Made by a program: the position numbers and the translations under genes. The notes under the pieces were generated by a model, which was not told the DNA's origin, did no database searches, and saw only the letters and a program-made list of their open reading frames with translations. This document shows positions 1 to 64,000 of a stretch of 64,000 bases of DNA, piece by piece. The DNA comes from Cyanidiococcus yangmingshanensis (taxonomy: Eukaryota; Rhodophyta; Bangiophyceae; Cyanidiales; Cyanidiaceae). Position 1 is the first letter of the stretch, and every line of letters begins with the position of its first letter. Location of the stretch: NCBI GenBank assembly GCA_013995675.1, contig VWRR01000012.1, positions 372,001 to 436,000 of the forward strand, read 5' to 3'.

Positions 1-755
1 GCCGACATGGCGAAAGCGCAACGGTGGCAAAATATATGAAAGCAGCTGCCAAGGCTCAGGAGGAGATCCGAGCGCGCGATGAGGAAATCGTCCAGCTGCG
101 CAAACAGATCGAGCAGTTGCGCAGCCAAGTCGCTAGCACACGTTCCGCTCCTGCTCTGATGCAATCTGCACCATCCAGTTCAAGCTTGCGGCGGCGGTGC
201 AGTACGACGTTCGCAACGTCCAGCGAGCACGCCCGCCCCACCAGTCTCCATGAACTGAACCAGACTCAAGAAGATTGCTTCGCCGCGGACGATAAGGAAA
301 ACCACTTGGACACGTCGTCTGAGCCGCGGCGGTTCGAGTGCCCAGCTGTCTCCGCCCAAAAGAGCAATAACGGCGACTCGCTGCACGTCGATGGGAACCA
401 AAATCAGTCCAGTCGCTCCGACGAGGAGACAAGACCGGCCAATACGTTCGTGGGAACCCGCGCCAGACGTAGCCAGAGTGCTGTGTCTATCTCCTCTGGA
501 CATGCGGCAAGCGAGACGTCGACGCAATCTACGAACTCGGCCGCCGCTTTGCAACCGCGGTCGCGTCGTTCATCCTCGCACCAATCATCGAACTGCATAC
601 GCTCTCCATTGGCTGCTGCCAATCGCGACAACGACCAAACCTCGAGACCATCGCCGACGGTCCCATCCAAGACGACGACCGCCAAAACCAAAGCCACAAC
701 TGCCGCGGAGCGGTCCAGTACCGGTACCATCCAGCGCTTCGCCAATTCGATCTGA
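1..755 (+). CDS. C-terminal part of a coiled-coil, Ser/Thr-rich protein (cut by window edge)
   Basis: The frame is open from the first bases of the window with no stop upstream, so the gene probably begins outside. The first 35 or so residues form a charged heptad-like coiled coil (AQEEIRARDEEIVQLRKQI); the rest is rich in Ser, Thr, Arg and Gln and looks disordered. No family is recognised. The frame closes at 755, but a second frame, shifted by +1 and ending at 1011, overlaps it from about 391 and is also basic and Ser/Pro-rich. The true C-terminus may therefore lie further on, as in other genes here whose frame changes. An attachment, scaffold or spindle role would be guesswork. Confidence 0.5.
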   Translation, partial: RHGESATVAKYMKAAAKAQEEIRARDEEIVQLRKQIEQLRSQVASTRSAPALMQSAPSSSSLRRRCSTTFATSSEHARPTSLHELNQTQEDCFAADDKENHLDTSSEPRRFECPAVSAQKSNNGDSLHVDGNQNQSSRSDEETRPANTFVGTRARRSQSAVSISSGHAASETSTQSTNSAAALQPRSRRSSSHQSSNCIRSPLAAANRDNDQTSRPSPTVPSKTTTAKTKATTAAERSSTGTIQRFANSI

Positions 756-1243
756 TCCTGGAACGAAAACAACAACGACGGCGAGACTGCCTCGCCACGA
801 AGCCGCAGCGCCCGCCCATGGTTCTGGTCAACGAGTCGTTCTGTTGCGAGAGACGCGAGCCGACCTCCTGCGGCGCCAAGCGAACGAGGCCAAACGCAAC
901 GGCACCCCAAGTCGTGTTCACTACGCCTTTGGGTCCCGCATAGAACGAAGCATCACGGGCACCGATTCGGCCTCACCAAGTGATTCGCGCCGGCGCCCTT
1001 CAGGTAGCTGACAAGAACCCCCAACCCAAACGCACCCGAAGATGCTCACCGATGAGTACCTAACCCCCCCGAATCGAAGGCGAACGCCATTTCGGTTTCA
1101 GCGAAATATTCAGTGCGCCCCTCTCTATCGCTTTCCCTGCCATGATGGTTGTCGCGTGCACGATCACAACGAAGCGATGCTGGAACCGTTGCAGTGATCA
1201 GGAGCCCATGGGCATTCCGTCCGTGGTTTCGTCAACGCGCCAG

Positions 1244-3154
1244 TCAGGCTCGTTGGTCGCTGCACCGGCAACATGCCTTGTCGTCGTCGTCGTCGAGTAC
1301 CCAGTCGCTGAGGACGACGACAGCGTCGCTCCTGGCCTTGTTCCGAAATGAAAACCACCCGATAGCGCAGGGAACGTCATCGACACCAAAGCCGAAACCG
1401 TCCCCTTCCGATGCCGTCATGGGCACCAGGCCCTGAATTTCGTCCTCCTCCTCGACGTCGAAATAGGTACGTAAAATATGCTGCGATTTGAAGTAAATAT
1501 CCTCATTGACGTGATTCTGGAGCATTTCGATCTTCTCCAGACCACCTACCTGTTCGATGAGGGACGCGTATTCGTTCGCGGGTTGGTGCATTCGTTCCCG
1601 CTCTCGTTCGCCCGAGGCGAGTATATTCTCCAGGCCCTCGAGGACGACGATGAGTAGTTTGCTATCATTCACCAGGAGCAGGTCACACATGGGTTTGATA
1701 CAACCTTGCATCACTAGGGCGCGTATCTGAGGGTCAGTGCCACCGGCAGTGGCGTTACTGATAGCCCAGGCTGCTTCTCGTCGAGTCTCAAAGTCACTTG
1801 TCGCCAACAGGGACACCAGCGGGGGCACAAGACCGTTCTCAATGACCAGTTCGATCTGTTCAATCGTGCCAGCAGTGATATTGCTCACCGTCCAGCAGGT
1901 CTCCTTACGAATGAGCCGCTTGGCTGACGACAGCAGGCGCAAAAGATAGGGCAGCGCACCGCAGTCCAGCACAGTCTGGGTCTGTTCATCGGTGCCAGTG
2001 ACGATGTTGCCGATCGTACGCAGCGCTGGTTGCTGTATCGCCGTCGATTCATGGCCCAGGAGCTCAATGACACGAGGGACAATACCCGAACGAATAATCG
2101 CATCGATCTGGGAATTGTTCTCGGTCTTGTCGTCGCTGAGGTAGGAGAGTGCCCAGCAGGTGTCGACCAGAACCTCCTCGTCGCTGCTCTGAACAAGCTG
2201 GGCGAGCACTGGCAGAGCGGCCAAAATTAAACTCATTTCTGGTGCCGGTTTGCCCCGGCAAAAGTTGCTCAGCGTCCATGTCGCATTTCGGAGCATACTC
2301 GGTTTGCGCTGAGTCTGCAACAACTGTAAAAGGGGCTCCATAGCGCCATGAGCAAGTACCAGGTCACGATATTGAACTGAATCACCGGCAATATTGCCGA
2401 GGGCCCAAGCAGCCTGTTCACAGACGTCCTCGTTGGGCGCTTGCAACAGACGAACAAAAAGAGGAAGTGCACCCGCTTGGACTACCACCGTGGTCTGCTC
2501 CGTGTTCCCACTCGCGATATTCGTGAGGGCCCATGCTGCCTCAAACTGCAGTTCAGGGTACTGGTCGTAGCTCAGATACTCAACGAACTTTTCCACTGTG
2601 CCTTGACACTCGATCACCTCCTGAATAGGCGGAGCGCGTTCGATGGAGAGAATACGCCGAAATTCGCGCACAGCTCGTAGCAAGAGCTCTGGGGTCGCGC
2701 CCGACTGGTAGAGCGTATCCCTCAGAGCTGGCATACTGGCCAAGATCTCTTGCCGAGAACGCGTCGTTAGCAGTGCTGCGCCCGAGTCCGAGGCGTCGCT
2801 CGTCGACTCGAGCATCGTCTCGGCCGCAGTGGACGCCGCTGCCGCTGTTCCGTCCGGTGTCGGAAACGCTCTCCCTGCAGTCGAGGCAGGCACAGAGACC
2901 CCTTGTCCTACGCCTCCCGCACCGGCTATCGACGAAGTGGCGTTTGCGTCCATAGTACCGAACGCCGATACGGGCGCTTCCCTTCCTGTCTGCGCAGCGG
3001 GGTGCTCCCGACGCTTCTTCATCAGGGTCTCCTCACGTTTCGTCTTCCGAATCTCCACTTTGTGCTCATCTCGTTTTCTTCTCGCTTCATCGAGATCTAC
3101 ACCCTTTTTGAAAGATCGATGCCGTTCTTCGATTCGAGCCCGAGTTGCCTGCAT
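1244..3154 (-). CDS. KPNA: Importin subunit alpha (karyopherin alpha)
   Basis: This is the adaptor that binds classical nuclear localisation signals and hands cargo to importin beta. An Arg/Lys-rich importin-beta-binding domain fills about residues 5-55 (EARRKRDEHKVEIRKTKREE). It is followed by about ten armadillo repeats, whose repeated signatures such as EAAWALTNIASG, EQAAWALGNIAGD and REAAWAISNATAGG carry the Trp/Asn ladder that grips the cargo signal. The ATG at 3154 sits directly before the binding domain. The C-terminus is odd. Family members end soon after a Gly-Gly-Phe-Asn-Phe type motif; here the frame reads GWFSF and runs on for some 45 atypical residues. One base further along the +1 frame, the family-like GGFHF appears, with the switch at the GGG near 1358-1360. 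The identity is certain; the last residues are not. Confidence 0.95.
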   Translation of the reverse strand: MQATRARIEERHRSFKKGVDLDEARRKRDEHKVEIRKTKREETLMKKRREHPAAQTGREAPVSAFGTMDANATSSIAGAGGVGQGVSVPASTAGRAFPTPDGTAAAASTAAETMLESTSDASDSGAALLTTRSRQEILASMPALRDTLYQSGATPELLLRAVREFRRILSIERAPPIQEVIECQGTVEKFVEYLSYDQYPELQFEAAWALTNIASGNTEQTTVVVQAGALPLFVRLLQAPNEDVCEQAAWALGNIAGDSVQYRDLVLAHGAMEPLLQLLQTQRKPSMLRNATWTLSNFCRGKPAPEMSLILAALPVLAQLVQSSDEEVLVDTCWALSYLSDDKTENNSQIDAIIRSGIVPRVIELLGHESTAIQQPALRTIGNIVTGTDEQTQTVLDCGALPYLLRLLSSAKRLIRKETCWTVSNITAGTIEQIELVIENGLVPPLVSLLATSDFETRREAAWAISNATAGGTDPQIRALVMQGCIKPMCDLLLVNDSKLLIVVLEGLENILASGERERERMHQPANEYASLIEQVGGLEKIEMLQNHVNEDIYFKSQHILRTYFDVEEEDEIQGLVPMTASEGDGFGFGVDDVPCAIGWFSFRNKARSDAVVVLSDWVLDDDDDKACCRCSDQRA

Positions 3155-3294
3155 ATGGACAAGTTCGATGTGCTACTCGTTTTCGTAGACCAACGACGTC
3201 CCTGAAAGCCAGCAAATCGTCGGAGGAGTTTCGACAGGGCGACGTCCTCGTCCAGCCTCTGCAGAGCGGTCGATTGTCACGTGACGTGGTAACT

Positions 3295-3643
3295 GGTATC
3301 TATCTGCCCATAATGGTCTATCACGAACCGATGCGGTCGATCGGCAGAGACGCTCGATACAGACGGCCATCGAAACCTATTGAATAGGTATCTATCTGCC
3401 CATAATGGTCTATCACGAACCGATGCGGTCGATCGGCAGAGACGCTCGATACAGACGGCCATCGAAACCTATTGAATAGGTATCTATCTGCCCATAATGG
3501 TCTATCACGAACCGATGCGGTCGATCGGCAGAGACGCTCGATACAGACGGCCATCGAAACCTATTGAATAGGTATCTATCTGCCCATAATGGTCTATCAC
3601 GAACCGATGCGGTCGATCGGCAGAGACGCTCGATACAGACGGC
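3295..3643. repeat. 92-bp tandem repeat, about 3.8 copies
   Basis: Copies start at 3295, 3387, 3479 and 3571, each opening with ggtatctatctgcccataat. The first three are complete and essentially identical. The fourth stops matching at about 3643. The unit is not a multiple of three, so it does not encode a repeated peptide in one frame, although each strand is largely open. It lies about 140 bp upstream of importin alpha. This near-identity points to recent expansion of a minisatellite. Confidence 0.95.
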
Positions 3644-5887
3644 ACTTACAATGCCAATGACTCGGCCAACGTGCACGCATTCTTCAGAGGCGCTCATATG
3701 AACCGTCACGATCGTTCACCGTTACGAGGGGAGCTTTTGGTCGAAATCGTCCGAGTTCGGTCACGAGGAGGTCGTGAGCATCAATCATCCTCAACAGCTT
3801 GAAGGTGTTCAACGGTTGCGTTGGCACTGCTGTGCGCGTTCTTGAAGACTAATGGGCTTGTTGTACTGAAAACGCTGGTGGATCCCTCTGTTTGCTGGTC
3901 ATGACATGGGAAATGTGCGTAGGCGTTTGTTGAAGCTCGTGTAGATTGAAGCGACGGTATGAGTCATCAATCGCAGCGCTGTTATTGACGATAACGTTGT
4001 TGATGGATAGACGCATGAACTTGCCCCAGATCTCTTTAGAGCAGCCTTCCAATACGTTCTTAAATGTTGAAAAGTAGCAAATAAGTGGCACTAGTGGGAT
4101 GAAAGACGTGATTGAGCGGACTCCATCGGCAGTGTCGTTGGCGCTACCTACCTAGGGCTCGGCCTGAGGCAACAAGTCGGCAAAGGCGCGTTTGAGTCAC
4201 GCACTCGGTCTGTGCGCGACTCGTTGGCTTGAACCGTCTAGGAAACTTTGCTTTCCGCCTGGTAGGGAACAGTAAGGGACTCGGTTCAAGTCGCCTTGGT
4301 GAACGATAGTGTCTCGACAGCGCCGAGTCAGGGACGGACTCTTCTCAGATACACAGTTACAGCCTGGTTTTGGCTACAAAATTTCAACGAACCAATAACG
4401 ATTCCTATCTCAAGGAAAACGAATGGACACCTAGCGTTGTCGAGTGAATACATCCTCACTCCCAACGAGCACCAGCAATCGCTGTCTTCTCCACACACTG
4501 GTGTATCGTCGAGGAGAACAACCCTGATAGTCGCCCTCAACGAGTCACGAAATCGCTCCTTGTCATGAGCACAACAATGACGTCATCCCTGTCGCTTCTC
4601 TGAAAAAAGACCGCAACGACACCGTTGCTGAGTTCATACGAGATGACATTCGGTGGAACGCAAGCCAATTCGCGCTTCTTACTGAGCGTCGTTCCTCTTC
4701 AACGCCTGTTCGGCACAATCCCATCACAAGAGAATCCTCCAAGCTGGTGTGCCGTCCTGGTATTTGGCGAAGAACTTTGAGCAGGAGGCTGGAATGGTGA
4801 CAGGCCCGACGGAGCTTACCGCGAAACCCTCCACCTACTGACGGATCCAATGAGGGTGATCGTAAATGGCCGCAATCATCGGGCAAGAGTACTGGAGCAA
4901 CTTGGGCATCGCCCATGGAGGGCGACCTGTTGTCGCACTGCATCCGTGTGGTGAAATCAATAAGCGCTCCCACAGCAGTCGAAATGGAAGCAAAACATGA
5001 ACAAGGCCTCGAGACTGGAATCGCCGACCTGCCTCTTCCAGAATCCGGATGGCCATCCATCAAGCACGCTTGGCTGGCTAATGATGAATAGCTGGTAGAC
5101 AACTCGATGTATGGTTCCTATGGAAAGGGAGAAGCGGGCTGTGCAGTGCGAAGAATGATGCGTCGAATCATCCTTGTCGAGGGAGGGTAAAGCGAATCTG
5201 GACCCATTCGGTTTCTCAGAGTGCCTGCATGATCTTCGAAAGCACCCAATACGGGAGCAGTACGAACAAAAGTTGTGTGATATCCGTCACAATTTATCTT
5301 GGCTTGGAGCCGCCAGCCTCTACCAGGTAAACGATGAGCTTGGCTCGGTTTGGCGCAGTCATGTTCAGCAGACGAGAACCGAGCATCATTCCGCTGAGTT
5401 TGAGAAATGCCATCATCGCGCATTCCGGACAGATGATGGAACCGAATACCTCAACGTCAGTGTCTTGCATGTCTATCGTAGCGGTATGTCTTTGCAGGCT
5501 CAAACACAAGCTCACACAGGTGGACATGCGCTCACATCCGGTGACAACCGTTCGGTGTGCCTTCGGTCGAGTGCATTCGCAAACACACGCTGCCAATCGA
5601 TGAACCCTGAACGACAAACGATACCTTCAAGAAACTCGAGGTCTTGACGCCCCATCGCGAGCGTGGTATCAAGTCGCTGGATACGAAGTTTGTTCAGTGT
5701 CATCACGAATCCAGCTTGCTGTTGCGATCCTCCTGACCAAGCCCGAAACTCGTTGACACGGTCTTGAATCGTCTTGAGCGGATACACAAGCAGGCCGAGA
5801 CATATACAAGGCCAGAAAAACCACCCGTTTATCTTCAAGGTTCCGCCCGTGGCCACAGAGAGGATACATGTTCACGCCCGCGGCACT
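3644..5887. other. 2.2-kb stretch with no intact gene; possible decayed coding region
   Basis: No open frame here matches a known family. Between about 4300 and 5650 on the plus strand several short segments read like protein (for example DDIRWNASQFALL and HCIRVVKSISAP), but they sit in different frames separated by stops. Parts of the minus strand between 5300 and 5860 also look protein-like. This would fit an old, broken gene or mobile element of unknown family with several breaks. It could equally be chance open frames in GC-rich DNA. No terminal repeats were seen. Confidence 0.3.
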
Positions 5888-7300
5888 TTATCGAACAGGA
5901 TATTCGCCGCCGATATCACCTAATTCAAGTTTTTGTTGACGCCGTTCAGTCAGTGCTCTAATAATCAATGCAAGGAGTGCATTCACACTGGGGCGATGGT
6001 CGCCCCTAGAGGCCATTAGGTCTGCCACTGCCCCATTGAGCGCATCAACTTCGGTCGGCTGTCCACGAAGCAGATCCGCCAACATAGAGTTCACATTACC
6101 AGCGGTCGCGCCAAGCACGTTTCGCAACTTGCCGAGCAGGGGAGGCCCCGACATTCCGAACAACTCCGCGACCTCCAGTGCTGCCATTTCCGCCAAACGC
6201 AACGCCTCCGGCAAGCGCATGAGCGCTCCATTTCGGACGCCCAACAGCGTAGCGACCGGGTTGATTCCACAGTTCAGCGCCAGCTTCTCGACGAAAGGTC
6301 GCTCATCTTGTCCAATGGAAGCAGGTCCAATGCCTGCACGATTCATCCATGCACAGAGGCCTTGACGTTCATCCAAGAGACGCTGCTGCTCCAGAGTCAG
6401 GTCCAGTATCTGTCCCCAAGGCGAGTACCGCTGATCTCCTATGGCCGTTGCTGGGGCCTTCTCCGACGAAGGCCGTCGGGTCTCTCCAGCCGGTGCTCGC
6501 TCTTCTGTGCCATTTGAACGATACAGCGCGCTGAACCATGACTCGGTCGGAAGATGTTGAAACTGTTCCGTCCGAACTTGTTCTCTTGTGACATGCTCGT
6601 CCTGAATACGATTCTCCGCTCGTTTACAGGAGGCGCTCGTGCTCGTGAAGGGGATTGGTGCCACTGCTGCCAGCGTTTCCTTGAGGGTATCCCGCACCAT
6701 GATAGGTTGACTCGGGTTCCCCTTTCCCAGAATATATGTTGCACCGTGGCCATGCACTTGCACTTTGTTGGTTCCCAGGCGTTCCGCTGCCATGTACGTC
6801 ACTGCAGGGAGTACAGCCACCTGCCGTGGCAGCAGTGCCGCCAAGCGAGGTACGTGCCCGATTCCATTACAGAAAGTAACCGCAGCTGAAGGACTCGTGC
6901 TGCCCATGAACGCTCGTCTCAGAAACGAACCAATCGATTCGATTTGATAGCTCTTCACACAAACCAAGGCAAGGTCAATACCAGCCGCAGTATCGTCCCG
7001 ACAACTCATCACCTGAAGCTGGGGAGCGTCCAGAGCACAGAAACACGCTCTGCTTGCTGACTGCTTACCGAGGGCATCGCCTGTCTCGAAATTGATAAGG
7101 TCAATGCCTCCTTTATTTTGAATCTGTTGTGCAACTTGTTCCGAGCGACACACAAGCGCTAGTTTCGAGAAAATCGGCCTCGCCTCTGATTGTTGAAGCT
7201 GAGCGAGTTTCGCAAACACGAGGAGGCCGATAGCTCCAGAGCCGATCACGGCTACTCTTGGCGCTTGACTCTGCGATAAAGTGCCCAGTCCAGTAGCCAT
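5888..7300 (-). CDS. panE: 2-dehydropantoate 2-reductase (ketopantoate reductase) family protein
   Basis: This enzyme makes pantoate with NADPH in the pantothenate and coenzyme A pathway. The N-terminus has the Rossmann motif VAVIGSGAIG at about residues 15-25. Further on come DLALVCVKSYQ, the usual NADP-domain strand, and CNGIGH. The C-terminal helical domain contains EKLALNCGINPVA, whose Lys and Asn correspond to catalytic residues of the family, and a later run EVDALNGAVADL matching the PanE/ApbA C-terminal signature (usually E.D.LNG.V...). At 470 residues it is longer than bacterial enzymes of about 300; the extra length is mostly a poorly conserved insert near residues 225-310. The ATG at 7300 is close to the Rossmann motif, so no long targeting peptide is evident. 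Other ApbA-family specificities remain possible. Confidence 0.85.
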   Translation of the reverse strand: MATGLGTLSQSQAPRVAVIGSGAIGLLVFAKLAQLQQSEARPIFSKLALVCRSEQVAQQIQNKGGIDLINFETGDALGKQSASRACFCALDAPQLQVMSCRDDTAAGIDLALVCVKSYQIESIGSFLRRAFMGSTSPSAAVTFCNGIGHVPRLAALLPRQVAVLPAVTYMAAERLGTNKVQVHGHGATYILGKGNPSQPIMVRDTLKETLAAVAPIPFTSTSASCKRAENRIQDEHVTREQVRTEQFQHLPTESWFSALYRSNGTEERAPAGETRRPSSEKAPATAIGDQRYSPWGQILDLTLEQQRLLDERQGLCAWMNRAGIGPASIGQDERPFVEKLALNCGINPVATLLGVRNGALMRLPEALRLAEMAALEVAELFGMSGPPLLGKLRNVLGATAGNVNSMLADLLRGQPTEVDALNGAVADLMASRGDHRPSVNALLALIIRALTERRQQKLELGDIGGEYPVR

Positions 7301-8435
7301 TCATCGTCTCGACGGCGTACCTAAAACTTCAAGACGTCCGCAACGCCTCCAAGGCATACCGCGAGACCCTCAACGTGGTCGCATATCGCTAGAGACCCTC
7401 ACCGACAAACCAGGCCGCCGGTATTTAGGTTGATACGATCGTTAGGGTATTCACCGAGTTGTCTTGACAGGCGTGTTTTGCTCGCTTGCCGATCAACTCG
7501 ATAACGCTTGTTCAGAGGCGATATGTAGATTTGCTGCACTGACTATCCATTCAATGGCCATTGCAACGCTCTCTTACTCGGGGAACGCTAAACGTATTCT
7601 GTCAACTAGAGTAGGCAGAAGGGTTCGCAATCGTTTGCAGAAAAATGGAATCAAACAGCGCCTGGTACCAAAGAGGAGTTGCAGTCAGCGCCAACTGCAG
7701 TTTGGCTAGAGCTGCAGATGCTGCAATGGCCATCGAGCAACCTGCATTCTTTCGGCAGCCTTTGTGAGCCTGGTTTTCAATTCGTTGCCCATAAAGCTAT
7801 GGTCGAAGGGGTGCATTCGTAGCGGATCATTGCGGCAAATATAAACTTCACTAGCAGGCTCAGAAAGCGCAGCGTCACGTTGTGGGTGCTGCTCGATACA
7901 TTCATCGGCAGCATCGGCTACTGCGGCACCAGCCATACCACAAGGACACTAGGCACGGTCTCCAAGGAGATGGACCTCACTTGGTATTCGCAGTAAGCAT
8001 CTAACATAGACGCCATTTCCTAGCAGTATCGCTCGTCGCTGAGATGCCACAATGATGCATTCGGTAGAGCGTTTACTCCCCGCCCAAGGAATCCAACAAC
8101 CATGCATCCGTAGCGCAGTGACTCCAAAGGAAAACATCGGTCGACACCAACCGAAACGAAGCACTGCATTCAAGCCCTAGCATTTGTGCCTCGCCATGCT
8201 CAATATCATCGAGTCAAGGAATGTCCGAGTCTCCCTAAATTCTGTGCTTCTCTGGGCTCAGAGCGACGCCCGGTGGTCAGCCACAAGCACCTCCGATATG
8301 TAGAGCAGATGTTTGAGGACACCCCCTGAGGCACTCGTCCGTTCGCAATACGGTCAACCTACAACAGTCGCAAAACTTTTTCATGAAATAAGTCCAATTG
8401 CAATCTCAGCACGCCATCCATGATGTCCACGACTC
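7301..8435. other. Intergenic region without a recognised gene
   Basis: This lies between the ketopantoate reductase and shikimate kinase genes, both on the minus strand. The best open frame is a 76-residue minus-strand one at 7706-7936. Its peptide is compositionally plausible but has no family match, and it is too short to trust. Confidence 0.5.
7706..7936 (-). CDS. Possible small hypothetical protein
   Basis: This is a 76-residue open frame beginning MAGAAVADAADECIEQ and containing RNDPLRMHPFDHSFMG. The composition is protein-like, balanced in charge, and the frame starts with ATG. No domain, signal peptide or membrane segment is seen. It stands alone in a 1.1-kb gap. It may equally be chance. 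Confidence 0.22.
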   Translation of the reverse strand: MAGAAVADAADECIEQHPQRDAALSEPASEVYICRNDPLRMHPFDHSFMGNELKTRLTKAAERMQVARWPLQHLQL

Positions 8436-9299
8436 CTAGCACTGCTGCGCTCGATACCTGCTCGATGCGGACGGATGTTCGTCAATGAACTGAACGAGCG
8501 CGTCTGCAATCATATCCACGACTTGTGCAATAGAGGCGTCGGCTTGGAGCTCCACCGTCACGTCTGCCTGATGATAGAGATGTTCTCTTTCAATGACAAG
8601 TCGTTCAAGACGCTCTCGAAGTGCTTCTCTTCGAGCGACGCCATCCATATCCGTCACTGATGTGCTCGTCCCCTGCGAGAGAAGCGGCCGACCCGTCCCA
8701 TCCTCCACTCGCTGAGCTAGCAGTTCGGGTGTTGCGCGCAAGTAGACCACGAGGCCGGTCTGTAGAACGCCCCAGTTTCGTTGACGAAGCACCACTCCAC
8801 CGCCTGTTGCGATCACTTTCCGCAAGTGGCTCTGTAACGAGTCCATCACGAGCGACTCCACTTCTCGGAAGTATGCCTCACCCTCCTCAGCAAATATCTC
8901 CGAGATACTTCTCTGCAACGTTTGCTCGACGATCACGTCAGTGTCTATGAAGGTGTAACCAAGTGCGCTCGCCAAAGAGGCGCCCACTGTCGACTTTCCC
9001 GAACCCATCATTCCCACGAGGTACACACAAGTACCCTTCAGTTTTCGGCGTAGATTTTGGAAGCGATTTTCATCCTGTCTCTCACAGAGCGTGAGCCTCT
9101 TCGAAAGGGGAACTGGCCAAGTGCAACGACGCTTGATCGACAGTGTATGCCGTTCAGTTCGGCATCGGCAGCGCCCAAGCAGCATGGGCGACGCTCGCCA
9201 GGCACCCACCGTCCATGACGTATCAAGTGGACGTCTCCAGATTGTCGGAGTAAAACAAATGAGGGGCCTCGTCGAAAATTCAAGCACATGCTGGCTCAT
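8436..9299 (-). CDS. Shikimate kinase, probably plastid-targeted
   Basis: It phosphorylates shikimate with ATP, a middle step of the chorismate pathway to aromatic amino acids, which is plastidial in algae. The kinase domain of about 170 residues has the P-loop GMMGSGKS, the shikimate-binding DTDVIVE, the GGGVVLR loop, and an Arg-Pro-Leu-Leu lid segment (GRPLL). The open frame extends upstream to 9413 from a TTG, but the first ATG, at 9299, gives a protein of about 287 residues. It has roughly 80 basic, Ser/Thr/Arg-rich residues before the kinase domain, suitable for a transit peptide. The domain is complete. Confidence 0.9.
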   Translation of the reverse strand: MSQHVLEFSTRPLICFTPTIWRRPLDTSWTVGAWRASPMLLGRCRCRTERHTLSIKRRCTWPVPLSKRLTLCERQDENRFQNLRRKLKGTCVYLVGMMGSGKSTVGASLASALGYTFIDTDVIVEQTLQRSISEIFAEEGEAYFREVESLVMDSLQSHLRKVIATGGGVVLRQRNWGVLQTGLVVYLRATPELLAQRVEDGTGRPLLSQGTSTSVTDMDGVARREALRERLERLVIEREHLYHQADVTVELQADASIAQVVDMIADALVQFIDEHPSASSRYRAQQC

Positions 9300-9590
9300 G
9301 ATGAAACAGGGGCCGTCTCGGGCAACGACGAAGAATCCTGAACGGAAACAACCGGAGTCGAAGCTGTTTTGCAAGGGCGCTCTCTTCCCCGAATGGCTTG
9401 GGGAACGTTGCAAGCGTTCCGTGCTGGCGTTTTCGTGTCTTACTTGTACTGACTTGGTGTTGATGACGAGTTACCTATGAAGCACAGTCTGCCATTGACT
9501 GTGAACTTTGTCATCGCTCTGTGCTGATAGAAAGCGTTGAGCGCACTGGGAAACACGTAGCTTGGTTCATCGGTGGCTTGGGCTGGGGTC

Positions 9591-11010
9591 ATGGAACCTG
9601 ACGCATCAACACTGGGACCGTTGTTGCGTGCCCAAACAAACGCGACGGCTGGGAACGCCACAGAGAGGCGTTCTATGGGTCGTATACAGCGAATCTGTCG
9701 TCTAGGAGGCCTGCTTTTTTTCTTGTTCGCGTTGGCAGTGAGTATCCAGCTCAACCTGATCTACTGGTGCGTTCCGTTCTGGACGCGTTTTGAAGTGCCG
9801 GTAGAGTTCGTATTCGAGCCGAAGCGTCCACAAAACGGTGAAGCCAGTGTTGTGATTGCCCAAGCAAACACGCTGGTTCCTAGCGTACTCGTCCGTCGTT
9901 TGTGGTCTCGACGACGTGGTCCAGACTCTGAGTCGACATCTCGTTGGACGGACTGCTTCTCTTTAGACGCGGCAAGTTTTCGGCGTGGCTGTGAACGCAG
10001 TGGCACCATCGATCTTGAACTGCATTGGACGCTTCCAGACTCGATTCGGAACGAGCAAGCGGGGACCATCACGGTTGAGCTTGCCTTGTGGCAGATACCG
10101 CATCCTCGTTCACGACTGCAGCCAGCTCCAGCTCCGTTGCCGTTATGCCAACGTCGACGCAGTGTTCGCGTCTTGGCCTACCGATCTCCAACAGAGCGTG
10201 CACTGCGAAGCCTGTTGAGTTTGCCACAACACTTCATTGGAGCGCTCGATGTTTGGCGATGGTCCAAGAGGCCAGCTCGCTTATCACCACGAAATGCGCA
10301 ACGTCGTTGTATCCAACTGTTGCGACTGCGCACCCTTACAGATGAGCCAAGTACGAATGAACCAAACTGTAACCCTGGCGAGAACTCCACAGCCTGGACG
10401 TTACATTTCCTTGATCTCTGCACTCGCTGGCACAATCGCACGCTTGCTGGCCCGCGTTTGGGACCTGTTGGGAAGACAAGTCTTGCGTGACTGGGTCCTC
10501 GGCTCCATGTTCGCCCTGATACCTTTAGGTATTGGTGAATGGCTCAATGATCGGTATGTATTATCTGAACCGCCATATTTGCTCCAGGTTCGCCTGCGTC
10601 TCTATCAGTTCGTGGTTGCAGAGGCGAAGCGGTCGCACGACCTGGCTATCCCGTCACTCATAGAAGTGGATGACTGTTCCGCATCGATGCATTTCGAATG
10701 GGTCTTGGTCGGTTGGCGACGCTTTCTTCGCCACCATTACGTACTCGGTACCGTCTTTGGTTCATGGATCATATTTATCTTACTGGTGTTCCTGTATGCT
10801 CTCTATCGAATCTGGCATAGACGAGTCGTTCGAATCGAGCCTCGAGTACCCAAACCAGCATCTATTCCAAAATCTTCTCATAACCTATTCACAAGTACGC
10901 GATTTCGACCATTGATTGAGGGCACAACACTCGACACAGAACTGACTGGGAGCTTGTCGAGCGTTACGTCGGTGATCAGGCCACCGCTCATCGACGAGCG
11001 ACGGCTCTGA
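9591..11010 (+). CDS. SEI1: Seipin-like lipid droplet assembly protein (changes frame once)
   Basis: Seipin is an ER membrane protein at lipid-droplet contact sites. The first part, ATG at 9591, has a transmembrane helix (FALAVSIQLNLIYWCVPF) followed by a luminal beta-rich domain with IDLELHWTLPDS and SVRVLAYRSPTERALRSLL, which resembles the family's conserved Tyr-Arg-Ser segment. That frame closes at 10490. The rest of the family pattern continues in the +1 frame to 11010: a strand LLQVRLRLYQF, then FLRHHYVLG leading into a second helix (SWIIFILLVFLYALY). Two membrane helices flanking a luminal domain is the seipin layout. The frames overlap between 10237 and 10490, so the switch cannot be placed exactly; the GGG at about 10470 is a candidate. 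An intron is possible but I see no good splice pair. Confidence 0.7.
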
Positions 11011-11502
11011 CCACTTGCCGCAGCTCCATGCCGACGCAAAAGAGTCATCGCTCAGTCTTTTACAGCCTATATATGAGATGCGACAATTTGCACCGTTTAA
11101 AGTCGCTCAATGGCCAAAAACTGTAAACGAAACCGCTTCGACACCTGGTCTCTTTCCACGAGCGCTTCAAGTTCCGACACGGTCACTCGATGGTATGCCA
11201 CCGGACAAGGTCGCGCACGCTCGTCCAGTTGGACCTCTAGGCCTGCAACAGTCATAGACGGGGTGAGGCCTGAAACCGTAGGACTTTGCATCAAAGATGC
11301 CCTAGCCAGCGGCTGAAGACTCTGGTACACACCAGCATTTGGTGACAAACTGGAAATCTTCCACCCTGGTTCAACACAGCTCGCCCTGCCTGACTTGAAC
11401 ATATTCTTCTGGCTCTCAAACGACTCTCTTCCTGAAGTTCATGGCGAGTCCGTCGCTGTATCTGTCCGAGAATCCCACCGACTGCACTGAAAACCCTCAG
11501 TC
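11011..11502. other. Intergenic region between seipin-like gene and VPS45
   Basis: No frame here looks coding. It presumably holds the 3' end signals of the seipin-like gene and the promoter of VPS45. No striking motif was found. Confidence 0.5.
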
Positions 11503-13547
11503 ATGGTCGACTGGTGCCGAGCAATCCAGCACGCCTCGTCTGCCGCTCGCTCCCCGGCTCTTGTGTTCACGAACGCGGTTATCCGTAAATTCGAAATGCT
11601 GGACTTGAAACAAGCCAGTCAGTTCTATAGATCTCTTGTAACGGCTCCGAAGGGTTTGAAAGCGCTTATTCTCGACCCAGACACTTTACCTGTGTTCTCA
11701 ACGCTCGTTACCCAGACGGAGGCGCTCCGGGACGACTTTGTGCTGCTGGAAAAGTTGGAGAACTTGGTTCAGCAACCGTCCCGAGAGCGGCAGCTGCACA
11801 TCAAAGGGATTATAGTAGGACGTCCGACCGTGGACACGGTCCTTGCGTTGCGACGAGAACTGGCGCAGCCGCACTTTGGCCAGTACCATGTGTTTTTCGT
11901 GAACCTCGTTCGCCGGACGATGCTCGAGGATCTGGCTGATGCCGATGCGCTCCACGAAAGTGTCGTCAAGTGTTCAGGAAATGTTCTTTGATTATCTTCC
12001 GTGGAGTCCCTGGGTCGCCGTTGGGGTCAGCGAGACGGACTCGCGGCTAGAAGCGACGTTAGGAACCGCAGCTCGTACCATGCATCAACTCACCGTTGAT
12101 CGCCAGCTGGATACCTTGTTCAGCTTGCTGGTGACCCTGAAGCAACGACCAAACTCGATACGGGTCCTGAGATCCTTTCGAAGTTGTCGGGCGCTCGCTG
12201 AACGGCTTGCGGTCCGTCTTGATCAGGAGTCGAAACTCTGGGAGAGCCAGGTAACCGCCTCGGCATCGACATCGCTCTCCAAAGCAAACGTTTCCCACCA
12301 GAGACGATGCGTACTTGTCATTTTGGATCGAAGGGAGGATCCCATAACACCCTTGTTAACTCAGTGGACGTATGAGGCAATGCTCCAACAGTTTTTCGGG
12401 ATTCGAGCTGGACGAGTCCGTCTGCCGGTCGAAGAGGAGACGCGTTCATCTGAGGCGTTCGCCTCCCCCGAGACCGAGCATGTTGTCCTGCCTGAAGGCG
12501 ATCCTTTTTATGCTGCAAACCGGTATGCGTACTTTGGCGAGATTGGTGAAGCAGTTCACCGACTGGTTGCTTCATTCCAGGAGCATCGAGCATCGGCATT
12601 GGCTCGCGCCCGTGACTCCTCAAACAACGAATTAGACCTGGATGGGGAGCCAGGACGCCAGCGCTCATCCAGTGTAACAGCGAATGGTACCCATGCAGCG
12701 GACATGGAACAAGTTATGCAGATTCTGGAGCATTTTCCGGAATTCCGTCGGCAGTCACAGTTAGCAACCAAACACGTGACGCTCATTGGAGCACTCAGCA
12801 AGCAGGTGAAGATGCGAGAGCTCATGCAGATCTCGCAGCTTGAGCAAGACATGACCTGCCGAGATGCTGAGCAAGACCACATGCATCGCTTAGCCGAGCT
12901 ATGGAGTCAGGCAAGCCACTGGAGATCATTACCCCCTTCGGTGCGGTCTGCTCGAATGGAGGATGCCTGGCGACTGGCAGCCTTGTTTGCCCTTCGTTAT
13001 GAATCCACTCGACCAGAAACCATTGATCGTCTGAAGCATATGTTGCGGGAACGCTTACAAATGCCGAGCTGGGGACTCGATGCTCTCGACGGTTTGCTTC
13101 GAACATGTGGTTCCAAGCAACGAACCATAGACTTGTTTGGCAATCGTGATCTCATTGCTCGAGCCAAGAGCACGCTAAGGCGAGGTTTCGGCTCCAATGT
13201 CGATAATCAATATACACAGCATGAGCCGTTGCTTGCGCAGATCATGGAGGATGCTGCCAGAGGCCGTCTCTCGCCGGAGACTTTTGAGGAGCTTCCTCCC
13301 GAATGCATCCTCTGCGGGAAATCACTTTCCATTGGTGATCGTTTACGTCATTGGGGGTATCACTGCGGAAGAGGTGCGGCTCACGGCAGCATTTCAGGGT
13401 GATAACACAGCACGAACTGGCAGCCGTCGTGATTTTCAGACGATCCCCAAGGGCACATCCTTCTTCCTGAGTGGTGACTGGATGCATACACCGCGTTCGT
13501 TTCTGGAGCGATACGCCTTGGTAAATCCGGCACTGGCGACACCGTGA
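11503..13547 (+). CDS. VPS45: VPS45-like Sec1/Munc18 protein (changes frame twice)
   Basis: SM proteins bind syntaxins and promote SNARE assembly; VPS45 acts in trans-Golgi to endosome traffic. The ATG at 11503 opens a first segment with VFTNAVIRKFEMLD and QYHVFFVNLVRRTMLEDLAD. The second segment is in the +1 frame and carries VQEMFFDYLPW, LVILDRREDPITPLLTQWTY, FGEIGEAVHRLV and the VPS45-type ATKHVTLIGALSKQV. The third, +1 again, gives the C-terminal SM signature IVYVIGGITAEEVRL and RSFLERYALVN. The first switch must lie near 11965-11975, between SVVK and VQE. The second lies between about 13260 and 13320, with the GGG at 13316 a candidate. All three pieces follow the order and length of a complete VPS45, so this is one gene rather than three. 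Confidence 0.88.
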
Positions 13548-14162
13548 TCGTTGCTCAGCTTGTCGATCTGCTGCATTGTACAGGTGAAGCTTTAAACGAA
13601 CTGACCTTTGAAGAGGTTTTCGATGATGGGTTCGTTGGTTGGTCGCTCGGCAGAGAAGGTTGCGTGCGGGCGCGGGGTCGAGTCCACCACTGGCCCGAGC
13701 GTTCCTTGCTATTGGTTGACCTCCTCCCGAGAGCACTTTGCCGAGAGGTTGCCTTCAGGAATGACCAGCGCATGAACTCGACATCGAATGACGCGGACCT
13801 CATTACCAGCCAGGCGTTGACGACTCCCGGGGGCTTGTTCGGATCCTCTCGGCGGGGCTTTTGTGTTGGATAAAGAGTGACGAGCCCTTGGGGGTCTCCT
13901 CTGCAGTCGCGCGATGCATATCCGAGAATCACACATGCGATCAGAAGCGAGGAAGATATTCGTCTCCTGCAACAGTGCCATCCTCTGGTCATTGGGCCTT
14001 GCTATCTCAACGGATGGACAACCAACAAGGCGACTCCTTTGCTGTCCGTTCTGCACAGACATCGCGTCAACAGTTCGGCACGCGCACACAAAACGAGTGT
14101 GGCTCCAGCAGGATGCCCGTGTCTGTCTGTCTGTCTGTCTGAAAGACACGATGCATCCTCGC
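13548..14162. other. Intergenic region between convergent VPS45 and ETF-QO genes
   Basis: The two genes converge here. Open frames exist on both strands (for instance plus 13544-13873 and minus 13709-14335) but they overlap each other and the neighbours, and none shows a motif. It includes a short tetranucleotide repeat. Confidence 0.4.
14121..14140. repeat. (GTCT)5 microsatellite
   Basis: Five perfect copies of GTCT lie in the gap between the VPS45 and ETF-QO stop codons. Confidence 0.9.
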
Positions 14163-15934
14163 TCACATTCGCGTGTACTTGGGGCCGCCGCCTCCCTCTG
14201 GAGGCGTCCACACAATATTTTGTGTCGGATCCTTGATATCGCATGCCTTGCAATGCAGACAATTCTGAGCATTGATCTGCAGTCGCGGTGCAGCAGACCC
14301 CTCTCCAGAGCCGGTTGGTTCAGAAATATACTCATAGACCTTGGCCGGACAATAGTATTGTTCAGGACCTCCGTACAAGGGGAGATTCACTCGCTGAGGG
14401 GCCGACGGATCCCGCAACGTCAAATGACACGGCTGATCGTGCTCGTGGTTGGTTCCGCTGCGCACCAAGCTGGAGAGGATATCAAAGGTCAGGTTTTGGT
14501 CCGGAACAGGGTAGCTTGGTCTCGGGCACTTTGCGGCGTATTTGGTCGCCGCATGATCGGGACACCCCAGACGCCAAGTGTAGGGTGCGCGCCCCCTCCA
14601 GACATAGGTGTCGAGAGCGGCGTGGACCAGGCCGGGCCAGAGACCCCATCGAAAAGCTGGCCGCACATTCCGCACAGCGTAGAGTTCATCCATGACCCAG
14701 CTCTGGGCCAGGGCTTCGGGATACCGTGATGGTTCCAAACCAGGCGTCTCCCGCTTTAGCTCTTCCGCACAAGATTCGGCTGCAATCATGCCACTCTTCA
14801 TGGCGGTGTGGGTGCCCTTGAGCTTGGGCACATTCAGAAAACCCGCGCTGCAGCCGATGAGAGCTCCGCCGGGAAAACACAGACGCGGAATGCTCTGGTA
14901 GCCACCCTCGTTGAGCGCACGCGCTCCGTACTCGAGCAGCTCGCCTTCTGCTAACACGCTGCGAACCTTTTCGTGGGTCTTCCACTGCTGCAGCAACCCA
15001 TGAGGCGACAGAAACGGGTTCTCATAATCGAGACCAACGACAAACCCCAGAGCAACGAGATGTTCGGGCTCACCGGCAGTGTGATCCCGGAAATGATACA
15101 TGAACGATCCGCCGTAGGTACGGTGGTCAAGCGGCCATCCCACTGTATGGCGAACGTATCCCGGTTGATGCACCGTGGCAGGAACCCGCCAAAGCTCTTT
15201 CACACCAAGACCATAGGACTGTGGCTCGCATGAATCATTCAATCTAAAACGCTCTATGGCTTGCCGTGTGAGCGACCCTCGACAGCCCTCGGCCAGGAGT
15301 GTGTATCTCGCCTGAACGGATACCCCTGGTGCATAGTTTGACTTGTGGCGACCATCACGTCCAATACCAAAGTCGTTGGTAACCACACCACAGACTCGGC
15401 CTTCAGATGCATTGAATAGTAGACACTTTCCTGCAAATCCAGGGTAAAGATCGACCGCATGGGACTCGGCCTGTTTCGCTAGCCATCGAGTGACCTGCGA
15501 CAGGCTAACGATAAAGTTCCCCTTGTTCTGCATGAGTCGAGGCACTGGAAGCGCTAGTTGCTTCTTTTGACTGAGGATCAGATCAAATTCTTCCTTGTGA
15601 ACAGGTTCGTGGGCTGGAAACGTAGCGTCCTCACGCCAGCCAGGTAGCAGCTCATCAAGCGCCCGCGGTTCGAAACAGTTACCTGAGAGAATGTGCGCCC
15701 CGACTTGGGCGCCCTTCTCGAGCACTGCAACCCGCGCATCCGGAAGACACTGCTTCATCCGAATAGCCGCAGCGAGACCAGCTGGTACCGGCCCCGATCA
15801 CAAGCACGTCATAGGTTAGTGCCTCCTGTGCTGGTGCAAGTTCGTGTCCGAATAGTAGGCTGTCTCCCAAACCGCTTGCCCCGCTTCCCTCGAGTACACC
15901 ACAACTGAAAAGTATTTCTGAAAATCCACCTCAT
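14163..15934 (-). CDS. ETFDH: Electron transfer flavoprotein-ubiquinone oxidoreductase (ETF-QO), mitochondrial
   Basis: It is an inner mitochondrial membrane flavoprotein with one 4Fe-4S cluster. It takes electrons from ETF, which is fed by acyl-CoA dehydrogenases such as the isovaleryl-CoA dehydrogenase in this window, and reduces ubiquinone. The ATG at 15934 opens a classical presequence, MRWIFRNTFQLW followed by many Arg. The FAD motif VLVIGAG-PAGLAAAIR is split, with its second half in the +1 frame at about 15786 (GGT then one extra base). The main body then has GAHILSGNCFEP and ends with the diagnostic cluster region INAQNCLHCKACDIKDPTQ and PEGGGGPKY. The presequence and the FAD motif also differ by +1, most simply at a GGG near 15867. 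Two +1 changes in one otherwise perfect gene are unusual; see findings. Confidence 0.93.
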
Positions 15935-16827
15935 AATGAATTGATAGCTGCCAAACGAATTCGAAACTCATGGACGATCGGAGACCGCAAGCGTCGCCCA
16001 AATATCTCGGTTCAGCTCCGTACAGCGGGCGCAGAGACGCAGCGCACAACCCTTTGGCTCGCACCCCAGCGCGGACAGTGCTCGATTCGTTGACGACGTT
16101 GGGCTACAGCACCAAGAATCAGAACAGAGACACCAAACAACACGAGCACTAGAGCCTAACAAAAACCTCTGAAAGCAGTACACGTCTCCAATGCTGGCTC
16201 AAGAACGCTTCACGCGGGACGAACGAGATAGCCGCACGAGATCGGCTGGGCGTTACCGGCTCCCCGAAATCGAAACTAGACATGCATCGCGCCGGATCTC
16301 ATTCCGCGAACTCCGTGGCGCCAACGCGTGCCGGTCATCGGATCTGCACGCGGAGCGGCTGCAACGACGACGCTGTCTTGGCTCCTGGCGGTCGACCCCG
16401 ATGGGCGGACACGTGTCCATCATGCTCCCTGGTTCGCTCCATGAGACGAAGCCGACCTGGACCCAGGCCATGTCGCGGATTCCAACCAGGACGCCGCATA
16501 TCCGATGGTGTTCGTATCCATGATCGTTGTGTTTCCCTCTCCTTGACAGACTGAGTTTCAGGCACATGGATCTATTGCTGCGGTGCTCGATACCTGCGCG
16601 CTGGACAGCCAGTCCACCTGCCAGACCAAGGGCGTCCGAGCAACGGTACATGACGCCGTCTCGGCGACACGACATGCATGGACGGATGCGTGACACTCCA
16701 TCGACGGCCGCCATGGATGCGCCAGCGCTGCCGAACCGCGGAGCGCGGAGCCTTTTTCGGATGCTACCCATGCGAGCGACATCTTACCCGGGCGAGGCAA
16801 CGCTGGCATGGATATAAGACAACCTTG
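15935..16827. other. Divergent promoter region between ETF-QO and the DONSON-like gene
   Basis: This is about 0.9 kb without a convincing gene. It holds the palindrome at 16407-16418 and an E2F-like GGCGCCAA at 16317-16324. The DONSON-like frame is open upstream to 16678, but its first suitable Met is at 16828. Confidence 0.5.
16407..16418. promoter_or_regulatory. Palindrome ggacacgtgtcc (CACGTG core)
   Basis: This perfect 12-bp palindrome has a G-box/E-box core, about 410 bp upstream of the DONSON-like start. The same 12-mer lies upstream of MCM8, and its 10-bp core occurs twice upstream of the OTU gene. bZIP or bHLH factors bind CACGTG cores in plants and fungi; the factor here is unknown. 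Confidence 0.5.
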
Positions 16828-18774
16828 ATGGTCCTTGAACCTGAAGGTAAAGTCGGTGAGCCACAGACTGCGCTTGAGTTTAAACGTCGAAGGGAAGCAA
16901 GTCGGGCTTTCCTTTCGGAACGCAACCAGCGTCAGGCGGGGACGCAGACGAGTGGGCCAGTCGAGCACCGTAGCGACTTGCGCCAAGATGCGAGTCAAGA
17001 CCTTACGAACGTAGACTGGGAAGAGCAGGTCTCGTTTGCTTGCACAAATCAGTCTAGTTTCGTGGAAGAGTCACTTGCTCAGATTGATGCCAGTTTCTTG
17101 GCGGAAAACTCCAGTCAAGGGGACGAGACGCCTCTAGGGTCCACGGGGCAGAGGCTCTCTGCAAAGTCGGATGGCTTTCAGTCGACAGTCACAGAGCATA
17201 TTCCTGTTGACTGGGGTGTTCGGCAGCGCTTGAGGCTCGAGCTGAGCTTCCTCAGAGTCGAGGCCTTCCTCAAATGGGTGCAGATCGCTCGTCGTTTGTG
17301 GTCTCTCTTGCCGTTGGTTCACGACGAGCAGACCACAGGATGCAGACAGGATGCAACCTCCTTCCTTGCGCGAGCAATTACTTGTTATCGGTATCCGGTA
17401 GTAGAGGCTGGATCCGAAAATAAGCGCGTTTGGTCGCACATCGGTCGCTACGCGGCACCGCACCGAGCATTGCATGCAGACGCGTCCAAATCACGGGGGA
17501 GTTTCCTCACGCCATGGGAGCAATCTGACGGTGCACTGTATCGCAAACTGTCAACGAACGCAGTGGGTGTGCCTGCCACGGGTGCTGACCTCGAGCGCCG
17601 TCGAAGGACGCTTCTCTCCGCGAAACTTTGTGCGACCCTGCAGAACGACCTAGCCGGTTGGCAACTGGCACATTCTGGAGCGCACAACCGAAAGCAGGTT
17701 GAATGGTGGCAGCAACGGGTGCATGAGTGGCAGCAGGCGTTTCTCTCCCTGTTCCAACAATATCGCAGACGAGGCCCTCGTCGATCAGCAGCAGCGATGC
17801 CTTCATCGACGGGTTTCCATGTGCTAGGCGACCATTACGCGGCGTGTTTTGGTTGGGTCTCAGCCTCTGCGCTGGCGTCTGGCCTGGACAAATCCAGAGG
17901 CCTGCGGACTCCGATCGCCACCGAGACGGACGTTGGCAGCCGTGCATCTTCCTGTGGCGAGGATCAGAATGCACTGATACCGTACGCGCTATTATCGCAT
18001 TCGACGGAGCGAATTCGGGAATTACTTTGTGAGGAATTCGGCGTCGTCCTGGATGAACTGTCTATTCATCGGAGGCCAGACACCGGGACACAATCTCTGC
18101 ACGATCGAGATGGCGTCGGAGAGCGGAGGCTCCCGATCGGACGCGTCGAGCGAGCTGCAGGCCCCGGCACCGCTCAGCTTGTGATCCGCGGTGGCAATGC
18201 CGTGCAGGGATTCTTCGAATTCTTGCTGCACTTTGGACCTTGGCTTTTCTCGAGCAAAGATGTGCCTCTTCTCCTCGCTCCGTCTCACCTACCTTTTGCC
18301 GGCGCGTGCCTGACCATGGCGGCCTGTGAGATTCTTGGATGCGAGCGATCACAGGCTCCAGAGAGGGCGCTTGGGCAGCCGCCAGATGGCCGCGGAGCGT
18401 CCGATTCTAGTTCTCACTGCTCGCTGAAACTGCAGTTCACCGGTCCATTATCACCGTTTGCCACACCTTGCTGGGAGACCTTTCTCATCCGTTCCGGTGC
18501 GTTCGCCGCCAGAATCGACGCTGAGTTGGACTCGCGAACCCAGCTGGATCCCAGTTTTCCTATCGGGCCCGCGATCTCTGGCAGAGAACACGGTGCCGCC
18601 GATACAACAACCAGAACGCCGTCCCCGGTTCACGGTGCATGGCAGACGCTGGAGGCATGGATACCTGCTATGGAGGCCGATCCTCCCTTGGATGCACATC
18701 TCGACGGCACCACATCGTCTCCGTCAGACCAGAAATGGTGTTTTCGACCCGATCCTGGCCAGCACCGCCATTGA
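16828..18774 (+). CDS. DONSON: DONSON-like replication protein
   Basis: DONSON helps load and activate the CMG replicative helicase and stabilises forks. The conserved features come in family order. A Trp/Arg-rich segment EWWQQRVHEWQQAFLSLFQQ resembles the family's DWQ.AF.SLYY. A strand then reads FHVLGDHYAACFGW, followed by HSTERIRELLCEEFG, and a C-terminal block IRGGNAVQGFFEFLLHFGP with LLLAPSHLPFAGA, which matches the family's phenylalanine-rich element and the following Pro-rich loop. The N-terminal 150 residues are basic and disordered, as in other members. I chose the ATG at 16828 because the frame upstream of it is low in complexity. Similarity is distant, so the name is tentative. Sharing a promoter palindrome with MCM8 supports a replication role. 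Confidence 0.62.
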   Translation: MVLEPEGKVGEPQTALEFKRRREASRAFLSERNQRQAGTQTSGPVEHRSDLRQDASQDLTNVDWEEQVSFACTNQSSFVEESLAQIDASFLAENSSQGDETPLGSTGQRLSAKSDGFQSTVTEHIPVDWGVRQRLRLELSFLRVEAFLKWVQIARRLWSLLPLVHDEQTTGCRQDATSFLARAITCYRYPVVEAGSENKRVWSHIGRYAAPHRALHADASKSRGSFLTPWEQSDGALYRKLSTNAVGVPATGADLERRRRTLLSAKLCATLQNDLAGWQLAHSGAHNRKQVEWWQQRVHEWQQAFLSLFQQYRRRGPRRSAAAMPSSTGFHVLGDHYAACFGWVSASALASGLDKSRGLRTPIATETDVGSRASSCGEDQNALIPYALLSHSTERIRELLCEEFGVVLDELSIHRRPDTGTQSLHDRDGVGERRLPIGRVERAAGPGTAQLVIRGGNAVQGFFEFLLHFGPWLFSSKDVPLLLAPSHLPFAGACLTMAACEILGCERSQAPERALGQPPDGRGASDSSSHCSLKLQFTGPLSPFATPCWETFLIRSGAFAARIDAELDSRTQLDPSFPIGPAISGREHGAADTTTRTPSPVHGAWQTLEAWIPAMEADPPLDAHLDGTTSSPSDQKWCFRPDPGQHRH

Positions 18775-19426
18775 AAAGGATCATTAAACACGCCCAAGCA
18801 CACACGGTCGAAGGGCCGAATCGATGCTCACTGAAGACACCGATCAGACATTGGTTGGGCGTCATCGTTCTAGCGCTGATACATTCACGCTGACAGATCC
18901 CACCAATGGACAACAAGATCGACACAGAGCCGCAGATCATCAGCGAACAGTCGAGAGGCTCATTCGTGAACCTCCCGATGCCAGACCACACTCTGTAAAC
19001 ATCCAATGGAAAATCCATCGATCTCACGCATACAACACGCACGCCGGCACTCCGATGCATGCTGGCCGTCCGTCCACTCCTGTAACCAGCTAGGAACTCG
19101 ATCGGAGCGGCGTTGAACAGTTCAAGAAAAGAAGCAAGTTGGGTATCGTAGCCTCGAGAGCATGTCCAAATCGTTACGAAACGAGCCCTGTTACCAAAAC
19201 GTCTGCAGCGGTATTGTCGCTGAGAGCCACCCCATGACGCTGTGAAGACGCTCGCAGGTGCCGTGTCCTCCACGGGCACGTCCATCGATCGATGCTCGCG
19301 CGTGCCAACGTTCTCAAACGATCTCGTGCGGGTCGTCAGACGCCTGCGGAAAGATGGCGACGTCTGGCCTTGGGACGATCGCCAGACGCGATCCCAGAAG
19401 CGCAGGTGCGACGATCGATCTCGACA

Positions 19427-19438
19427 GGACACGTGTCC
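19427..19438. promoter_or_regulatory. Palindrome ggacacgtgtcc upstream of MCM8
   Basis: It is identical to the 12-mer at 16407-16418. It lies 330 bp before the MCM8 start and only 4 bp from an E2F-type site, which suggests a composite promoter element. Confidence 0.55.
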
Positions 19439-19442
19439 GAGG

Positions 19443-19454
19443 TTTGGCGCGAAA
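19443..19454. promoter_or_regulatory. E2F/DP-type site tttggcgcgaaa upstream of MCM8
   Basis: It fits the E2F consensus TTTSSCGC on both strands, as a nearly symmetrical full site. E2F/DP drives G1/S genes in red algae and other eukaryotes, and MCM family genes are typical targets. The identical 12-mer occurs once more in the window, inverted, at 31803-31814. Confidence 0.6.
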
Positions 19455-19767
19455 TCATGGATGCGCACGCATTCGTGCACGCATTCGTAGACGCCACAGT
19501 GTGTCGAACGTTCGTTTGGAGCGTCGGCTCGCAACTGCCGTTGATCAAGCATGATTCCTCTCTTGTAGTGTGGCTGATCTTTGCCTTTTCAAGTTCTGTG
19601 GTGTAACTTGAAACAGTTGTCGAGGGTGTGGTTTTAGGAAAAAAAGGGAGAGGAGCTGTCCGAGTCTCTCTCGGTGGTTGCGTTCCGAGCGCTCGAGGGC
19701 GGTCGTTGATTTCTGATTGGGTTTCTGGCCTCGATATCGTTTCATCACAATAGAGTATTTGCTTGTC

Positions 19768-22716
19768 ATGCGTTTCGATTTTGCACGCGGTCTTCCAGAA
19801 TATGCTGCGTATTTCCCCGAAGACTCGATCGGATTGGATGGCGTGTCGACCAACAGCGAGTTTCGGCTCGCAGTCACCGCCAACATTTTGACGTTTCTGC
19901 TCTCTGCGGAAGGTTGCGGGCTTGCATCGCATGCGTTGCAGCGATATGATCAGGCCGCGGCTGCCCTTGGTATTCCGTCACTGGCAGAGGTGCTCAGAAC
20001 GCCCCGGTCCGTAGAGCCGTCTCCGTCAGCTGCTGCAACAACAACAACAACCATTGGTGCTGGCGCCCGTTGCCGGCCGGAGTCCAGAAAAAGATGAATG
20101 GGACAGGCTTGTATCCTCAGAGCCGAACGAGACGCAACCCCGAATCGGTTATCTGGAAAGCGACGAAGATACGAGCCCACAGCCAGGTCTGCTGAACGCG
20201 TTTGATGAGATCGCCGTTCCGGTAGATAACATGATTTTCGTTCGTTCGAGCAGCATGCGCACGTTTGGCGAGGCCCTCATCGAGAACCCCCAAGAGTCAC
20301 TGAACTGCCTAGGTCTGGCGCTCGTGCAGGCGGTCAAAATCCTTGCCTGGTTTCCGGCTGATGCGGCAAATGTGGAGCGCCCATGGAACGACATCCCACC
20401 TGATCTCTTGACCGAGCGCCTCGCAACGATTCGCCTGCCGCGGACCGTGGTGCGTCTCTACGACCTGGAAAGATTCACGGAACTGAGAGATCTTCGCGCT
20501 CACGCTGTTGGTCGGCTCGTTCAGGTTCGCGGCACCGTCATTCGCATTAGTAGCATTCGTCAGCAGCTGGCCGCGATCAAGGTCACTTGCGCTGGGTGCG
20601 GAAAAGCCCAAGAGGTTAACTGCCCGAATTTCCAGTTCAGACCGCCGATGAGCTGCATGGCCTCAGCCGAATGCAAGTCGCGCGTCTTCGTACCAGACCG
20701 TGAAACGGCAACGACCCTGGACTGGCAGCGCGTCCGTTTGCAGGAACTGTCGTCGACGGGCGGAATTGCAGATATCGGCGGCATTCCGCGCACCGTAGAC
20801 TGCGAGCTGGTCCATGCTGACATGTTGGACACAGTCATCCCCGGCGACATCATCGACGTTGTGGGTATCGTCAAGTTCCTCAATCTTGATACCGACGCAT
20901 CCCGTTCGAGACGAGGCAGGGACCACGCCCTTTATCAAATCTATCTCCAGGTGATATCTTTGGTGGCATCGCGTGATGGCAAGGGCGGTGAATCCAGCGA
21001 AATCGACAGTCCCAGCGGCGCTGCCGCGTTGGACGCTCACGCGGCGGCGCAACCAATATCACCAGAAGCTCCGAGACTCTCACAGGTCCTCGGCGAGAGA
21101 CCCAAAATACCGACACCGACCGCAATGAGTAGTCTGAGTAAGCCTCAACGCTCGCTCACAGAGGCAGATCAGGAATGCATTCGGGAGATCTTGCAATACC
21201 GTGAACACCTCTTCGAGTATTTGGTGCATTCGTTGTGTCCGATGATCTGTGGACATGATATCATCAAGACAGCGCTCCTGCTGGGCATCTTGGGCGGCAG
21301 CAATCGGAAATCGGCGAGGCCGCTCGTGGTCTCGGAGCTTGCCGAAGAAGCAACCCAGCAGGCAGCGGATTTGGATGCGCTCGCTGCGCGCTGTCCAATC
21401 GACGCGTCCGAACTGACTTCATCCGCTGAAACACTGGCAACTCGCAGCGATACTCATGTACTCGTCGTAGGCGACCCAGGCGTTGGAAAATCGCAAATGC
21501 TCAGGGCAGCAGCTGCCTTGCTCCCACGATCTGTCTATGTTTGCGGGAACACCACGACGACCTCAGGTCTGACGGTCACGGTAAGTCGCGAAGCCGGCAG
21601 TGGAGAGTACGTGCTTGAGGCTGGCGCGCTTGTGCTCGCCGATCGCGGCATTTGTTGCATCGACGAGTTCGACAAAATGTCTGCAGACTATCAGGCACTG
21701 TTGGAGGCCATGGAGCAACAGAGCATCAGCGTCGCGAAAGCGGGAATAATCGGAACGCTTGCCGCTCGTGCCTCAATTCTGGCTGCTGCAAATCCCGTCG
21801 GTGGTCATTACGATAAACGCCGAACGGTCTGCGAGAACTTGAAAATGAGCCCTGCGCTGCTTTCGCGTTTCGATCTCGTCTTCGTCGTACAGGATCAACC
21901 CGATCTGCGGCGCGATCAGCGCATCTCCGAGCACGTGATGGCGACATTCGGCGGCCGACGACAGCGCGCTGCACCCATGCGCTGGTCGGTTTCCACGGAA
22001 TCCAGCGACGGCTCCGAGTCCCGTGATGTCAAAAGAGTACGCAGATTCCGGTCCCAATGCCGGCCTGATGGAACGTCTGCACAGAACGCGTGACTTGGCC
22101 CAAAAGCCTGCTAGCGCCCGCGCGCTCCGAAAATACATCGCATTCGCTCGCCAGTGCGTTCATCCAGTACTTAGCGTGGAAGCGAAGCGAGTACTCTGTG
22201 ATTTTTATCTGCTTATGCGACGAAATGCGCATGCGCATGCTGGCGTTCAAGGTCTGGACGCGTTGCCGCCAGTGACGACTCGCCAGCTCGAGTCCCTGAA
22301 ACGGCTTGCTCAGGCCCGAGCCCGCGCTGAGCTTCGCACCATCGTTCGCGCTCAGGACGCACGTGATGTGATTGAAATGATGCAATGCTCCATGTTCGAC
22401 GTCTACTCCGACGAACGCGGCGTGCTTGACTTTTCGCGAGTCGGAGGCACCAGTCGTGCAAATGATGTCCGTCGGTTTCTTGCCATCTTACACACGGAAG
22501 CGAGCCGTCGTCCAGAATGCCCAGTTCCATGTAGACGAGTTACAACAGCTCGCGAACCAGCATGAGATTCAGTACGGCAGCGATTTCGCTCAATTTGTCG
22601 ATATGCTGAACCTACAGGGATTCCTCCTGCAGCGCGCCTATCGTTACTATCGACTCCAGAGTAGTGAATTTGCCGGGGCGGCGAACGACAGGACCCAGCG
22701 TCGCAACAGCGGTTGA
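19768..22716 (+). CDS. MCM8: MCM8-like helicase (changes frame three times)
   Basis: MCM8 is an AAA+ helicase subunit acting with MCM9 in homologous recombination and repair synthesis. The N-terminal OB region includes VRLYDLERFTELRDLRAH, VGRLVQVRGTVIRISSIR, zinc-binding Cys pairs (CAGCGKAQ ... CMASAEC) and IPRTVDCELVHADMLD, a stretch close to MCM8 rather than MCM2-7. The AAA+ core has Walker A GDPGVGKSQ, Walker B CCIDEFDKM, and the arginine finger region LLSRFDLVFV. The C-terminus has LRKYIAFARQCVHPVL and a winged helix ending FVDMLNLQGFLLQ. The four pieces lie in successive +1 frames, with changes near 20035-20095, 22020-22090 and 22485-22530. The first change is close to a (CAA)5 run. ATG at 19768 chosen; the frame upstream of it opens only from a TTG. 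Confidence 0.9.
20036..20050. repeat. (CAA)5 run inside MCM8
   Basis: This short triplet run encodes a poly-Thr or poly-Gln stretch depending on frame. It sits beside the first frame change of MCM8, in a poorly conserved linker. Confidence 0.85.
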
Positions 22717-22921
22717 CGATGCGGCATCTGCGCGCACCTGGAAGGACGCCACGCCCCAATATCGTGCAGCCCTCTCCAATGATTCCAAATCGCTGGCAAG
22801 TGAAAAATGAACAATATTCGGTACCTAGTCGCATTTCGTTCATTTGGGGGCGTCTTCGGGCTTGGAAACGAATGCCGGTGGACGCCTTGCGACCCTGTCG
22901 TCCGGTGCAGACGAATATTAT

Positions 22922-23636
22922 TCAAGTTTCAGAACCGTGCGCCCGCTCTGGCAATAGGTGTTTTCGTGCTTGATCGCGGAACCATGGTGTAAAATGTTTG
23001 GTATCGTCTTCGAGCTCGAAATATAAGGCGTCGCGAGTGATCCAACGAACGCCCGTGACCTCGGCTTTCTCGAGCTGCAGACTCGCCAGACCGCGACAAG
23101 TCTCGCAGTCACCATCAGACACGATCAGCGCATAGATGCGATTCCATTCATAGTCCGTTAGACCAACTTCGGGGTAGTCATAGAGCTGGAGCGCTGGTTC
23201 GCCGTCATCCAGAGGCAGGAGCACAGCAGCGGCAGTCGTTTGCGAAACCTCAAGGCCGAGCTCCTCGCGCAGGCCTCTCAATGCCGCCTCCTCAAAGTCC
23301 TCGCCAGTGAGCACGTGTTCTGCACAGGAGAGATCCCAACAAGCTGGGGCGATCGCTTTAGACTTGCTGCGCTGTTGCAACAGTAGCGTGTAGTTGGTAT
23401 CTCTTAGAGAGACGACGTCGCCGCGCCAACTCGGAGGTGGGCGTAGCACGCACACGTGCACGGATCGGTGCAGAAGACCCTCCCGATGGATACGAAAACG
23501 GTCTCGGCGAGCGATAACGCGCGTGCCAGTCAAGTCTGTCGGATCAATCACGTCCAAAAGCTCATCCCAGTCGTCAGGGGGTGGTGCGATCGCCGTCGTC
23601 GCACTTCGAGCTCCGACGAGTTCCGTCGCCAACCAT
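22922..23636 (-). CDS. Nudix hydrolase, IPP-isomerase-like subgroup
   Basis: The order is as in the IDI-like Nudix group: DELLDVIDPTDLTG at the N-terminus, then REGLLHRSVHVCVL, LLLQQRSKSK, and a Nudix box within GEDFEEAALRGLREELGL that keeps the Arg-Glu-x2-Gly core for metal binding. The substrate cannot be read from sequence; nucleotide pyrophosphates are usual, and true IPP isomerase residues are not obvious. The main frame has no ATG (it opens at a GTG, 23695). An ATG at 23636 in the neighbouring frame joins it by one +1 change at a GGA codon, and I used it as the likely start. The gene may extend slightly further. Confidence 0.8.
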
Positions 23637-24220
23637 CCGCCAGACACTGTGTTCGAGCGCCACTTGAGCCCAGGTGCTGGCCACAAACCGAACACGAATA
23701 AGCGCCTGAAGCGTTTTATGACTCAGCGACACAACGTTGCGTGCCGGTGGAAACGTTTCGAGTTCCTGCCCGGTAGCGAACGAGTCTATCGTCGCTCGAG
23801 TTTGTAGCGGCACCGACGCTGTCCCGCACACGCGTAACAACGTCCCGCCGAGTTCGGTACTCGTGCGGGTTCACCTCGAGGACCCAAGCAATCGTGCCAG
23901 AGATGGCCTATTCGTTATGGTACGGTATGCATGCAGCGGACGTTTATCGCAAGCATTGATGAAGATGATCCGTTTCTGCAAGCGAAAGCACTTCAACTTG
24001 GACATAATCGAACAAGCGACGCAGCGCGTTCTGCAAGACACTCCCTTTGCGCAGAGCAGAACGTCACTCGCCTTACACTTTGGTCATCGTTGTTCAAAAG
24101 TCTCGCCAACACTAAGCACGGTTTGCAGAGACACGCTCCCTTCTCTAGTGCAGCGCTGCTAGCTAGCCTCCTCACCAACTGCAACACAGCAGGACTAGCA
24201 CAAACGCTCATTCTCCAACC
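23637..24220. other. Intergenic region without a recognised gene
   Basis: Open frames on both strands overlap here without motifs. This is probably the 5' region of the Nudix gene and the 3' flank of the hypothetical gene at 24221-24694. Confidence 0.4.
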
Positions 24221-24694
24221 TCATGTATTCTCCTCGTCCAATGTTTCATCCTGGTTACCGAAAATTCCTACGATCGAATCAGGATTGTCGGCGGCAGCGC
24301 AGACACCCAAGTCCTTTCTCGCGTGCGCAGCTGCAGCGCTCAACTGCGTATGCAGCAGCATAAACATCACCGATTCTCTCGTGTTTCGCTCCACGCAGTC
24401 CATATGTCTGCATAACCCTCGCATAAACTGACGCAACTTGCCCAGCTCATAGACCAAAAGCTCGTATGAAGTCACGTCTTCCATGCTGTTGAGCGTGTCT
24501 CGAGCGAGCCCAACAGACTGCGAACGCAGCAGGCACTGGCAGCTGTCGACGACGACTGGCGCGGCCCATGGCGGGTGCGCCCACGGCGATTTGAAAACGG
24601 CTCGCTTCCGACTGGCTACAAGGCCGCTTCGGTCGCAAAGTTCGCACCCCAGTCTCGTTTCATCAACTGGAATGATTGTTGAGCTGTTGTCCAT
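24221..24694 (-). CDS. Hypothetical protein, 157 residues
   Basis: It starts with ATG and reads like a real protein: MDNSSTIIPVDETRLG, a Cys-x2-Cys pair (CELCDRSG), then a helical second half (SYELLVYELGKLRQFMRGL, then a further helix with HTQLSAAAAHARK). No family recognised; a single Cys pair is not enough for a zinc finger. It stands alone between the Nudix gene and the mutase fusion. Moderate chance of being genuine. Confidence 0.4.
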   Translation of the reverse strand: MDNSSTIIPVDETRLGCELCDRSGLVASRKRAVFKSPWAHPPWAAPVVVDSCQCLLRSQSVGLARDTLNSMEDVTSYELLVYELGKLRQFMRGLCRHMDCVERNTRESVMFMLLHTQLSAAAAHARKDLGVCAAADNPDSIVGIFGNQDETLDEENT

Positions 24695-25148
24695 TGAAAT
24701 CTGGTGATTGGGTAACTGACATGCAACAGTGCTGCAGTAGCATGTTGAGGAAGTCTCGAGTGCTCGCAGCGCGGAACGCGATGCCTAGGCGATCGATTCA
24801 ATCCAGGCTGGTCCGAGGGTGCAGGTCTCGGATGCCAACGTGTATCAGAGCGGTGATCTCCTCTGCCGCGATCGAAAGCGTGATTGGAGTCGTACAGCTC
24901 CCGAGCATAGATGCATGGGTTGTTGCTGGTGTTGTGCGGAACAGATCCATGTTTTACGTGCGCCACCCTTTTTTGAAGCGAGACGCTGTTTTTCCTAGAG
25001 CGATTCGTTTTCTAGTTGCAAGATCGCTGAGGCAACCAGCATCCAGGTTCCTGGAAAACGCATTTTGTTTCGTTGACTTGTTCTTTAATGAGGCCTGGGT
25101 GCCTGCCTCTGCGCTCCCTATGCCAGCATTTGGACGCCATATGCTTTG
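24695..25148. other. Intergenic region upstream of the mutase fusion gene
   Basis: No supported gene. The open frames at 24616-24966 (minus) and 24676-25149 (plus) face each other and lack motifs. Confidence 0.4.
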
Positions 25149-28100
25149 ATGGCTTCACTGGCCGGCACAAGTTCTCTACGGGCTCTTGGTGGCTGCATGG
25201 TCGCCAACAGGCCGAACGGTGCTTGCTTCTCAAGCGTCGCCTATCGAGACGCCTGGATTTGCATCGTGACCATCGTAAACCTTCGATCCAGGGTTCATCT
25301 GTTGGGTGTTCGAAGGTCCAGTGTCCAGCAACCACAAACCAGCCATCGTACGACGTCCTTCAGCGCCAGCGCCAGGGTTCGTAGAGCGCTGGCGCCGGTC
25401 CTCTTCTCGCTGCTGCCGCACTCGCTGCGGGCAAGGTCTACGAGTGCGACGGCCCTCTACGAGGCGTTGATGGAGGCAAGTCTCGGCGCTTCAGTGCCTG
25501 TGTCCATGAAGCTTGGGTTGATGTTTACCCTAGGCCAGGTTGACGCTCAGGTTGGAATGGAGCGCCGTCTTGTTCGTTGCGCTCCGTGCTGCAATGACAG
25601 GACCTCTGCTGGTGCGAAAAGGCTCTTTCGGCTCGGGGTTACGCTTTTCACGAACCTTCGAGTTAAGCCTCGGTGGTTCGTATACAAGTGCGCTTCGATT
25701 CTGTTACTATGCGCAAACGACAGACCTGACACGCGGGATTCACTGAATCGCGAGCAGACGCCGCCCGCTCACCGACTTGCTTCTCGGCTCTGTTGCCAGT
25801 ACCCGCTCACTGAAGCGGTCCGCTACACTGGAGCAGGCGTGCGCGTTCGCGACGGACCGTTGCTGGAGGCAGTTGTTTCTCGCGTGGCAGCGATCGTCGC
25901 TATGGTCGCTACATGTCGACGGAGTGTGTTCGGTGTCATGATCACAGCCTCTCACAATCCGGCCGACGAGAACGGCGTCAAAGTGATTCGCAGTGACGGA
26001 GGACTCCTGCTTGAGCGTCAGCTCGATACACCTCATCATATTCAAGGCGAGTATTTCGCAGATTTGCTGCAGGAGGCGCTGCAACCCCCCTCACATGATC
26101 ACTCAGCGACAAATGACGGCACATGTCTTCAGCCGGAGGCGACCTCCATCGACAGGGAGATCGCACGACTCAACTGGCTGTTTGAACGCCTCCGAGCCCG
26201 TATGCTGGGTCATTCCGTGCGTAATCAAGGGATGAAAACCCTCGAGGTCGAGGTTGGTCTTCGAAACGATTCCGGCGGCCTAGTGATCATCGGGTATGAT
26301 AATCGCTCGAGCTCCGTTCGACTTGCCGAGATTGCTCGACGTGTCGCTCTGGAAGCCACGAAGAGTGTGGGTGTACGGGAGCTGGGCCTCACGACAACGC
26401 CATTCGCCCAGTACGCAGTTTGGGCGACACAAAACGGGCAGCGAAGCAGCTTTGCTGGCTATATCCGTGAACGCCTGGTACAAGGTTATCTCGATCTCTG
26501 TCGAGCGTTGCTGCTGGACCCAGAGGTCGTATCTCCCGATGCCTACGATCAAAGGACCGTCCTGCAAGTAGATTGCGCCCATGGAACAGGCTCAGTCACC
26601 TTGGACGAGGTCGCATCGAGTTTAGATCTACCGTTTAGGATCGTGAATCATCATCGTGAATCGCAAGCAGTGAACCAGGAGTGTGGAGCCGAGTACGTCC
26701 ATCGCTATGCTCGACCTGGCTGCGGAGGCGGGATGCAGGTCCCAGGACAACGCATGGCTGCTCTGGACGGTGACGCGGACCGACTCGTCTACTATGGGAC
26801 GCTTGGCATCGACGAAGACGTAACAGACGAATCGAGACTGCAGCATACCTCGATAACCGTCTATGACGGTGATTGGATCGCCCTTGTATTGGTGACGCTT
26901 CTTTACCGATGCCGATCGTATTTCATTGAAGATCAGAGATCAGAGACGGACGCATTGGATGCTCAGCTGCCGAAACACCTGACCATGGGCTGTGCACTCA
27001 CCGCCTACTGCAGTGGCATCTATCGGGAGCGAATCCAATCAGTTTGCCAAGGCCGCGTTCTCTTGGTGCCGACTGGCGCCCAGCATGGGCGCGATATGGT
27101 CGAGCGTCATTTTGACCTCGCTGTCTACGCGGAACCGAATGGACATGTCGGCTGCTATATTGCGCCTCTAGTCCTTCATCGTCTACGCAAACTATTGAAT
27201 GAATACTCTGGGGCCCTGTCGCGCAGAGCCGAATACGCTGCCCGTTGCCTTCGTCGCGATCGCTAGGCTTGGAAACCCGACTGGAAGCGACGGGGTCTCG
27301 TTGCTGCTGACAATTGAAGCGCTCTTGAGAACCGAACCAGCGACTCACTTTCTTCGCCGAATAGGGACGCTGTCTCCGCCGCAACGTACTGCAGTGGTCA
27401 ACTTGCAGCTGGCCGAAGAGGAGCTTGTCTCCGAGGACCTGCGCCTTGCCAGTCGTCAAGCTGCAGTTAGTTGGCGGTTTTGCGCCGATGAAACCCGCAT
27501 TCTGGAACCATATTGGGCTCAAAGTGATATTATCGACGAAAGCCTGCGATGGGCGCACTCCAAGTACCCCGATTGGATACAGAGAGGATCCCTGAGTGCC
27601 TTTGTGCGACCGTCTCGCACAGAGCCAATCTGGCGCATTCGAGTTGAGGCAGCTTCCGAGGCAACACCTTTGACCCAAGCAGATGTCCAGGTCGCTGAAC
27701 AAGTGGCAGCGTTCATACGAAAGCGTCTGGTTGCCGCTTTCCAGCGAGTTTCTGGAACCACCAAGCCCCAAACCTATTCTGAACGAGGTCTACAGCGGAG
27801 AACGGTTCCCGTTCATGATACCATGACGCTGGCCGCGTTTGAGGCAGCAGCAGCAGAGAGGCATGGGAATCCGCAGCTGCTCCTTCCACCTGACTGGTCC
27901 AAACAGCTGCAATCATCCCGAGTCGTTGGCATTGTTCTAGCAGCCGGACAAGGCAGTCGTTTTCGGGCGGCCTACCCCAAGGTGGTGCACTCCTTCTGTG
28001 GGAAACCAATGGTTCGTCGTGTCCTCGACACGCTAACCATGTTGCGAATTCCCACCTTGGTCGTGACACACGATTCCACCGAAAATGCCGTCGTGAATGC

Positions 28101-28800
28101 GCTCTTCCCATTATCGTACGGAATGGTGCGACAACGCGAGCCACTCGGTACTGGACACGCCCTCTACACTGCAATCCATTATTGTCTGCGCGATTTTCAC
28201 GGCGATGTGCTCGTACTTTACGGTGACAATCCTGGCGTTGACGCGACGCTACTTGAACCGCTGCTGGCGCTGCGAGCGAACATTCGAGTTGGGCCAGCGA
28301 CCCAAGACTGTCTATCGAGACATTTCGGAGTCATTTTGAGTGGGTCTTATACATCCAAGGACGCTGGCACCTACGGACGCGTTCTTCGCGACGACCAAAG
28401 CGGAGCGCTCAAGTCTATCGTGGAGTATCGCGAAGCGCGAAAGCGACCGGATGAAGCAGCGATTCTCGCTGTGCGGGAGTTCTACTCGGGTATCATGGTG
28501 GCGGATCGTGTGGCTTGTCTAGAACTCCTCGGCCAATGTCGTGCTCATCGACTGAACAGTCTTAACAACGACAGCAGCGGCGGCATGGAGGAGCGCTTTG
28601 AGTTCTATGCGACCGATGTGATCCAGATGGCTATCAGCCAAGGCTTTCGCGTCGATGTGCATTGCGTACCCGAGTCGAGCGGTCTACTCTGGCGCCTAGA
28701 GGGCGTCAATACTGTTGCTGAACTAGAGGCTCTGGAACTGGAGGCGAATTCATCAGCGAGTCGCGAGACACCGGGAATGTCATCATCAGGTGGCGTCTGA
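25149..28800 (+). CDS. Bifunctional phosphoacetylglucosamine mutase / GlmU-type UDP-GlcNAc pyrophosphorylase
   Basis: Two successive enzymes of UDP-GlcNAc synthesis are fused. The first half is a eukaryotic AGM1/PGM3-type mutase: phosphoserine loop VMITASHNPADENGVK, metal loop LDGDADR, sugar loop EPNGHVG, and phosphate loop FVRPSRTEP (Arg where the family normally has Gly). It changes frame by +1 between about 27199 and 27266. After a linker of about 50 residues, in the same frame, comes a bacterial GlmU-like nucleotidyltransferase: LAAGQGSRFRAAYPKVVH, YGDNPGVD, YSGIMVADR and EGVNTVAELEAL. The left-handed beta-helix acetyltransferase half of bacterial GlmU is absent. About 225 residues precede the mutase domain in the open frame without any motif. 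The ATG at 25149 is the first available, and the real start may be later. Cytosolic; feeds N-glycan, GPI and cell-wall synthesis. Confidence 0.85.
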
Positions 28801-28876
28801 GGCGTCAAACGCTCTCTAGGTCGAGTGCCCGACGAACCCTCTTACTCGATGCGGAGAAGACGAGGTTTCGCGTTTT

Positions 28877-29237
28877 TCATACAGAGAGGTTGTAGTCCGC
28901 TGGCGAGCTCGGCTGGCATACGCACCGTATTGTTGCGCTGGTTGGGCAAAGCTCGCAACACCCTCCTCTAGGAATGAACTCGTCTAAATTGCCGTCGAGG
29001 CTGCTTCGCTCCTCTACTGCACATAGAGGTTTGACGGGAACCTCTGTTTCGCAAAAGTTCCTCGGTCCAGCGTCGGAGCTGACCCATCCCTTTCTCGGAG
29101 AACGTGACTGGTTTTCGGATAGAGTCGCTGGGGATATCCGGTACTGGCTCCAGCGTCTGAGCAGTCGCACTCGGCTTGCGCTGTGACAACGCCAGTAAGC
29201 CTTCAACGGACCGAAGAAGTGAACCGAGATCTCGCAA
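28877..29237 (-). CDS. Possible small hypothetical protein
   Basis: Two overlapping minus-strand frames read protein-like in turn: an amphipathic part (GSLLRSVEGLLALSQRK) and, in the +1 frame, a Cys-rich tail (RGGCCELCPTSATIRCVC). Neither has an ATG and no family is recognised. It lies between the tail-to-tail mutase fusion and LysM-protein genes. Low confidence. Confidence 0.22.
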
Positions 29238-29386
29238 GCCACGTGACGGTATCCACGAGTTTATTCACGTATTTTTGGAAAACGTATTGTCGTTAAGACC
29301 CAAAGCAATGTTGCGAGTAGGAGACGCGACGCCGAACGCCAGCGATTTTGTGATCAAAACGCTCTCCCTGGATGACCAGAGGCCGT

Positions 29387-31682
29387 TCAGGCAAGAGCAA
29401 TCGCATCTTCGGGGTAACCAGAGTCACACAAGGCGTACCACATGTCCTGAGAGAAGGTCTCATTGCCGCAGATGATTGCCATGGTGCCTTCGGTCCATGC
29501 TGGCATCGCGGGCATTACTTTGGTGGCGGCTGCGACGCGTGTTGATGCCCAGTTGTTGGTGGCCATGCCCGGCCGCGACGGATACTGGCCAGTGTTGTCA
29601 TTCCAGACGCAGTGAAGGCGGAATCGCTCGCCGAAGGCTTTGGTCATGCGGTCGAGATCATCGAGCATGATAAAGTCTTGAGCGCGCTCATTGTAGTAGA
29701 TGAGCGTTATTCGGCTCACGGCCGACTCGGGGTCGCCGAGGAGCTCCTCTGCGATGCGTACCGCAGAGACAATGCCCAGTGCCAGACGCCAGCAAGGCAA
29801 CATTGTGGACAACAACTGTTTTCGCGGACGGATTCATGGCTCGACGATACACCAACTCCGTATCTGGAGCCGGCCGCACCAGGACAGTGTCATGCCCCTC
29901 TACGAGTGACTCTAACGCCACCAGGAAAGATTCATCGAACTCAGTATCCGTGGTAGCACTCGTCGGCATGACTTGATCGGGAGTCTGCGGTCTCTCGAGG
30001 ACCCGAAGATCCCCACTGACGTCATGCGAGGAAGCTTGCTCATCCGTTATCCACGACGAGACGGAGCCGGAACGCGCAGCATCGATTCCGGTCGCTTCCT
30101 GGAGCACCTCCCGCAACGCCATCGAAACCGGCACGATGATATCGAAAGAGCCCCGCTGGTGACGATCCGTGGCGATCGCAAGACGATGTGGCCGAATATC
30201 TGAAGACGCGGTCGCCGAAACAGGCTCGCTCGATGAATGGATGTCGCTCCAGAGACTCTGACGACTCTTGCGCACCCGCATCTCTAGACGTTGACCCATG
30301 AGCAAGGCGAGTTCATCATCGGGGTTCGGGAGGTCGAAGCGCATCCGAATGTAGGCGTCAGATATCTGAATGCGCTCGCGGAGGACGCAATGCACATAGT
30401 CGCCATCTGACGGGCCGTGGAAGAACCTGCAAAGCTGAGCAAACAACGAATCTGTTTGAGACACGGAAGGTGAGACGGAACTCGGTGCGTCGATTGCTTG
30501 TGAGGGCGATTCCATGCCTGATGATGCTAGGAACATTCTGTTTTTGGCAAGACCTTCTAGGACCGCTGCGGAGCGCGATGACGCAGCGGACCACAAACCG
30601 ACGGCACTGCGCCAAGCAAGAAGCAAAATCGAAGCGGTTGAATAGACAAGAGCCTGCGCAAGGCGTTGGAAGAGCCCCAGAAAGGCACCGATGACCAAGG
30701 TCACCCCGCCCCAGATGAGAAGAAGCGCACTACCAACGACGCGGAGTGCCAGCAAGAGACCGCGAACCAACGTCGTGGATGCATGCAGAGCCAGCACCAA
30801 CACGGCACGAAGGCGCTCAACCAGCGCACTCAGAGCCAGTCCAATAAGCACGGTGATTGTCAAAGAGGCTTGTACGAGGCCCACCAGTTGTTTGTGCAGG
30901 ATAACCGAGATAGATGGTCTCGCGGGAGACCCTGGTTCCGGTGTCGGACGCGGCAGCATTAGTCTTGCAGAATAGAACCCGAGCAGGACTGCAAAAACGC
31001 CGAGGAAGAAATCGACGGAGCCCACGGTGCCCACAACCGAGCCCGGGTGTGCCGGCATTGGCGCAGGCACTGTCACTCCTTTGAGCGGCTGCGCAGGCAT
31101 GGTGCTGGATCCATCGAGCGCTCTCGGTCGACCGGCTACCTGCACCGAAATAGTGCCAGCTGGGGCGGCCCTTACCTTCGCATGCTCGCTCCGTGTCGTT
31201 GATTCGGATGTAGACGGTTGTGCCAGACGGAGCCTTGACTCGTGCTGCTTTCCCACCTTTGCCTTCTGCACAGCTGACTCGTTCGGAACAAAGACGCGCT
31301 GGCCCGGAACAAGCGGTCGCCCAAGCGTCTCCTCCAGAGACAAACCCCTCGTTGTGGACGTATCCGCGACACCCTGCCTCGCCCAGAAATGAAACGGAAA
31401 GCGCCCTTGCTTGAACTCGAGTTGACGAGCACGGTTATTCAGTTCCCATAAACGCTCTACTTCGACACCATAGCGTGCAGCTATGGTAGAAAGCGTATCG
31501 CCAACCTGTGTTGTCACATAAAAACCTGGCGGCCGAGGCACACTGCGCACAAGTGTCATGGTCGCAGACGACCGCGATTGCCAGTTACGCAACGTACGAT
31601 TGATCGTTTGTAACTGCCTTACGTGGGAACGAACGCTATACCCACACGCTCCTCTGCCATCGTGCACAAAGATGACCCACAT
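29387..31682 (-). CDS. LysM - multi-pass membrane - cytochrome-b5-reductase-like fusion protein
   Basis: The N-terminus carries a LysM glycan-binding motif (FYVTTQVGDTLSTIAARYGV ... VPGQRVFVP) with an insertion between its halves. A linker follows, then three or more hydrophobic segments (for example FFLGVFAVLLGFY and LTITVLIGLALSAL). After these comes a reductase-like module: a beta-barrel segment ISDAYIRMRFDLPNPDDE, and an NAD-binding half beginning SGTG-IVSAVRIAEELL and containing ITLIYYNERAQDF and MAIICGNETFS. The Gly-Thr-Gly-Ile motif is split by a +1 change at GGG, 29775-29777. The usual FAD motif Arg-x-Tyr-Thr/Ser is not seen, so flavin binding is uncertain. Met at 31682 or 31559 are the plausible starts; the frame is open to 31925. 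The location is unknown; plastid envelope or thylakoid would be a guess. Confidence 0.72.
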
Positions 31683-31764
31683 GACGCTCTCTTCGTCGCA
31701 AGTGATATTCAAAGTGACGCTGCGTCTACAATCCCAGGGACAGACAATGGGTGACGCGAACGCT

Positions 31765-31782
31765 GCACGCATCGATGCGTGC
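31765..31782. promoter_or_regulatory. 18-bp perfect palindrome gcacgcatcgatgcgtgc
   Basis: The perfect inverted repeat has no spacer, centred on ATCGAT, 80 bp upstream of the 31682 Met of the LysM-reductase gene. It is a candidate binding site for a symmetric dimer. Confidence 0.4.
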
Positions 31783-31802
31783 GCGCCACCGGGCGCCATG
31801 CG

Positions 31803-31814
31803 TTTCGCGCCAAA
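31803..31814 (-). promoter_or_regulatory. E2F/DP-type site (tttggcgcgaaa on the minus strand)
   Basis: This is the exact reverse complement of the site upstream of MCM8. Two exact 12-mers in 64 kb is far above chance for a sequence of this length. It lies about 120 bp upstream of the LysM-reductase 31682 Met and 750 bp from the kinase fusion start. Confidence 0.5.
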
Positions 31815-32567
31815 TCGGGTGCCACGCAGGGCCGATCCTCCTTCCACCTGGCCGTCTCGATGGCATGCCTGGCGGCACGACCCCATGCCTCCCGAACGTC
31901 GTGCCAGCGACCTGATTCGCCCCAACGTCAGCGAATCGGATTGGATTTCGCATTCGATATCGGTGGACGGTATCCATGTCGGGCATGGGCATCTTCATGG
32001 GGTGCGATGATCCAGTTCAGTGCCACAAATTTTTGTTCAGTTCTTTGTCTCTGTGCGCAGATGCGCACGGAGCAGTCGGTGGCGGGGACCGTCGTCCGTC
32101 GCGTTGCGCTGCTGTTTCCGTGCGGATGGGATCGGCACCTCTCTTGTGTCTAGCATTGGCGAGATCTGTCGGTTTGGTGGTAGCGTGCATCATTTCCATG
32201 ATGATTCGACCAACTCGGGGTCAAGAGATGATGCGCGCGCTACAATGCGGGCAGTCGCCACCGATGGCGATACACCCATGATGCAGGATCATATGGGGGC
32301 AGAAACGCTTTACTCGTGCATAGATGCGAGTATGTAGGAACAGACATGCATGTTTGTGGATAGATGTTTACGGAAACACTTCCCCAGGTTTATTTCGAGA
32401 CGGATATGTCTCGAGCTGTATCCTTGTTTATGGAGACCGACGATGCGCTGCGGTTGCGTTGGCGAGCAGAGACGCCGCCGTTCGGTTGCGCGCCCTTGGC
32501 TACCCGTACGGGAATCGATTGGGATTCGCGCGGCTGTGAACGCGGTTACCCGGTGGCCTGAGACTCC

Positions 32568-33866
32568 ATGACGGCTCAATCAACTTGGTGCGGGTTCGTT
32601 GTTCTCGTGATCCAGCCAGAGGCATTCCATCGGAGGGAACCTCTCCTCGCGTACGCGCATAAAAGCGATGGCTGGACCGTAGTCGAGCGGCGTACCGTCA
32701 CCTGGACTCCAGCGCGCGCTCAGTCGTTGCTCGCAGCAAACGCGGATGACGCCTCCATGTCTGAAGAAAGCGGTGAGCAAACAATCGCGAAACAAGCAGC
32801 TGTGCTTACTGCTGGGCGTACAGAGGTTGTGGTTCTTCGCCGGGCTGTGCCCGCCAACGAGATGGTCTTTCTGAGAGAGGATGAAGAGGGCGCGCTGGAA
32901 ACGACGCCAGCAGGCGACTGGAAGCGCTGGCTCGATCTCTGCGGCCCAGCCGATCCCGAAGAGGCTCGCATAGTGGCCCCCAGAAGCCTTCGTGCCCTTT
33001 TCGGAATCGATCGACAACGTTGTGGCGTATGGACGAGCCGCTCTATGGAGCAGATTCCGGAGGACCTCGGAAAGTGCTTCGACGACGCTACTCAAGTCGA
33101 TCGCATTCAAGAGAGCGTGCGTGCTGTCGCTGAGCATGTTGCAGCCGGAGGATCGGTTGCAAAGTCTTATCTCAATGCCACGGTGGTAGAGACGCTTACA
33201 ATGGGTCTGTCGAGGCTCTGCGCAGTGCAACCAGCCCGGCCGCTTGAATGGCTCGGCGACTATCTCCGAGAGTCTGGAGCGCTCCAAACAGAGACGCGTT
33301 TACCTCCACAGCTGGTATTCGTGCTCGGAGGTCCTGGCGCTGGCAAAGGTACCCAATGCACCCGTATCGTTTCAGAGTTCGGTCACTGGCATGTGTCAGC
33401 GGGGGATCTGCTTCGTGCCGAGGTTCAAACGCAGTCCGAGCAAGGTCAGTTGATCGACGAGATGATACGCCAGGGTGCAATCGTTCCAGGTTATATCACA
33501 CTCGATCTACTACGCAAGAAGCTCGTCGAAGCGGGGCGAACACTAACGGTCCCTGGCGTACTTATCGATGGCTTTCCACGCGCTGTTGACCAGGCTATCG
33601 ATTTCGAGTGCCTCCTTCGCCCAGCTGATTTTTGCCTCTTTTTTGAATGTTCCGAGGCCGAGATGGAACGCCGTCTCTTGGAGCGTGGCCGTAACAGTGG
33701 TCGCACTGACGACAACCCCGATTCGATTCGCAAGCGTTTTCGGACTTTTATGGAGACTACGATGCCGGTGCTCGATTACCTTGAACGGCGCATCCGAGTG
33801 TATCGAATCCCCGCTGAGGGAGCCATAGATGAAGTATATGCTCGCGTCCGATCTCTCTTTCTCTAA
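32568..33866 (+). CDS. NDK-like - Dpy-30 - UMP/CMP kinase fusion protein
   Basis: It has three domains in one ATG-initiated frame of 432 residues. Residues about 8-165 follow the nucleoside diphosphate kinase fold as in NME5 (WLDLCGPADPEEARIVAP, SLRALFGID), but the active-site His-Gly-Ser is replaced (GVWTSRS), so this domain is predicted inactive. Residues about 205-237 are a Dpy-30 dimerisation motif (LNATVVETLTMGLSRLC ... PLEWLGDYL). Residues about 245-432 are a complete UMP/CMP-type kinase: P-loop GGPGAGKGTQ, NMP-binding SAGDLLRAE, DGFPRAVDQ and a short lid RTDDNPDSIRKRF. The kinase should phosphorylate UMP/CMP with ATP. NDK plus Dpy-30, and adenylate kinase plus Dpy-30, occur in flagellar proteins; this combination in an organism probably lacking flagella is unusual. 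Confidence 0.85.
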   Translation: MTAQSTWCGFVVLVIQPEAFHRREPLLAYAHKSDGWTVVERRTVTWTPARAQSLLAANADDASMSEESGEQTIAKQAAVLTAGRTEVVVLRRAVPANEMVFLREDEEGALETTPAGDWKRWLDLCGPADPEEARIVAPRSLRALFGIDRQRCGVWTSRSMEQIPEDLGKCFDDATQVDRIQESVRAVAEHVAAGGSVAKSYLNATVVETLTMGLSRLCAVQPARPLEWLGDYLRESGALQTETRLPPQLVFVLGGPGAGKGTQCTRIVSEFGHWHVSAGDLLRAEVQTQSEQGQLIDEMIRQGAIVPGYITLDLLRKKLVEAGRTLTVPGVLIDGFPRAVDQAIDFECLLRPADFCLFFECSEAEMERRLLERGRNSGRTDDNPDSIRKRFRTFMETTMPVLDYLERRIRVYRIPAEGAIDEVYARVRSLFL

Positions 33867-33993
33867 AGCGATCCGAGGCACTCGTGCGGAACCTGTATGA
33901 GCTGACTCGCGAAGAGCGCTTCAGTGCTGGCTCGCGCTGGAGCACCAATGCTTTGGACCTTCTCCATAACGCTGACGACAACGATGTCTCGAG

Positions 33994-34500
33994 CTAAGAA
34001 CCTGTGGTGAACCGACGGAACTCCGCTCGCTCGGCCTCGTCACGAGTCCAGCGAGCAAGTTCTCGTGCTTGCCACGCTCGCCGCGCCACAGCCTCCTCGT
34101 CTTCCGTCGCCAACAACGCCAATGTACTCGATGCCGCCACGCTTGAAGGCTCTCCAGGTCCAGGGCACTCGAACTCGCCCTCATGGCAGTGGTCAGTGGT
34201 CGGTCCGGACTGGCTGCAGTTCGCTGAGCTCTGCACACAACGCTCCAACGCACTAGATGCCCCGATGGACACCGCTGTTCGTTTGATTTCCGAGTTGACA
34301 ACCGGATCGGCAGTCGAAAGAGGCGTACCAGTGAGCAACTGATCAACTCGTTGCAGTGCAGCTTGCACCTCCTCAGAAAGTGGCCAAGTCGTCCGTTCAG
34401 CGGTGTGCGTGTCCAACGGTACGACTCGCAAAACCTGAGCCGGGAAGTGCGGTCTCACATCATTCCAGGCCGTCAATTCACACTCCGAAGAACGGCTCAT
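33994..34500 (-). CDS. Hypothetical protein, 168 residues
   Basis: An ATG-initiated frame with an even composition: MSRSSECELTAWNDVRP, VLRVVPLDTH, a helical middle, and an acidic-basic helix near the end (EEAVARRAWQARELARW). No family recognised. It converges on the kinase fusion with a gap of about 130 bp. The C-terminal charged helix suggests a protein-interaction role, but this is inference. Confidence 0.45.
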   Translation of the reverse strand: MSRSSECELTAWNDVRPHFPAQVLRVVPLDTHTAERTTWPLSEEVQAALQRVDQLLTGTPLSTADPVVNSEIKRTAVSIGASSALERCVQSSANCSQSGPTTDHCHEGEFECPGPGEPSSVAASSTLALLATEDEEAVARRAWQARELARWTRDEAERAEFRRFTTGS

Positions 34501-35711
34501 TCAAAACCCTTCGCTTCTCTTCCAGTGAGACGAACCTGTTGACTGAAACTTTCACGTCCAACAATAGGCATCTACCGCAACCGAGTCAGGGCGTGGCTCG
34601 TGCGACTCGTTCAGCGATACCGCTGGAACGGTCACGACTGATTCGTAGCGTCTTTCGTTCCAAGGCACTGTTTTCGAACAACCGGTGCAACCGCACGAGT
34701 TTCTTAGCCAAAAATGAACCCGCTAGTGACCTTGAAACGTCGCCCGCTGCAGCAGTCTGAGATAGCAACGAGACTCGAGTTTGAGGAACATCGCTGCCCC
34801 AGCACTGGAGGTCATCGCTCCGAATTCCACGCGCTCTTGGACCGTCCATCGAAAAGTCTCAAACTCGGCTCTGAATCATTTTTCTCCAGACACAAGAACG
34901 TTTCACAAGAGAGATTCGTACGCATAAGGCTATCAGATGTGTTTTCTTTGGCCTTGGGCCTGCTCCTGGCTGATAAAGCAGAGTCGGCGGCAGTCCCGAG
35001 CGGAGCGGCAGCGATAGACATCGATTCGCTGTTGGGTCTCGGAATGGCTCAATCTCGATGCATCGTCTTCGTCTCTTGATTAGGCAACGTAGACAAATCT
35101 CGTAGAGCATTCAGCAGAATCCCACTAGCTACTTGGACGCTGATTGCGTACGGAGTAGCACAACCAATGCGAACCTAATCACGGATGCGCTCACGTCGGA
35201 GGAACGAAACCTGGTTTGATACGCTCTCATGTGGTGTTTATGAACCAAACTATGCACTGTTCAGGGAGTCTAGGTGGTATCAATCGCGGGCCATTGCCAC
35301 CAGGATGTGTTTGCGGACATCAAGAGGAACGCGTTGTACCTCGGCGATGCGTCATGAGTGTTGCTCGACAGCGCGATCCCGCGAGACGCACCAGACCATT
35401 CAACATTCAGGCGTTGGGCGACCATCTGTACCAATATGCTGACGCTTCGAGGTATCTGACAACGATATTCAAGACTACGAGTCGCCACTGGAGAGAGGGC
35501 CATTTCTTCGAATACCAGGCGAACGCTGGCATCCGCCAACATAGGCTGCCCTTTCAGCGCCAGGGACATGGCACCCAATCGAGCCTTGTAGGCAACTCTA
35601 CTCCAGATGATGATCACGCTCGCTCACGAAGGCTATCTCTGCCAAAAGTTCATAACAGTGCTACAATGTACGATCGGCGAGATCTCTACAAGCACGATCC
35701 TTCAACACAAC
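34501..35711. other. 1.2-kb region without a firmly supported gene
   Basis: The best candidate is a plus-strand frame at 34714-35079 (121 residues, ATG). It contains a hydrophobic stretch followed by small residues (VFSLALGLLLADKAESAAVP), like a lumenal or secretory targeting peptide, but no family. A +1-related open frame precedes it from 34356. The minus-strand frame at 35270-35617 also lacks motifs. Confidence 0.35.
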
Positions 35712-36671
35712 CTAGTCGCGCCACAGAACAAACACGTCATCTGCAGCAGTTCGAATGATACGCAAATCGTCATCAAGAAACGTCAACTCCGTCCAGCCAA
35801 CAGCAGTGCCACGAAGTGGAATCTGCAGCGATGGTCGTACATCTTGCAGTTCGTTCCCAAGCAGACGGGTTGGTTCAAGACGCGCTCGCTCAAATCGTAG
35901 ATATAGCCGTTGGGGGCGACTACGGTCACATCGTCCACTCGCATACACTCGCAAAGTGGCTGTCGTGTCCTCTACACCCAGCCGAGCAAGTAAAAAGCTG
36001 CCTGGAGCAGCCAATTGCACGACATTCTCTACCATGAACGGGGCCGAATCAGGCCCCGAACACCTTCGAATGTTCTGATAGATGGACCCTATCTGCGGTG
36101 TCAACGGGAAGAAACTCCAACCTAGGAGGATTACGTCCAGCGCTGTCGTAAAAAGGAGACGCCAATCACCGGACACTCGAGAGGACTGCGCTATCCAGTC
36201 AAGCGCTGGCGGGGCCACTTTGGAAGTTGCGGAGCGCGAAGACGGCCCAGGACCACGCGGTCGTTCCAGTGCGCGAACAACTTCCAAAATGGCCCTTCGG
36301 CTGGACGCCGTCGACGCCAGACCCCGATTCACGTCAGCAGCCAACGCCAAGAGCTCTCTTTTCAGCTCTGGGATCGACAGCGGACGTCCGACAGTCGTCA
36401 CTGGGGTCCGTTCGAAATCAGCGCCGGTCCCAGCCTCACTCGGTGATGGCGAGGAAGCGTTTCCGTATCCTCGATCAGTGGGTTCAGAAACGCTTACGAC
36501 TTGAAGAGCACCCCGAACTGATGTAGAGCAGGCCTTTCGATACACCATGGTCGCAAGGCGGCTCTGTTTCTCTGCCGGTCTGACACCAAGTCGAGACCGG
36601 CACTGACCTTGGTACCACCAGCTCGAAGCTGGTATAAAAAGAATAACGCCGGTCGTGGACGAGTGATACAT
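35712..36671 (-). CDS. Plastid lipid-associated protein (PAP/fibrillin family)
   Basis: Fibrillins coat plastoglobules and thylakoids and are thought to bind lipophilic molecules. The PAP domain starts with LKRELLALAADVNRG, then SGDWRLLFTTALDVIL, GSIYQNI, a beta-rich region with VENVVQLAAPGSF, and the C-terminal family signature GWTELTFLDDDLRIIRT with FVLWRD at the end. The first 80 or so residues are Ser/Arg-rich and fit a transit peptide; a Met at 36548 would also serve as start (MVYRKACSTSVRG). It is divergent from the RSL1D1-like gene. Confidence 0.88.
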   Translation of the reverse strand: MYHSSTTGVILFIPASSWWYQGQCRSRLGVRPAEKQSRLATMVYRKACSTSVRGALQVVSVSEPTDRGYGNASSPSPSEAGTGADFERTPVTTVGRPLSIPELKRELLALAADVNRGLASTASSRRAILEVVRALERPRGPGPSSRSATSKVAPPALDWIAQSSRVSGDWRLLFTTALDVILLGWSFFPLTPQIGSIYQNIRRCSGPDSAPFMVENVVQLAAPGSFLLARLGVEDTTATLRVYASGRCDRSRPQRLYLRFERARLEPTRLLGNELQDVRPSLQIPLRGTAVGWTELTFLDDDLRIIRTAADDVFVLWRD

Positions 36672-36874
36672 ACCAACGCAGCGTCTCTGTACGTTCTCTC
36701 GTAGCGTCTACGCCCCAGCGTCTCAGCGGGCGACGAAACCATGCACGCGAACGCGCTGGAGAACGGTGTCGGCTGCACTTGCGTCGTCGACGGCGGCGTT
36801 CGTACTGGGAAACGAGCGGTTGCGGTTGGGTCTTTGCGCTCGACTTGACTAGTTTTCTCGACGAGTCGCTGGCG

Positions 36875-37961
36875 ATGGAGCAAACTGATTCTTTACCAGA
36901 AAGGAGAGCATCCGTGTCGACATCGGTAGAGGTGGAAAAGTCGTCCATTATTGAGCACGCGATCGCGGCCCTCTTGGAGCGCAGTCGCAGTGCGAGGCGA
37001 CGACTCGGCGAACAGAACCCGTTGATTGCCTCGTTTGAATCAGACGTTGCTGCTGCTGACGCGACCGAATGGGTCTTTCTCATTATAACGCTTCAAAGCA
37101 TGCCGAATAAGCTTCCTCGGAGGCCACGACTTATCCCTCTACCGCACTCTTTATACCGGCCCGGGACGACTGATGAGGCCGGGCAACGCGACGACGCACG
37201 CTGTGAGTATCATATGCCCCGATCCCGTACGTCCATATCGAAAGTTCTTTTTGGAAGCACCTCCTGCTGAGTGGCGGGAGCGCATCAAAAGGTTGTCGAT
37301 AACGCAGGTGCTTTCGGTGCGGCAGCTTCGTCGTGACTATGGACGCTTTGAGCAGCGTCGTGAGCTGGTCGCCTCGCACAGCCTGTTTCTCGCCGATACC
37401 CGAGTTTGGCCCATGCTGCCCGATCTTCTCGGGAAAGAGTTCTTTCGTCGCAAAAAATATCCGTTGCCAGTGAACTTGACTGGTTTGGAAAATGCTGTCC
37501 CTGTGGTCGGTGAAAGGGTCGTCCGTGCGTGTGAACGCATTCTCGATAGCACGGTCTGGCACGGCGGGCTCTCTGGTACCTGCTGTGCTCTTCGGGTCGG
37601 ACACCTGGCCATGGACCCGGCTGCCTTGAAGGCGAATGTGCTTCAAGTGCTTCATGCTTTGCCTTCTTTGGTTCCTGGTGGTGTTCGGCACGGCATCCTG
37701 AGCATTTACATCAAGACGCAAGAGCTTGTCCCCATCCCAGTTTACGTTGCGGAGCGTGTATCACGAGCGATGTCGTCGAGTGTGCCTATCGGATCCAAGT
37801 TTGGTATGTGGTCGCCAGAACGCCGCCGAAGAAAAGGGAAACTGGTGAGCGTTCCTGACGGCCACGCGACCCCACTGGAGCGCAAACGACGTCGACGACA
37901 AGGAAAGCGCGGAAAAACAAACACAGGGCATCGCAACGAAACAAGGGTTATCCCATTGTAA
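36875..37961 (+). CDS. Ribosomal L1 domain protein, RSL1D1/UTP30 type (changes frame once)
   Basis: It is a nucleolar ribosome-biogenesis protein related to yeast Cic1/Utp30. The first segment begins at ATG 36875 (MEQTDSLPERR) and contains LITLQ-type residues and LIPLPHSLYRPG, the family's 'P-P-H/S-L' start of the L1 fold. The rest is in the +1 frame: SIICPDPVRPYRKFFLE, LRRDYGRFEQRRELVASHSLFLAD, LLGKEFFRRKKYPLPVNL and NVLQVLHALPSLVPGG, ending in a strongly basic tail. The change lies between about 37150 and 37185; the GGG at 37181-37183 is a good candidate. Order and length are otherwise complete. Confidence 0.82.
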
Positions 37962-38048
37962 AACTATTTGGAGTAGATGTAGTCGATTAGCAGGTTAGGG
38001 TTGAGTGGCGCCAACTGCATCGTGCACCAGCGACACGACCGTCACGTT

Positions 38049-40907
38049 TCAACCGCGACGCATGCGGCATAACGCGTCGAGGGCCTCGATCGTCCCCGCT
38101 GGTGGCATGTAGACACAGCCCTTGTACTGCCCAACATTGGATCCCGAAGGAGTTTCCTGGTTCTTCTGTACGGGTCTGGGGGCCTCCCGAACGCTTAATA
38201 GGCCCACAGTGTTGATTACTGGTGCCTCGGCGGGCGTCGCAAAAAGATCACTCACTGACTGGATCGAGCCTTCGTGAATCTTGTCGGTCATCAAGGGGAT
38301 CGGTTTTCGCTCCACTGGAGGTTCATCCATCTCGAGATCGCCTGTTGAGGGCTCGCTTGCAGCACTGTTCTCGTGCGGGGGGATCCATGGCTCCGGTTTG
38401 GGTGATGCGACTCCGACAACAGGTTGCTGAGCGTTGCCCTCGGGCAAGCATTCCGGTGAAAACGTCATCGATTCAGTCCTTGTTCGTGGTGCGGATACGA
38501 AGGCGGCAATCCCGGACATGCGCTGCGTGGATACTTGGGCAGAGATTATGTCAGGGGGCGATATGTCGCTAACAGTGGACTCCGGATGAGCCTCTCTTTT
38601 GCTTACAGCGATACACGGTGTGCCAATATCGACCACGAAGACGTTCTCGTGGCAGCGGGTATCGACGCCCAGCGAGGCGCTTGATTCTGCGGTCAAATTC
38701 TGGCGAGGGATCCGTTGTTGATCAGCAGAGGCGCTGTTGAGCCGTCTCAATGGATGCACGAGAGTTAACAGCTCTGGACTCGCGTAGCACTGGTTGAAGC
38801 AGAGCACCAGCACTGGCTGGCAGCCACTTGTTCGCGATTTGCGCACAGCGTAGAGAACCGGATCGTCACATGTAACCAAATCCACCGAGCTACCATTATC
38901 GTAGGCAATATAAAAACTAAGCTGATCTGACTCGGCTTGGGCGCGCTTGTCGTCTTCGGTGTCATGGACATGTTTCTTCGTCGGTCGATCAGTCGATGTC
39001 TCCGTCGATTCCACTTTCGACGCGGCCACACTCGTCGCCTGTTTCTGGTTGAGCTCTGCGCCTATACCCCTCCAGAGTGAGCATGGAAGGCGATACGGAG
39101 GCTCTATCTGGTCCATGCTTTTTCGCGAGCCACCGATCAGGCGACCTCGGCGAAGACTAGTCACTCGCCAAGATTGTGGTAACACCTGAAAGAGCGACAA
39201 AGAAGCGATATCCCCTTGAACAGTCGCTGATGTTGACGCCGGCAGAACGAGCAACTGCCAACCGCAGGCGAGAAACGGCGCGAGCTGCGTTCGCTCCGCA
39301 TCCACACCGTCTGGCGGTTGCGGAGACTCGCTCAGCGAAGATTTCAACGGAACGTTCATCGAGGGGACTCCATTTGGGATTTCGGCAGTCCTGTCGTCCG
39401 GCTGTTGCAGCTGGCCTGCATTGGTGCTGGGTCCGTTCGACGCATCGCTCGGCTCCCAGGAGTCACCTTTTCTTTTGGCTGCAGGGTCTTCTAGATGGCT
39501 TGCGAGGCTCTCACGGAGCATAGGACTCGATCGCGGTAGAGCCAGTGCATGTCCTAGCTCGAACGGAACATGCACCACGCAGTTCATACCGGGACAGGAC
39601 ACTGCAATGACTCGAGCCAGCAGCGGTAGCAATAGGACGTATCGTGTCAGATCCGACGCCCCAGTGTTGATGAACAGATACCGCATGCCGAACACGTCCT
39701 GTGTGCGAATAGAATTAGATCGAAAGGGATCTACCAGTTCACGAGGGCGTTTTCGTAATCCAAAATGTCTTTCTGACAATTCCTGTACCTCATGATTTCC
39801 CGACAAGTCATTGTTTTGATTGCGGGTGTCCATAGGACCACTTTCATTGCAGAAACTTGCGGATTCCGGATGACGATCACTCGATTCATCTGTCTGCAGC
39901 ACGGATTCTGTGCAAGGTACATGGGCATCATTTGAATCCACTCGTGCCGCAACTTGAGCTGCATGGGGAGTGTCGGAATGCAACACTCGCTCACATTGGT
40001 GGTGGTCTTTTGGCCATTCTCCCAACATGTATGGATGATCCGGCCCTGCGCCGCCGGACATCATGACAGATGCTGGATTTGATGAATCCGGCACCTCTGG
40101 GGAGGCGAGGCTCGTGCGATGCCGACTCCCTCGCGACCGGTCATGAGCAGCGGTTACGCCATGCTGCACCGTGCGGCCGTCTTCAACGACTCCATTGCGT
40201 CCCGATGCATCGAGGGAGAGGTTGTCGTTGACGTGGCCGCCGCTGTTATCCTCGTCCCGGAAGAAGCCATCGAGCGGTTGCGCCCGGCGCTCTGATGACT
40301 CATTCCAACAGCGACGCATCCGCATACGCTGCGACAATTGCACTTCTGACAGCGGAATTTCCGACACCCGTTCATACACAGCATTGAGAAGCTGTCTCGA
40401 CAAAGGAGTACGGTCTTTGCCCGGCGAAAAAACTGTTCGGCGAACTGACGTGCTGCGTGTGAGGCTCTTCGTACCGTTCGCTGCCACCGAGTGCCCACCA
40501 TTCAGAGGCACGCCGACAGCGGCCGTTTCACGAGCGCTCCTCGCCAGTCCGTCTCGAGCTTCGCGAAAAATGGAAGCTCCCGAAAATCCCTCTGAGCCAG
40601 AGGCGGCGGAAGAAGATCCATCGCCCCGCCCAAGTCGCGTTGCAGAAGCCGGCGGGTGCGCAGTGCCAAGCGCCAACCTCGATCCGCTGCCGTCACGCCA
40701 CGAGCACTGCAGCCGCTCCTCGAACGCCGGTGGCCATGCCTCAACCGAGCCCTGTACCCTCTGCTGCTCTGGAAACCGACCTCGATTCATTGAGTCTCTT
40801 CCGACATCAGTTTTTGAGTGAAGACCCGGGGCACGAGCTTGCGTGAGCCAAGCTGCGTTACGCTCCAGTTCCTCGCGCCAGACCCGCAACAACACCAACA
40901 CGTCCAT
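38049..40907 (-). CDS. Large hypothetical protein, about 950 residues
   Basis: The frame is open to 41327, but I take the Met at 40907 (MDVLVLLRVWREELERN) because the upstream part is Arg/His-rich, covers a (GCGT)n run and looks non-coding. The protein alternates long disordered Ser/Pro-rich stretches with folded-looking blocks: YLFINTGASDLTRYVLLLPL, LACGWQLLVLPAS, QLSFYIAYDNGSSVDLV and VLVLCFNQCYASPELL. It ends with YKGCVYMPPAGTIEAL. I recognise no family. Length and the conserved-looking blocks make it a real gene, uninterrupted by frame changes. Confidence 0.7.
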   Translation of the reverse strand: MDVLVLLRVWREELERNAAWLTQARAPGLHSKTDVGRDSMNRGRFPEQQRVQGSVEAWPPAFEERLQCSWRDGSGSRLALGTAHPPASATRLGRGDGSSSAASGSEGFSGASIFREARDGLARSARETAAVGVPLNGGHSVAANGTKSLTRSTSVRRTVFSPGKDRTPLSRQLLNAVYERVSEIPLSEVQLSQRMRMRRCWNESSERRAQPLDGFFRDEDNSGGHVNDNLSLDASGRNGVVEDGRTVQHGVTAAHDRSRGSRHRTSLASPEVPDSSNPASVMMSGGAGPDHPYMLGEWPKDHHQCERVLHSDTPHAAQVAARVDSNDAHVPCTESVLQTDESSDRHPESASFCNESGPMDTRNQNNDLSGNHEVQELSERHFGLRKRPRELVDPFRSNSIRTQDVFGMRYLFINTGASDLTRYVLLLPLLARVIAVSCPGMNCVVHVPFELGHALALPRSSPMLRESLASHLEDPAAKRKGDSWEPSDASNGPSTNAGQLQQPDDRTAEIPNGVPSMNVPLKSSLSESPQPPDGVDAERTQLAPFLACGWQLLVLPASTSATVQGDIASLSLFQVLPQSWRVTSLRRGRLIGGSRKSMDQIEPPYRLPCSLWRGIGAELNQKQATSVAASKVESTETSTDRPTKKHVHDTEDDKRAQAESDQLSFYIAYDNGSSVDLVTCDDPVLYAVRKSRTSGCQPVLVLCFNQCYASPELLTLVHPLRRLNSASADQQRIPRQNLTAESSASLGVDTRCHENVFVVDIGTPCIAVSKREAHPESTVSDISPPDIISAQVSTQRMSGIAAFVSAPRTRTESMTFSPECLPEGNAQQPVVGVASPKPEPWIPPHENSAASEPSTGDLEMDEPPVERKPIPLMTDKIHEGSIQSVSDLFATPAEAPVINTVGLLSVREAPRPVQKNQETPSGSNVGQYKGCVYMPPAGTIEALDALCRMRRG

Positions 40908-41894
40908 ACCCGACGATAACGCGCCAACCCCTCCGTTCCACGGAGACAAGCCTCCGCAAGGACGTGTGACACCCCAACGGCTCCAGTCTTTGATAACAAG
41001 ACGCAACCACACTCGTCGGACAGAATAGCGCTCTGCAACAAGTGCCGCCAATCGAAACAATTCTGCGTGCGTGCGTGCATGCGTGCGTGCGGAGGCGGAT
41101 CGTGGCGTCGACTGCGATGGTGGACCCGCGTCCCGCCCCGCACGCCCATGAACTATTCGACGCGTCGGAGGCCGCTCGGGGATGCGTGCGAGGACACGCG
41201 TGCTTGGATCCATTCGGGGATGGCGTTGGCATGGAGGCGCGCTGGTACGATCGGCGCTTCCGGCGGCGTCACTCTGATTCGGATAGGAAGCCAACGATCG
41301 GATCGACCATAGGCGATGCATCGCCATCGACAGACGATTCGATAAAGAACATGAATCAATGTTCGATATAAACCCAGACCAGTCTTTGTTTTGAACAGAT
41401 GGTTCGTGATCGGATCGTTTTCATACGATCCGAACTGACCATTCATCAGGGAAAAACAAGCGAGACAAAACCCTAGACACACGGACTAGTCTTTGGCTGG
41501 AACAAGACCACGCACACGAATGAACCAACGACAAGGTACAGCGCAGTACTGGCCACCAAGCCGTGTCTGGATCGATGATGCACTCGTTCGTAGGGGTCGA
41601 ACAACCACATGATTATTCAGCGATTCGATAAATATTTCTATTTCGATGATTGTCTACGGACCACAGACTCCATAGATGGTCTCCGTATGAAGTATCCTCG
41701 ACTCTGAATCATTCATATACATTTCAGCGGTTCGATGTTCATCAGGGACATCGACGGGGGCAATCGGCTCGGTCACGATGCTGCCCAGCCCGTGCGCTGC
41801 CGTCAAGGATCTCATCACAGACCGCGATCTCTGGCCAGCCTCTGGCTTGGACTGACTCGAGCCAAGCTGTTCTTGAAGACCGTTGCCGAGGAGC
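40908..41894. other. Intergenic region between divergent genes
   Basis: This is about 1 kb upstream of both the large hypothetical gene and the peptidase gene. It contains a (GCGT)-type run and no supported gene. Confidence 0.5.
41064..41092. repeat. Imperfect (TGCG)n microsatellite
   Basis: About seven copies of a TGCG unit with one interruption (gtgcatgcgt), in the promoter region of the large hypothetical gene. Confidence 0.85.
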
Positions 41895-44576
41895 ATGCCG
41901 ACCGAGGACTCCCTGGATGATCACTTGGAGCTCCGGCCACCTTCGGGGACAATGGATGATGAAGAGGTTATTGAAGACTTTGTTCTCGATGTGGAAGCGA
42001 CGGAGCGAGAGGAGCGCGTCAACGACCGTATCCCGTTCTTCCGTCCTCGGGACGGCCCCGACGAGGACGCTGACGCCGCGACTGATCAGAGGCTGAAGCA
42101 GCGCTCGCGACAGAGGGTAAATCCATTTCAGGAGTCGCTCAAGAGTCGAATGATTTGGTGGTTTCGAGACCACTGGCGAATATGGTTTTACGCGATTCTT
42201 GGTGCGATCTCGCTGTCGCTTTTGCTTTATCTGCTGTCGAACTGGAGTTTTGGCCGAGGAGCCCATCAATCGGACCTGAGTTCTGCTCAGTTATCGCGGC
42301 TGATGTTGTTTGGTGGTCATCCTTACTGGCATGGGTTGCTGCAGCGCCAACCTGATCCGAAACGGATGAAGCTTTTGTTGCATCAGCTCACAGCCGAGCC
42401 GCACATGAGTGGTACGTTGGCGTCCCAGCGTATCGCTACCATGATTCGCGACGAGTGGCGCGCTGCAGGTATCCCAGCAGAGCTGGAAAGTTTCCAGGTG
42501 TTGCTGGGCAGTGAACCTTCCCGTCTCGTCGTTCGATGGAGTGACACCGGCTCGCGCGCGTCAGAGACACCCATCGTTGACTTGACTGAGCCGAGCATTG
42601 GAAGTGATCCCGCCACTCGGGAGGTATCCAACGCGACAACATTCCATGGTTACTCTGCATCAGGCACGATTCGACAGGCACCGATTGTCTACGTGAACTA
42701 CGGCAGACCGGAGGACTATGCGGAACTGGCGCGAAGACAAATCAATGTGACTGGACGCATCGTTCTCGTTCGCTATGGAAATATGTTCCGCGGTCTCAAA
42801 GTGCTTCATGCTCAAACACGAGGGGCTGCTGCCGTGTTCATTTACTCCGACCCAGGTGATGACGGGGCTTCACGCGGACGCACTTATCCGGATGGACCCT
42901 GGCGTCCCGCTCGAGCCGTTCAACGTGGCTCCGTCCAGTTTAACACTGTGTGTGTCGGTGATCCGTCAACACCAGGTTATGGCTCGACGGAGTCAGTGCC
43001 GCGCCGCTCTTACGAAGAAGCTGTCCAGCACTCGTGTCTGCCATCCATTCCTTCGGTCCCGATATCGGCCGCAAGTGCAGAACGACTCTTCCGGCGTATG
43101 CACTCATCATGGCAGAAGCGTAGCGACGATAACGAATCCCTGCTAACGTCCGTGACAGCGCCGACTGCTTTCCGCGGTGGTTTCGACCCGTCGCTCTACG
43201 TTCTTCGTGGCGCCGACGATGTGCTGCTCGACCTGGAAGTTGTCCACAACTATACGCTGAAACCCATCTACAACGTGATCGGGGTGATTCCGGGTGCCCA
43301 TGGTGATCTCGAAAGCGATCGTGAGATCGTTTTTGGCAACCACCATGATGCCTGGGTCTTTGGGGCAGTCGACCCGCATACAGGAACGCTGGTGCAGATG
43401 GAGACCGTTCGGGCGTTTGGAGAGCTCTTGCGACAAGGCTGGCGGCCGCGTCGAACGCTTGTATTCGCTTCCTGGGACGCTGAAGAATGGGGCACTATTG
43501 GTTCCGTCGAACACGTCGAGACGAACCTAGAGTCTCGTATCCGTGGCCGTACGCTGGCCTACCTCAATGCGGACGTGATTGTCAGCGGTGCGACAGCTCG
43601 TATCGAACTGGCGGGTTCGCCGTTATTTACCCAAGCAGCAGAACAGGCAATGCGCGGCCTTATCGACCCAATCACCGCGACGCCTCTGCTTGAGGACTGG
43701 AAAGCTCGTCGTCGAAATGCATCTCGGGTCGCCGGAGCAGTGCCAAGAGCTGCTGTGCGCTCACCTACGAATGATAACATTCAGGATCTCGAGAAAGAGG
43801 CCAGACAAGGAGAGCATCTCACAGCGACCGCGTGGGTGCCATTACTGCACCTCCTCGGTGGCGGTAGTGACCATACCGCCTATCTGCACCACGCTGGAGT
43901 CAGTTCATTGGACATTGGGTTTGATGAGCTCGATCACTCGTCGTATCCGGTGTATCACTCCATCTATGACGATGAGGCCTATTTTCTCCGTTTCACAGAC
44001 CCGGATTTTCGTCTTCATCGGGTCGCCACCCAGTTTGTCGGTGCGCTGCTGCTGGATCTCGTTGATGCCCCGTTGGTGCCACTGAATGCCACCGAGTATG
44101 TGCACTGGTTTCAATATCATCTTCGTCAACTGGAAGCGACCCGCCCTGATCTCTTGAGTGTTGTTCAGCGGACGCTGCAGCCAGCGATCACCGAGCTCGC
44201 GAGTGCAGCAGCGAAACTGGCCACGAGTCGTAACACCTACGTCGAACAATGCCTCGCACGAAGCGACTGTGCTGCATCCTTAGCCAATCGATACAGTCGT
44301 CGGATACTAGACCGCGATATTCAGAAGGTTGCACGGTTGAATCAGGTGCTGATGGAGTTCGAACGAGCACTGATCCATGTCGACGGAATTCCTGGTCGTT
44401 CGTGGTATCGTCACGTGGCGGTGGCACCTCATCCAGACATGGGCTATAGTGCTGTTGCCTTTCCGTATATTCATGGCGCATCGTCGTCGGATGAGCAGCG
44501 CTTCCAGGTGACTGCAGCCGCCATCCAGCGAGCTGCACGTGTGCTCATGGATGCAGTGTCCACAACGGAATCTTGA
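41895..44576 (+). CDS. Glutamate carboxypeptidase II / transferrin-receptor-like M28 metallopeptidase
   Basis: It is a type II membrane protein: an acidic cytosolic N-terminus of about 95 residues, then one helix (FYAILGAISLSLLLYLLSNW) and a large ectodomain. The protease-associated domain has VYVNYGRPEDYAELA, GRIVLVRYGNMFRGLKV and AAAVFIYSDPGDDG. The two-zinc peptidase domain keeps all ligands: NHHDAWVFGAVDPHTG (His, Asp), SWDAEEWG (catalytic and ligand Glu), LNAD (Asp) and YHSIYDD (His). A dimerisation-type domain closes the protein. Family members cleave C-terminal glutamate or act as vacuolar/ER peptidases; the natural substrate is not predictable. ATG at 41895 used. About 890 residues, a little longer than animal enzymes, with no frame break. 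Confidence 0.92.
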   Translation: MPTEDSLDDHLELRPPSGTMDDEEVIEDFVLDVEATEREERVNDRIPFFRPRDGPDEDADAATDQRLKQRSRQRVNPFQESLKSRMIWWFRDHWRIWFYAILGAISLSLLLYLLSNWSFGRGAHQSDLSSAQLSRLMLFGGHPYWHGLLQRQPDPKRMKLLLHQLTAEPHMSGTLASQRIATMIRDEWRAAGIPAELESFQVLLGSEPSRLVVRWSDTGSRASETPIVDLTEPSIGSDPATREVSNATTFHGYSASGTIRQAPIVYVNYGRPEDYAELARRQINVTGRIVLVRYGNMFRGLKVLHAQTRGAAAVFIYSDPGDDGASRGRTYPDGPWRPARAVQRGSVQFNTVCVGDPSTPGYGSTESVPRRSYEEAVQHSCLPSIPSVPISAASAERLFRRMHSSWQKRSDDNESLLTSVTAPTAFRGGFDPSLYVLRGADDVLLDLEVVHNYTLKPIYNVIGVIPGAHGDLESDREIVFGNHHDAWVFGAVDPHTGTLVQMETVRAFGELLRQGWRPRRTLVFASWDAEEWGTIGSVEHVETNLESRIRGRTLAYLNADVIVSGATARIELAGSPLFTQAAEQAMRGLIDPITATPLLEDWKARRRNASRVAGAVPRAAVRSPTNDNIQDLEKEARQGEHLTATAWVPLLHLLGGGSDHTAYLHHAGVSSLDIGFDELDHSSYPVYHSIYDDEAYFLRFTDPDFRLHRVATQFVGALLLDLVDAPLVPLNATEYVHWFQYHLRQLEATRPDLLSVVQRTLQPAITELASAAAKLATSRNTYVEQCLARSDCAASLANRYSRRILDRDIQKVARLNQVLMEFERALIHVDGIPGRSWYRHVAVAPHPDMGYSAVAFPYIHGASSSDEQRFQVTAAAIQRAARVLMDAVSTTES

Positions 44577-44980
44577 TGAAGCGGGCCACCAATCAACGTG
44601 CTTTGCAGCTTCTCTTCGTTCCTGATAAGGCCAGCAATTGCAAGCTGCTTCTCTTACGCTTCCGTCACAGGCCAGAGCTGATAAACACAGCTGGTCTGGT
44701 CGATCAGTTGGAGGCATTCACGCCGCACAAGGTGCTTGCGATCCATTTGCTCATTGCGCTGGATCAAACCGCTGGACTCGGAACAGCAGTTTGAGGTCTT
44801 CTCACGAAACCAGTTCAATAAAAGGTGAATTCGTCTCTTCTTGGAGTTTATTCCTGAAAAAAAACTCGATGAGCATCTTTTTCGTCAGGAAGCGATGATC
44901 ATAGCGCCTCGATCCAACACGAAATAAACTTGGTCACTGCCGGGGAACTTGTTCGCGAAGCGAATAGGAAAGAACCGAGT
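44577..44980. other. Short intergenic region between convergent genes
   Basis: No supported gene. It holds the 3' ends of the peptidase and OTU genes. AT-rich patches such as ttcctgaaaaaaaactcg may hold 3'-processing signals. Confidence 0.45.
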
Positions 44981-46598
44981 CTACGGCTGTTCGTATCGGG
45001 GACTCTGCCGTGGCAACAGAAGGTCATAGTGCTGCGACCGATATCGTATATTCACCGGCTCGGAGACAAAGCTTCGACCGTAGACGACCACCAGGAACAC
45101 ATTCGCCTGGTCGCCAGCCTCACCGTGATTGGCAGCGCTGGTTGAAGCGCGAGCCTCTGGGCCGCCCTGTGCATCCATGTAGACGCAGATTGGGGTTAGC
45201 AAAAGCGGACCCAGGACGAGCAGTTCTGGCTCGCCAGCAAACTCGTCGCTGTGCAGCAAGCGACGTAAATGTTCGTCAAAATCGCCCTCGATGACCTGAT
45301 CTCGGAGGAAAAGATCTCGGTGCTTGCGCATCTCCCGAACACAGAGGTAACGCAGCATATCCGCTTCGCGCCGTTCCCGTCTCTCTGTCCATTTCGGACC
45401 CGGATAAAGACCAGCGTGAAAGGCCAGGCCGCGCGCTACCGAGCGAAATAAGCAGCGGCCGTCTCCTATGGTCCGGTCAACACGTAAAAGACCAGACATA
45501 TCCCGCATGGTTGATTCCCTTTTCAAAACGGCACCCGAGTCATAGAAGGTTGCGCTATTGAAACTCAAGTATCGATGAGGAATCGCATGACGTTCCTGGT
45601 CTGTCACTGGTCTCACTCGAGCCGCGGCGCCGTTCTGAAACAAGACGCCTCGCGCGCTCTCCCGAACACGCCGAAAGGCATCCGGTGAGGCATCTCGCAG
45701 CGCATAAACTTGCAAGCGTTGAATCAGCGACTCTAGACGGAGCAGCAGACTGTGGATCCTTTGCGCTCTCCGTGGATGTCGCAGCGACGAAACGATGACC
45801 ATCTCGCGTCGCAGATCCGCCATGTGGCAGAGCAGGTCGACGGCAGAGTCCTCGGATCGCACCATACTGACCTGCTCCTCGAGATCCGCCAGCGCATTCG
45901 TGAGCGCCTCAAGTTCCAGGCTCCCTGAACTAGAGCGAGTTGAACTTTTCGACAGCCGGTTCGAGATCAGCGAGTCCTCACGGGCATCCGGAGGAGCACT
46001 GACGTCAGCGAACGTTTCCTGTTTTCGTGTAGCAGTCGACTTGCGAGGGACCAACGCTCGGGCACTCGTGGTCTCCAAGGACGGCTCCAAACCTGAAACC
46101 TCGCGCTCAATTCTCTTCAGATTTAATCGAGGAAATAGAAGCGATTGTTCGTCCTCGCTGCTGGAGGAGATTGCAAACGGCACAGAAGGTTTTTCGGAGG
46201 GTCCCAAACGCCCCCGAACGTCGCCGCGTCCTAAACACTGACCCATGGGCCAACTCGTGTTCCAACTCAAAGAAGGCGTCTCGTAGATATTTCTCTTCAC
46301 ACAACGTTCCAGGATACTCTTAAACAACGCTAGTGACGCAGACTCGTGCAAGTCTCTCGAGCCGGGTCGTCGTTGAAGCACGTACCCCAACCAGCCCTTG
46401 GCTCTAGGGAACGCGCTTCCTAGCAACGAAAGTGCCTTTTGCGAGTACCCTGGCGAGCGCAGACCAGCGCTGACTGAAACATACCTGGAGCGGTCCCGCA
46501 GCAAAGCGCCCTGGTCTCGTTCCTGCTGGAAAAGCGCGCGAAAACGCACTCCTGAACACTGTGCTTTCAAGCGTGCACTTGCCAGTCGATGTTTGCAT
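44981..46598 (-). CDS. OTU-family cysteine protease (deubiquitinase)
   Basis: The C-terminal OTU domain has the catalytic loop VDRTIGDGRCLFRSVARG (Asp and Cys) and, at its end, the catalytic His in SQHYDLLLP. Between them LLHSDEFAGEPELLVLGPLL resembles the family's substrate-facing segment. It should remove ubiquitin or a relative. A coiled, Leu-rich region precedes the OTU domain (ALTNALADLEEQV). The open frame reaches 46612 but contains no ATG before 46246. An ATG at 46598 in the neighbouring frame (MQTSTGKCTLEST) would join by a single +1 change at a GGG, which I take as the likelier start. If so, the N-terminus is Ser/Arg-rich and may be a targeting peptide. Confidence 0.85.
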
Positions 46599-46706
46599 TC
46601 GGAGAGGTTCACGGTGTGTACAAAGATGAATCAAAACAATCCATTTTGTCTGAACATTTGCGAACCACACAAGCGACCGCCGCGTGGCGGCACGCATCTT
46701 GAAACA

Positions 46707-46716
46707 GACACGTGTC
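46707..46716. promoter_or_regulatory. Palindrome gacacgtgtc (first copy, OTU promoter)
   Basis: A perfect 10-bp palindrome, core of the 12-mers seen upstream of MCM8 and the DONSON-like gene, about 110 bp upstream of the OTU start. A second copy follows 46 bp away. Confidence 0.5.
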
Positions 46717-46752
46717 CCGGACGATCTTCCTTCGTCCACGCATCGTAGGGAC

Positions 46753-46762
46753 GACACGTGTC
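46753..46762. promoter_or_regulatory. Palindrome gacacgtgtc (second copy, OTU promoter)
   Basis: The second perfect copy is spaced 46 bp from the first. Paired sites suggest cooperative binding. Confidence 0.5.
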
Positions 46763-47844
46763 CCTGGCTATGCAAAGACCTTTCCGATTTCGTAGACCTT
46801 TATGAGAGACATGCAAGCATAATGAAGCATACTGTTCTCAAAACGCAAATGCAGGCCCTGCACTGTTTTGCTCTCGGGCTTTATGTAACGTTCCGTTGTT
46901 GTTCGGGACCGAGATATGGTGAACTTTTTGGGAACCATTGAGGTATTGATGATGATCCAAAAGACCGATGTGCAGTACGGTGCCAGAACTCGCAATGATG
47001 CAACGAAGAAGAATGCGGTGGCAAGGCCCAAAAGAGATGATCACTTTGGGTATCGAGTTCGTCTCAGAATCGAGAACGCAACCTACTCCTAGTTTTTCCA
47101 AAGCCGAAAAGTTTCTGGAAGATGCCAGGTCGAGTTGGCTCTCTCAGACGTATGCGAGACGAGGAAACAATTCAGTCGGCGCTTGGCACTTCTCCCAAGT
47201 GAGTATGGCCTCACGAGTGTTCTGAATGGGATGTGCCTCTTTGATTTCAATGGTGTCTGCGCCATGACGGGATCGAATCAGGCCGCTTGTCGGGGCCACA
47301 ACCTGGGCTCGATGATCAAGCGTCTGTGCCGAGTGAGACGGAAACTGCAAGAGGGCTCTAGAACCTCGTTAGACATCGTCGCATGACCGTCACGGCAGTT
47401 TCATGCGATATGGTGCTGCCGTTTCGTGCGCACTTGTACAGCGCGACGCCTTCCGAGCCCCCTATCGAGTGCGAAGCATCGCAAATCTCTTCAATGCACT
47501 CATCAAGTCCGTAGAGATTCGCCACGTCGAGTCGGTTCCAGGTTCCATTCATTGCCGCTCGGCCAAGACCGCTCACCAAGCCATGGCCATTTTTAGACAA
47601 GTAGTCTATAGCTCATTTGAGACTTGTCTCTGGGTAATCGCTTCGAGTTTGCAGGCAGTGCAGCGAGTGGATCGAGACATACCGGCCGCCGCTGTCGCCG
47701 CGAAACCGTCTCCCTTTGTGAAGTATCCGACGATCTCCTGGATAGCGTTGCTGAAACCCTCATCACCATTGAGTCTCAGTGCTCAGCGCAGATTCACATA
47801 CCAAGTGACGACGTAGCGATTCCAGCCGAGCACAGTCGCTGTTT

Positions 47845-48475
47845 TCAGTAACGGAATCGTTGGGTTTCCTTCCGCTGCGTCCGCTCCTCAAAGCCACGAA
47901 GCCATTGCTGTGTATCGAAGACCACCGGTAAGAAATGGATACTCCCACGACCATCATAGCTCTCTGTCTCGCGGAAGTAGAACAGGACTGGGAACCGCGA
48001 CCACCACAACTTCCAGTATTCGATACGATCATAGTGCCAGCCTCGCACATAGTGATAGCCGTCTAAAGCAGCGTCCTTCACCCCAGCAACTTGCGACTCT
48101 CCAGATGATCCTCGCCTCCAAACCTCAATGGAATCCGGTCCAAACCGAAATCGCAATAGCAACCCTGCATTGATGACCAGGAAGACACCCAAAAGCCCAA
48201 CAGGTACTGCAAAGACTTTACCTGCGCCACCACCGGCGCCAGCCAGCACTCCAGACAAACCCAGCACCACCAAAGGCAGCGTCAAGTTCGGTCGGACGGT
48301 AAACGGCTCGTACGGAGTCAGCGTACAACGTAGTTGTGGGGGCTTACGAGTCTGACGCTCCCCGAAACTCAACTCGTGTGCGGATGACTGCCCGACGTCG
48401 GAGACGGCTACAGACAGGGCGCTGCTTCGTTACCACCACCGTTGGGGCTGTCGAGAAAGCCAGCCTCCCGAGCAT
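47845..48475 (-). CDS. DUF3119-like plastid membrane protein (changes frame once)
   Basis: The mature part has two hydrophobic segments (LPLVVLGLSGVLAG and VPVGLLGVFLVINAGLLL) followed by a soluble domain with WHYDRIEYWKLWWSRFPVLFYFRE and HFLPVVFDTQQWLRGFEER. This arrangement recalls the cyanobacterial/plastid DUF3119 family of unknown function. Upstream, in the frame one base before, an ATG at 48475 opens a typical transit peptide (MLGRLAFSTAPTVVV, then many Arg). The two join by +1 within a GGGG run at about 48357-48362. The family assignment is from memory of the pattern and should be treated as probable. Confidence 0.68.
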
Positions 48476-48804
48476 CACTGACAAACAACTTGACAATCTG
48501 AAACGTTTCGATGAATGAGAAGCGGCCAGTCTCGACCTCCAGCAAAACAACGCAATGGAAGCGTTCAGAAAGTGATCAGCCGTTGTATGGTACCTCGAGT
48601 GAGCGCCTTGCGGGGAATCTCCGCGTCTCGCTCGGTTCGCGTGCACAACAAGGTGCTCAGCGCTCTATCGCGAACATAGGGGCATCTGTTTGGGTTCTGG
48701 GTTGAATAGGAGACCGATACTTGACGCCTTTACTGCTCTTGATGAAGCACACTGCGGTCTTAGGAGGCGAGCACAAGCCATCGTCTAGGCTAGGGTTTCT
48801 GGCG

Positions 48805-50149
48805 ATGGCACTGGAGAGGCCCTCGACGCTCCGCGGTGCAACTGGTCCCTCGTTGATCCGGGAGTGCTTCGCTTCCTCGGTGGTGCACCCGCCGATACAA
48901 CAACAAGGCTTCTGCCGGTATCGCCAGCGTCACGGTCATCATCGGTTGCGAGTTGAACGGCACGCCAAACGACGGGCTTGGCTAGTTTGCGTAGCGCACG
49001 CCTCTTGGCGGAAAGCGGCGAGCAGCCCTTTTCGCCGCAGCGTGGCTGTTTCTCTCCGGTGATAGCCAAGCAGCGCTGTCTTCCCCAAGTACTGCAGCGT
49101 CGTCGCACGTGCTTGCTTTCGGGGCGCCAGAGGCCGTCGCTGCAGTGACCACGCTCAGCGAAACTGAACTGAGCCCCGAGGAAAGAGCCACGGTGGCACT
49201 TTTCGAGCGAAACCGCGATGCCGTGGTGCTCGTCACGACACTAGTTGAGCGACGTGACTTTTCGTCGTTGAATGTGCTCGAAATCCCTTCCGGCAATGGC
49301 TCAGGCTTCATTTGGGACAAGGATGGGCATCTTGTCACCAACTTTCATGTCGTTCGCCAAGCGGAGGCGGCTCGTGTCACCATGGCTGACGGCAAGACCT
49401 ATCCGGCACGTCTTGTTGGCTACGACGCTGACAAGGACGTGGCTGTCCTCAAGATCGATGCTCCGTCGGAAACGCTCCATCCAGTTGTTTTGGGTTCCTC
49501 GGCTGGACTGCGCGTCGGACAGCGAGCGTACGCGATTGGAAATCCCTTTGGACTGAACGAGACGATGACGCAGGGCATTATTAGCGGTTTGGGGCGTGAG
49601 ATCCGCTCTCCGACCGGTCGTCCAATCAACAATGTACTGCAGACGGATAGTGCAATCAATCCGGGTAACTCAGGCGGTCCTCTGCTTGACTCTCAGGGCC
49701 GTGTCATTGGTATGACGACGGCAATCTATTCCCCTAGTGGGGCGAGCGCTGGTGTTGGGTTCGCGATTCCCATCGATACCCTCAAGACGGTCGTGAATAC
49801 GCTGATCAAATACGGCAAAGTGACGCGTCCAATGATTGGCATCTCGTATCTGGAGAGTAGCCAGGCGCAAATTCTCGGCATTCATGAAGGAGTTCTGGTT
49901 TTGGATGTGCCAGCAGGGAGCGAGGCTGCCAAAGCCGGCCTTCGTGGTACTCATCGATCAGCGTTTGGTCAGATGGAACTCGGCGATATCATTGTTGGTC
50001 TCGATGGCGTACCGGTCCGCAACGAGGCGGATTTATTCAAGGTTCTGGAAGAGAAGAGGCCAGGCCAGATCGTGACCTTGGAGGTCATCCGAGGCAACGA
50101 CCCAACCAATCGCGTCAAACTACAGATCAAACTCAGCAGTTCCCAGTGA
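48805..50149 (+). CDS. Deg/HtrA-type serine protease, probably thylakoid lumen (DEG1-like)
   Basis: This trypsin-like protease has an intact triad: His in LVTNFHVV, Asp in DKDVAVLKID and Ser in NPGNSGGPLLD. One PDZ domain follows (LELGDIIVG-like MELGDIIVGLDGVPV). Deg1 enzymes degrade damaged photosystem proteins in the lumen. Just before the protease domain, in the same frame, a twin-Arg signal is visible (KRRAALFAAAWLFLSG, cleavage after SQA), which fits Tat import into the lumen. The frame opens only at about 48995. The transit peptide probably comes from the preceding frame (Met at 48805, MALERPSTLRG), joined by +1. The start is therefore uncertain, the protease part certain. Confidence 0.9.
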
Positions 50150-50662
50150 TTGGGCTCGAATGTATCCCAAAGCAATCAGAACGACTCGTGTATTTTTGCG
50201 CGGATGATGAGCTGCTCGTCGAGGACGCTGAACACAAGGCGTCGACGATTCCCTCAAAACCGAATCGTAGGAGCACGACACGCCACGTCCTAAAGGTTGG
50301 AGTTCTCCCTGCGTTCGTTGGAGACCTGTAGGACGCTGTCATGAAGCGACTCGATCAATGCCGATGACATCGCCGATAAACGAGCGGACCAAACCAGCTG
50401 ATCGGTCGAGAAAAGGAGCAGAGGATGCACAGGATCCGTGTACCACGAGACTGCTTCGAGGGACACCCGCATCACCACCATCGGACTCTTTTAGGGTCAT
50501 CTAGTGAAATTTTTTAGAGGCATCTCTGGAGTAGCGACCAAAGCATCGCACCAATCCGCCGCCTACTTTATCGTGTTTCCAGCTCACGACCGTACCGTTT
50601 CCATGAGCTCGGTGTCCACTCTAACTCGGGTGTCGCTACAGTCCACCGCAATGAACTACTCA
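50150..50662. other. Intergenic region between convergent protease and AUH genes
   Basis: No supported gene. Only short overlapping frames. Confidence 0.45.
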
Positions 50663-51541
50663 TCATTGGCCGGTGAACTGGGGCGGACGCTTCTCCGCAA
50701 ATGCTCGCAAACCCTCCAATCGATCCTCGGTTCCAAATGTCTCTGCGTAACAGTTGCTCTCAATTTCCAGACCACAAGCTAGTGAGCCAGCGTCGATGCC
50801 GTCATCCACTGCCCGTTTGGCCAACTGCAATGCAACTGGACTGCGAGATAAAAGGGACGCTGCCATTCGGAGCGCTTCTGCAGTGGTTCCGTCCATCGTT
50901 GCAGTTGTCGCCTCAGTGGGCGGCACGAGATGGTTCACCAGGCCAAGATTAAGCGCGTCTCTGGCTTCGAGACGACGGCCCAGCAGAATGACCTCCTTCG
51001 CTCGCGCGACACCAATGAGTCGAGGGAGGCGTTGCGTGCCACCAGCACCAGGAAGAATGCCCAGCCCGGTCTCTGGAAGTGCCAGTATGGCCCCTTCATG
51101 AGCGACTCGAAAGTCACAAGCGAGCGCAAGTTCAAGACCACCACCGTAAGCGCCACTGCGTAGCGCTGCAATGGTGATACAGGGCAGCGTCGCTAACATA
51201 TGGAGCGTTTCGCGCAGCGTGTTCGTAAAGTTGCGCTGTTGCTCGATACTTTGTGCGGCTCTCTCCTTCAAGTCTGCTCCCGCAGAGAAAATCCGTTCAT
51301 GAGCAGAGGCCAAGACCAGCACTGCACACCGCACGGGACGAGACAAGGCCAGTCGGCGTACCTCACGAATATGCAGACGGAGCGCTTCGACGAGTTCGGT
51401 GTTCAGTGAGTTGGCTCTCTCCGGTCGGTTTAAAGTCAGCAGCGTGACTCGATCAATTGGCTCACTCGACTGAATCACCGCTGATGCCGCTCCACTACAA
51501 GCTCGACACAGAAGACGACTTGAAGGGAGCTTGCGCCACAT
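50663..51541 (-). CDS. AUH: 3-methylglutaconyl-CoA hydratase (AUH-type enoyl-CoA hydratase), mitochondrial
   Basis: It hydrates 3-methylglutaconyl-CoA to HMG-CoA, the step after methylcrotonyl-CoA carboxylase in leucine breakdown. The crotonase fold is complete: LLTLNRPERANSLN, oxyanion loop FSAGADLKER, catalytic loops AYGGGLELALACDFRV and PETGLGILPGAGGTQRL (two Glu), then FAEKRPP at the C-terminus. The ATG at 51541 gives MWRKLPSSRLLCRA, an Arg/Ser-rich mitochondrial presequence. Crotonases are hard to tell apart by sequence; the two carboxylase genes and the isovaleryl-CoA dehydrogenase gene next door make AUH the best call. Confidence 0.85.
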   Translation of the reverse strand: MWRKLPSSRLLCRACSGAASAVIQSSEPIDRVTLLTLNRPERANSLNTELVEALRLHIREVRRLALSRPVRCAVLVLASAHERIFSAGADLKERAAQSIEQQRNFTNTLRETLHMLATLPCITIAALRSGAYGGGLELALACDFRVAHEGAILALPETGLGILPGAGGTQRLPRLIGVARAKEVILLGRRLEARDALNLGLVNHLVPPTEATTATMDGTTAEALRMAASLLSRSPVALQLAKRAVDDGIDAGSLACGLEIESNCYAETFGTEDRLEGLRAFAEKRPPQFTGQ

Positions 51542-52909
51542 GCTCGCCACGAACAGAGCCGACTGCCAGCTTCGTCGTTTCGTCTCGAGCGCCCTAGCCC
51601 GGACTTGCTACCCCAAGAAAAGAACCAATCGATGCTTCTTAGAATCAACGTCCTATTCGAACCTCGAGTGTCGTCAGTGCCAAAAGGGGCACGCGCAAGT
51701 CGCTGGACCAACGAGTCAGCGTACTCCCAGGGAAGCGTCTTCAGGCACACAAACGCCGTGCCCAAACCCTGCCGTAGACCGCTGAAAACGCCCGGTGAAC
51801 GATAACCTCGACGTTTCAGATGATTCAGTTCATGGGGTCCCAGTAGTTGGTGAACTATTGAAGATGGAATTCACTTTCAACGTCGAACGAGGCAGCGAAA
51901 GATAACCAAGCTCGAAACGAGATAGACTGGAAGCGGCGTCTCTGGCCTGGGACGCACCAACGTACCAACGTCTGTTCGCAAGGCAGTCGATCAGATCAAA
52001 GTAATCAACAGCCTTTTCATCATGCAGAGCGTATAACTCGCTCAAAATGAACTGTGGGACGATGAAAACGAGACGAGTCAGGCGAACAAGTGTTTCGAAC
52101 GGGGTCGTCACTATGACCTCTACGGAGAGGCGACGGGTTTCAATCACGGACTTTGCGAGCCGTACACGCCAAGAACTTTACACGATAGTCATTTCCAAGA
52201 TATCCCAACGCCACGATAGAAGCGTGATTCAAGAAGAGGTGTGCTCCGGTTCGATAAGCGTGCTGGGTCGCGGCGAGAGTTTGACACCAATACCCTGGAC
52301 GAGTCCAAACGAGTGCAGAGGAAGCAACCGTCACCACCAGATCGTACAACGTCCCGTCCAGTCCTCGTCAAACGATCCCTGAACTTTGCTTGGAGACATG
52401 ATTGTGTTTCCGTGCTCAGCGAGAAACAGCCCGAACAACGGAACGGACTTGGCCGGAGTATCCTGCACCTCCTGCTCTGGATGAGAGCGATCGTTCCAGT
52501 TTAGGATCAGTTCACGGACTATTCTTGTCTGTTTCGTTATTCATGTTAACGAGATGGTTATATTAAGGTGGCTTGAGATCCTCGTTCCGCAACTAGGCAG
52601 GAAACAGGGACGCTTCATGAAAGAATGAACTCTGTACAGACTTGAGCCGAACAGCGTTTCGCAAAAAGCATGGCATAGACCCGTAGTATGGCACGTACGG
52701 ACTCGGTCGTCATATTCTAGTCCAAGAGGGTATCTTGAAGAAGGGAAACGATTCGATAAAAAACAAACCAAGCCTGATCGTATCCGCGGTTGTCATGCTC
52801 CTGGGGGACAGGACGCTGCGATTCATTGAAGAGCCACACTCCAAGCCCCCAAACGCATATACTCATGGAGCGACGATGATCGTCTATTCATTCGGAGCAG
52901 ATAGCCCAT
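51542..52909. other. 1.4-kb gap; possible interrupted minus-strand gene
   Basis: Between about 51480 and 52400 several minus-strand segments read protein-like in consecutive +1 frames (for example SVEVIVTTPFETLVRLTRL, FELGYLSLPRSTLKVNS and FVCLKTLPWEYADSLVQRL). Together they could be one gene of about 300 codons of unknown family, but none has a motif and the last overlaps the AUH start. It may be a real gene with frame changes, a decayed gene, or chance. The part from 52400 to 52909 shows nothing. Confidence 0.3.
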
Positions 52910-55621
52910 TCATGGCTGATAACCTTTGTCTGTAGAGTCTGACACTGTCTGAGCGTTTTCGATAGTCAGTAGGAGTGCCCCTGCTGGCACGTAGGATCCA
53001 GGCCGAATGTCGGCAACTTCAACGACCATCCCTGTTGTCGTCGCTCGAATGGTGTGTTCCATTTTCATCGCTTCAAGGGTGGCAAGCGGATCATCACGAT
53101 CCACTCGTTGACCTTTTCGCACCAACATCTCTAGTAATCGACCAGGCATGGGGCTCATGACCTGACCCGGTTGTGTAGCGGGAGCATGTTCAGCTCGTTT
53201 CGCCAGACGATCCGTCTCGCCACCGCTGGCCCGAGTGACCCTGTTGAGACGCCACAGCGCATACGACAGTGGTGAGTGAACACGTGCGAGCGCCCCTTGT
53301 TCAAGTCGAACGAGCCACTGCATTTGGTGATCGTCAAGGGACCGCTCATCAGCTGGTACAACAAAACACAGAGGATCTGTGGCAGCAACGCCGTCCACAG
53401 CAAGTCGATCATCGGGGTACTGAGTCAGATGCACCAGCGCTGGCTCGACTGCAGCTGTCGACGCATTCGGTGGCCAGACCTGTTGGATCTCTGCTCGCCA
53501 TTCACTCCAGCCATGATCATCCATCTGGTCGTTGTCGTCATTCTGGGAGACAAGGTGTTGACGGGTCTGGCGCAACAGCACGCGGTAGAAGGACGGACTC
53601 GCCATTTCTGCTGCGAGACGCCGCTCTGGGCCTTGCGGGACGGGATACTCAACGAACCATTCGAGATGATTTCCTTGGCCATCGTTCTGAAATCCGTAAA
53701 ATGGTCGAGCCATGGACCAAGATGGCTCCGAAACAGCCCAGGCGACAGCGGCCAGCGCTCTCCAAGGCTGCTCTAGATCCGGCTGGGTCGCGCTCACTGC
53801 ACACTTGGCCCGAGCAGCTTCCTGGTGAGCCAGCCTAGACTCGAGCTTTTCCGACGAATGCTGGGCACCCGATTGCGAATCCGTGACCGCTTCCGTAGCA
53901 GTACGCCCCAGTGCATCCGAACGCTCCGAGTGTCGCCTCGATGAAACATGGACCGACGTGGCTGCGACCAGACTTGGCATCTTGCTTGGCGACAAGAGTA
54001 ATGGTAGGCGTTGCTCAAGCCAGGTCACAGGGACGCCTCGGCCACGCCCGTCCGACCCCTGAATGAACTCCTCGTCGGTGAGAAGCGTTCGCAAGAACGG
54101 CACATTTGTGGCAACGCCCCAAATCTTGGTCGTCTCCAACAAACGACCAAGTTCCTCAATCGTCTGCTGTCGATCTGCCTTGCATACAATCAGTTTGGCC
54201 ATCATGGGATCAAACTCCATGAGCACTTGATCGCCAGTCCGAACACCACTGTCTATACGGAGTGTGTCGGTTGGCGTGTGCGCTCCGACATCCACTCCGT
54301 CGATCTCGAAACGATCGATAAGACCATGCTGTGGCAGCCAGTTACCCTGCTCGTCGGGTGCCTCTGCATAGAGACGAAGTTCCATGGCATGTGCTGGTGT
54401 CAAACTGAACAAGTCGTTTTGCGTGGCAACAGGCAACGCCTCACCGGCTGCAACGCGTAACTGCCACTCGACGAGGTCTACCGTTCGGGCCCCAGTTCGG
54501 ATCCGTGAATTCATGCCACTAGCTTGGACATGCTCTTGCTCGGTTGCATCCAGATGACGTTGTCGAACAATCATTTCGGTCACCGGATGCTCTACCTGTA
54601 GGCGCGTATTCATCTCCATAAAGAAAAAGTCATCACGATCGGCGTCATAGAGAAACTCGACGGTGCCAGCACCCTCGTATCGAACTGCTTCCGCGGCTCG
54701 GACAGCACACTGTGCCATCTTTTCTCGCGTTTCTTGTGGCAAACCCGGTGCAGGCGACTCTTCAACGATTTTCTGGTGTCGTCGTTGCACCGAGCAGTCC
54801 CGTTCATACAGATGTACTGCACGATACTCGCCATCGCGATAACCACCAAAAACCTGAAATTCTATATGTCGCACCTGCTCTAGATAACGTTCCGCGAGAA
54901 GCGTGTCGTTTCCACAGGCTGTTCGAGCCTCTCTTCGAGCCGCTTGGAGTGCCCGGCCAAGCTCTGTGGGTTGTCGAACAACCCGCATGCCTTTTCCACC
55001 ACCGCCATAGACAGGTTTGAGGATCAACGGATAGCCGACCCGGGTGGCGAGTGTCTCCTCTAGTCCTCGCTCGTGTCGATTGGACTGCTCGACCTCGTCT
55101 AGACCAAGTCCTGGCACGGTTGGAACTCGAGCATTCGCCATGGTCTCTCGAGCAGACGCCTTCTCTCCCATGACCTGCATGGCCTCTGGCGAGGGCCCAC
55201 ACCAGCGGAACCCCCGTTCCAGAACTGCTTGAGCAAAGTCCGCCCGTTCTGAGAGAAACCCCCACCCCGGATGAACCGCAATACGCAGTGAGGATAAAAG
55301 CTGGGGACCAAACGTTCGAGTCTCTACGATGGTCTCTCGAAAACGTTCCGCTGCTGTTAGGACGCGCTTCTCATCGACGTACGGGGCACTCGCTCCAGTA
55401 CTGGCCTCGCCTCCGGACACGCCATGGGCGTCCTCCGCTCCGTCAAGCAGCACTGCATAGTCTGCTGCATCCACGGCCGCCGTAGACCGGGCTAGTTCAG
55501 CTCGAGTACAAGCCACGGCGGTCACCAGGCCGAGTCGCCGTGCCGTCTGAATGACCCGAAGGGCCGCATCCCCCCGGTTCGCGATGAAAACCGCATCTAA
55601 GGCAATCCTAGCACCGTTCAT
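52910..55621 (-). CDS. MCCA: 3-methylcrotonyl-CoA carboxylase alpha (biotin) subunit
   Basis: It carboxylates its biotin with ATP and bicarbonate for transfer to 3-methylcrotonyl-CoA. The biotin carboxylase domain fills the first 460 or so residues: FIANRGDAALRVIQTARR, HPGWGFLSERADFA, ATP-grasp loop YGGGGKGMRVV, ERDCSVQRRHQKIVEESPA and EMNTRLQVEHPVTEM. The C-terminal carrier domain has the biotin-accepting Lys in LEAMKMEHTI. The linker includes the MCC-type BT region. About 900 residues in one frame. ATG at 55621 lies immediately before the carboxylase domain, so no mitochondrial presequence is visible; a start in another frame upstream cannot be excluded. It is divergent from the isovaleryl-CoA dehydrogenase gene with about 260 bp between starts. 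Confidence 0.93.
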   Translation of the reverse strand: MNGARIALDAVFIANRGDAALRVIQTARRLGLVTAVACTRAELARSTAAVDAADYAVLLDGAEDAHGVSGGEASTGASAPYVDEKRVLTAAERFRETIVETRTFGPQLLSSLRIAVHPGWGFLSERADFAQAVLERGFRWCGPSPEAMQVMGEKASARETMANARVPTVPGLGLDEVEQSNRHERGLEETLATRVGYPLILKPVYGGGGKGMRVVRQPTELGRALQAARREARTACGNDTLLAERYLEQVRHIEFQVFGGYRDGEYRAVHLYERDCSVQRRHQKIVEESPAPGLPQETREKMAQCAVRAAEAVRYEGAGTVEFLYDADRDDFFFMEMNTRLQVEHPVTEMIVRQRHLDATEQEHVQASGMNSRIRTGARTVDLVEWQLRVAAGEALPVATQNDLFSLTPAHAMELRLYAEAPDEQGNWLPQHGLIDRFEIDGVDVGAHTPTDTLRIDSGVRTGDQVLMEFDPMMAKLIVCKADRQQTIEELGRLLETTKIWGVATNVPFLRTLLTDEEFIQGSDGRGRGVPVTWLEQRLPLLLSPSKMPSLVAATSVHVSSRRHSERSDALGRTATEAVTDSQSGAQHSSEKLESRLAHQEAARAKCAVSATQPDLEQPWRALAAVAWAVSEPSWSMARPFYGFQNDGQGNHLEWFVEYPVPQGPERRLAAEMASPSFYRVLLRQTRQHLVSQNDDNDQMDDHGWSEWRAEIQQVWPPNASTAAVEPALVHLTQYPDDRLAVDGVAATDPLCFVVPADERSLDDHQMQWLVRLEQGALARVHSPLSYALWRLNRVTRASGGETDRLAKRAEHAPATQPGQVMSPMPGRLLEMLVRKGQRVDRDDPLATLEAMKMEHTIRATTTGMVVEVADIRPGSYVPAGALLLTIENAQTVSDSTDKGYQP

Positions 55622-55881
55622 AACACTATGCTTCAATCATGCACAGCGTCGGAACCTCGCAACGTTCCTTCAAAACGAGGCTTCGTCTGCAAGGAAGCAA
55701 CGTTTCTGCAGCAGCGTCGCAGCGGTGGTCAGCGCTCGTTCTCGCCAGCAGCGCCCCTATCTGGCTGGAACGAAGTGTACAAACTCGTCGAGATTTCACG
55801 TTCCATAACCGCTCGCCAAGTGTGGTCTAACTGTCTTCATAGAGACCTACTTGGTGGCAAGAAAACCTAGTTGGCTTCAAC

Positions 55882-57694
55882 ATGGAACTCATTCGTCTAG
55901 CCAAAGGCTTTGTAGTTGCTGTTGCCCGAGCCAACTTGACAGGAGCAACGTTCGGGAGGAGCACTCTACGAGCGCCAAGTCGACGTTGGCGAACGCAAAC
56001 GGACGCTTTGGGGTCGCAGCAGTCACTGTTGAACTCAGCCACGTCAGTGCCGTACAGACGACCTCATACTCGGCAGTGTCAGCGTTGTGGGTGTAACACG
56101 AGCTGGAGCCAGGCAGGGAGGAGGGCGCTCAACCTTCGTCCCTTTGATAGGAAGGTCTCGTCCTTGGTCTCCGTCTTGCGCGTTGCTATGGTCGCGAGAC
56201 GAACGTTATCTTCGTCTGGATCATCACCGAAGCATATACCTGGAACGGCGGTTGTCGACTCGCCAGAGACAACCGCCACAGCCGCGACGTCGACAGCCTG
56301 GTGGACATCCCCCGGTCCCGTCTACTACAATGGACGACATTCGCACGCCGATGAGGTATTGTTGGGTACTGTCCTGGACTCGAACCGTACAGAACTACGG
56401 AACGCTGTCCGCTTATTTGCTCACGACTTTATCGCCCCGTACGCCGCAGCGATCGATGAAGCCAACCGTTTCCCGCGGGAGCAACTCTGGACAGAACTGG
56501 GACATTTGGGAGTCCTCGGGGTCACCACCGCTGTCGCCTACGGTGGACTCGGACTGGGATTGGTTGAACACTGCCTCATCATGGAGGAGTTGAGTCGAGC
56601 TTCGGCGAGTATTGGGCTCTCGTACGGTGCCCACTCGAATCTCTGTATGATGCAAATTGATCGACATGGGCGCCCTGCCCAGAAGGAGCAACTTTTACCG
56701 CCACTCTGCAGTGGAGCTTGGATTGGTGCGCTCGCCATGAGTGAAACCGGCGCTGGCTCTGATGTTTTAGGCTCGATGCGAACCACTGCTCGTCAGAGCA
56801 AACGCGTGACCGATGCTGGCAGCGTTCGCTCAGGCTGGTGTATCCAAGGAAGCAAAATGTGGATTACAAACGGTCCTGATGCCGACGTCCTAGTGCTATA
56901 TGCTCGAACGCCGGAACTGGAGCCACAGCAGGCGGTTAGCGCTGGACACGCCACCAAGTCAAATGAGGCAACCGCTTTGAAGCCCAGTGTGACGGCATTT
57001 GCGTTACAGACCGCACAACTGGGTTCTGGGTATCGCGTTGCACAGAAACTCGACAAACTCGGAATGCGAGGCAGCAATACGTGTGAACTCCTTTTCGATT
57101 CGGTGTGGGTCCCCGAGGACGCTGTCCTGGGTGAGCCTGGCCAAGGGACTCGAGTCCTTATGTCAGGTCTGGATGCCGAACGACTGGTCCTCAGTGCTGG
57201 GCCTCTAGGTATCATGCAGGCGTGTCTTGATGTCGTCTTGCCCTATGTTGGGAGAACGCAAGCAGTTTCAGCGCCCTATCGGCACGTTTCCATTGATGCA
57301 GGCGAAACTGGCAGATCTCTATGGCGCCCTGGCGTCGAGTCGAGCGCACACCTACGGGCTCGCTGCCTCATTCGACAGCATACGACTGCAATCCGGGGAC
57401 GCAGGTGCCAATGCACTCAGTCCCGCTGATAGGCCTGATTCTCAACTCCGCTCTTTTCGCAAGGACTGTGCATCTGTCATTCTGCAGAACGCGGAACGAG
57501 CGACGCAGTGTGCCCTGCAAGCGATTCAGGCCCTCGGTGGCAACGGCTACGTATCCGACTATCCCACAGGACGCCTACTTCGGGATGCCAAACTGTACGA
57601 GATTGGTGCAGGCACCAGTGAGATACGTCGTATGCTCATCGGCCGGGAGCTATACCAAGCAGCACATCCGCAGCAGAACGCATCAGAACAATGA
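55882..57694 (+). CDS. IVD: Isovaleryl-CoA dehydrogenase, mitochondrial (changes frame once)
   Basis: It oxidises isovaleryl-CoA to 3-methylcrotonyl-CoA and passes electrons to ETF. Signatures: LGVTTAVAYGGLGLG, IALAMSETGAGSD-type ALAMSETGAGSDVLGS, GSKMWITNGPDADVL, and DAERLVLSAGPLG, where the Glu sits at the position used for catalysis in IVD rather than in medium-chain enzymes. The C-terminus, in the +1 frame, has GERKQFQRPIGTFPLMQ and LGGNGYVSDYPTGRLLRDAK. The switch is fixed by homology at 57250-57253 (GTT GGG A). ATG at 55882 gives a long Arg-rich N-terminus; the internal Met at 56188 (MVARRTLSSSGSS) would also make a good presequence. Confidence 0.93.
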
Positions 57695-58821
57695 ACCTAG
57701 TCGATGCTTCTCTGGCGACAGAATTTAGAGCACAACGAAAGCATGCGCTATCTGCTCCCGCTCTCGAACGGTTGTTTCTTCGAAACCTGATCACTGGAGC
57801 GAATGATACTGTCTCGAAAACGAACAGAACAGAGAGCGGGCTGCTGCTCAAGTGCGTACGCGTTCATCGGTCATGGAACGCTGTCGAGGGTGCGCATTCG
57901 ATGTCACGAGTCGGTGAACAGGGACTCGTTCAACCAGCAGCAGGACGACAAGCGCCCTCTTGAAATAGGAATAGCGTTCTGGAGCTGAGACACGGAACAC
58001 AGAGAACAGGGACCAGAGGCATCCAACGTTTCCATAGCGAGGTGCTCACAAGCTTGCATGCAACTCGTCACCCAAGAATGCGAATCTATCCGTAGCGAGC
58101 TTGTGAGTTTCCCCACAGTACAAACGCCAGCTTGTTTTGGTTTCTTCTGATTCTGTTGTCCAATTGCACGAGCATGAGAAAGCACCAGCCAATACTTGCG
58201 TGCGTACGATCTCGATGCGGAAATCAACTTGTCACCGTATGTTCTCGTGCTCGGACGAGCCAAGCGGCATGCGGTCACCGAACGCCATTGTAGGTGTTTT
58301 GATACGGCCTCTGAAGCAGCACCTCAACGACATCCGAAAGAGTACATGCAGTCGTACCTGACTCGTGTGCATGGTCGTCCGCTGGGAACGAGGACCGGGT
58401 CACCGCTTCTCCGTGAATATCGTGGCATTCCTCAACCGAGTCTGGCATAGAGCGCCGTATCGTTCTAGACGGGGAAAACACCTCAGGCGTTCCGTATCAT
58501 CTCCTCGCTGAGGATCGCTTGCCAGATATTATTTCGTTTCGGATGTGTCGACGATTGCAACTGAATACATTCAGTTGTGGTTCGTGCCCGGAGCGACACG
58601 TCTCGTTGGGAAACGCCGTCTATGGAAACCGTGACGATACGCATTTCACAAGCAATCTCTCGAATGGATCATCAGAGCGCGCAGACACGACTTGGACAGA
58701 GGACACTCCAGAACAACTCATCTGATGCCGGCAAGGGTTACTCTGAGCAGGTCCCAATCAAAAGCGTTTCCGCAACACATTCGAGGATGTTCTCGACAGG
58801 GAACGCCAATCAATTCCACAA
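57695..58821. other. 1.1-kb intergenic region between convergent IVD and MCCB
   Basis: No gene recognised. Short frames on both strands lack motifs. The sequence is unremarkable. Confidence 0.5.
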
Positions 58822-60599
58822 CTACATTCGAAAGACTCCGTATCGACCGCGTTGCACAACAGGCGCAAGTCCGTAGCCGGCAGACTGGCTTGTCACTTGA
58901 ACAACACGCAGCGCAATACCGAGAACCTGTCGGGTCTCCAGAGGCAGGATAACGCCGTCATCCCAAAGGTTTGCAGTAGCAAACCAGGCGCTATTCTCAA
59001 AAGCGTAGCGCTTGGAGAGTGCCGCAATACCTTCGTCGGGGTTTGTTCCTTTGCGCTCGCGTTGCACTTGACTGAGCACGCGGGTGGCCTGTTCACTACC
59101 CATCACACCGATTCGAGCACTGGGCCAGGTGAAGAGGAACCGAGGACTATAGGCGCGCCCACTCATACCGTAGTTGCCGGCACCGTAGCTGGCCCCAACG
59201 ATCAAGGTGATCTTCGGTACAGTGGCACAAGCAACCGCATTCACCATTTTGGCACCGTCTTTGGCGATACCGCCCCATTCTGCCTGTTTTCCGACCATAA
59301 AGCCGCTGATATTCTGCAGGAAGAGGAGCGGTATGCCCTGTTGTTCGCAGAGCTGGATGAAATGCGTACCTTTCTTGGCTGCGTCACCGAACAAAACGCC
59401 TTGGTTGCCCAGAATGCCCACATCACGACCACAGACCGATGCAAATCCCGCCACCAGCGTCGTTCCGTAGCGTGCCTTGAACTCATCGAAAACAGAACCG
59501 TCTACCAGTCGAGCAATGACCTCGTACATGTCCAAGTCGGCGGTGCCAGCGCTGCTGTTCACGGTCTCTGCACGATCCTGTCTGGGTAACTGAGGGCCAA
59601 GGCAGCCATACAGATCAGCAATATCGAAACGTGGAGCTGCAAAACGCTTATCCCAGGTCTGCCAGTCGGCAGCCAAAGGCTGCGGTACACTTCGTTGAAT
59701 GAGCGCTCGAATACGGAGCAACGCCTCGGCATCATGCTCGGCAAGATGGTCTGCAACGCCGCTTTGCGTGGTATGGACCAGGGCACCGCCTAGCTCCTCG
59801 GCCGTGATATCCTCCCCGATAGCTGCTTTGACGAGGGGTGGTCCCCCAAGAAAGATCGTCCCGGTACCCCGCACCATGATCGCCTCATCCGACATTGCTG
59901 GAACGTATGCTCCTCCTGCTGTACAGCTTCCGAGCACTGCAGCTACCTGGAGAATACCATCTCGGCTCATACGAGCCTGATTATAGAAGATTCTTCCAAA
60001 ATGCTCTCGGTCAGGGAAGACGCGATGCTGAAGCGGCAAGTACGCTCCACCCGAGTCCACCAGATAGACGCAGGGCAAACGGTTTTCGGCAGCGATCTCC
60101 TGGGCTCGCAGGTGTTTCTTTACCGTGATCGGAAAGTAGGTTCCCCCTTTCACGGTGGCATCGTTCGCGACGATCATGCACCAGCGTTGGGCGACGAGTC
60201 CTATCCCAGTCACGACTACCTGCACCGGGAGGGAGCTTCGCTTCAGCTGTCATCACTTTGAGCGCTTGGATATGTGTACTGTCCAGCACCGGCGAAAGCG
60301 CTCAGCTCGAGAAAAGGCGAGCCCGGGTCGATGAGCGCAGCGATGCGCTCCCGAGCGAGCAGCTTGCCTCGTGAGGTGTGTCGCTCGCGGGCTCTCGGCC
60401 CGCCAGCATCTTTGGCCGACTCAATCAAGCGCTGATACTCCTCTTCCAGTGCACGATACGATACAAGTCCTTGGCGGTAACGCTCACTCGTGGTGTCTAG
60501 TTGCGAGCCCAGGACTCGCGAGGACAGCTTTCGACGCAGCGCACCCAGTTGTCGTGCAACGAGTCTCCAGGCGGCACGAGGAACTACGACGGTTCTCAT
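58822..60599 (-). CDS. MCCB: 3-methylcrotonyl-CoA carboxylase beta (carboxyltransferase) subunit (changes frame twice)
   Basis: It transfers the carboxyl group from biotin to 3-methylcrotonyl-CoA. ATG at 60599 gives a basic presequence ([17 protein letters not shown]). The first segment has [19 protein letters not shown] and ends [10 protein letters not shown] short middle segment in the +1 frame carries [10 protein letters not shown]. The main body, +1 again, has [51 protein letters not shown] and [13 protein letters not shown]. These are the acyl-CoA carboxyltransferase signatures, with the Thr-Val-Lys-Lys-His run typical of MCCB. The second change is fixed at about 60218-60220 (GGT then one extra base). 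All domains are otherwise complete. Confidence 0.93.
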
Positions 60600-61130
60600 A
60601 AAACGCTTCGCACCCCGCGAAAGATATGTCTCAAGCACAAGCTGAGCCTCGATAACCAAGTTTAGAAGAAGAGCGAGCGCGTGCCGGCATCGGCTACTGG
60701 GAACGCTCGCCAGATAACCAGCAGCGGTCGCTGGAGATCGGGATGCGATTCCTGTTCGTTTTCGTCAGGCCCAGTTCGTTGGGTTGCTGCCTGGATCAGC
60801 GAGCGCTCACACTTATGGACAGTAGCGGCATAAAAGTAGGCGGGTGCTGATTTGTGAACGTTTTCGTGTACGTAACGTATGCAGGGAACGTTCCGCATTG
60901 TTCCCTCAACGCTATTCATCCAGTGCGGTCGTTTTATGTATTGATCTATTCTTTCCCCGATTCCCTATTCTGCACTGAGTCAGATCGTTGCCTGACGGAC
61001 AAGCCCAGGCGTCTGGTCAGTGCGCGATGATTTCCAAAAGCTAGACGTCAAAAAACGCCGCCTTGCCTTGGGACGACATCTTCGTTCAGCATCGGTTCCG
61101 GTTGACGTCGATGTTCTTCGTGGAGCCGAA
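60600..61130. other. Intergenic region upstream of MCCB
   Basis: No supported gene; contains the MCCB promoter and the 3' end of the SAP-domain gene. Confidence 0.45.
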
Positions 61131-61853
61131 TCAGTGCTTTTGCTGATGCGCTGCTTGCCACCAGCGCTCAATTTCGTGAATGAGTTCTTTTTTCTTTCCA
61201 GCACTGGGCATCTTTTGTTGCTGAAGAAAGGCGCGCAACTGAGGTACGGTCAAGGCAGCCAATTTGCCGGTGTTCAGGTGATGCAAGACTTTGTGCTCGA
61301 GGTCCTCCACCGAGTCGCGAGATCCCAAAGTCACGGTCGATGGTGACGTGTCCGACGACATCGTTGGTGAACGATTTGTGTGGAGGCGTGCGCTAGGGAC
61401 TGGCGACTCGCCTCCTCGGTGCATTGGCCGGTCAGCGGTAGGCTCCTCCTCGGGATGTTGCGCACGACGCGCACCGAACGGTGAACTCACATCGTTTTCA
61501 GGCATGCCGTTCTGTTCACGACCGATCCGGCGAATGTAGGCACCAAAGCCTTTGGGGGCAACGCGCTCGTCATGGTCCTTGTCGGTCAGGGGGGCTGCCG
61601 GCGGTGTGTACGCGCCGATCGGATCCGGTTTGTTATGTGTTTGCTTCGCATCAGATTGCGCGGAGGTTGGCGTTGCTTGTCCGACCACCCGAAACGCTTC
61701 TTTCGTGGCAAAAGAATGCGTTTGTTCCTGACGTTCTAGGTCTGCGGCGCTGTTTCCACTTGCGGATGTATTCGACTTCGACGCGGGGGTGTCTATCTTT
61801 GTGTGGATTGGGACTGCAGCTCCTCGTAACGACGACGGCGATGCAGAACTCAT
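61131..61853 (-). CDS. SAP-like domain protein (may be the C-terminal part of the next entry)
   Basis: The N-terminal 180 residues are disordered, with a conserved-looking GFGAYIRRIGREQNG in the middle. The last 45 residues form a SAP-type helix-turn-helix (LAALTVPQLRAFLQQQKMP then GKKKELIHEIERW), a motif that usually binds DNA or RNA. An ATG at 61853 overlaps the stop of the upstream frame by ATGA. This could be a separate reading frame or the end of the same protein, reached by a -1 or by two +1 steps. I favour one gene, because the upstream protein starts like a plastid transit peptide and this half lacks one. Confidence 0.6.
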   Translation of the reverse strand: MSSASPSSLRGAAVPIHTKIDTPASKSNTSASGNSAADLERQEQTHSFATKEAFRVVGQATPTSAQSDAKQTHNKPDPIGAYTPPAAPLTDKDHDERVAPKGFGAYIRRIGREQNGMPENDVSSPFGARRAQHPEEEPTADRPMHRGGESPVPSARLHTNRSPTMSSDTSPSTVTLGSRDSVEDLEHKVLHHLNTGKLAALTVPQLRAFLQQQKMPSAGKKKELIHEIERWWQAAHQQKH

Positions 61854-62923
61854 GGATCCACTGGAACGCCCCAATCTGCTGCACTAGGCCGTGTCGAGCG
61901 TTCATCCGCGGGCTCTGTCGATGTGATGACCTTTTTTGGGAATTCAAATCGCTCAGTGTTCGAGGCATCAGGCACCGCAGAAACTGACCTGAATTCCTTA
62001 CCATTCAAGCGGCCCAAGCCCGATCTATCCAAACCAGGAGTGCTGCTCCTAGCTGCCATTGACACGTCCGGTTGCTGCCGATGCTGCGTGGCCTTGGCAG
62101 GGCCGTCCGTTGTGGCAGAAGTTTTTGCACCGGGTGGTCCGCCGGGAGTTTCGCCCTCCGCGGATCGCTCGCCTCTAGACTGCGATGCCGGTGACGCCGG
62201 TGACGCCGGTGACGCTGGCGTACTCGGCGCAGCGCTACCACTACTCTTGTTAGCGGTTGCAGCCCCAGAGGATGACGGTGTTGATCTCGTTGATCTACTC
62301 GACGCAGCGCTATCACCACTCTTGTCGGCTGCCGCGGCTCCGGGGGATGGCGATGCAGCAGCGGTGCCTGTAGGCTTTTGCGCAGCTGAGGCGCCATCAC
62401 CTGCCTTATCTCTCGTTGGTGGGGACGCCTCTGCCGGCGAGGCGGCACGCTGCGCAGCAGCACTACGCTCGCTCGTGGTTGCCGCTCCAGTTTGCTGCGC
62501 AGTTCTGCTCTCAGCGGGAGTGCCCGTCGTTGAAGCGCTTCCTTTCGCCTTCGCCATTTCCGCAGCCCGTTGAGCAGCCTGTCGATTTGCTTCGATGATT
62601 TTACGCGCCGCCTCGAGGTGCGAAACGTCCCGCACGGTGGAGGTCGGCGGTGGCGGCGGCGGCGAAGACGAACGTGGCTCCAACGCCCGCGTCAACTCCT
62701 CCTGTTGCCTCCGTACCTCCTCCGCTTTTTTTATTGTCTCTTCTGCTTGCCGCTTAGACTGCTCATAAACCCAGCGCCGACGAGCAGGGTTTCCCGAGCT
62801 CCACGCAGCGCTACTCTTCAGCGCAAATCGTGTCCGCTTAGCGTGACAGCGTCGCTGCACTAGCTCCAAACGCCCAGTCTTCTCGGTAACGCCAACCAGA
62901 CTCGGGTTATGCACAACAAACAT
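61850..62923 (-). CDS. Low-complexity Ala/Ser/Pro-rich protein, possibly plastid-targeted
   Basis: Met at 62923 opens a basic, hydroxylated N-terminus (MFVVHNPSLVGVTEKTGR) followed by Arg-rich sequence, which fits a plastid transit peptide. Then come a charged helix (YEQSKRQAEETIKKAEEVR), a proline run, a second helix (EAARKIIEANRQAAQRAA), and about 200 residues of Ala/Ser/Pro/Thr low complexity that include a 9-bp DNA repeat. The end (EFPKKVITSTEPADERST) is less repetitive. No family. Together with the SAP-like frame immediately downstream it could be a plastid nucleoid or RNA-binding protein; that is inference. Confidence 0.6.
   Translation of the reverse strand: MFVVHNPSLVGVTEKTGRLELVQRRCHAKRTRFALKSSAAWSSGNPARRRWVYEQSKRQAEETIKKAEEVRRQQEELTRALEPRSSSPPPPPPTSTVRDVSHLEAARKIIEANRQAAQRAAEMAKAKGSASTTGTPAESRTAQQTGAATTSERSAAAQRAASPAEASPPTRDKAGDGASAAQKPTGTAAASPSPGAAAADKSGDSAASSRSTRSTPSSSGAATANKSSGSAAPSTPASPASPASPASQSRGERSAEGETPGGPPGAKTSATTDGPAKATQHRQQPDVSMAARSSTPGLDRSGLGRLNGKEFRSVSAVPDASNTERFEFPKKVITSTEPADERSTRPSAADWGVPVDP
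62184..62219. repeat. 9-bp tandem repeat, four copies, in coding sequence
   Basis: The unit gacgccggt is repeated four times with single-base differences in the outer copies. It encodes repeated Pro-Ala-Ser on the minus strand. Confidence 0.9.
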
Positions 62924-64000
62924 TGCGCGAACGTTCACGCCTGCAGTGAAACCAGACCCAGTCATAGGAGAGCACAAACACCAATCTACAACGATAATTG
63001 TCTCTAGGCTCGGATCCTGATGCAGTGACCTCGCGCGCGACCGTCACGAAAATCTGCATTGGCGCCAAGGAGCGTCGCTGACAGCCATCGATTGCGAAAG
63101 GAGATCGCGCGCTCGCCATGCGTGTCGATGGAAATCCCTCATGCGTGCTCGTCGCAAAGTATGCGTGTCGATGGAAATCCTTCATGCGTGTTCGTATAGA
63201 TTCATGTGCGTCTGCTTATGATCATTGTTGTTGATGACATCTTGATAGAGATCGATCATGATTCGTGTGTGCAAGTGGATGGATTTCTACGACAATGATA
63301 CAAAGACGATATTAGGTGCCGAATACTTCAAGAACGAGTCCTCAAAACGATTCTATCTGGGTCATCGAGAGGGAATTCCTTTCAACGCGTCTCGGGGAGG
63401 TAGGGTAAGCTCCAGAGGCTCCTGAAACTCTTTCGCGGCTTTGTTCCTCTTGCTTCCAAAGGCATGCAGAAACAACATCATCCTTAGACGGAATCATAGA
63501 TCTGGAGCTTCTTGAAGGTCTTAAACGGTGACGTCCAAACACAATGAGAAATACGCTCACAGACCTGACTACGTAGTCGCATCAAAAAGATGACCTTTGA
63601 TGAATCGCATTCGAGGCAACAATGGCAACGTGCGTGGTGTACGTCCCGAGAGGCCCTAATCGGGGTCGACGGCGAAACTTCTCGCGCACATTTCTCGAAA
63701 TGATTGCACTTGTCCTCATTTTCGACAAAACAGGGTCGCTGAGCTTTCGAGCGACGATGGCTCGTTGCGAGTGATCGAGTCCAACCAAATGGCACTCGTT
63801 TCGATTTACCACAGATGCAATACCCTGCGCTGATACGATGGAGCGAATTCGAGTCATACCAAGCGTTGCTACGCACGGCTCGTTCACTCGCAACAGCGAA
63901 ATGCTATTTCGCGCTTCGAAAACGCTGATGGTGCTCCTAAGCTCTACTTCTCCGGAGAGAAACTGCTAAGAGCCCTTTTTGCCGAGCCATGACCAGTGAA
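62924..64000. other. Right-edge region without a recognised gene
   Basis: Two minus-strand frames at 63484-63876 and 63582-63893 overlap in different registers without motifs. The region includes a short direct repeat. Nothing else is supported. Confidence 0.45.
63118..63196. repeat. 43-bp-spaced direct repeat, two copies
   Basis: atgcgtgtcgatggaaatcc begins at 63118 and again at 63161. The match continues to about 34 bases, with two differences. Confidence 0.85.

Follow-up and report, generated by a model that had tools for sequence, protein, structure and literature searches.

Frame breaks in conserved genes of a Cyanidiococcus draft genome are very probably residual single-base insertion errors

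Conserved genes in a window of 64,000 nucleotides (the whole stretch of DNA analysed here) are interrupted by single extra bases, and these are almost certainly residual insertions in a long-read draft, the genes being otherwise intact and read without biological frameshifting. The frame breaks are very probably an artefact and reveal no new way of gene reading, because a near-identical strain with an Illumina-corrected genome has the proteins of electron-transfer flavoprotein-ubiquinone oxidoreductase (ETF-QO) and VPS45 without the extra bases, and because the events are spread over genes as chance would spread them. On the same two grounds we uphold what the original prediction offered as its simplest reading, residual single-base insertions in an unpolished assembly. 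Residual insertions account for every change that could be placed.

The window carries eukaryotic genes, most of them with reading frames open from end to end. A codon-usage model trained on the window itself (11275 training codons) and run without homology proposes 18 frame changes in the whole 64 kb, 11 of the '+1' type and 7 of the '-1' type. Two of the '-1' calls mark the natural ends of genes (13537, close to the end of the VPS45 relative at 13544, and 44572, the stop of a peptidase gene), the '-1' call at 60248 in the MCCB gene is two +1 steps, and for that at 48422 in a DUF3119-like gene the third frame, on our reading, allows one +1 step instead. Three further '-1' calls (430, 51489 and 61883) and one '+1' call (51856) stand without two-sided homology and are counted against the artefact explanation; the window may thus contain some -1 changes. 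The changes proposed for the Deg, OTU and Nudix genes remain candidates after inspection of their three-frame translations. The model misses both changes in ETF-QO and the one in importin alpha; its account of the downstream frames is that codon usage in them stays normal.

Homology on both sides of the break defines 12 changes (ETF-QO 2, VPS45 2, MCM8 3, IVD 1, MCCB 2, and one each in a LysM-reductase and a mutase gene), and all 12 are +1, that is, one extra base. Removing the LysM-reductase and mutase changes, whose downstream Pfam matches lie below the curated cut-off, leaves 10 of 10 in the same direction; under equal odds of insertion and deletion the two-sided p is about 0.0005 for 12/12 (2 x 0.5^12) and 0.002 for 10/10. 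The original prediction that frame changes exist is confirmed by the codon-usage model and by close relatives of ETF-QO, VPS45 and MCM8, as is its statement that every change placed by homology is +1, two of the twelve being weak. Taken as a whole, that observation stands in the existence of the changes and in their one-sided direction, and falls in its rule that they often occur at Gly or GGG codons.

We aligned the window to relatives' proteins in a frame-tolerant manner and then scored each site with one base dropped, unchanged and with one base added (Table 1). ETF-QO and VPS45 match best to CCYA12G3276 (P0121) and CCYA12G3277 (P0241), respectively, which carry consecutive gene numbers in Cyanidiococcus yangmingshanensis 8.1.23 F7, and this identifies the window as Cyanidiococcus. 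Once the two single-base extras per gene are allowed for, both alignments are gap-free, with 578 of 587 residues matching in ETF-QO and 642 of 647 in VPS45. MCM8 matches the whole 980-residue relative P0001 at 937 of 977 residues, with three extras and one codon-sized gap, and none of the three alignments contains a -1 step. Dropping one base gives 28, 28, 30, 30, 21, 31 and 30 matches per 31 at the seven sites resolved in this way; leaving the sequence unchanged gives 10-17/31 and adding a base 11-18/31, so that the relative's residues are not restored. By this protein comparison the extra bases are absent from 8.1.23 F7 at 4/4 sites and from P0001 at 3/3, and whole proteins are also found in more distant relatives (P0002, P0003, P0122-P0124, P0242 and P0243). 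Since 9/587 compared residues of ETF-QO and 5/647 of VPS45 differ, the window strain is probably not 8.1.23 F7 itself. The relatives are predicted proteins, and gene prediction might sometimes span a frame break, though it would not do so by exactly one base, gap-free and at 98-99% identity.

Table 1. Placed frame changes, with window positions; fractions are matching residues with one base dropped unless marked otherwise
Feature	Position	Strand	Evidence
VPS45, first extra base (G)	11970..11970	+	Sole best single drop: 30/31 vs 14/31 unchanged, 16/31 one more; P0241
VPS45, second extra base (one of TTCC)	13293..13296	+	30/31 vs 17/31 unchanged
ETF-QO, first extra base (A or one of GG, coding sense)	15825..15827	-	28/31 vs 15/31 unchanged; P0121
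ETF-QO, second extra base (T or A, coding sense), conserved GAGPAG motif	15786..15787	-	28/31 vs 13/31 unchanged
MCM8, first extra base (one of CCCGTT)	20066..20071	+	21/31 vs 10/31 unchanged; P0001
MCM8, second extra base (one of CCG)	22014..22016	+	31/31 vs 17/31 unchanged
MCM8, third extra base (one of TCC)	22511..22513	+	30/31 vs 15/31 unchanged
IVD, extra base (one of TTGGGA)	57248..57253	+	25/33 one fewer, 14/33 unchanged, 15/33 one more; solved isovaleryl-CoA dehydrogenase 4o5m
MCCB, first (upstream) extra base	60221..60250	-	Frame switch between QSDDS and EAKLPPGAG; direction from frames, place approximate
MCCB, second (downstream) extra base	60210..60220	-	30/39 vs 8/39 unchanged, segment of 9yx0 chain G; not base-exact
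LysM-reductase, extra base (one of TGGGC, coding sense)	29774..29778	-	FAD-binding domain upstream, weak NAD-binding match downstream
Mutase fusion, frame change (+1), approximate	27190..27260	+	AMG1 domain III upstream, weak PGM_PMM_IV match downstream
Seipin-like, frame change (+1), approximate	10400..10425	+	Codon usage plus a one-sided Pfam match (seipin, upstream)
RSL1D1-like, frame change (+1), approximate	37180..37225	+	Codon usage plus a one-sided Pfam match (Ribosomal_L1, downstream)
Importin alpha, C-terminal frame change (+1), probable only	1335..1385	-	Authors' reading of three-frame translations; no model call
DUF3119-like, frame change, probable +1 only	48395..48445	-	Model gives net -1; third frame reads as one +1

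The remaining changes are placed by solved structures, domains or codon usage. In IVD, the Pfam profile is covered at positions 1-37 before the change and 39-149 after it, the first of these matches lying just under the cut-off. The changes in MCCB are read as two +1 steps and not as one -1 because the short middle frame holds a PGAG motif common to the solved carboxyltransferase. The LysM-reductase site was placed against the gene's own joined reading, without a close relative. The product of this gene (29390-31565) is unusual in combining a LysM domain with a C-terminal half that resembles a reductase, and the mutase change lies in a single gene (25446-28749) that joins a phosphoacetylglucosamine-mutase-like part (Pfam PGM_PMM_I and AMG1_III) to a nucleotidyltransferase-like part (NTP_transf_3).

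If ribosomes passed over a single base in many places, possibly on Gly GGG or GGT codons, the changes would be common, one-sided, located in conserved genes and followed by frames of normal codon usage, all of which is seen in the window. Such translational +1 frameshifting is nevertheless extremely improbable: the sites are missing from the strain with 98-99% identical proteins and, for MCM8, from P0001, and the seven resolved shift codons (ACA, GGT, AAG, CTT, GCC, TCC and CGT) are all different. Only one of the seven, at the second ETF-QO site, encodes Gly, which is unremarkable for a residue that makes up 827 of the 11275 training codons (7.3%). No stop codon is present at or directly after the shift codon at any of the seven sites, past the shift the old frame runs on for 6 to 36 codons, and we find no shared slippery sequence, no column being alike across all seven. 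Programmed +1 shifting is unsupported, as no codon is shared and no site is kept in 8.1.23 F7 (0/4) or in P0001 (0/3).

We rejected a Gly or GGG signal, and the bias claimed for it does not survive among the resolved sites. Conserved stretches hold all four showcase sites for this signal, and Gly-rich motifs (GAGPAG, GTG and PGAG) hold three of the four; homology can pin sites in such places, so the apparent bias is one of ascertainment and no signal. These four had been described as fixed almost to the base. Dropping any of six bases suffices in IVD and any of five in the LysM-reductase gene, with a GGG run among them in both, and the second MCCB site is not fixed to the base. Errors confined to homopolymers were likewise rejected. 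Lengthening of a run of 2-3 equal bases fits 5/7 sites and fails at the second ETF-QO and first VPS45 sites; as runs of this kind hold 40% of the bases in the window and the choice of extra base is ambiguous, we claim no enrichment.

Two features of base order in the window are recorded here as separate observations. Runs of at least four G or C occur at about half the frequency expected from base composition or less (G4, 89 vs 189; G5, 18 vs 52; C4, 101 vs 215), an expectation that is simple and takes no account of codon effects, and A and T runs show no depletion. At 3295-3643, a 92-base unit is repeated head to tail in 3.8 copies with a 100% match between copies.

The frames are broken as they are in pseudogenes, which is what real frameshift mutations in a strain with decaying genes would leave behind. 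We regard decay as very unlikely, since between the breaks ETF-QO and VPS45 remain 98-99% identical to the relative and gap-free, since the broken genes include VPS45, importin alpha and subunits of MCC, which are expected to matter, and since insertions alone (12/12) would be odd for mutation. The protein is restored by removing one base, as it would be if introns or transcript editing took out extra sequence. The surplus of one base per resolved site is too short for an intron, introns number 36 in the whole 8.1.23 F7 genome according to its published description (PMC9812998), and the 8.1.23 F7 proteins match without the base; we give removal by splicing or editing almost no credence. Equally far-fetched is a strain that has gained real extra bases since its split from 8.1.23 F7 and reads through them by +1 shifts tied to no fixed codon.

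The 16 events available for analysis (the 12 with two-sided homology and four weaker ones in the importin, DUF3119, seipin and RSL1D1 genes) are distributed over 23 genes in a manner that fits an even spread by chance (P 0.55), in line with the random-error-like spread that had been proposed. This test omits four calls of the codon-usage model (430, 51489, 51856 and 61883) together with its two gene-end calls (13537 and 44572), and uses 23 gene lengths that were entered by hand, some of them rounded. The density of events is 0.42 per kb of coding DNA (38.5 kb), which seems high for an assembly polished three times and is counted against the artefact explanation; the wholly one-sided direction (12/12) is also listed against it.

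Under the artefact explanation, single bases would have been inserted during sequencing and consensus calling and left uncorrected by accurate reads, each insertion shifting the frame of an otherwise intact gene, and insertion-rich raw PacBio reads would have set the one-sided +1 direction. We infer both that sequencing and not mutation is the source of the extra bases and that the chemistry of the raw reads is the cause of their direction. Insertions are enriched in raw PacBio reads (PMC6487183). For C. yangmingshanensis 8.1.23 F7, a cyanidiophyte red alga whose genome spans 12.0 Mb, PacBio reads supplied the assembly and Pilon corrected it using Illumina reads (PMC9812998). A Cyanidiococcus draft of the kind to be expected is that of strain Soos, published as C. 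merolae and built from PacBio RS II P4-C2 reads with canu and three rounds of Quiver (PMC6629376). Soos was misnamed and has been renamed C. yangmingshanensis, and technical problems such as inaccurate gene models are reported for earlier drafts (both in PMC9812998). The likely origin of the window is Soos or the strain of Liu et al. 2020, which is cited in PMC10272599 with RNA-seq sets SRX6816975, SRX6816977 and SRX6816979. On our reading of a table in the Soos report, multi-exon genes make up 9.4% in Soos vs 0.5% in C. merolae 10D (PMC6629376), an excess of the kind that gene callers bridging frame breaks would produce. Our literature search on frameshift problems in cyanidiophytes found none, and a comparison of the MCC alpha protein with viral contigs, seeking relatives' DNA, gave no match.

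Among known systems, PacBio assemblies without short-read correction share the features seen here, random single-base insertions that break frames and are absent from a corrected, near-identical genome; we found no difference from them, with two of the seven resolved sites lying outside runs of equal bases. Non-triplet decoding in Euplotes is alike in affecting many genes, with several changes per gene that are mostly +1, and differs in that Euplotes shifts at UAA or UAG stops, most often after AAA (PMC10235951), whereas 0/7 sites in the window involve a stop. Programmed +1 shifting in antizyme, yeast Ty1 and bacterial prfB also skips one base; each of those cases is one regulated site with a fixed slippery sequence (PMC10235951), in contrast to 16 events over 23 genes with no shared sequence. 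A literature search on programmed frameshifting in red algae found none. Were recoding true here, it would amount to genome-wide non-triplet decoding outside Euplotes. We know of no case of this. With residual insertions as the explanation, a one-sided +1 pattern does not by itself point to recoding where raw reads are rich in insertions, and protein sets from such drafts can hold broken or falsely spliced gene models.
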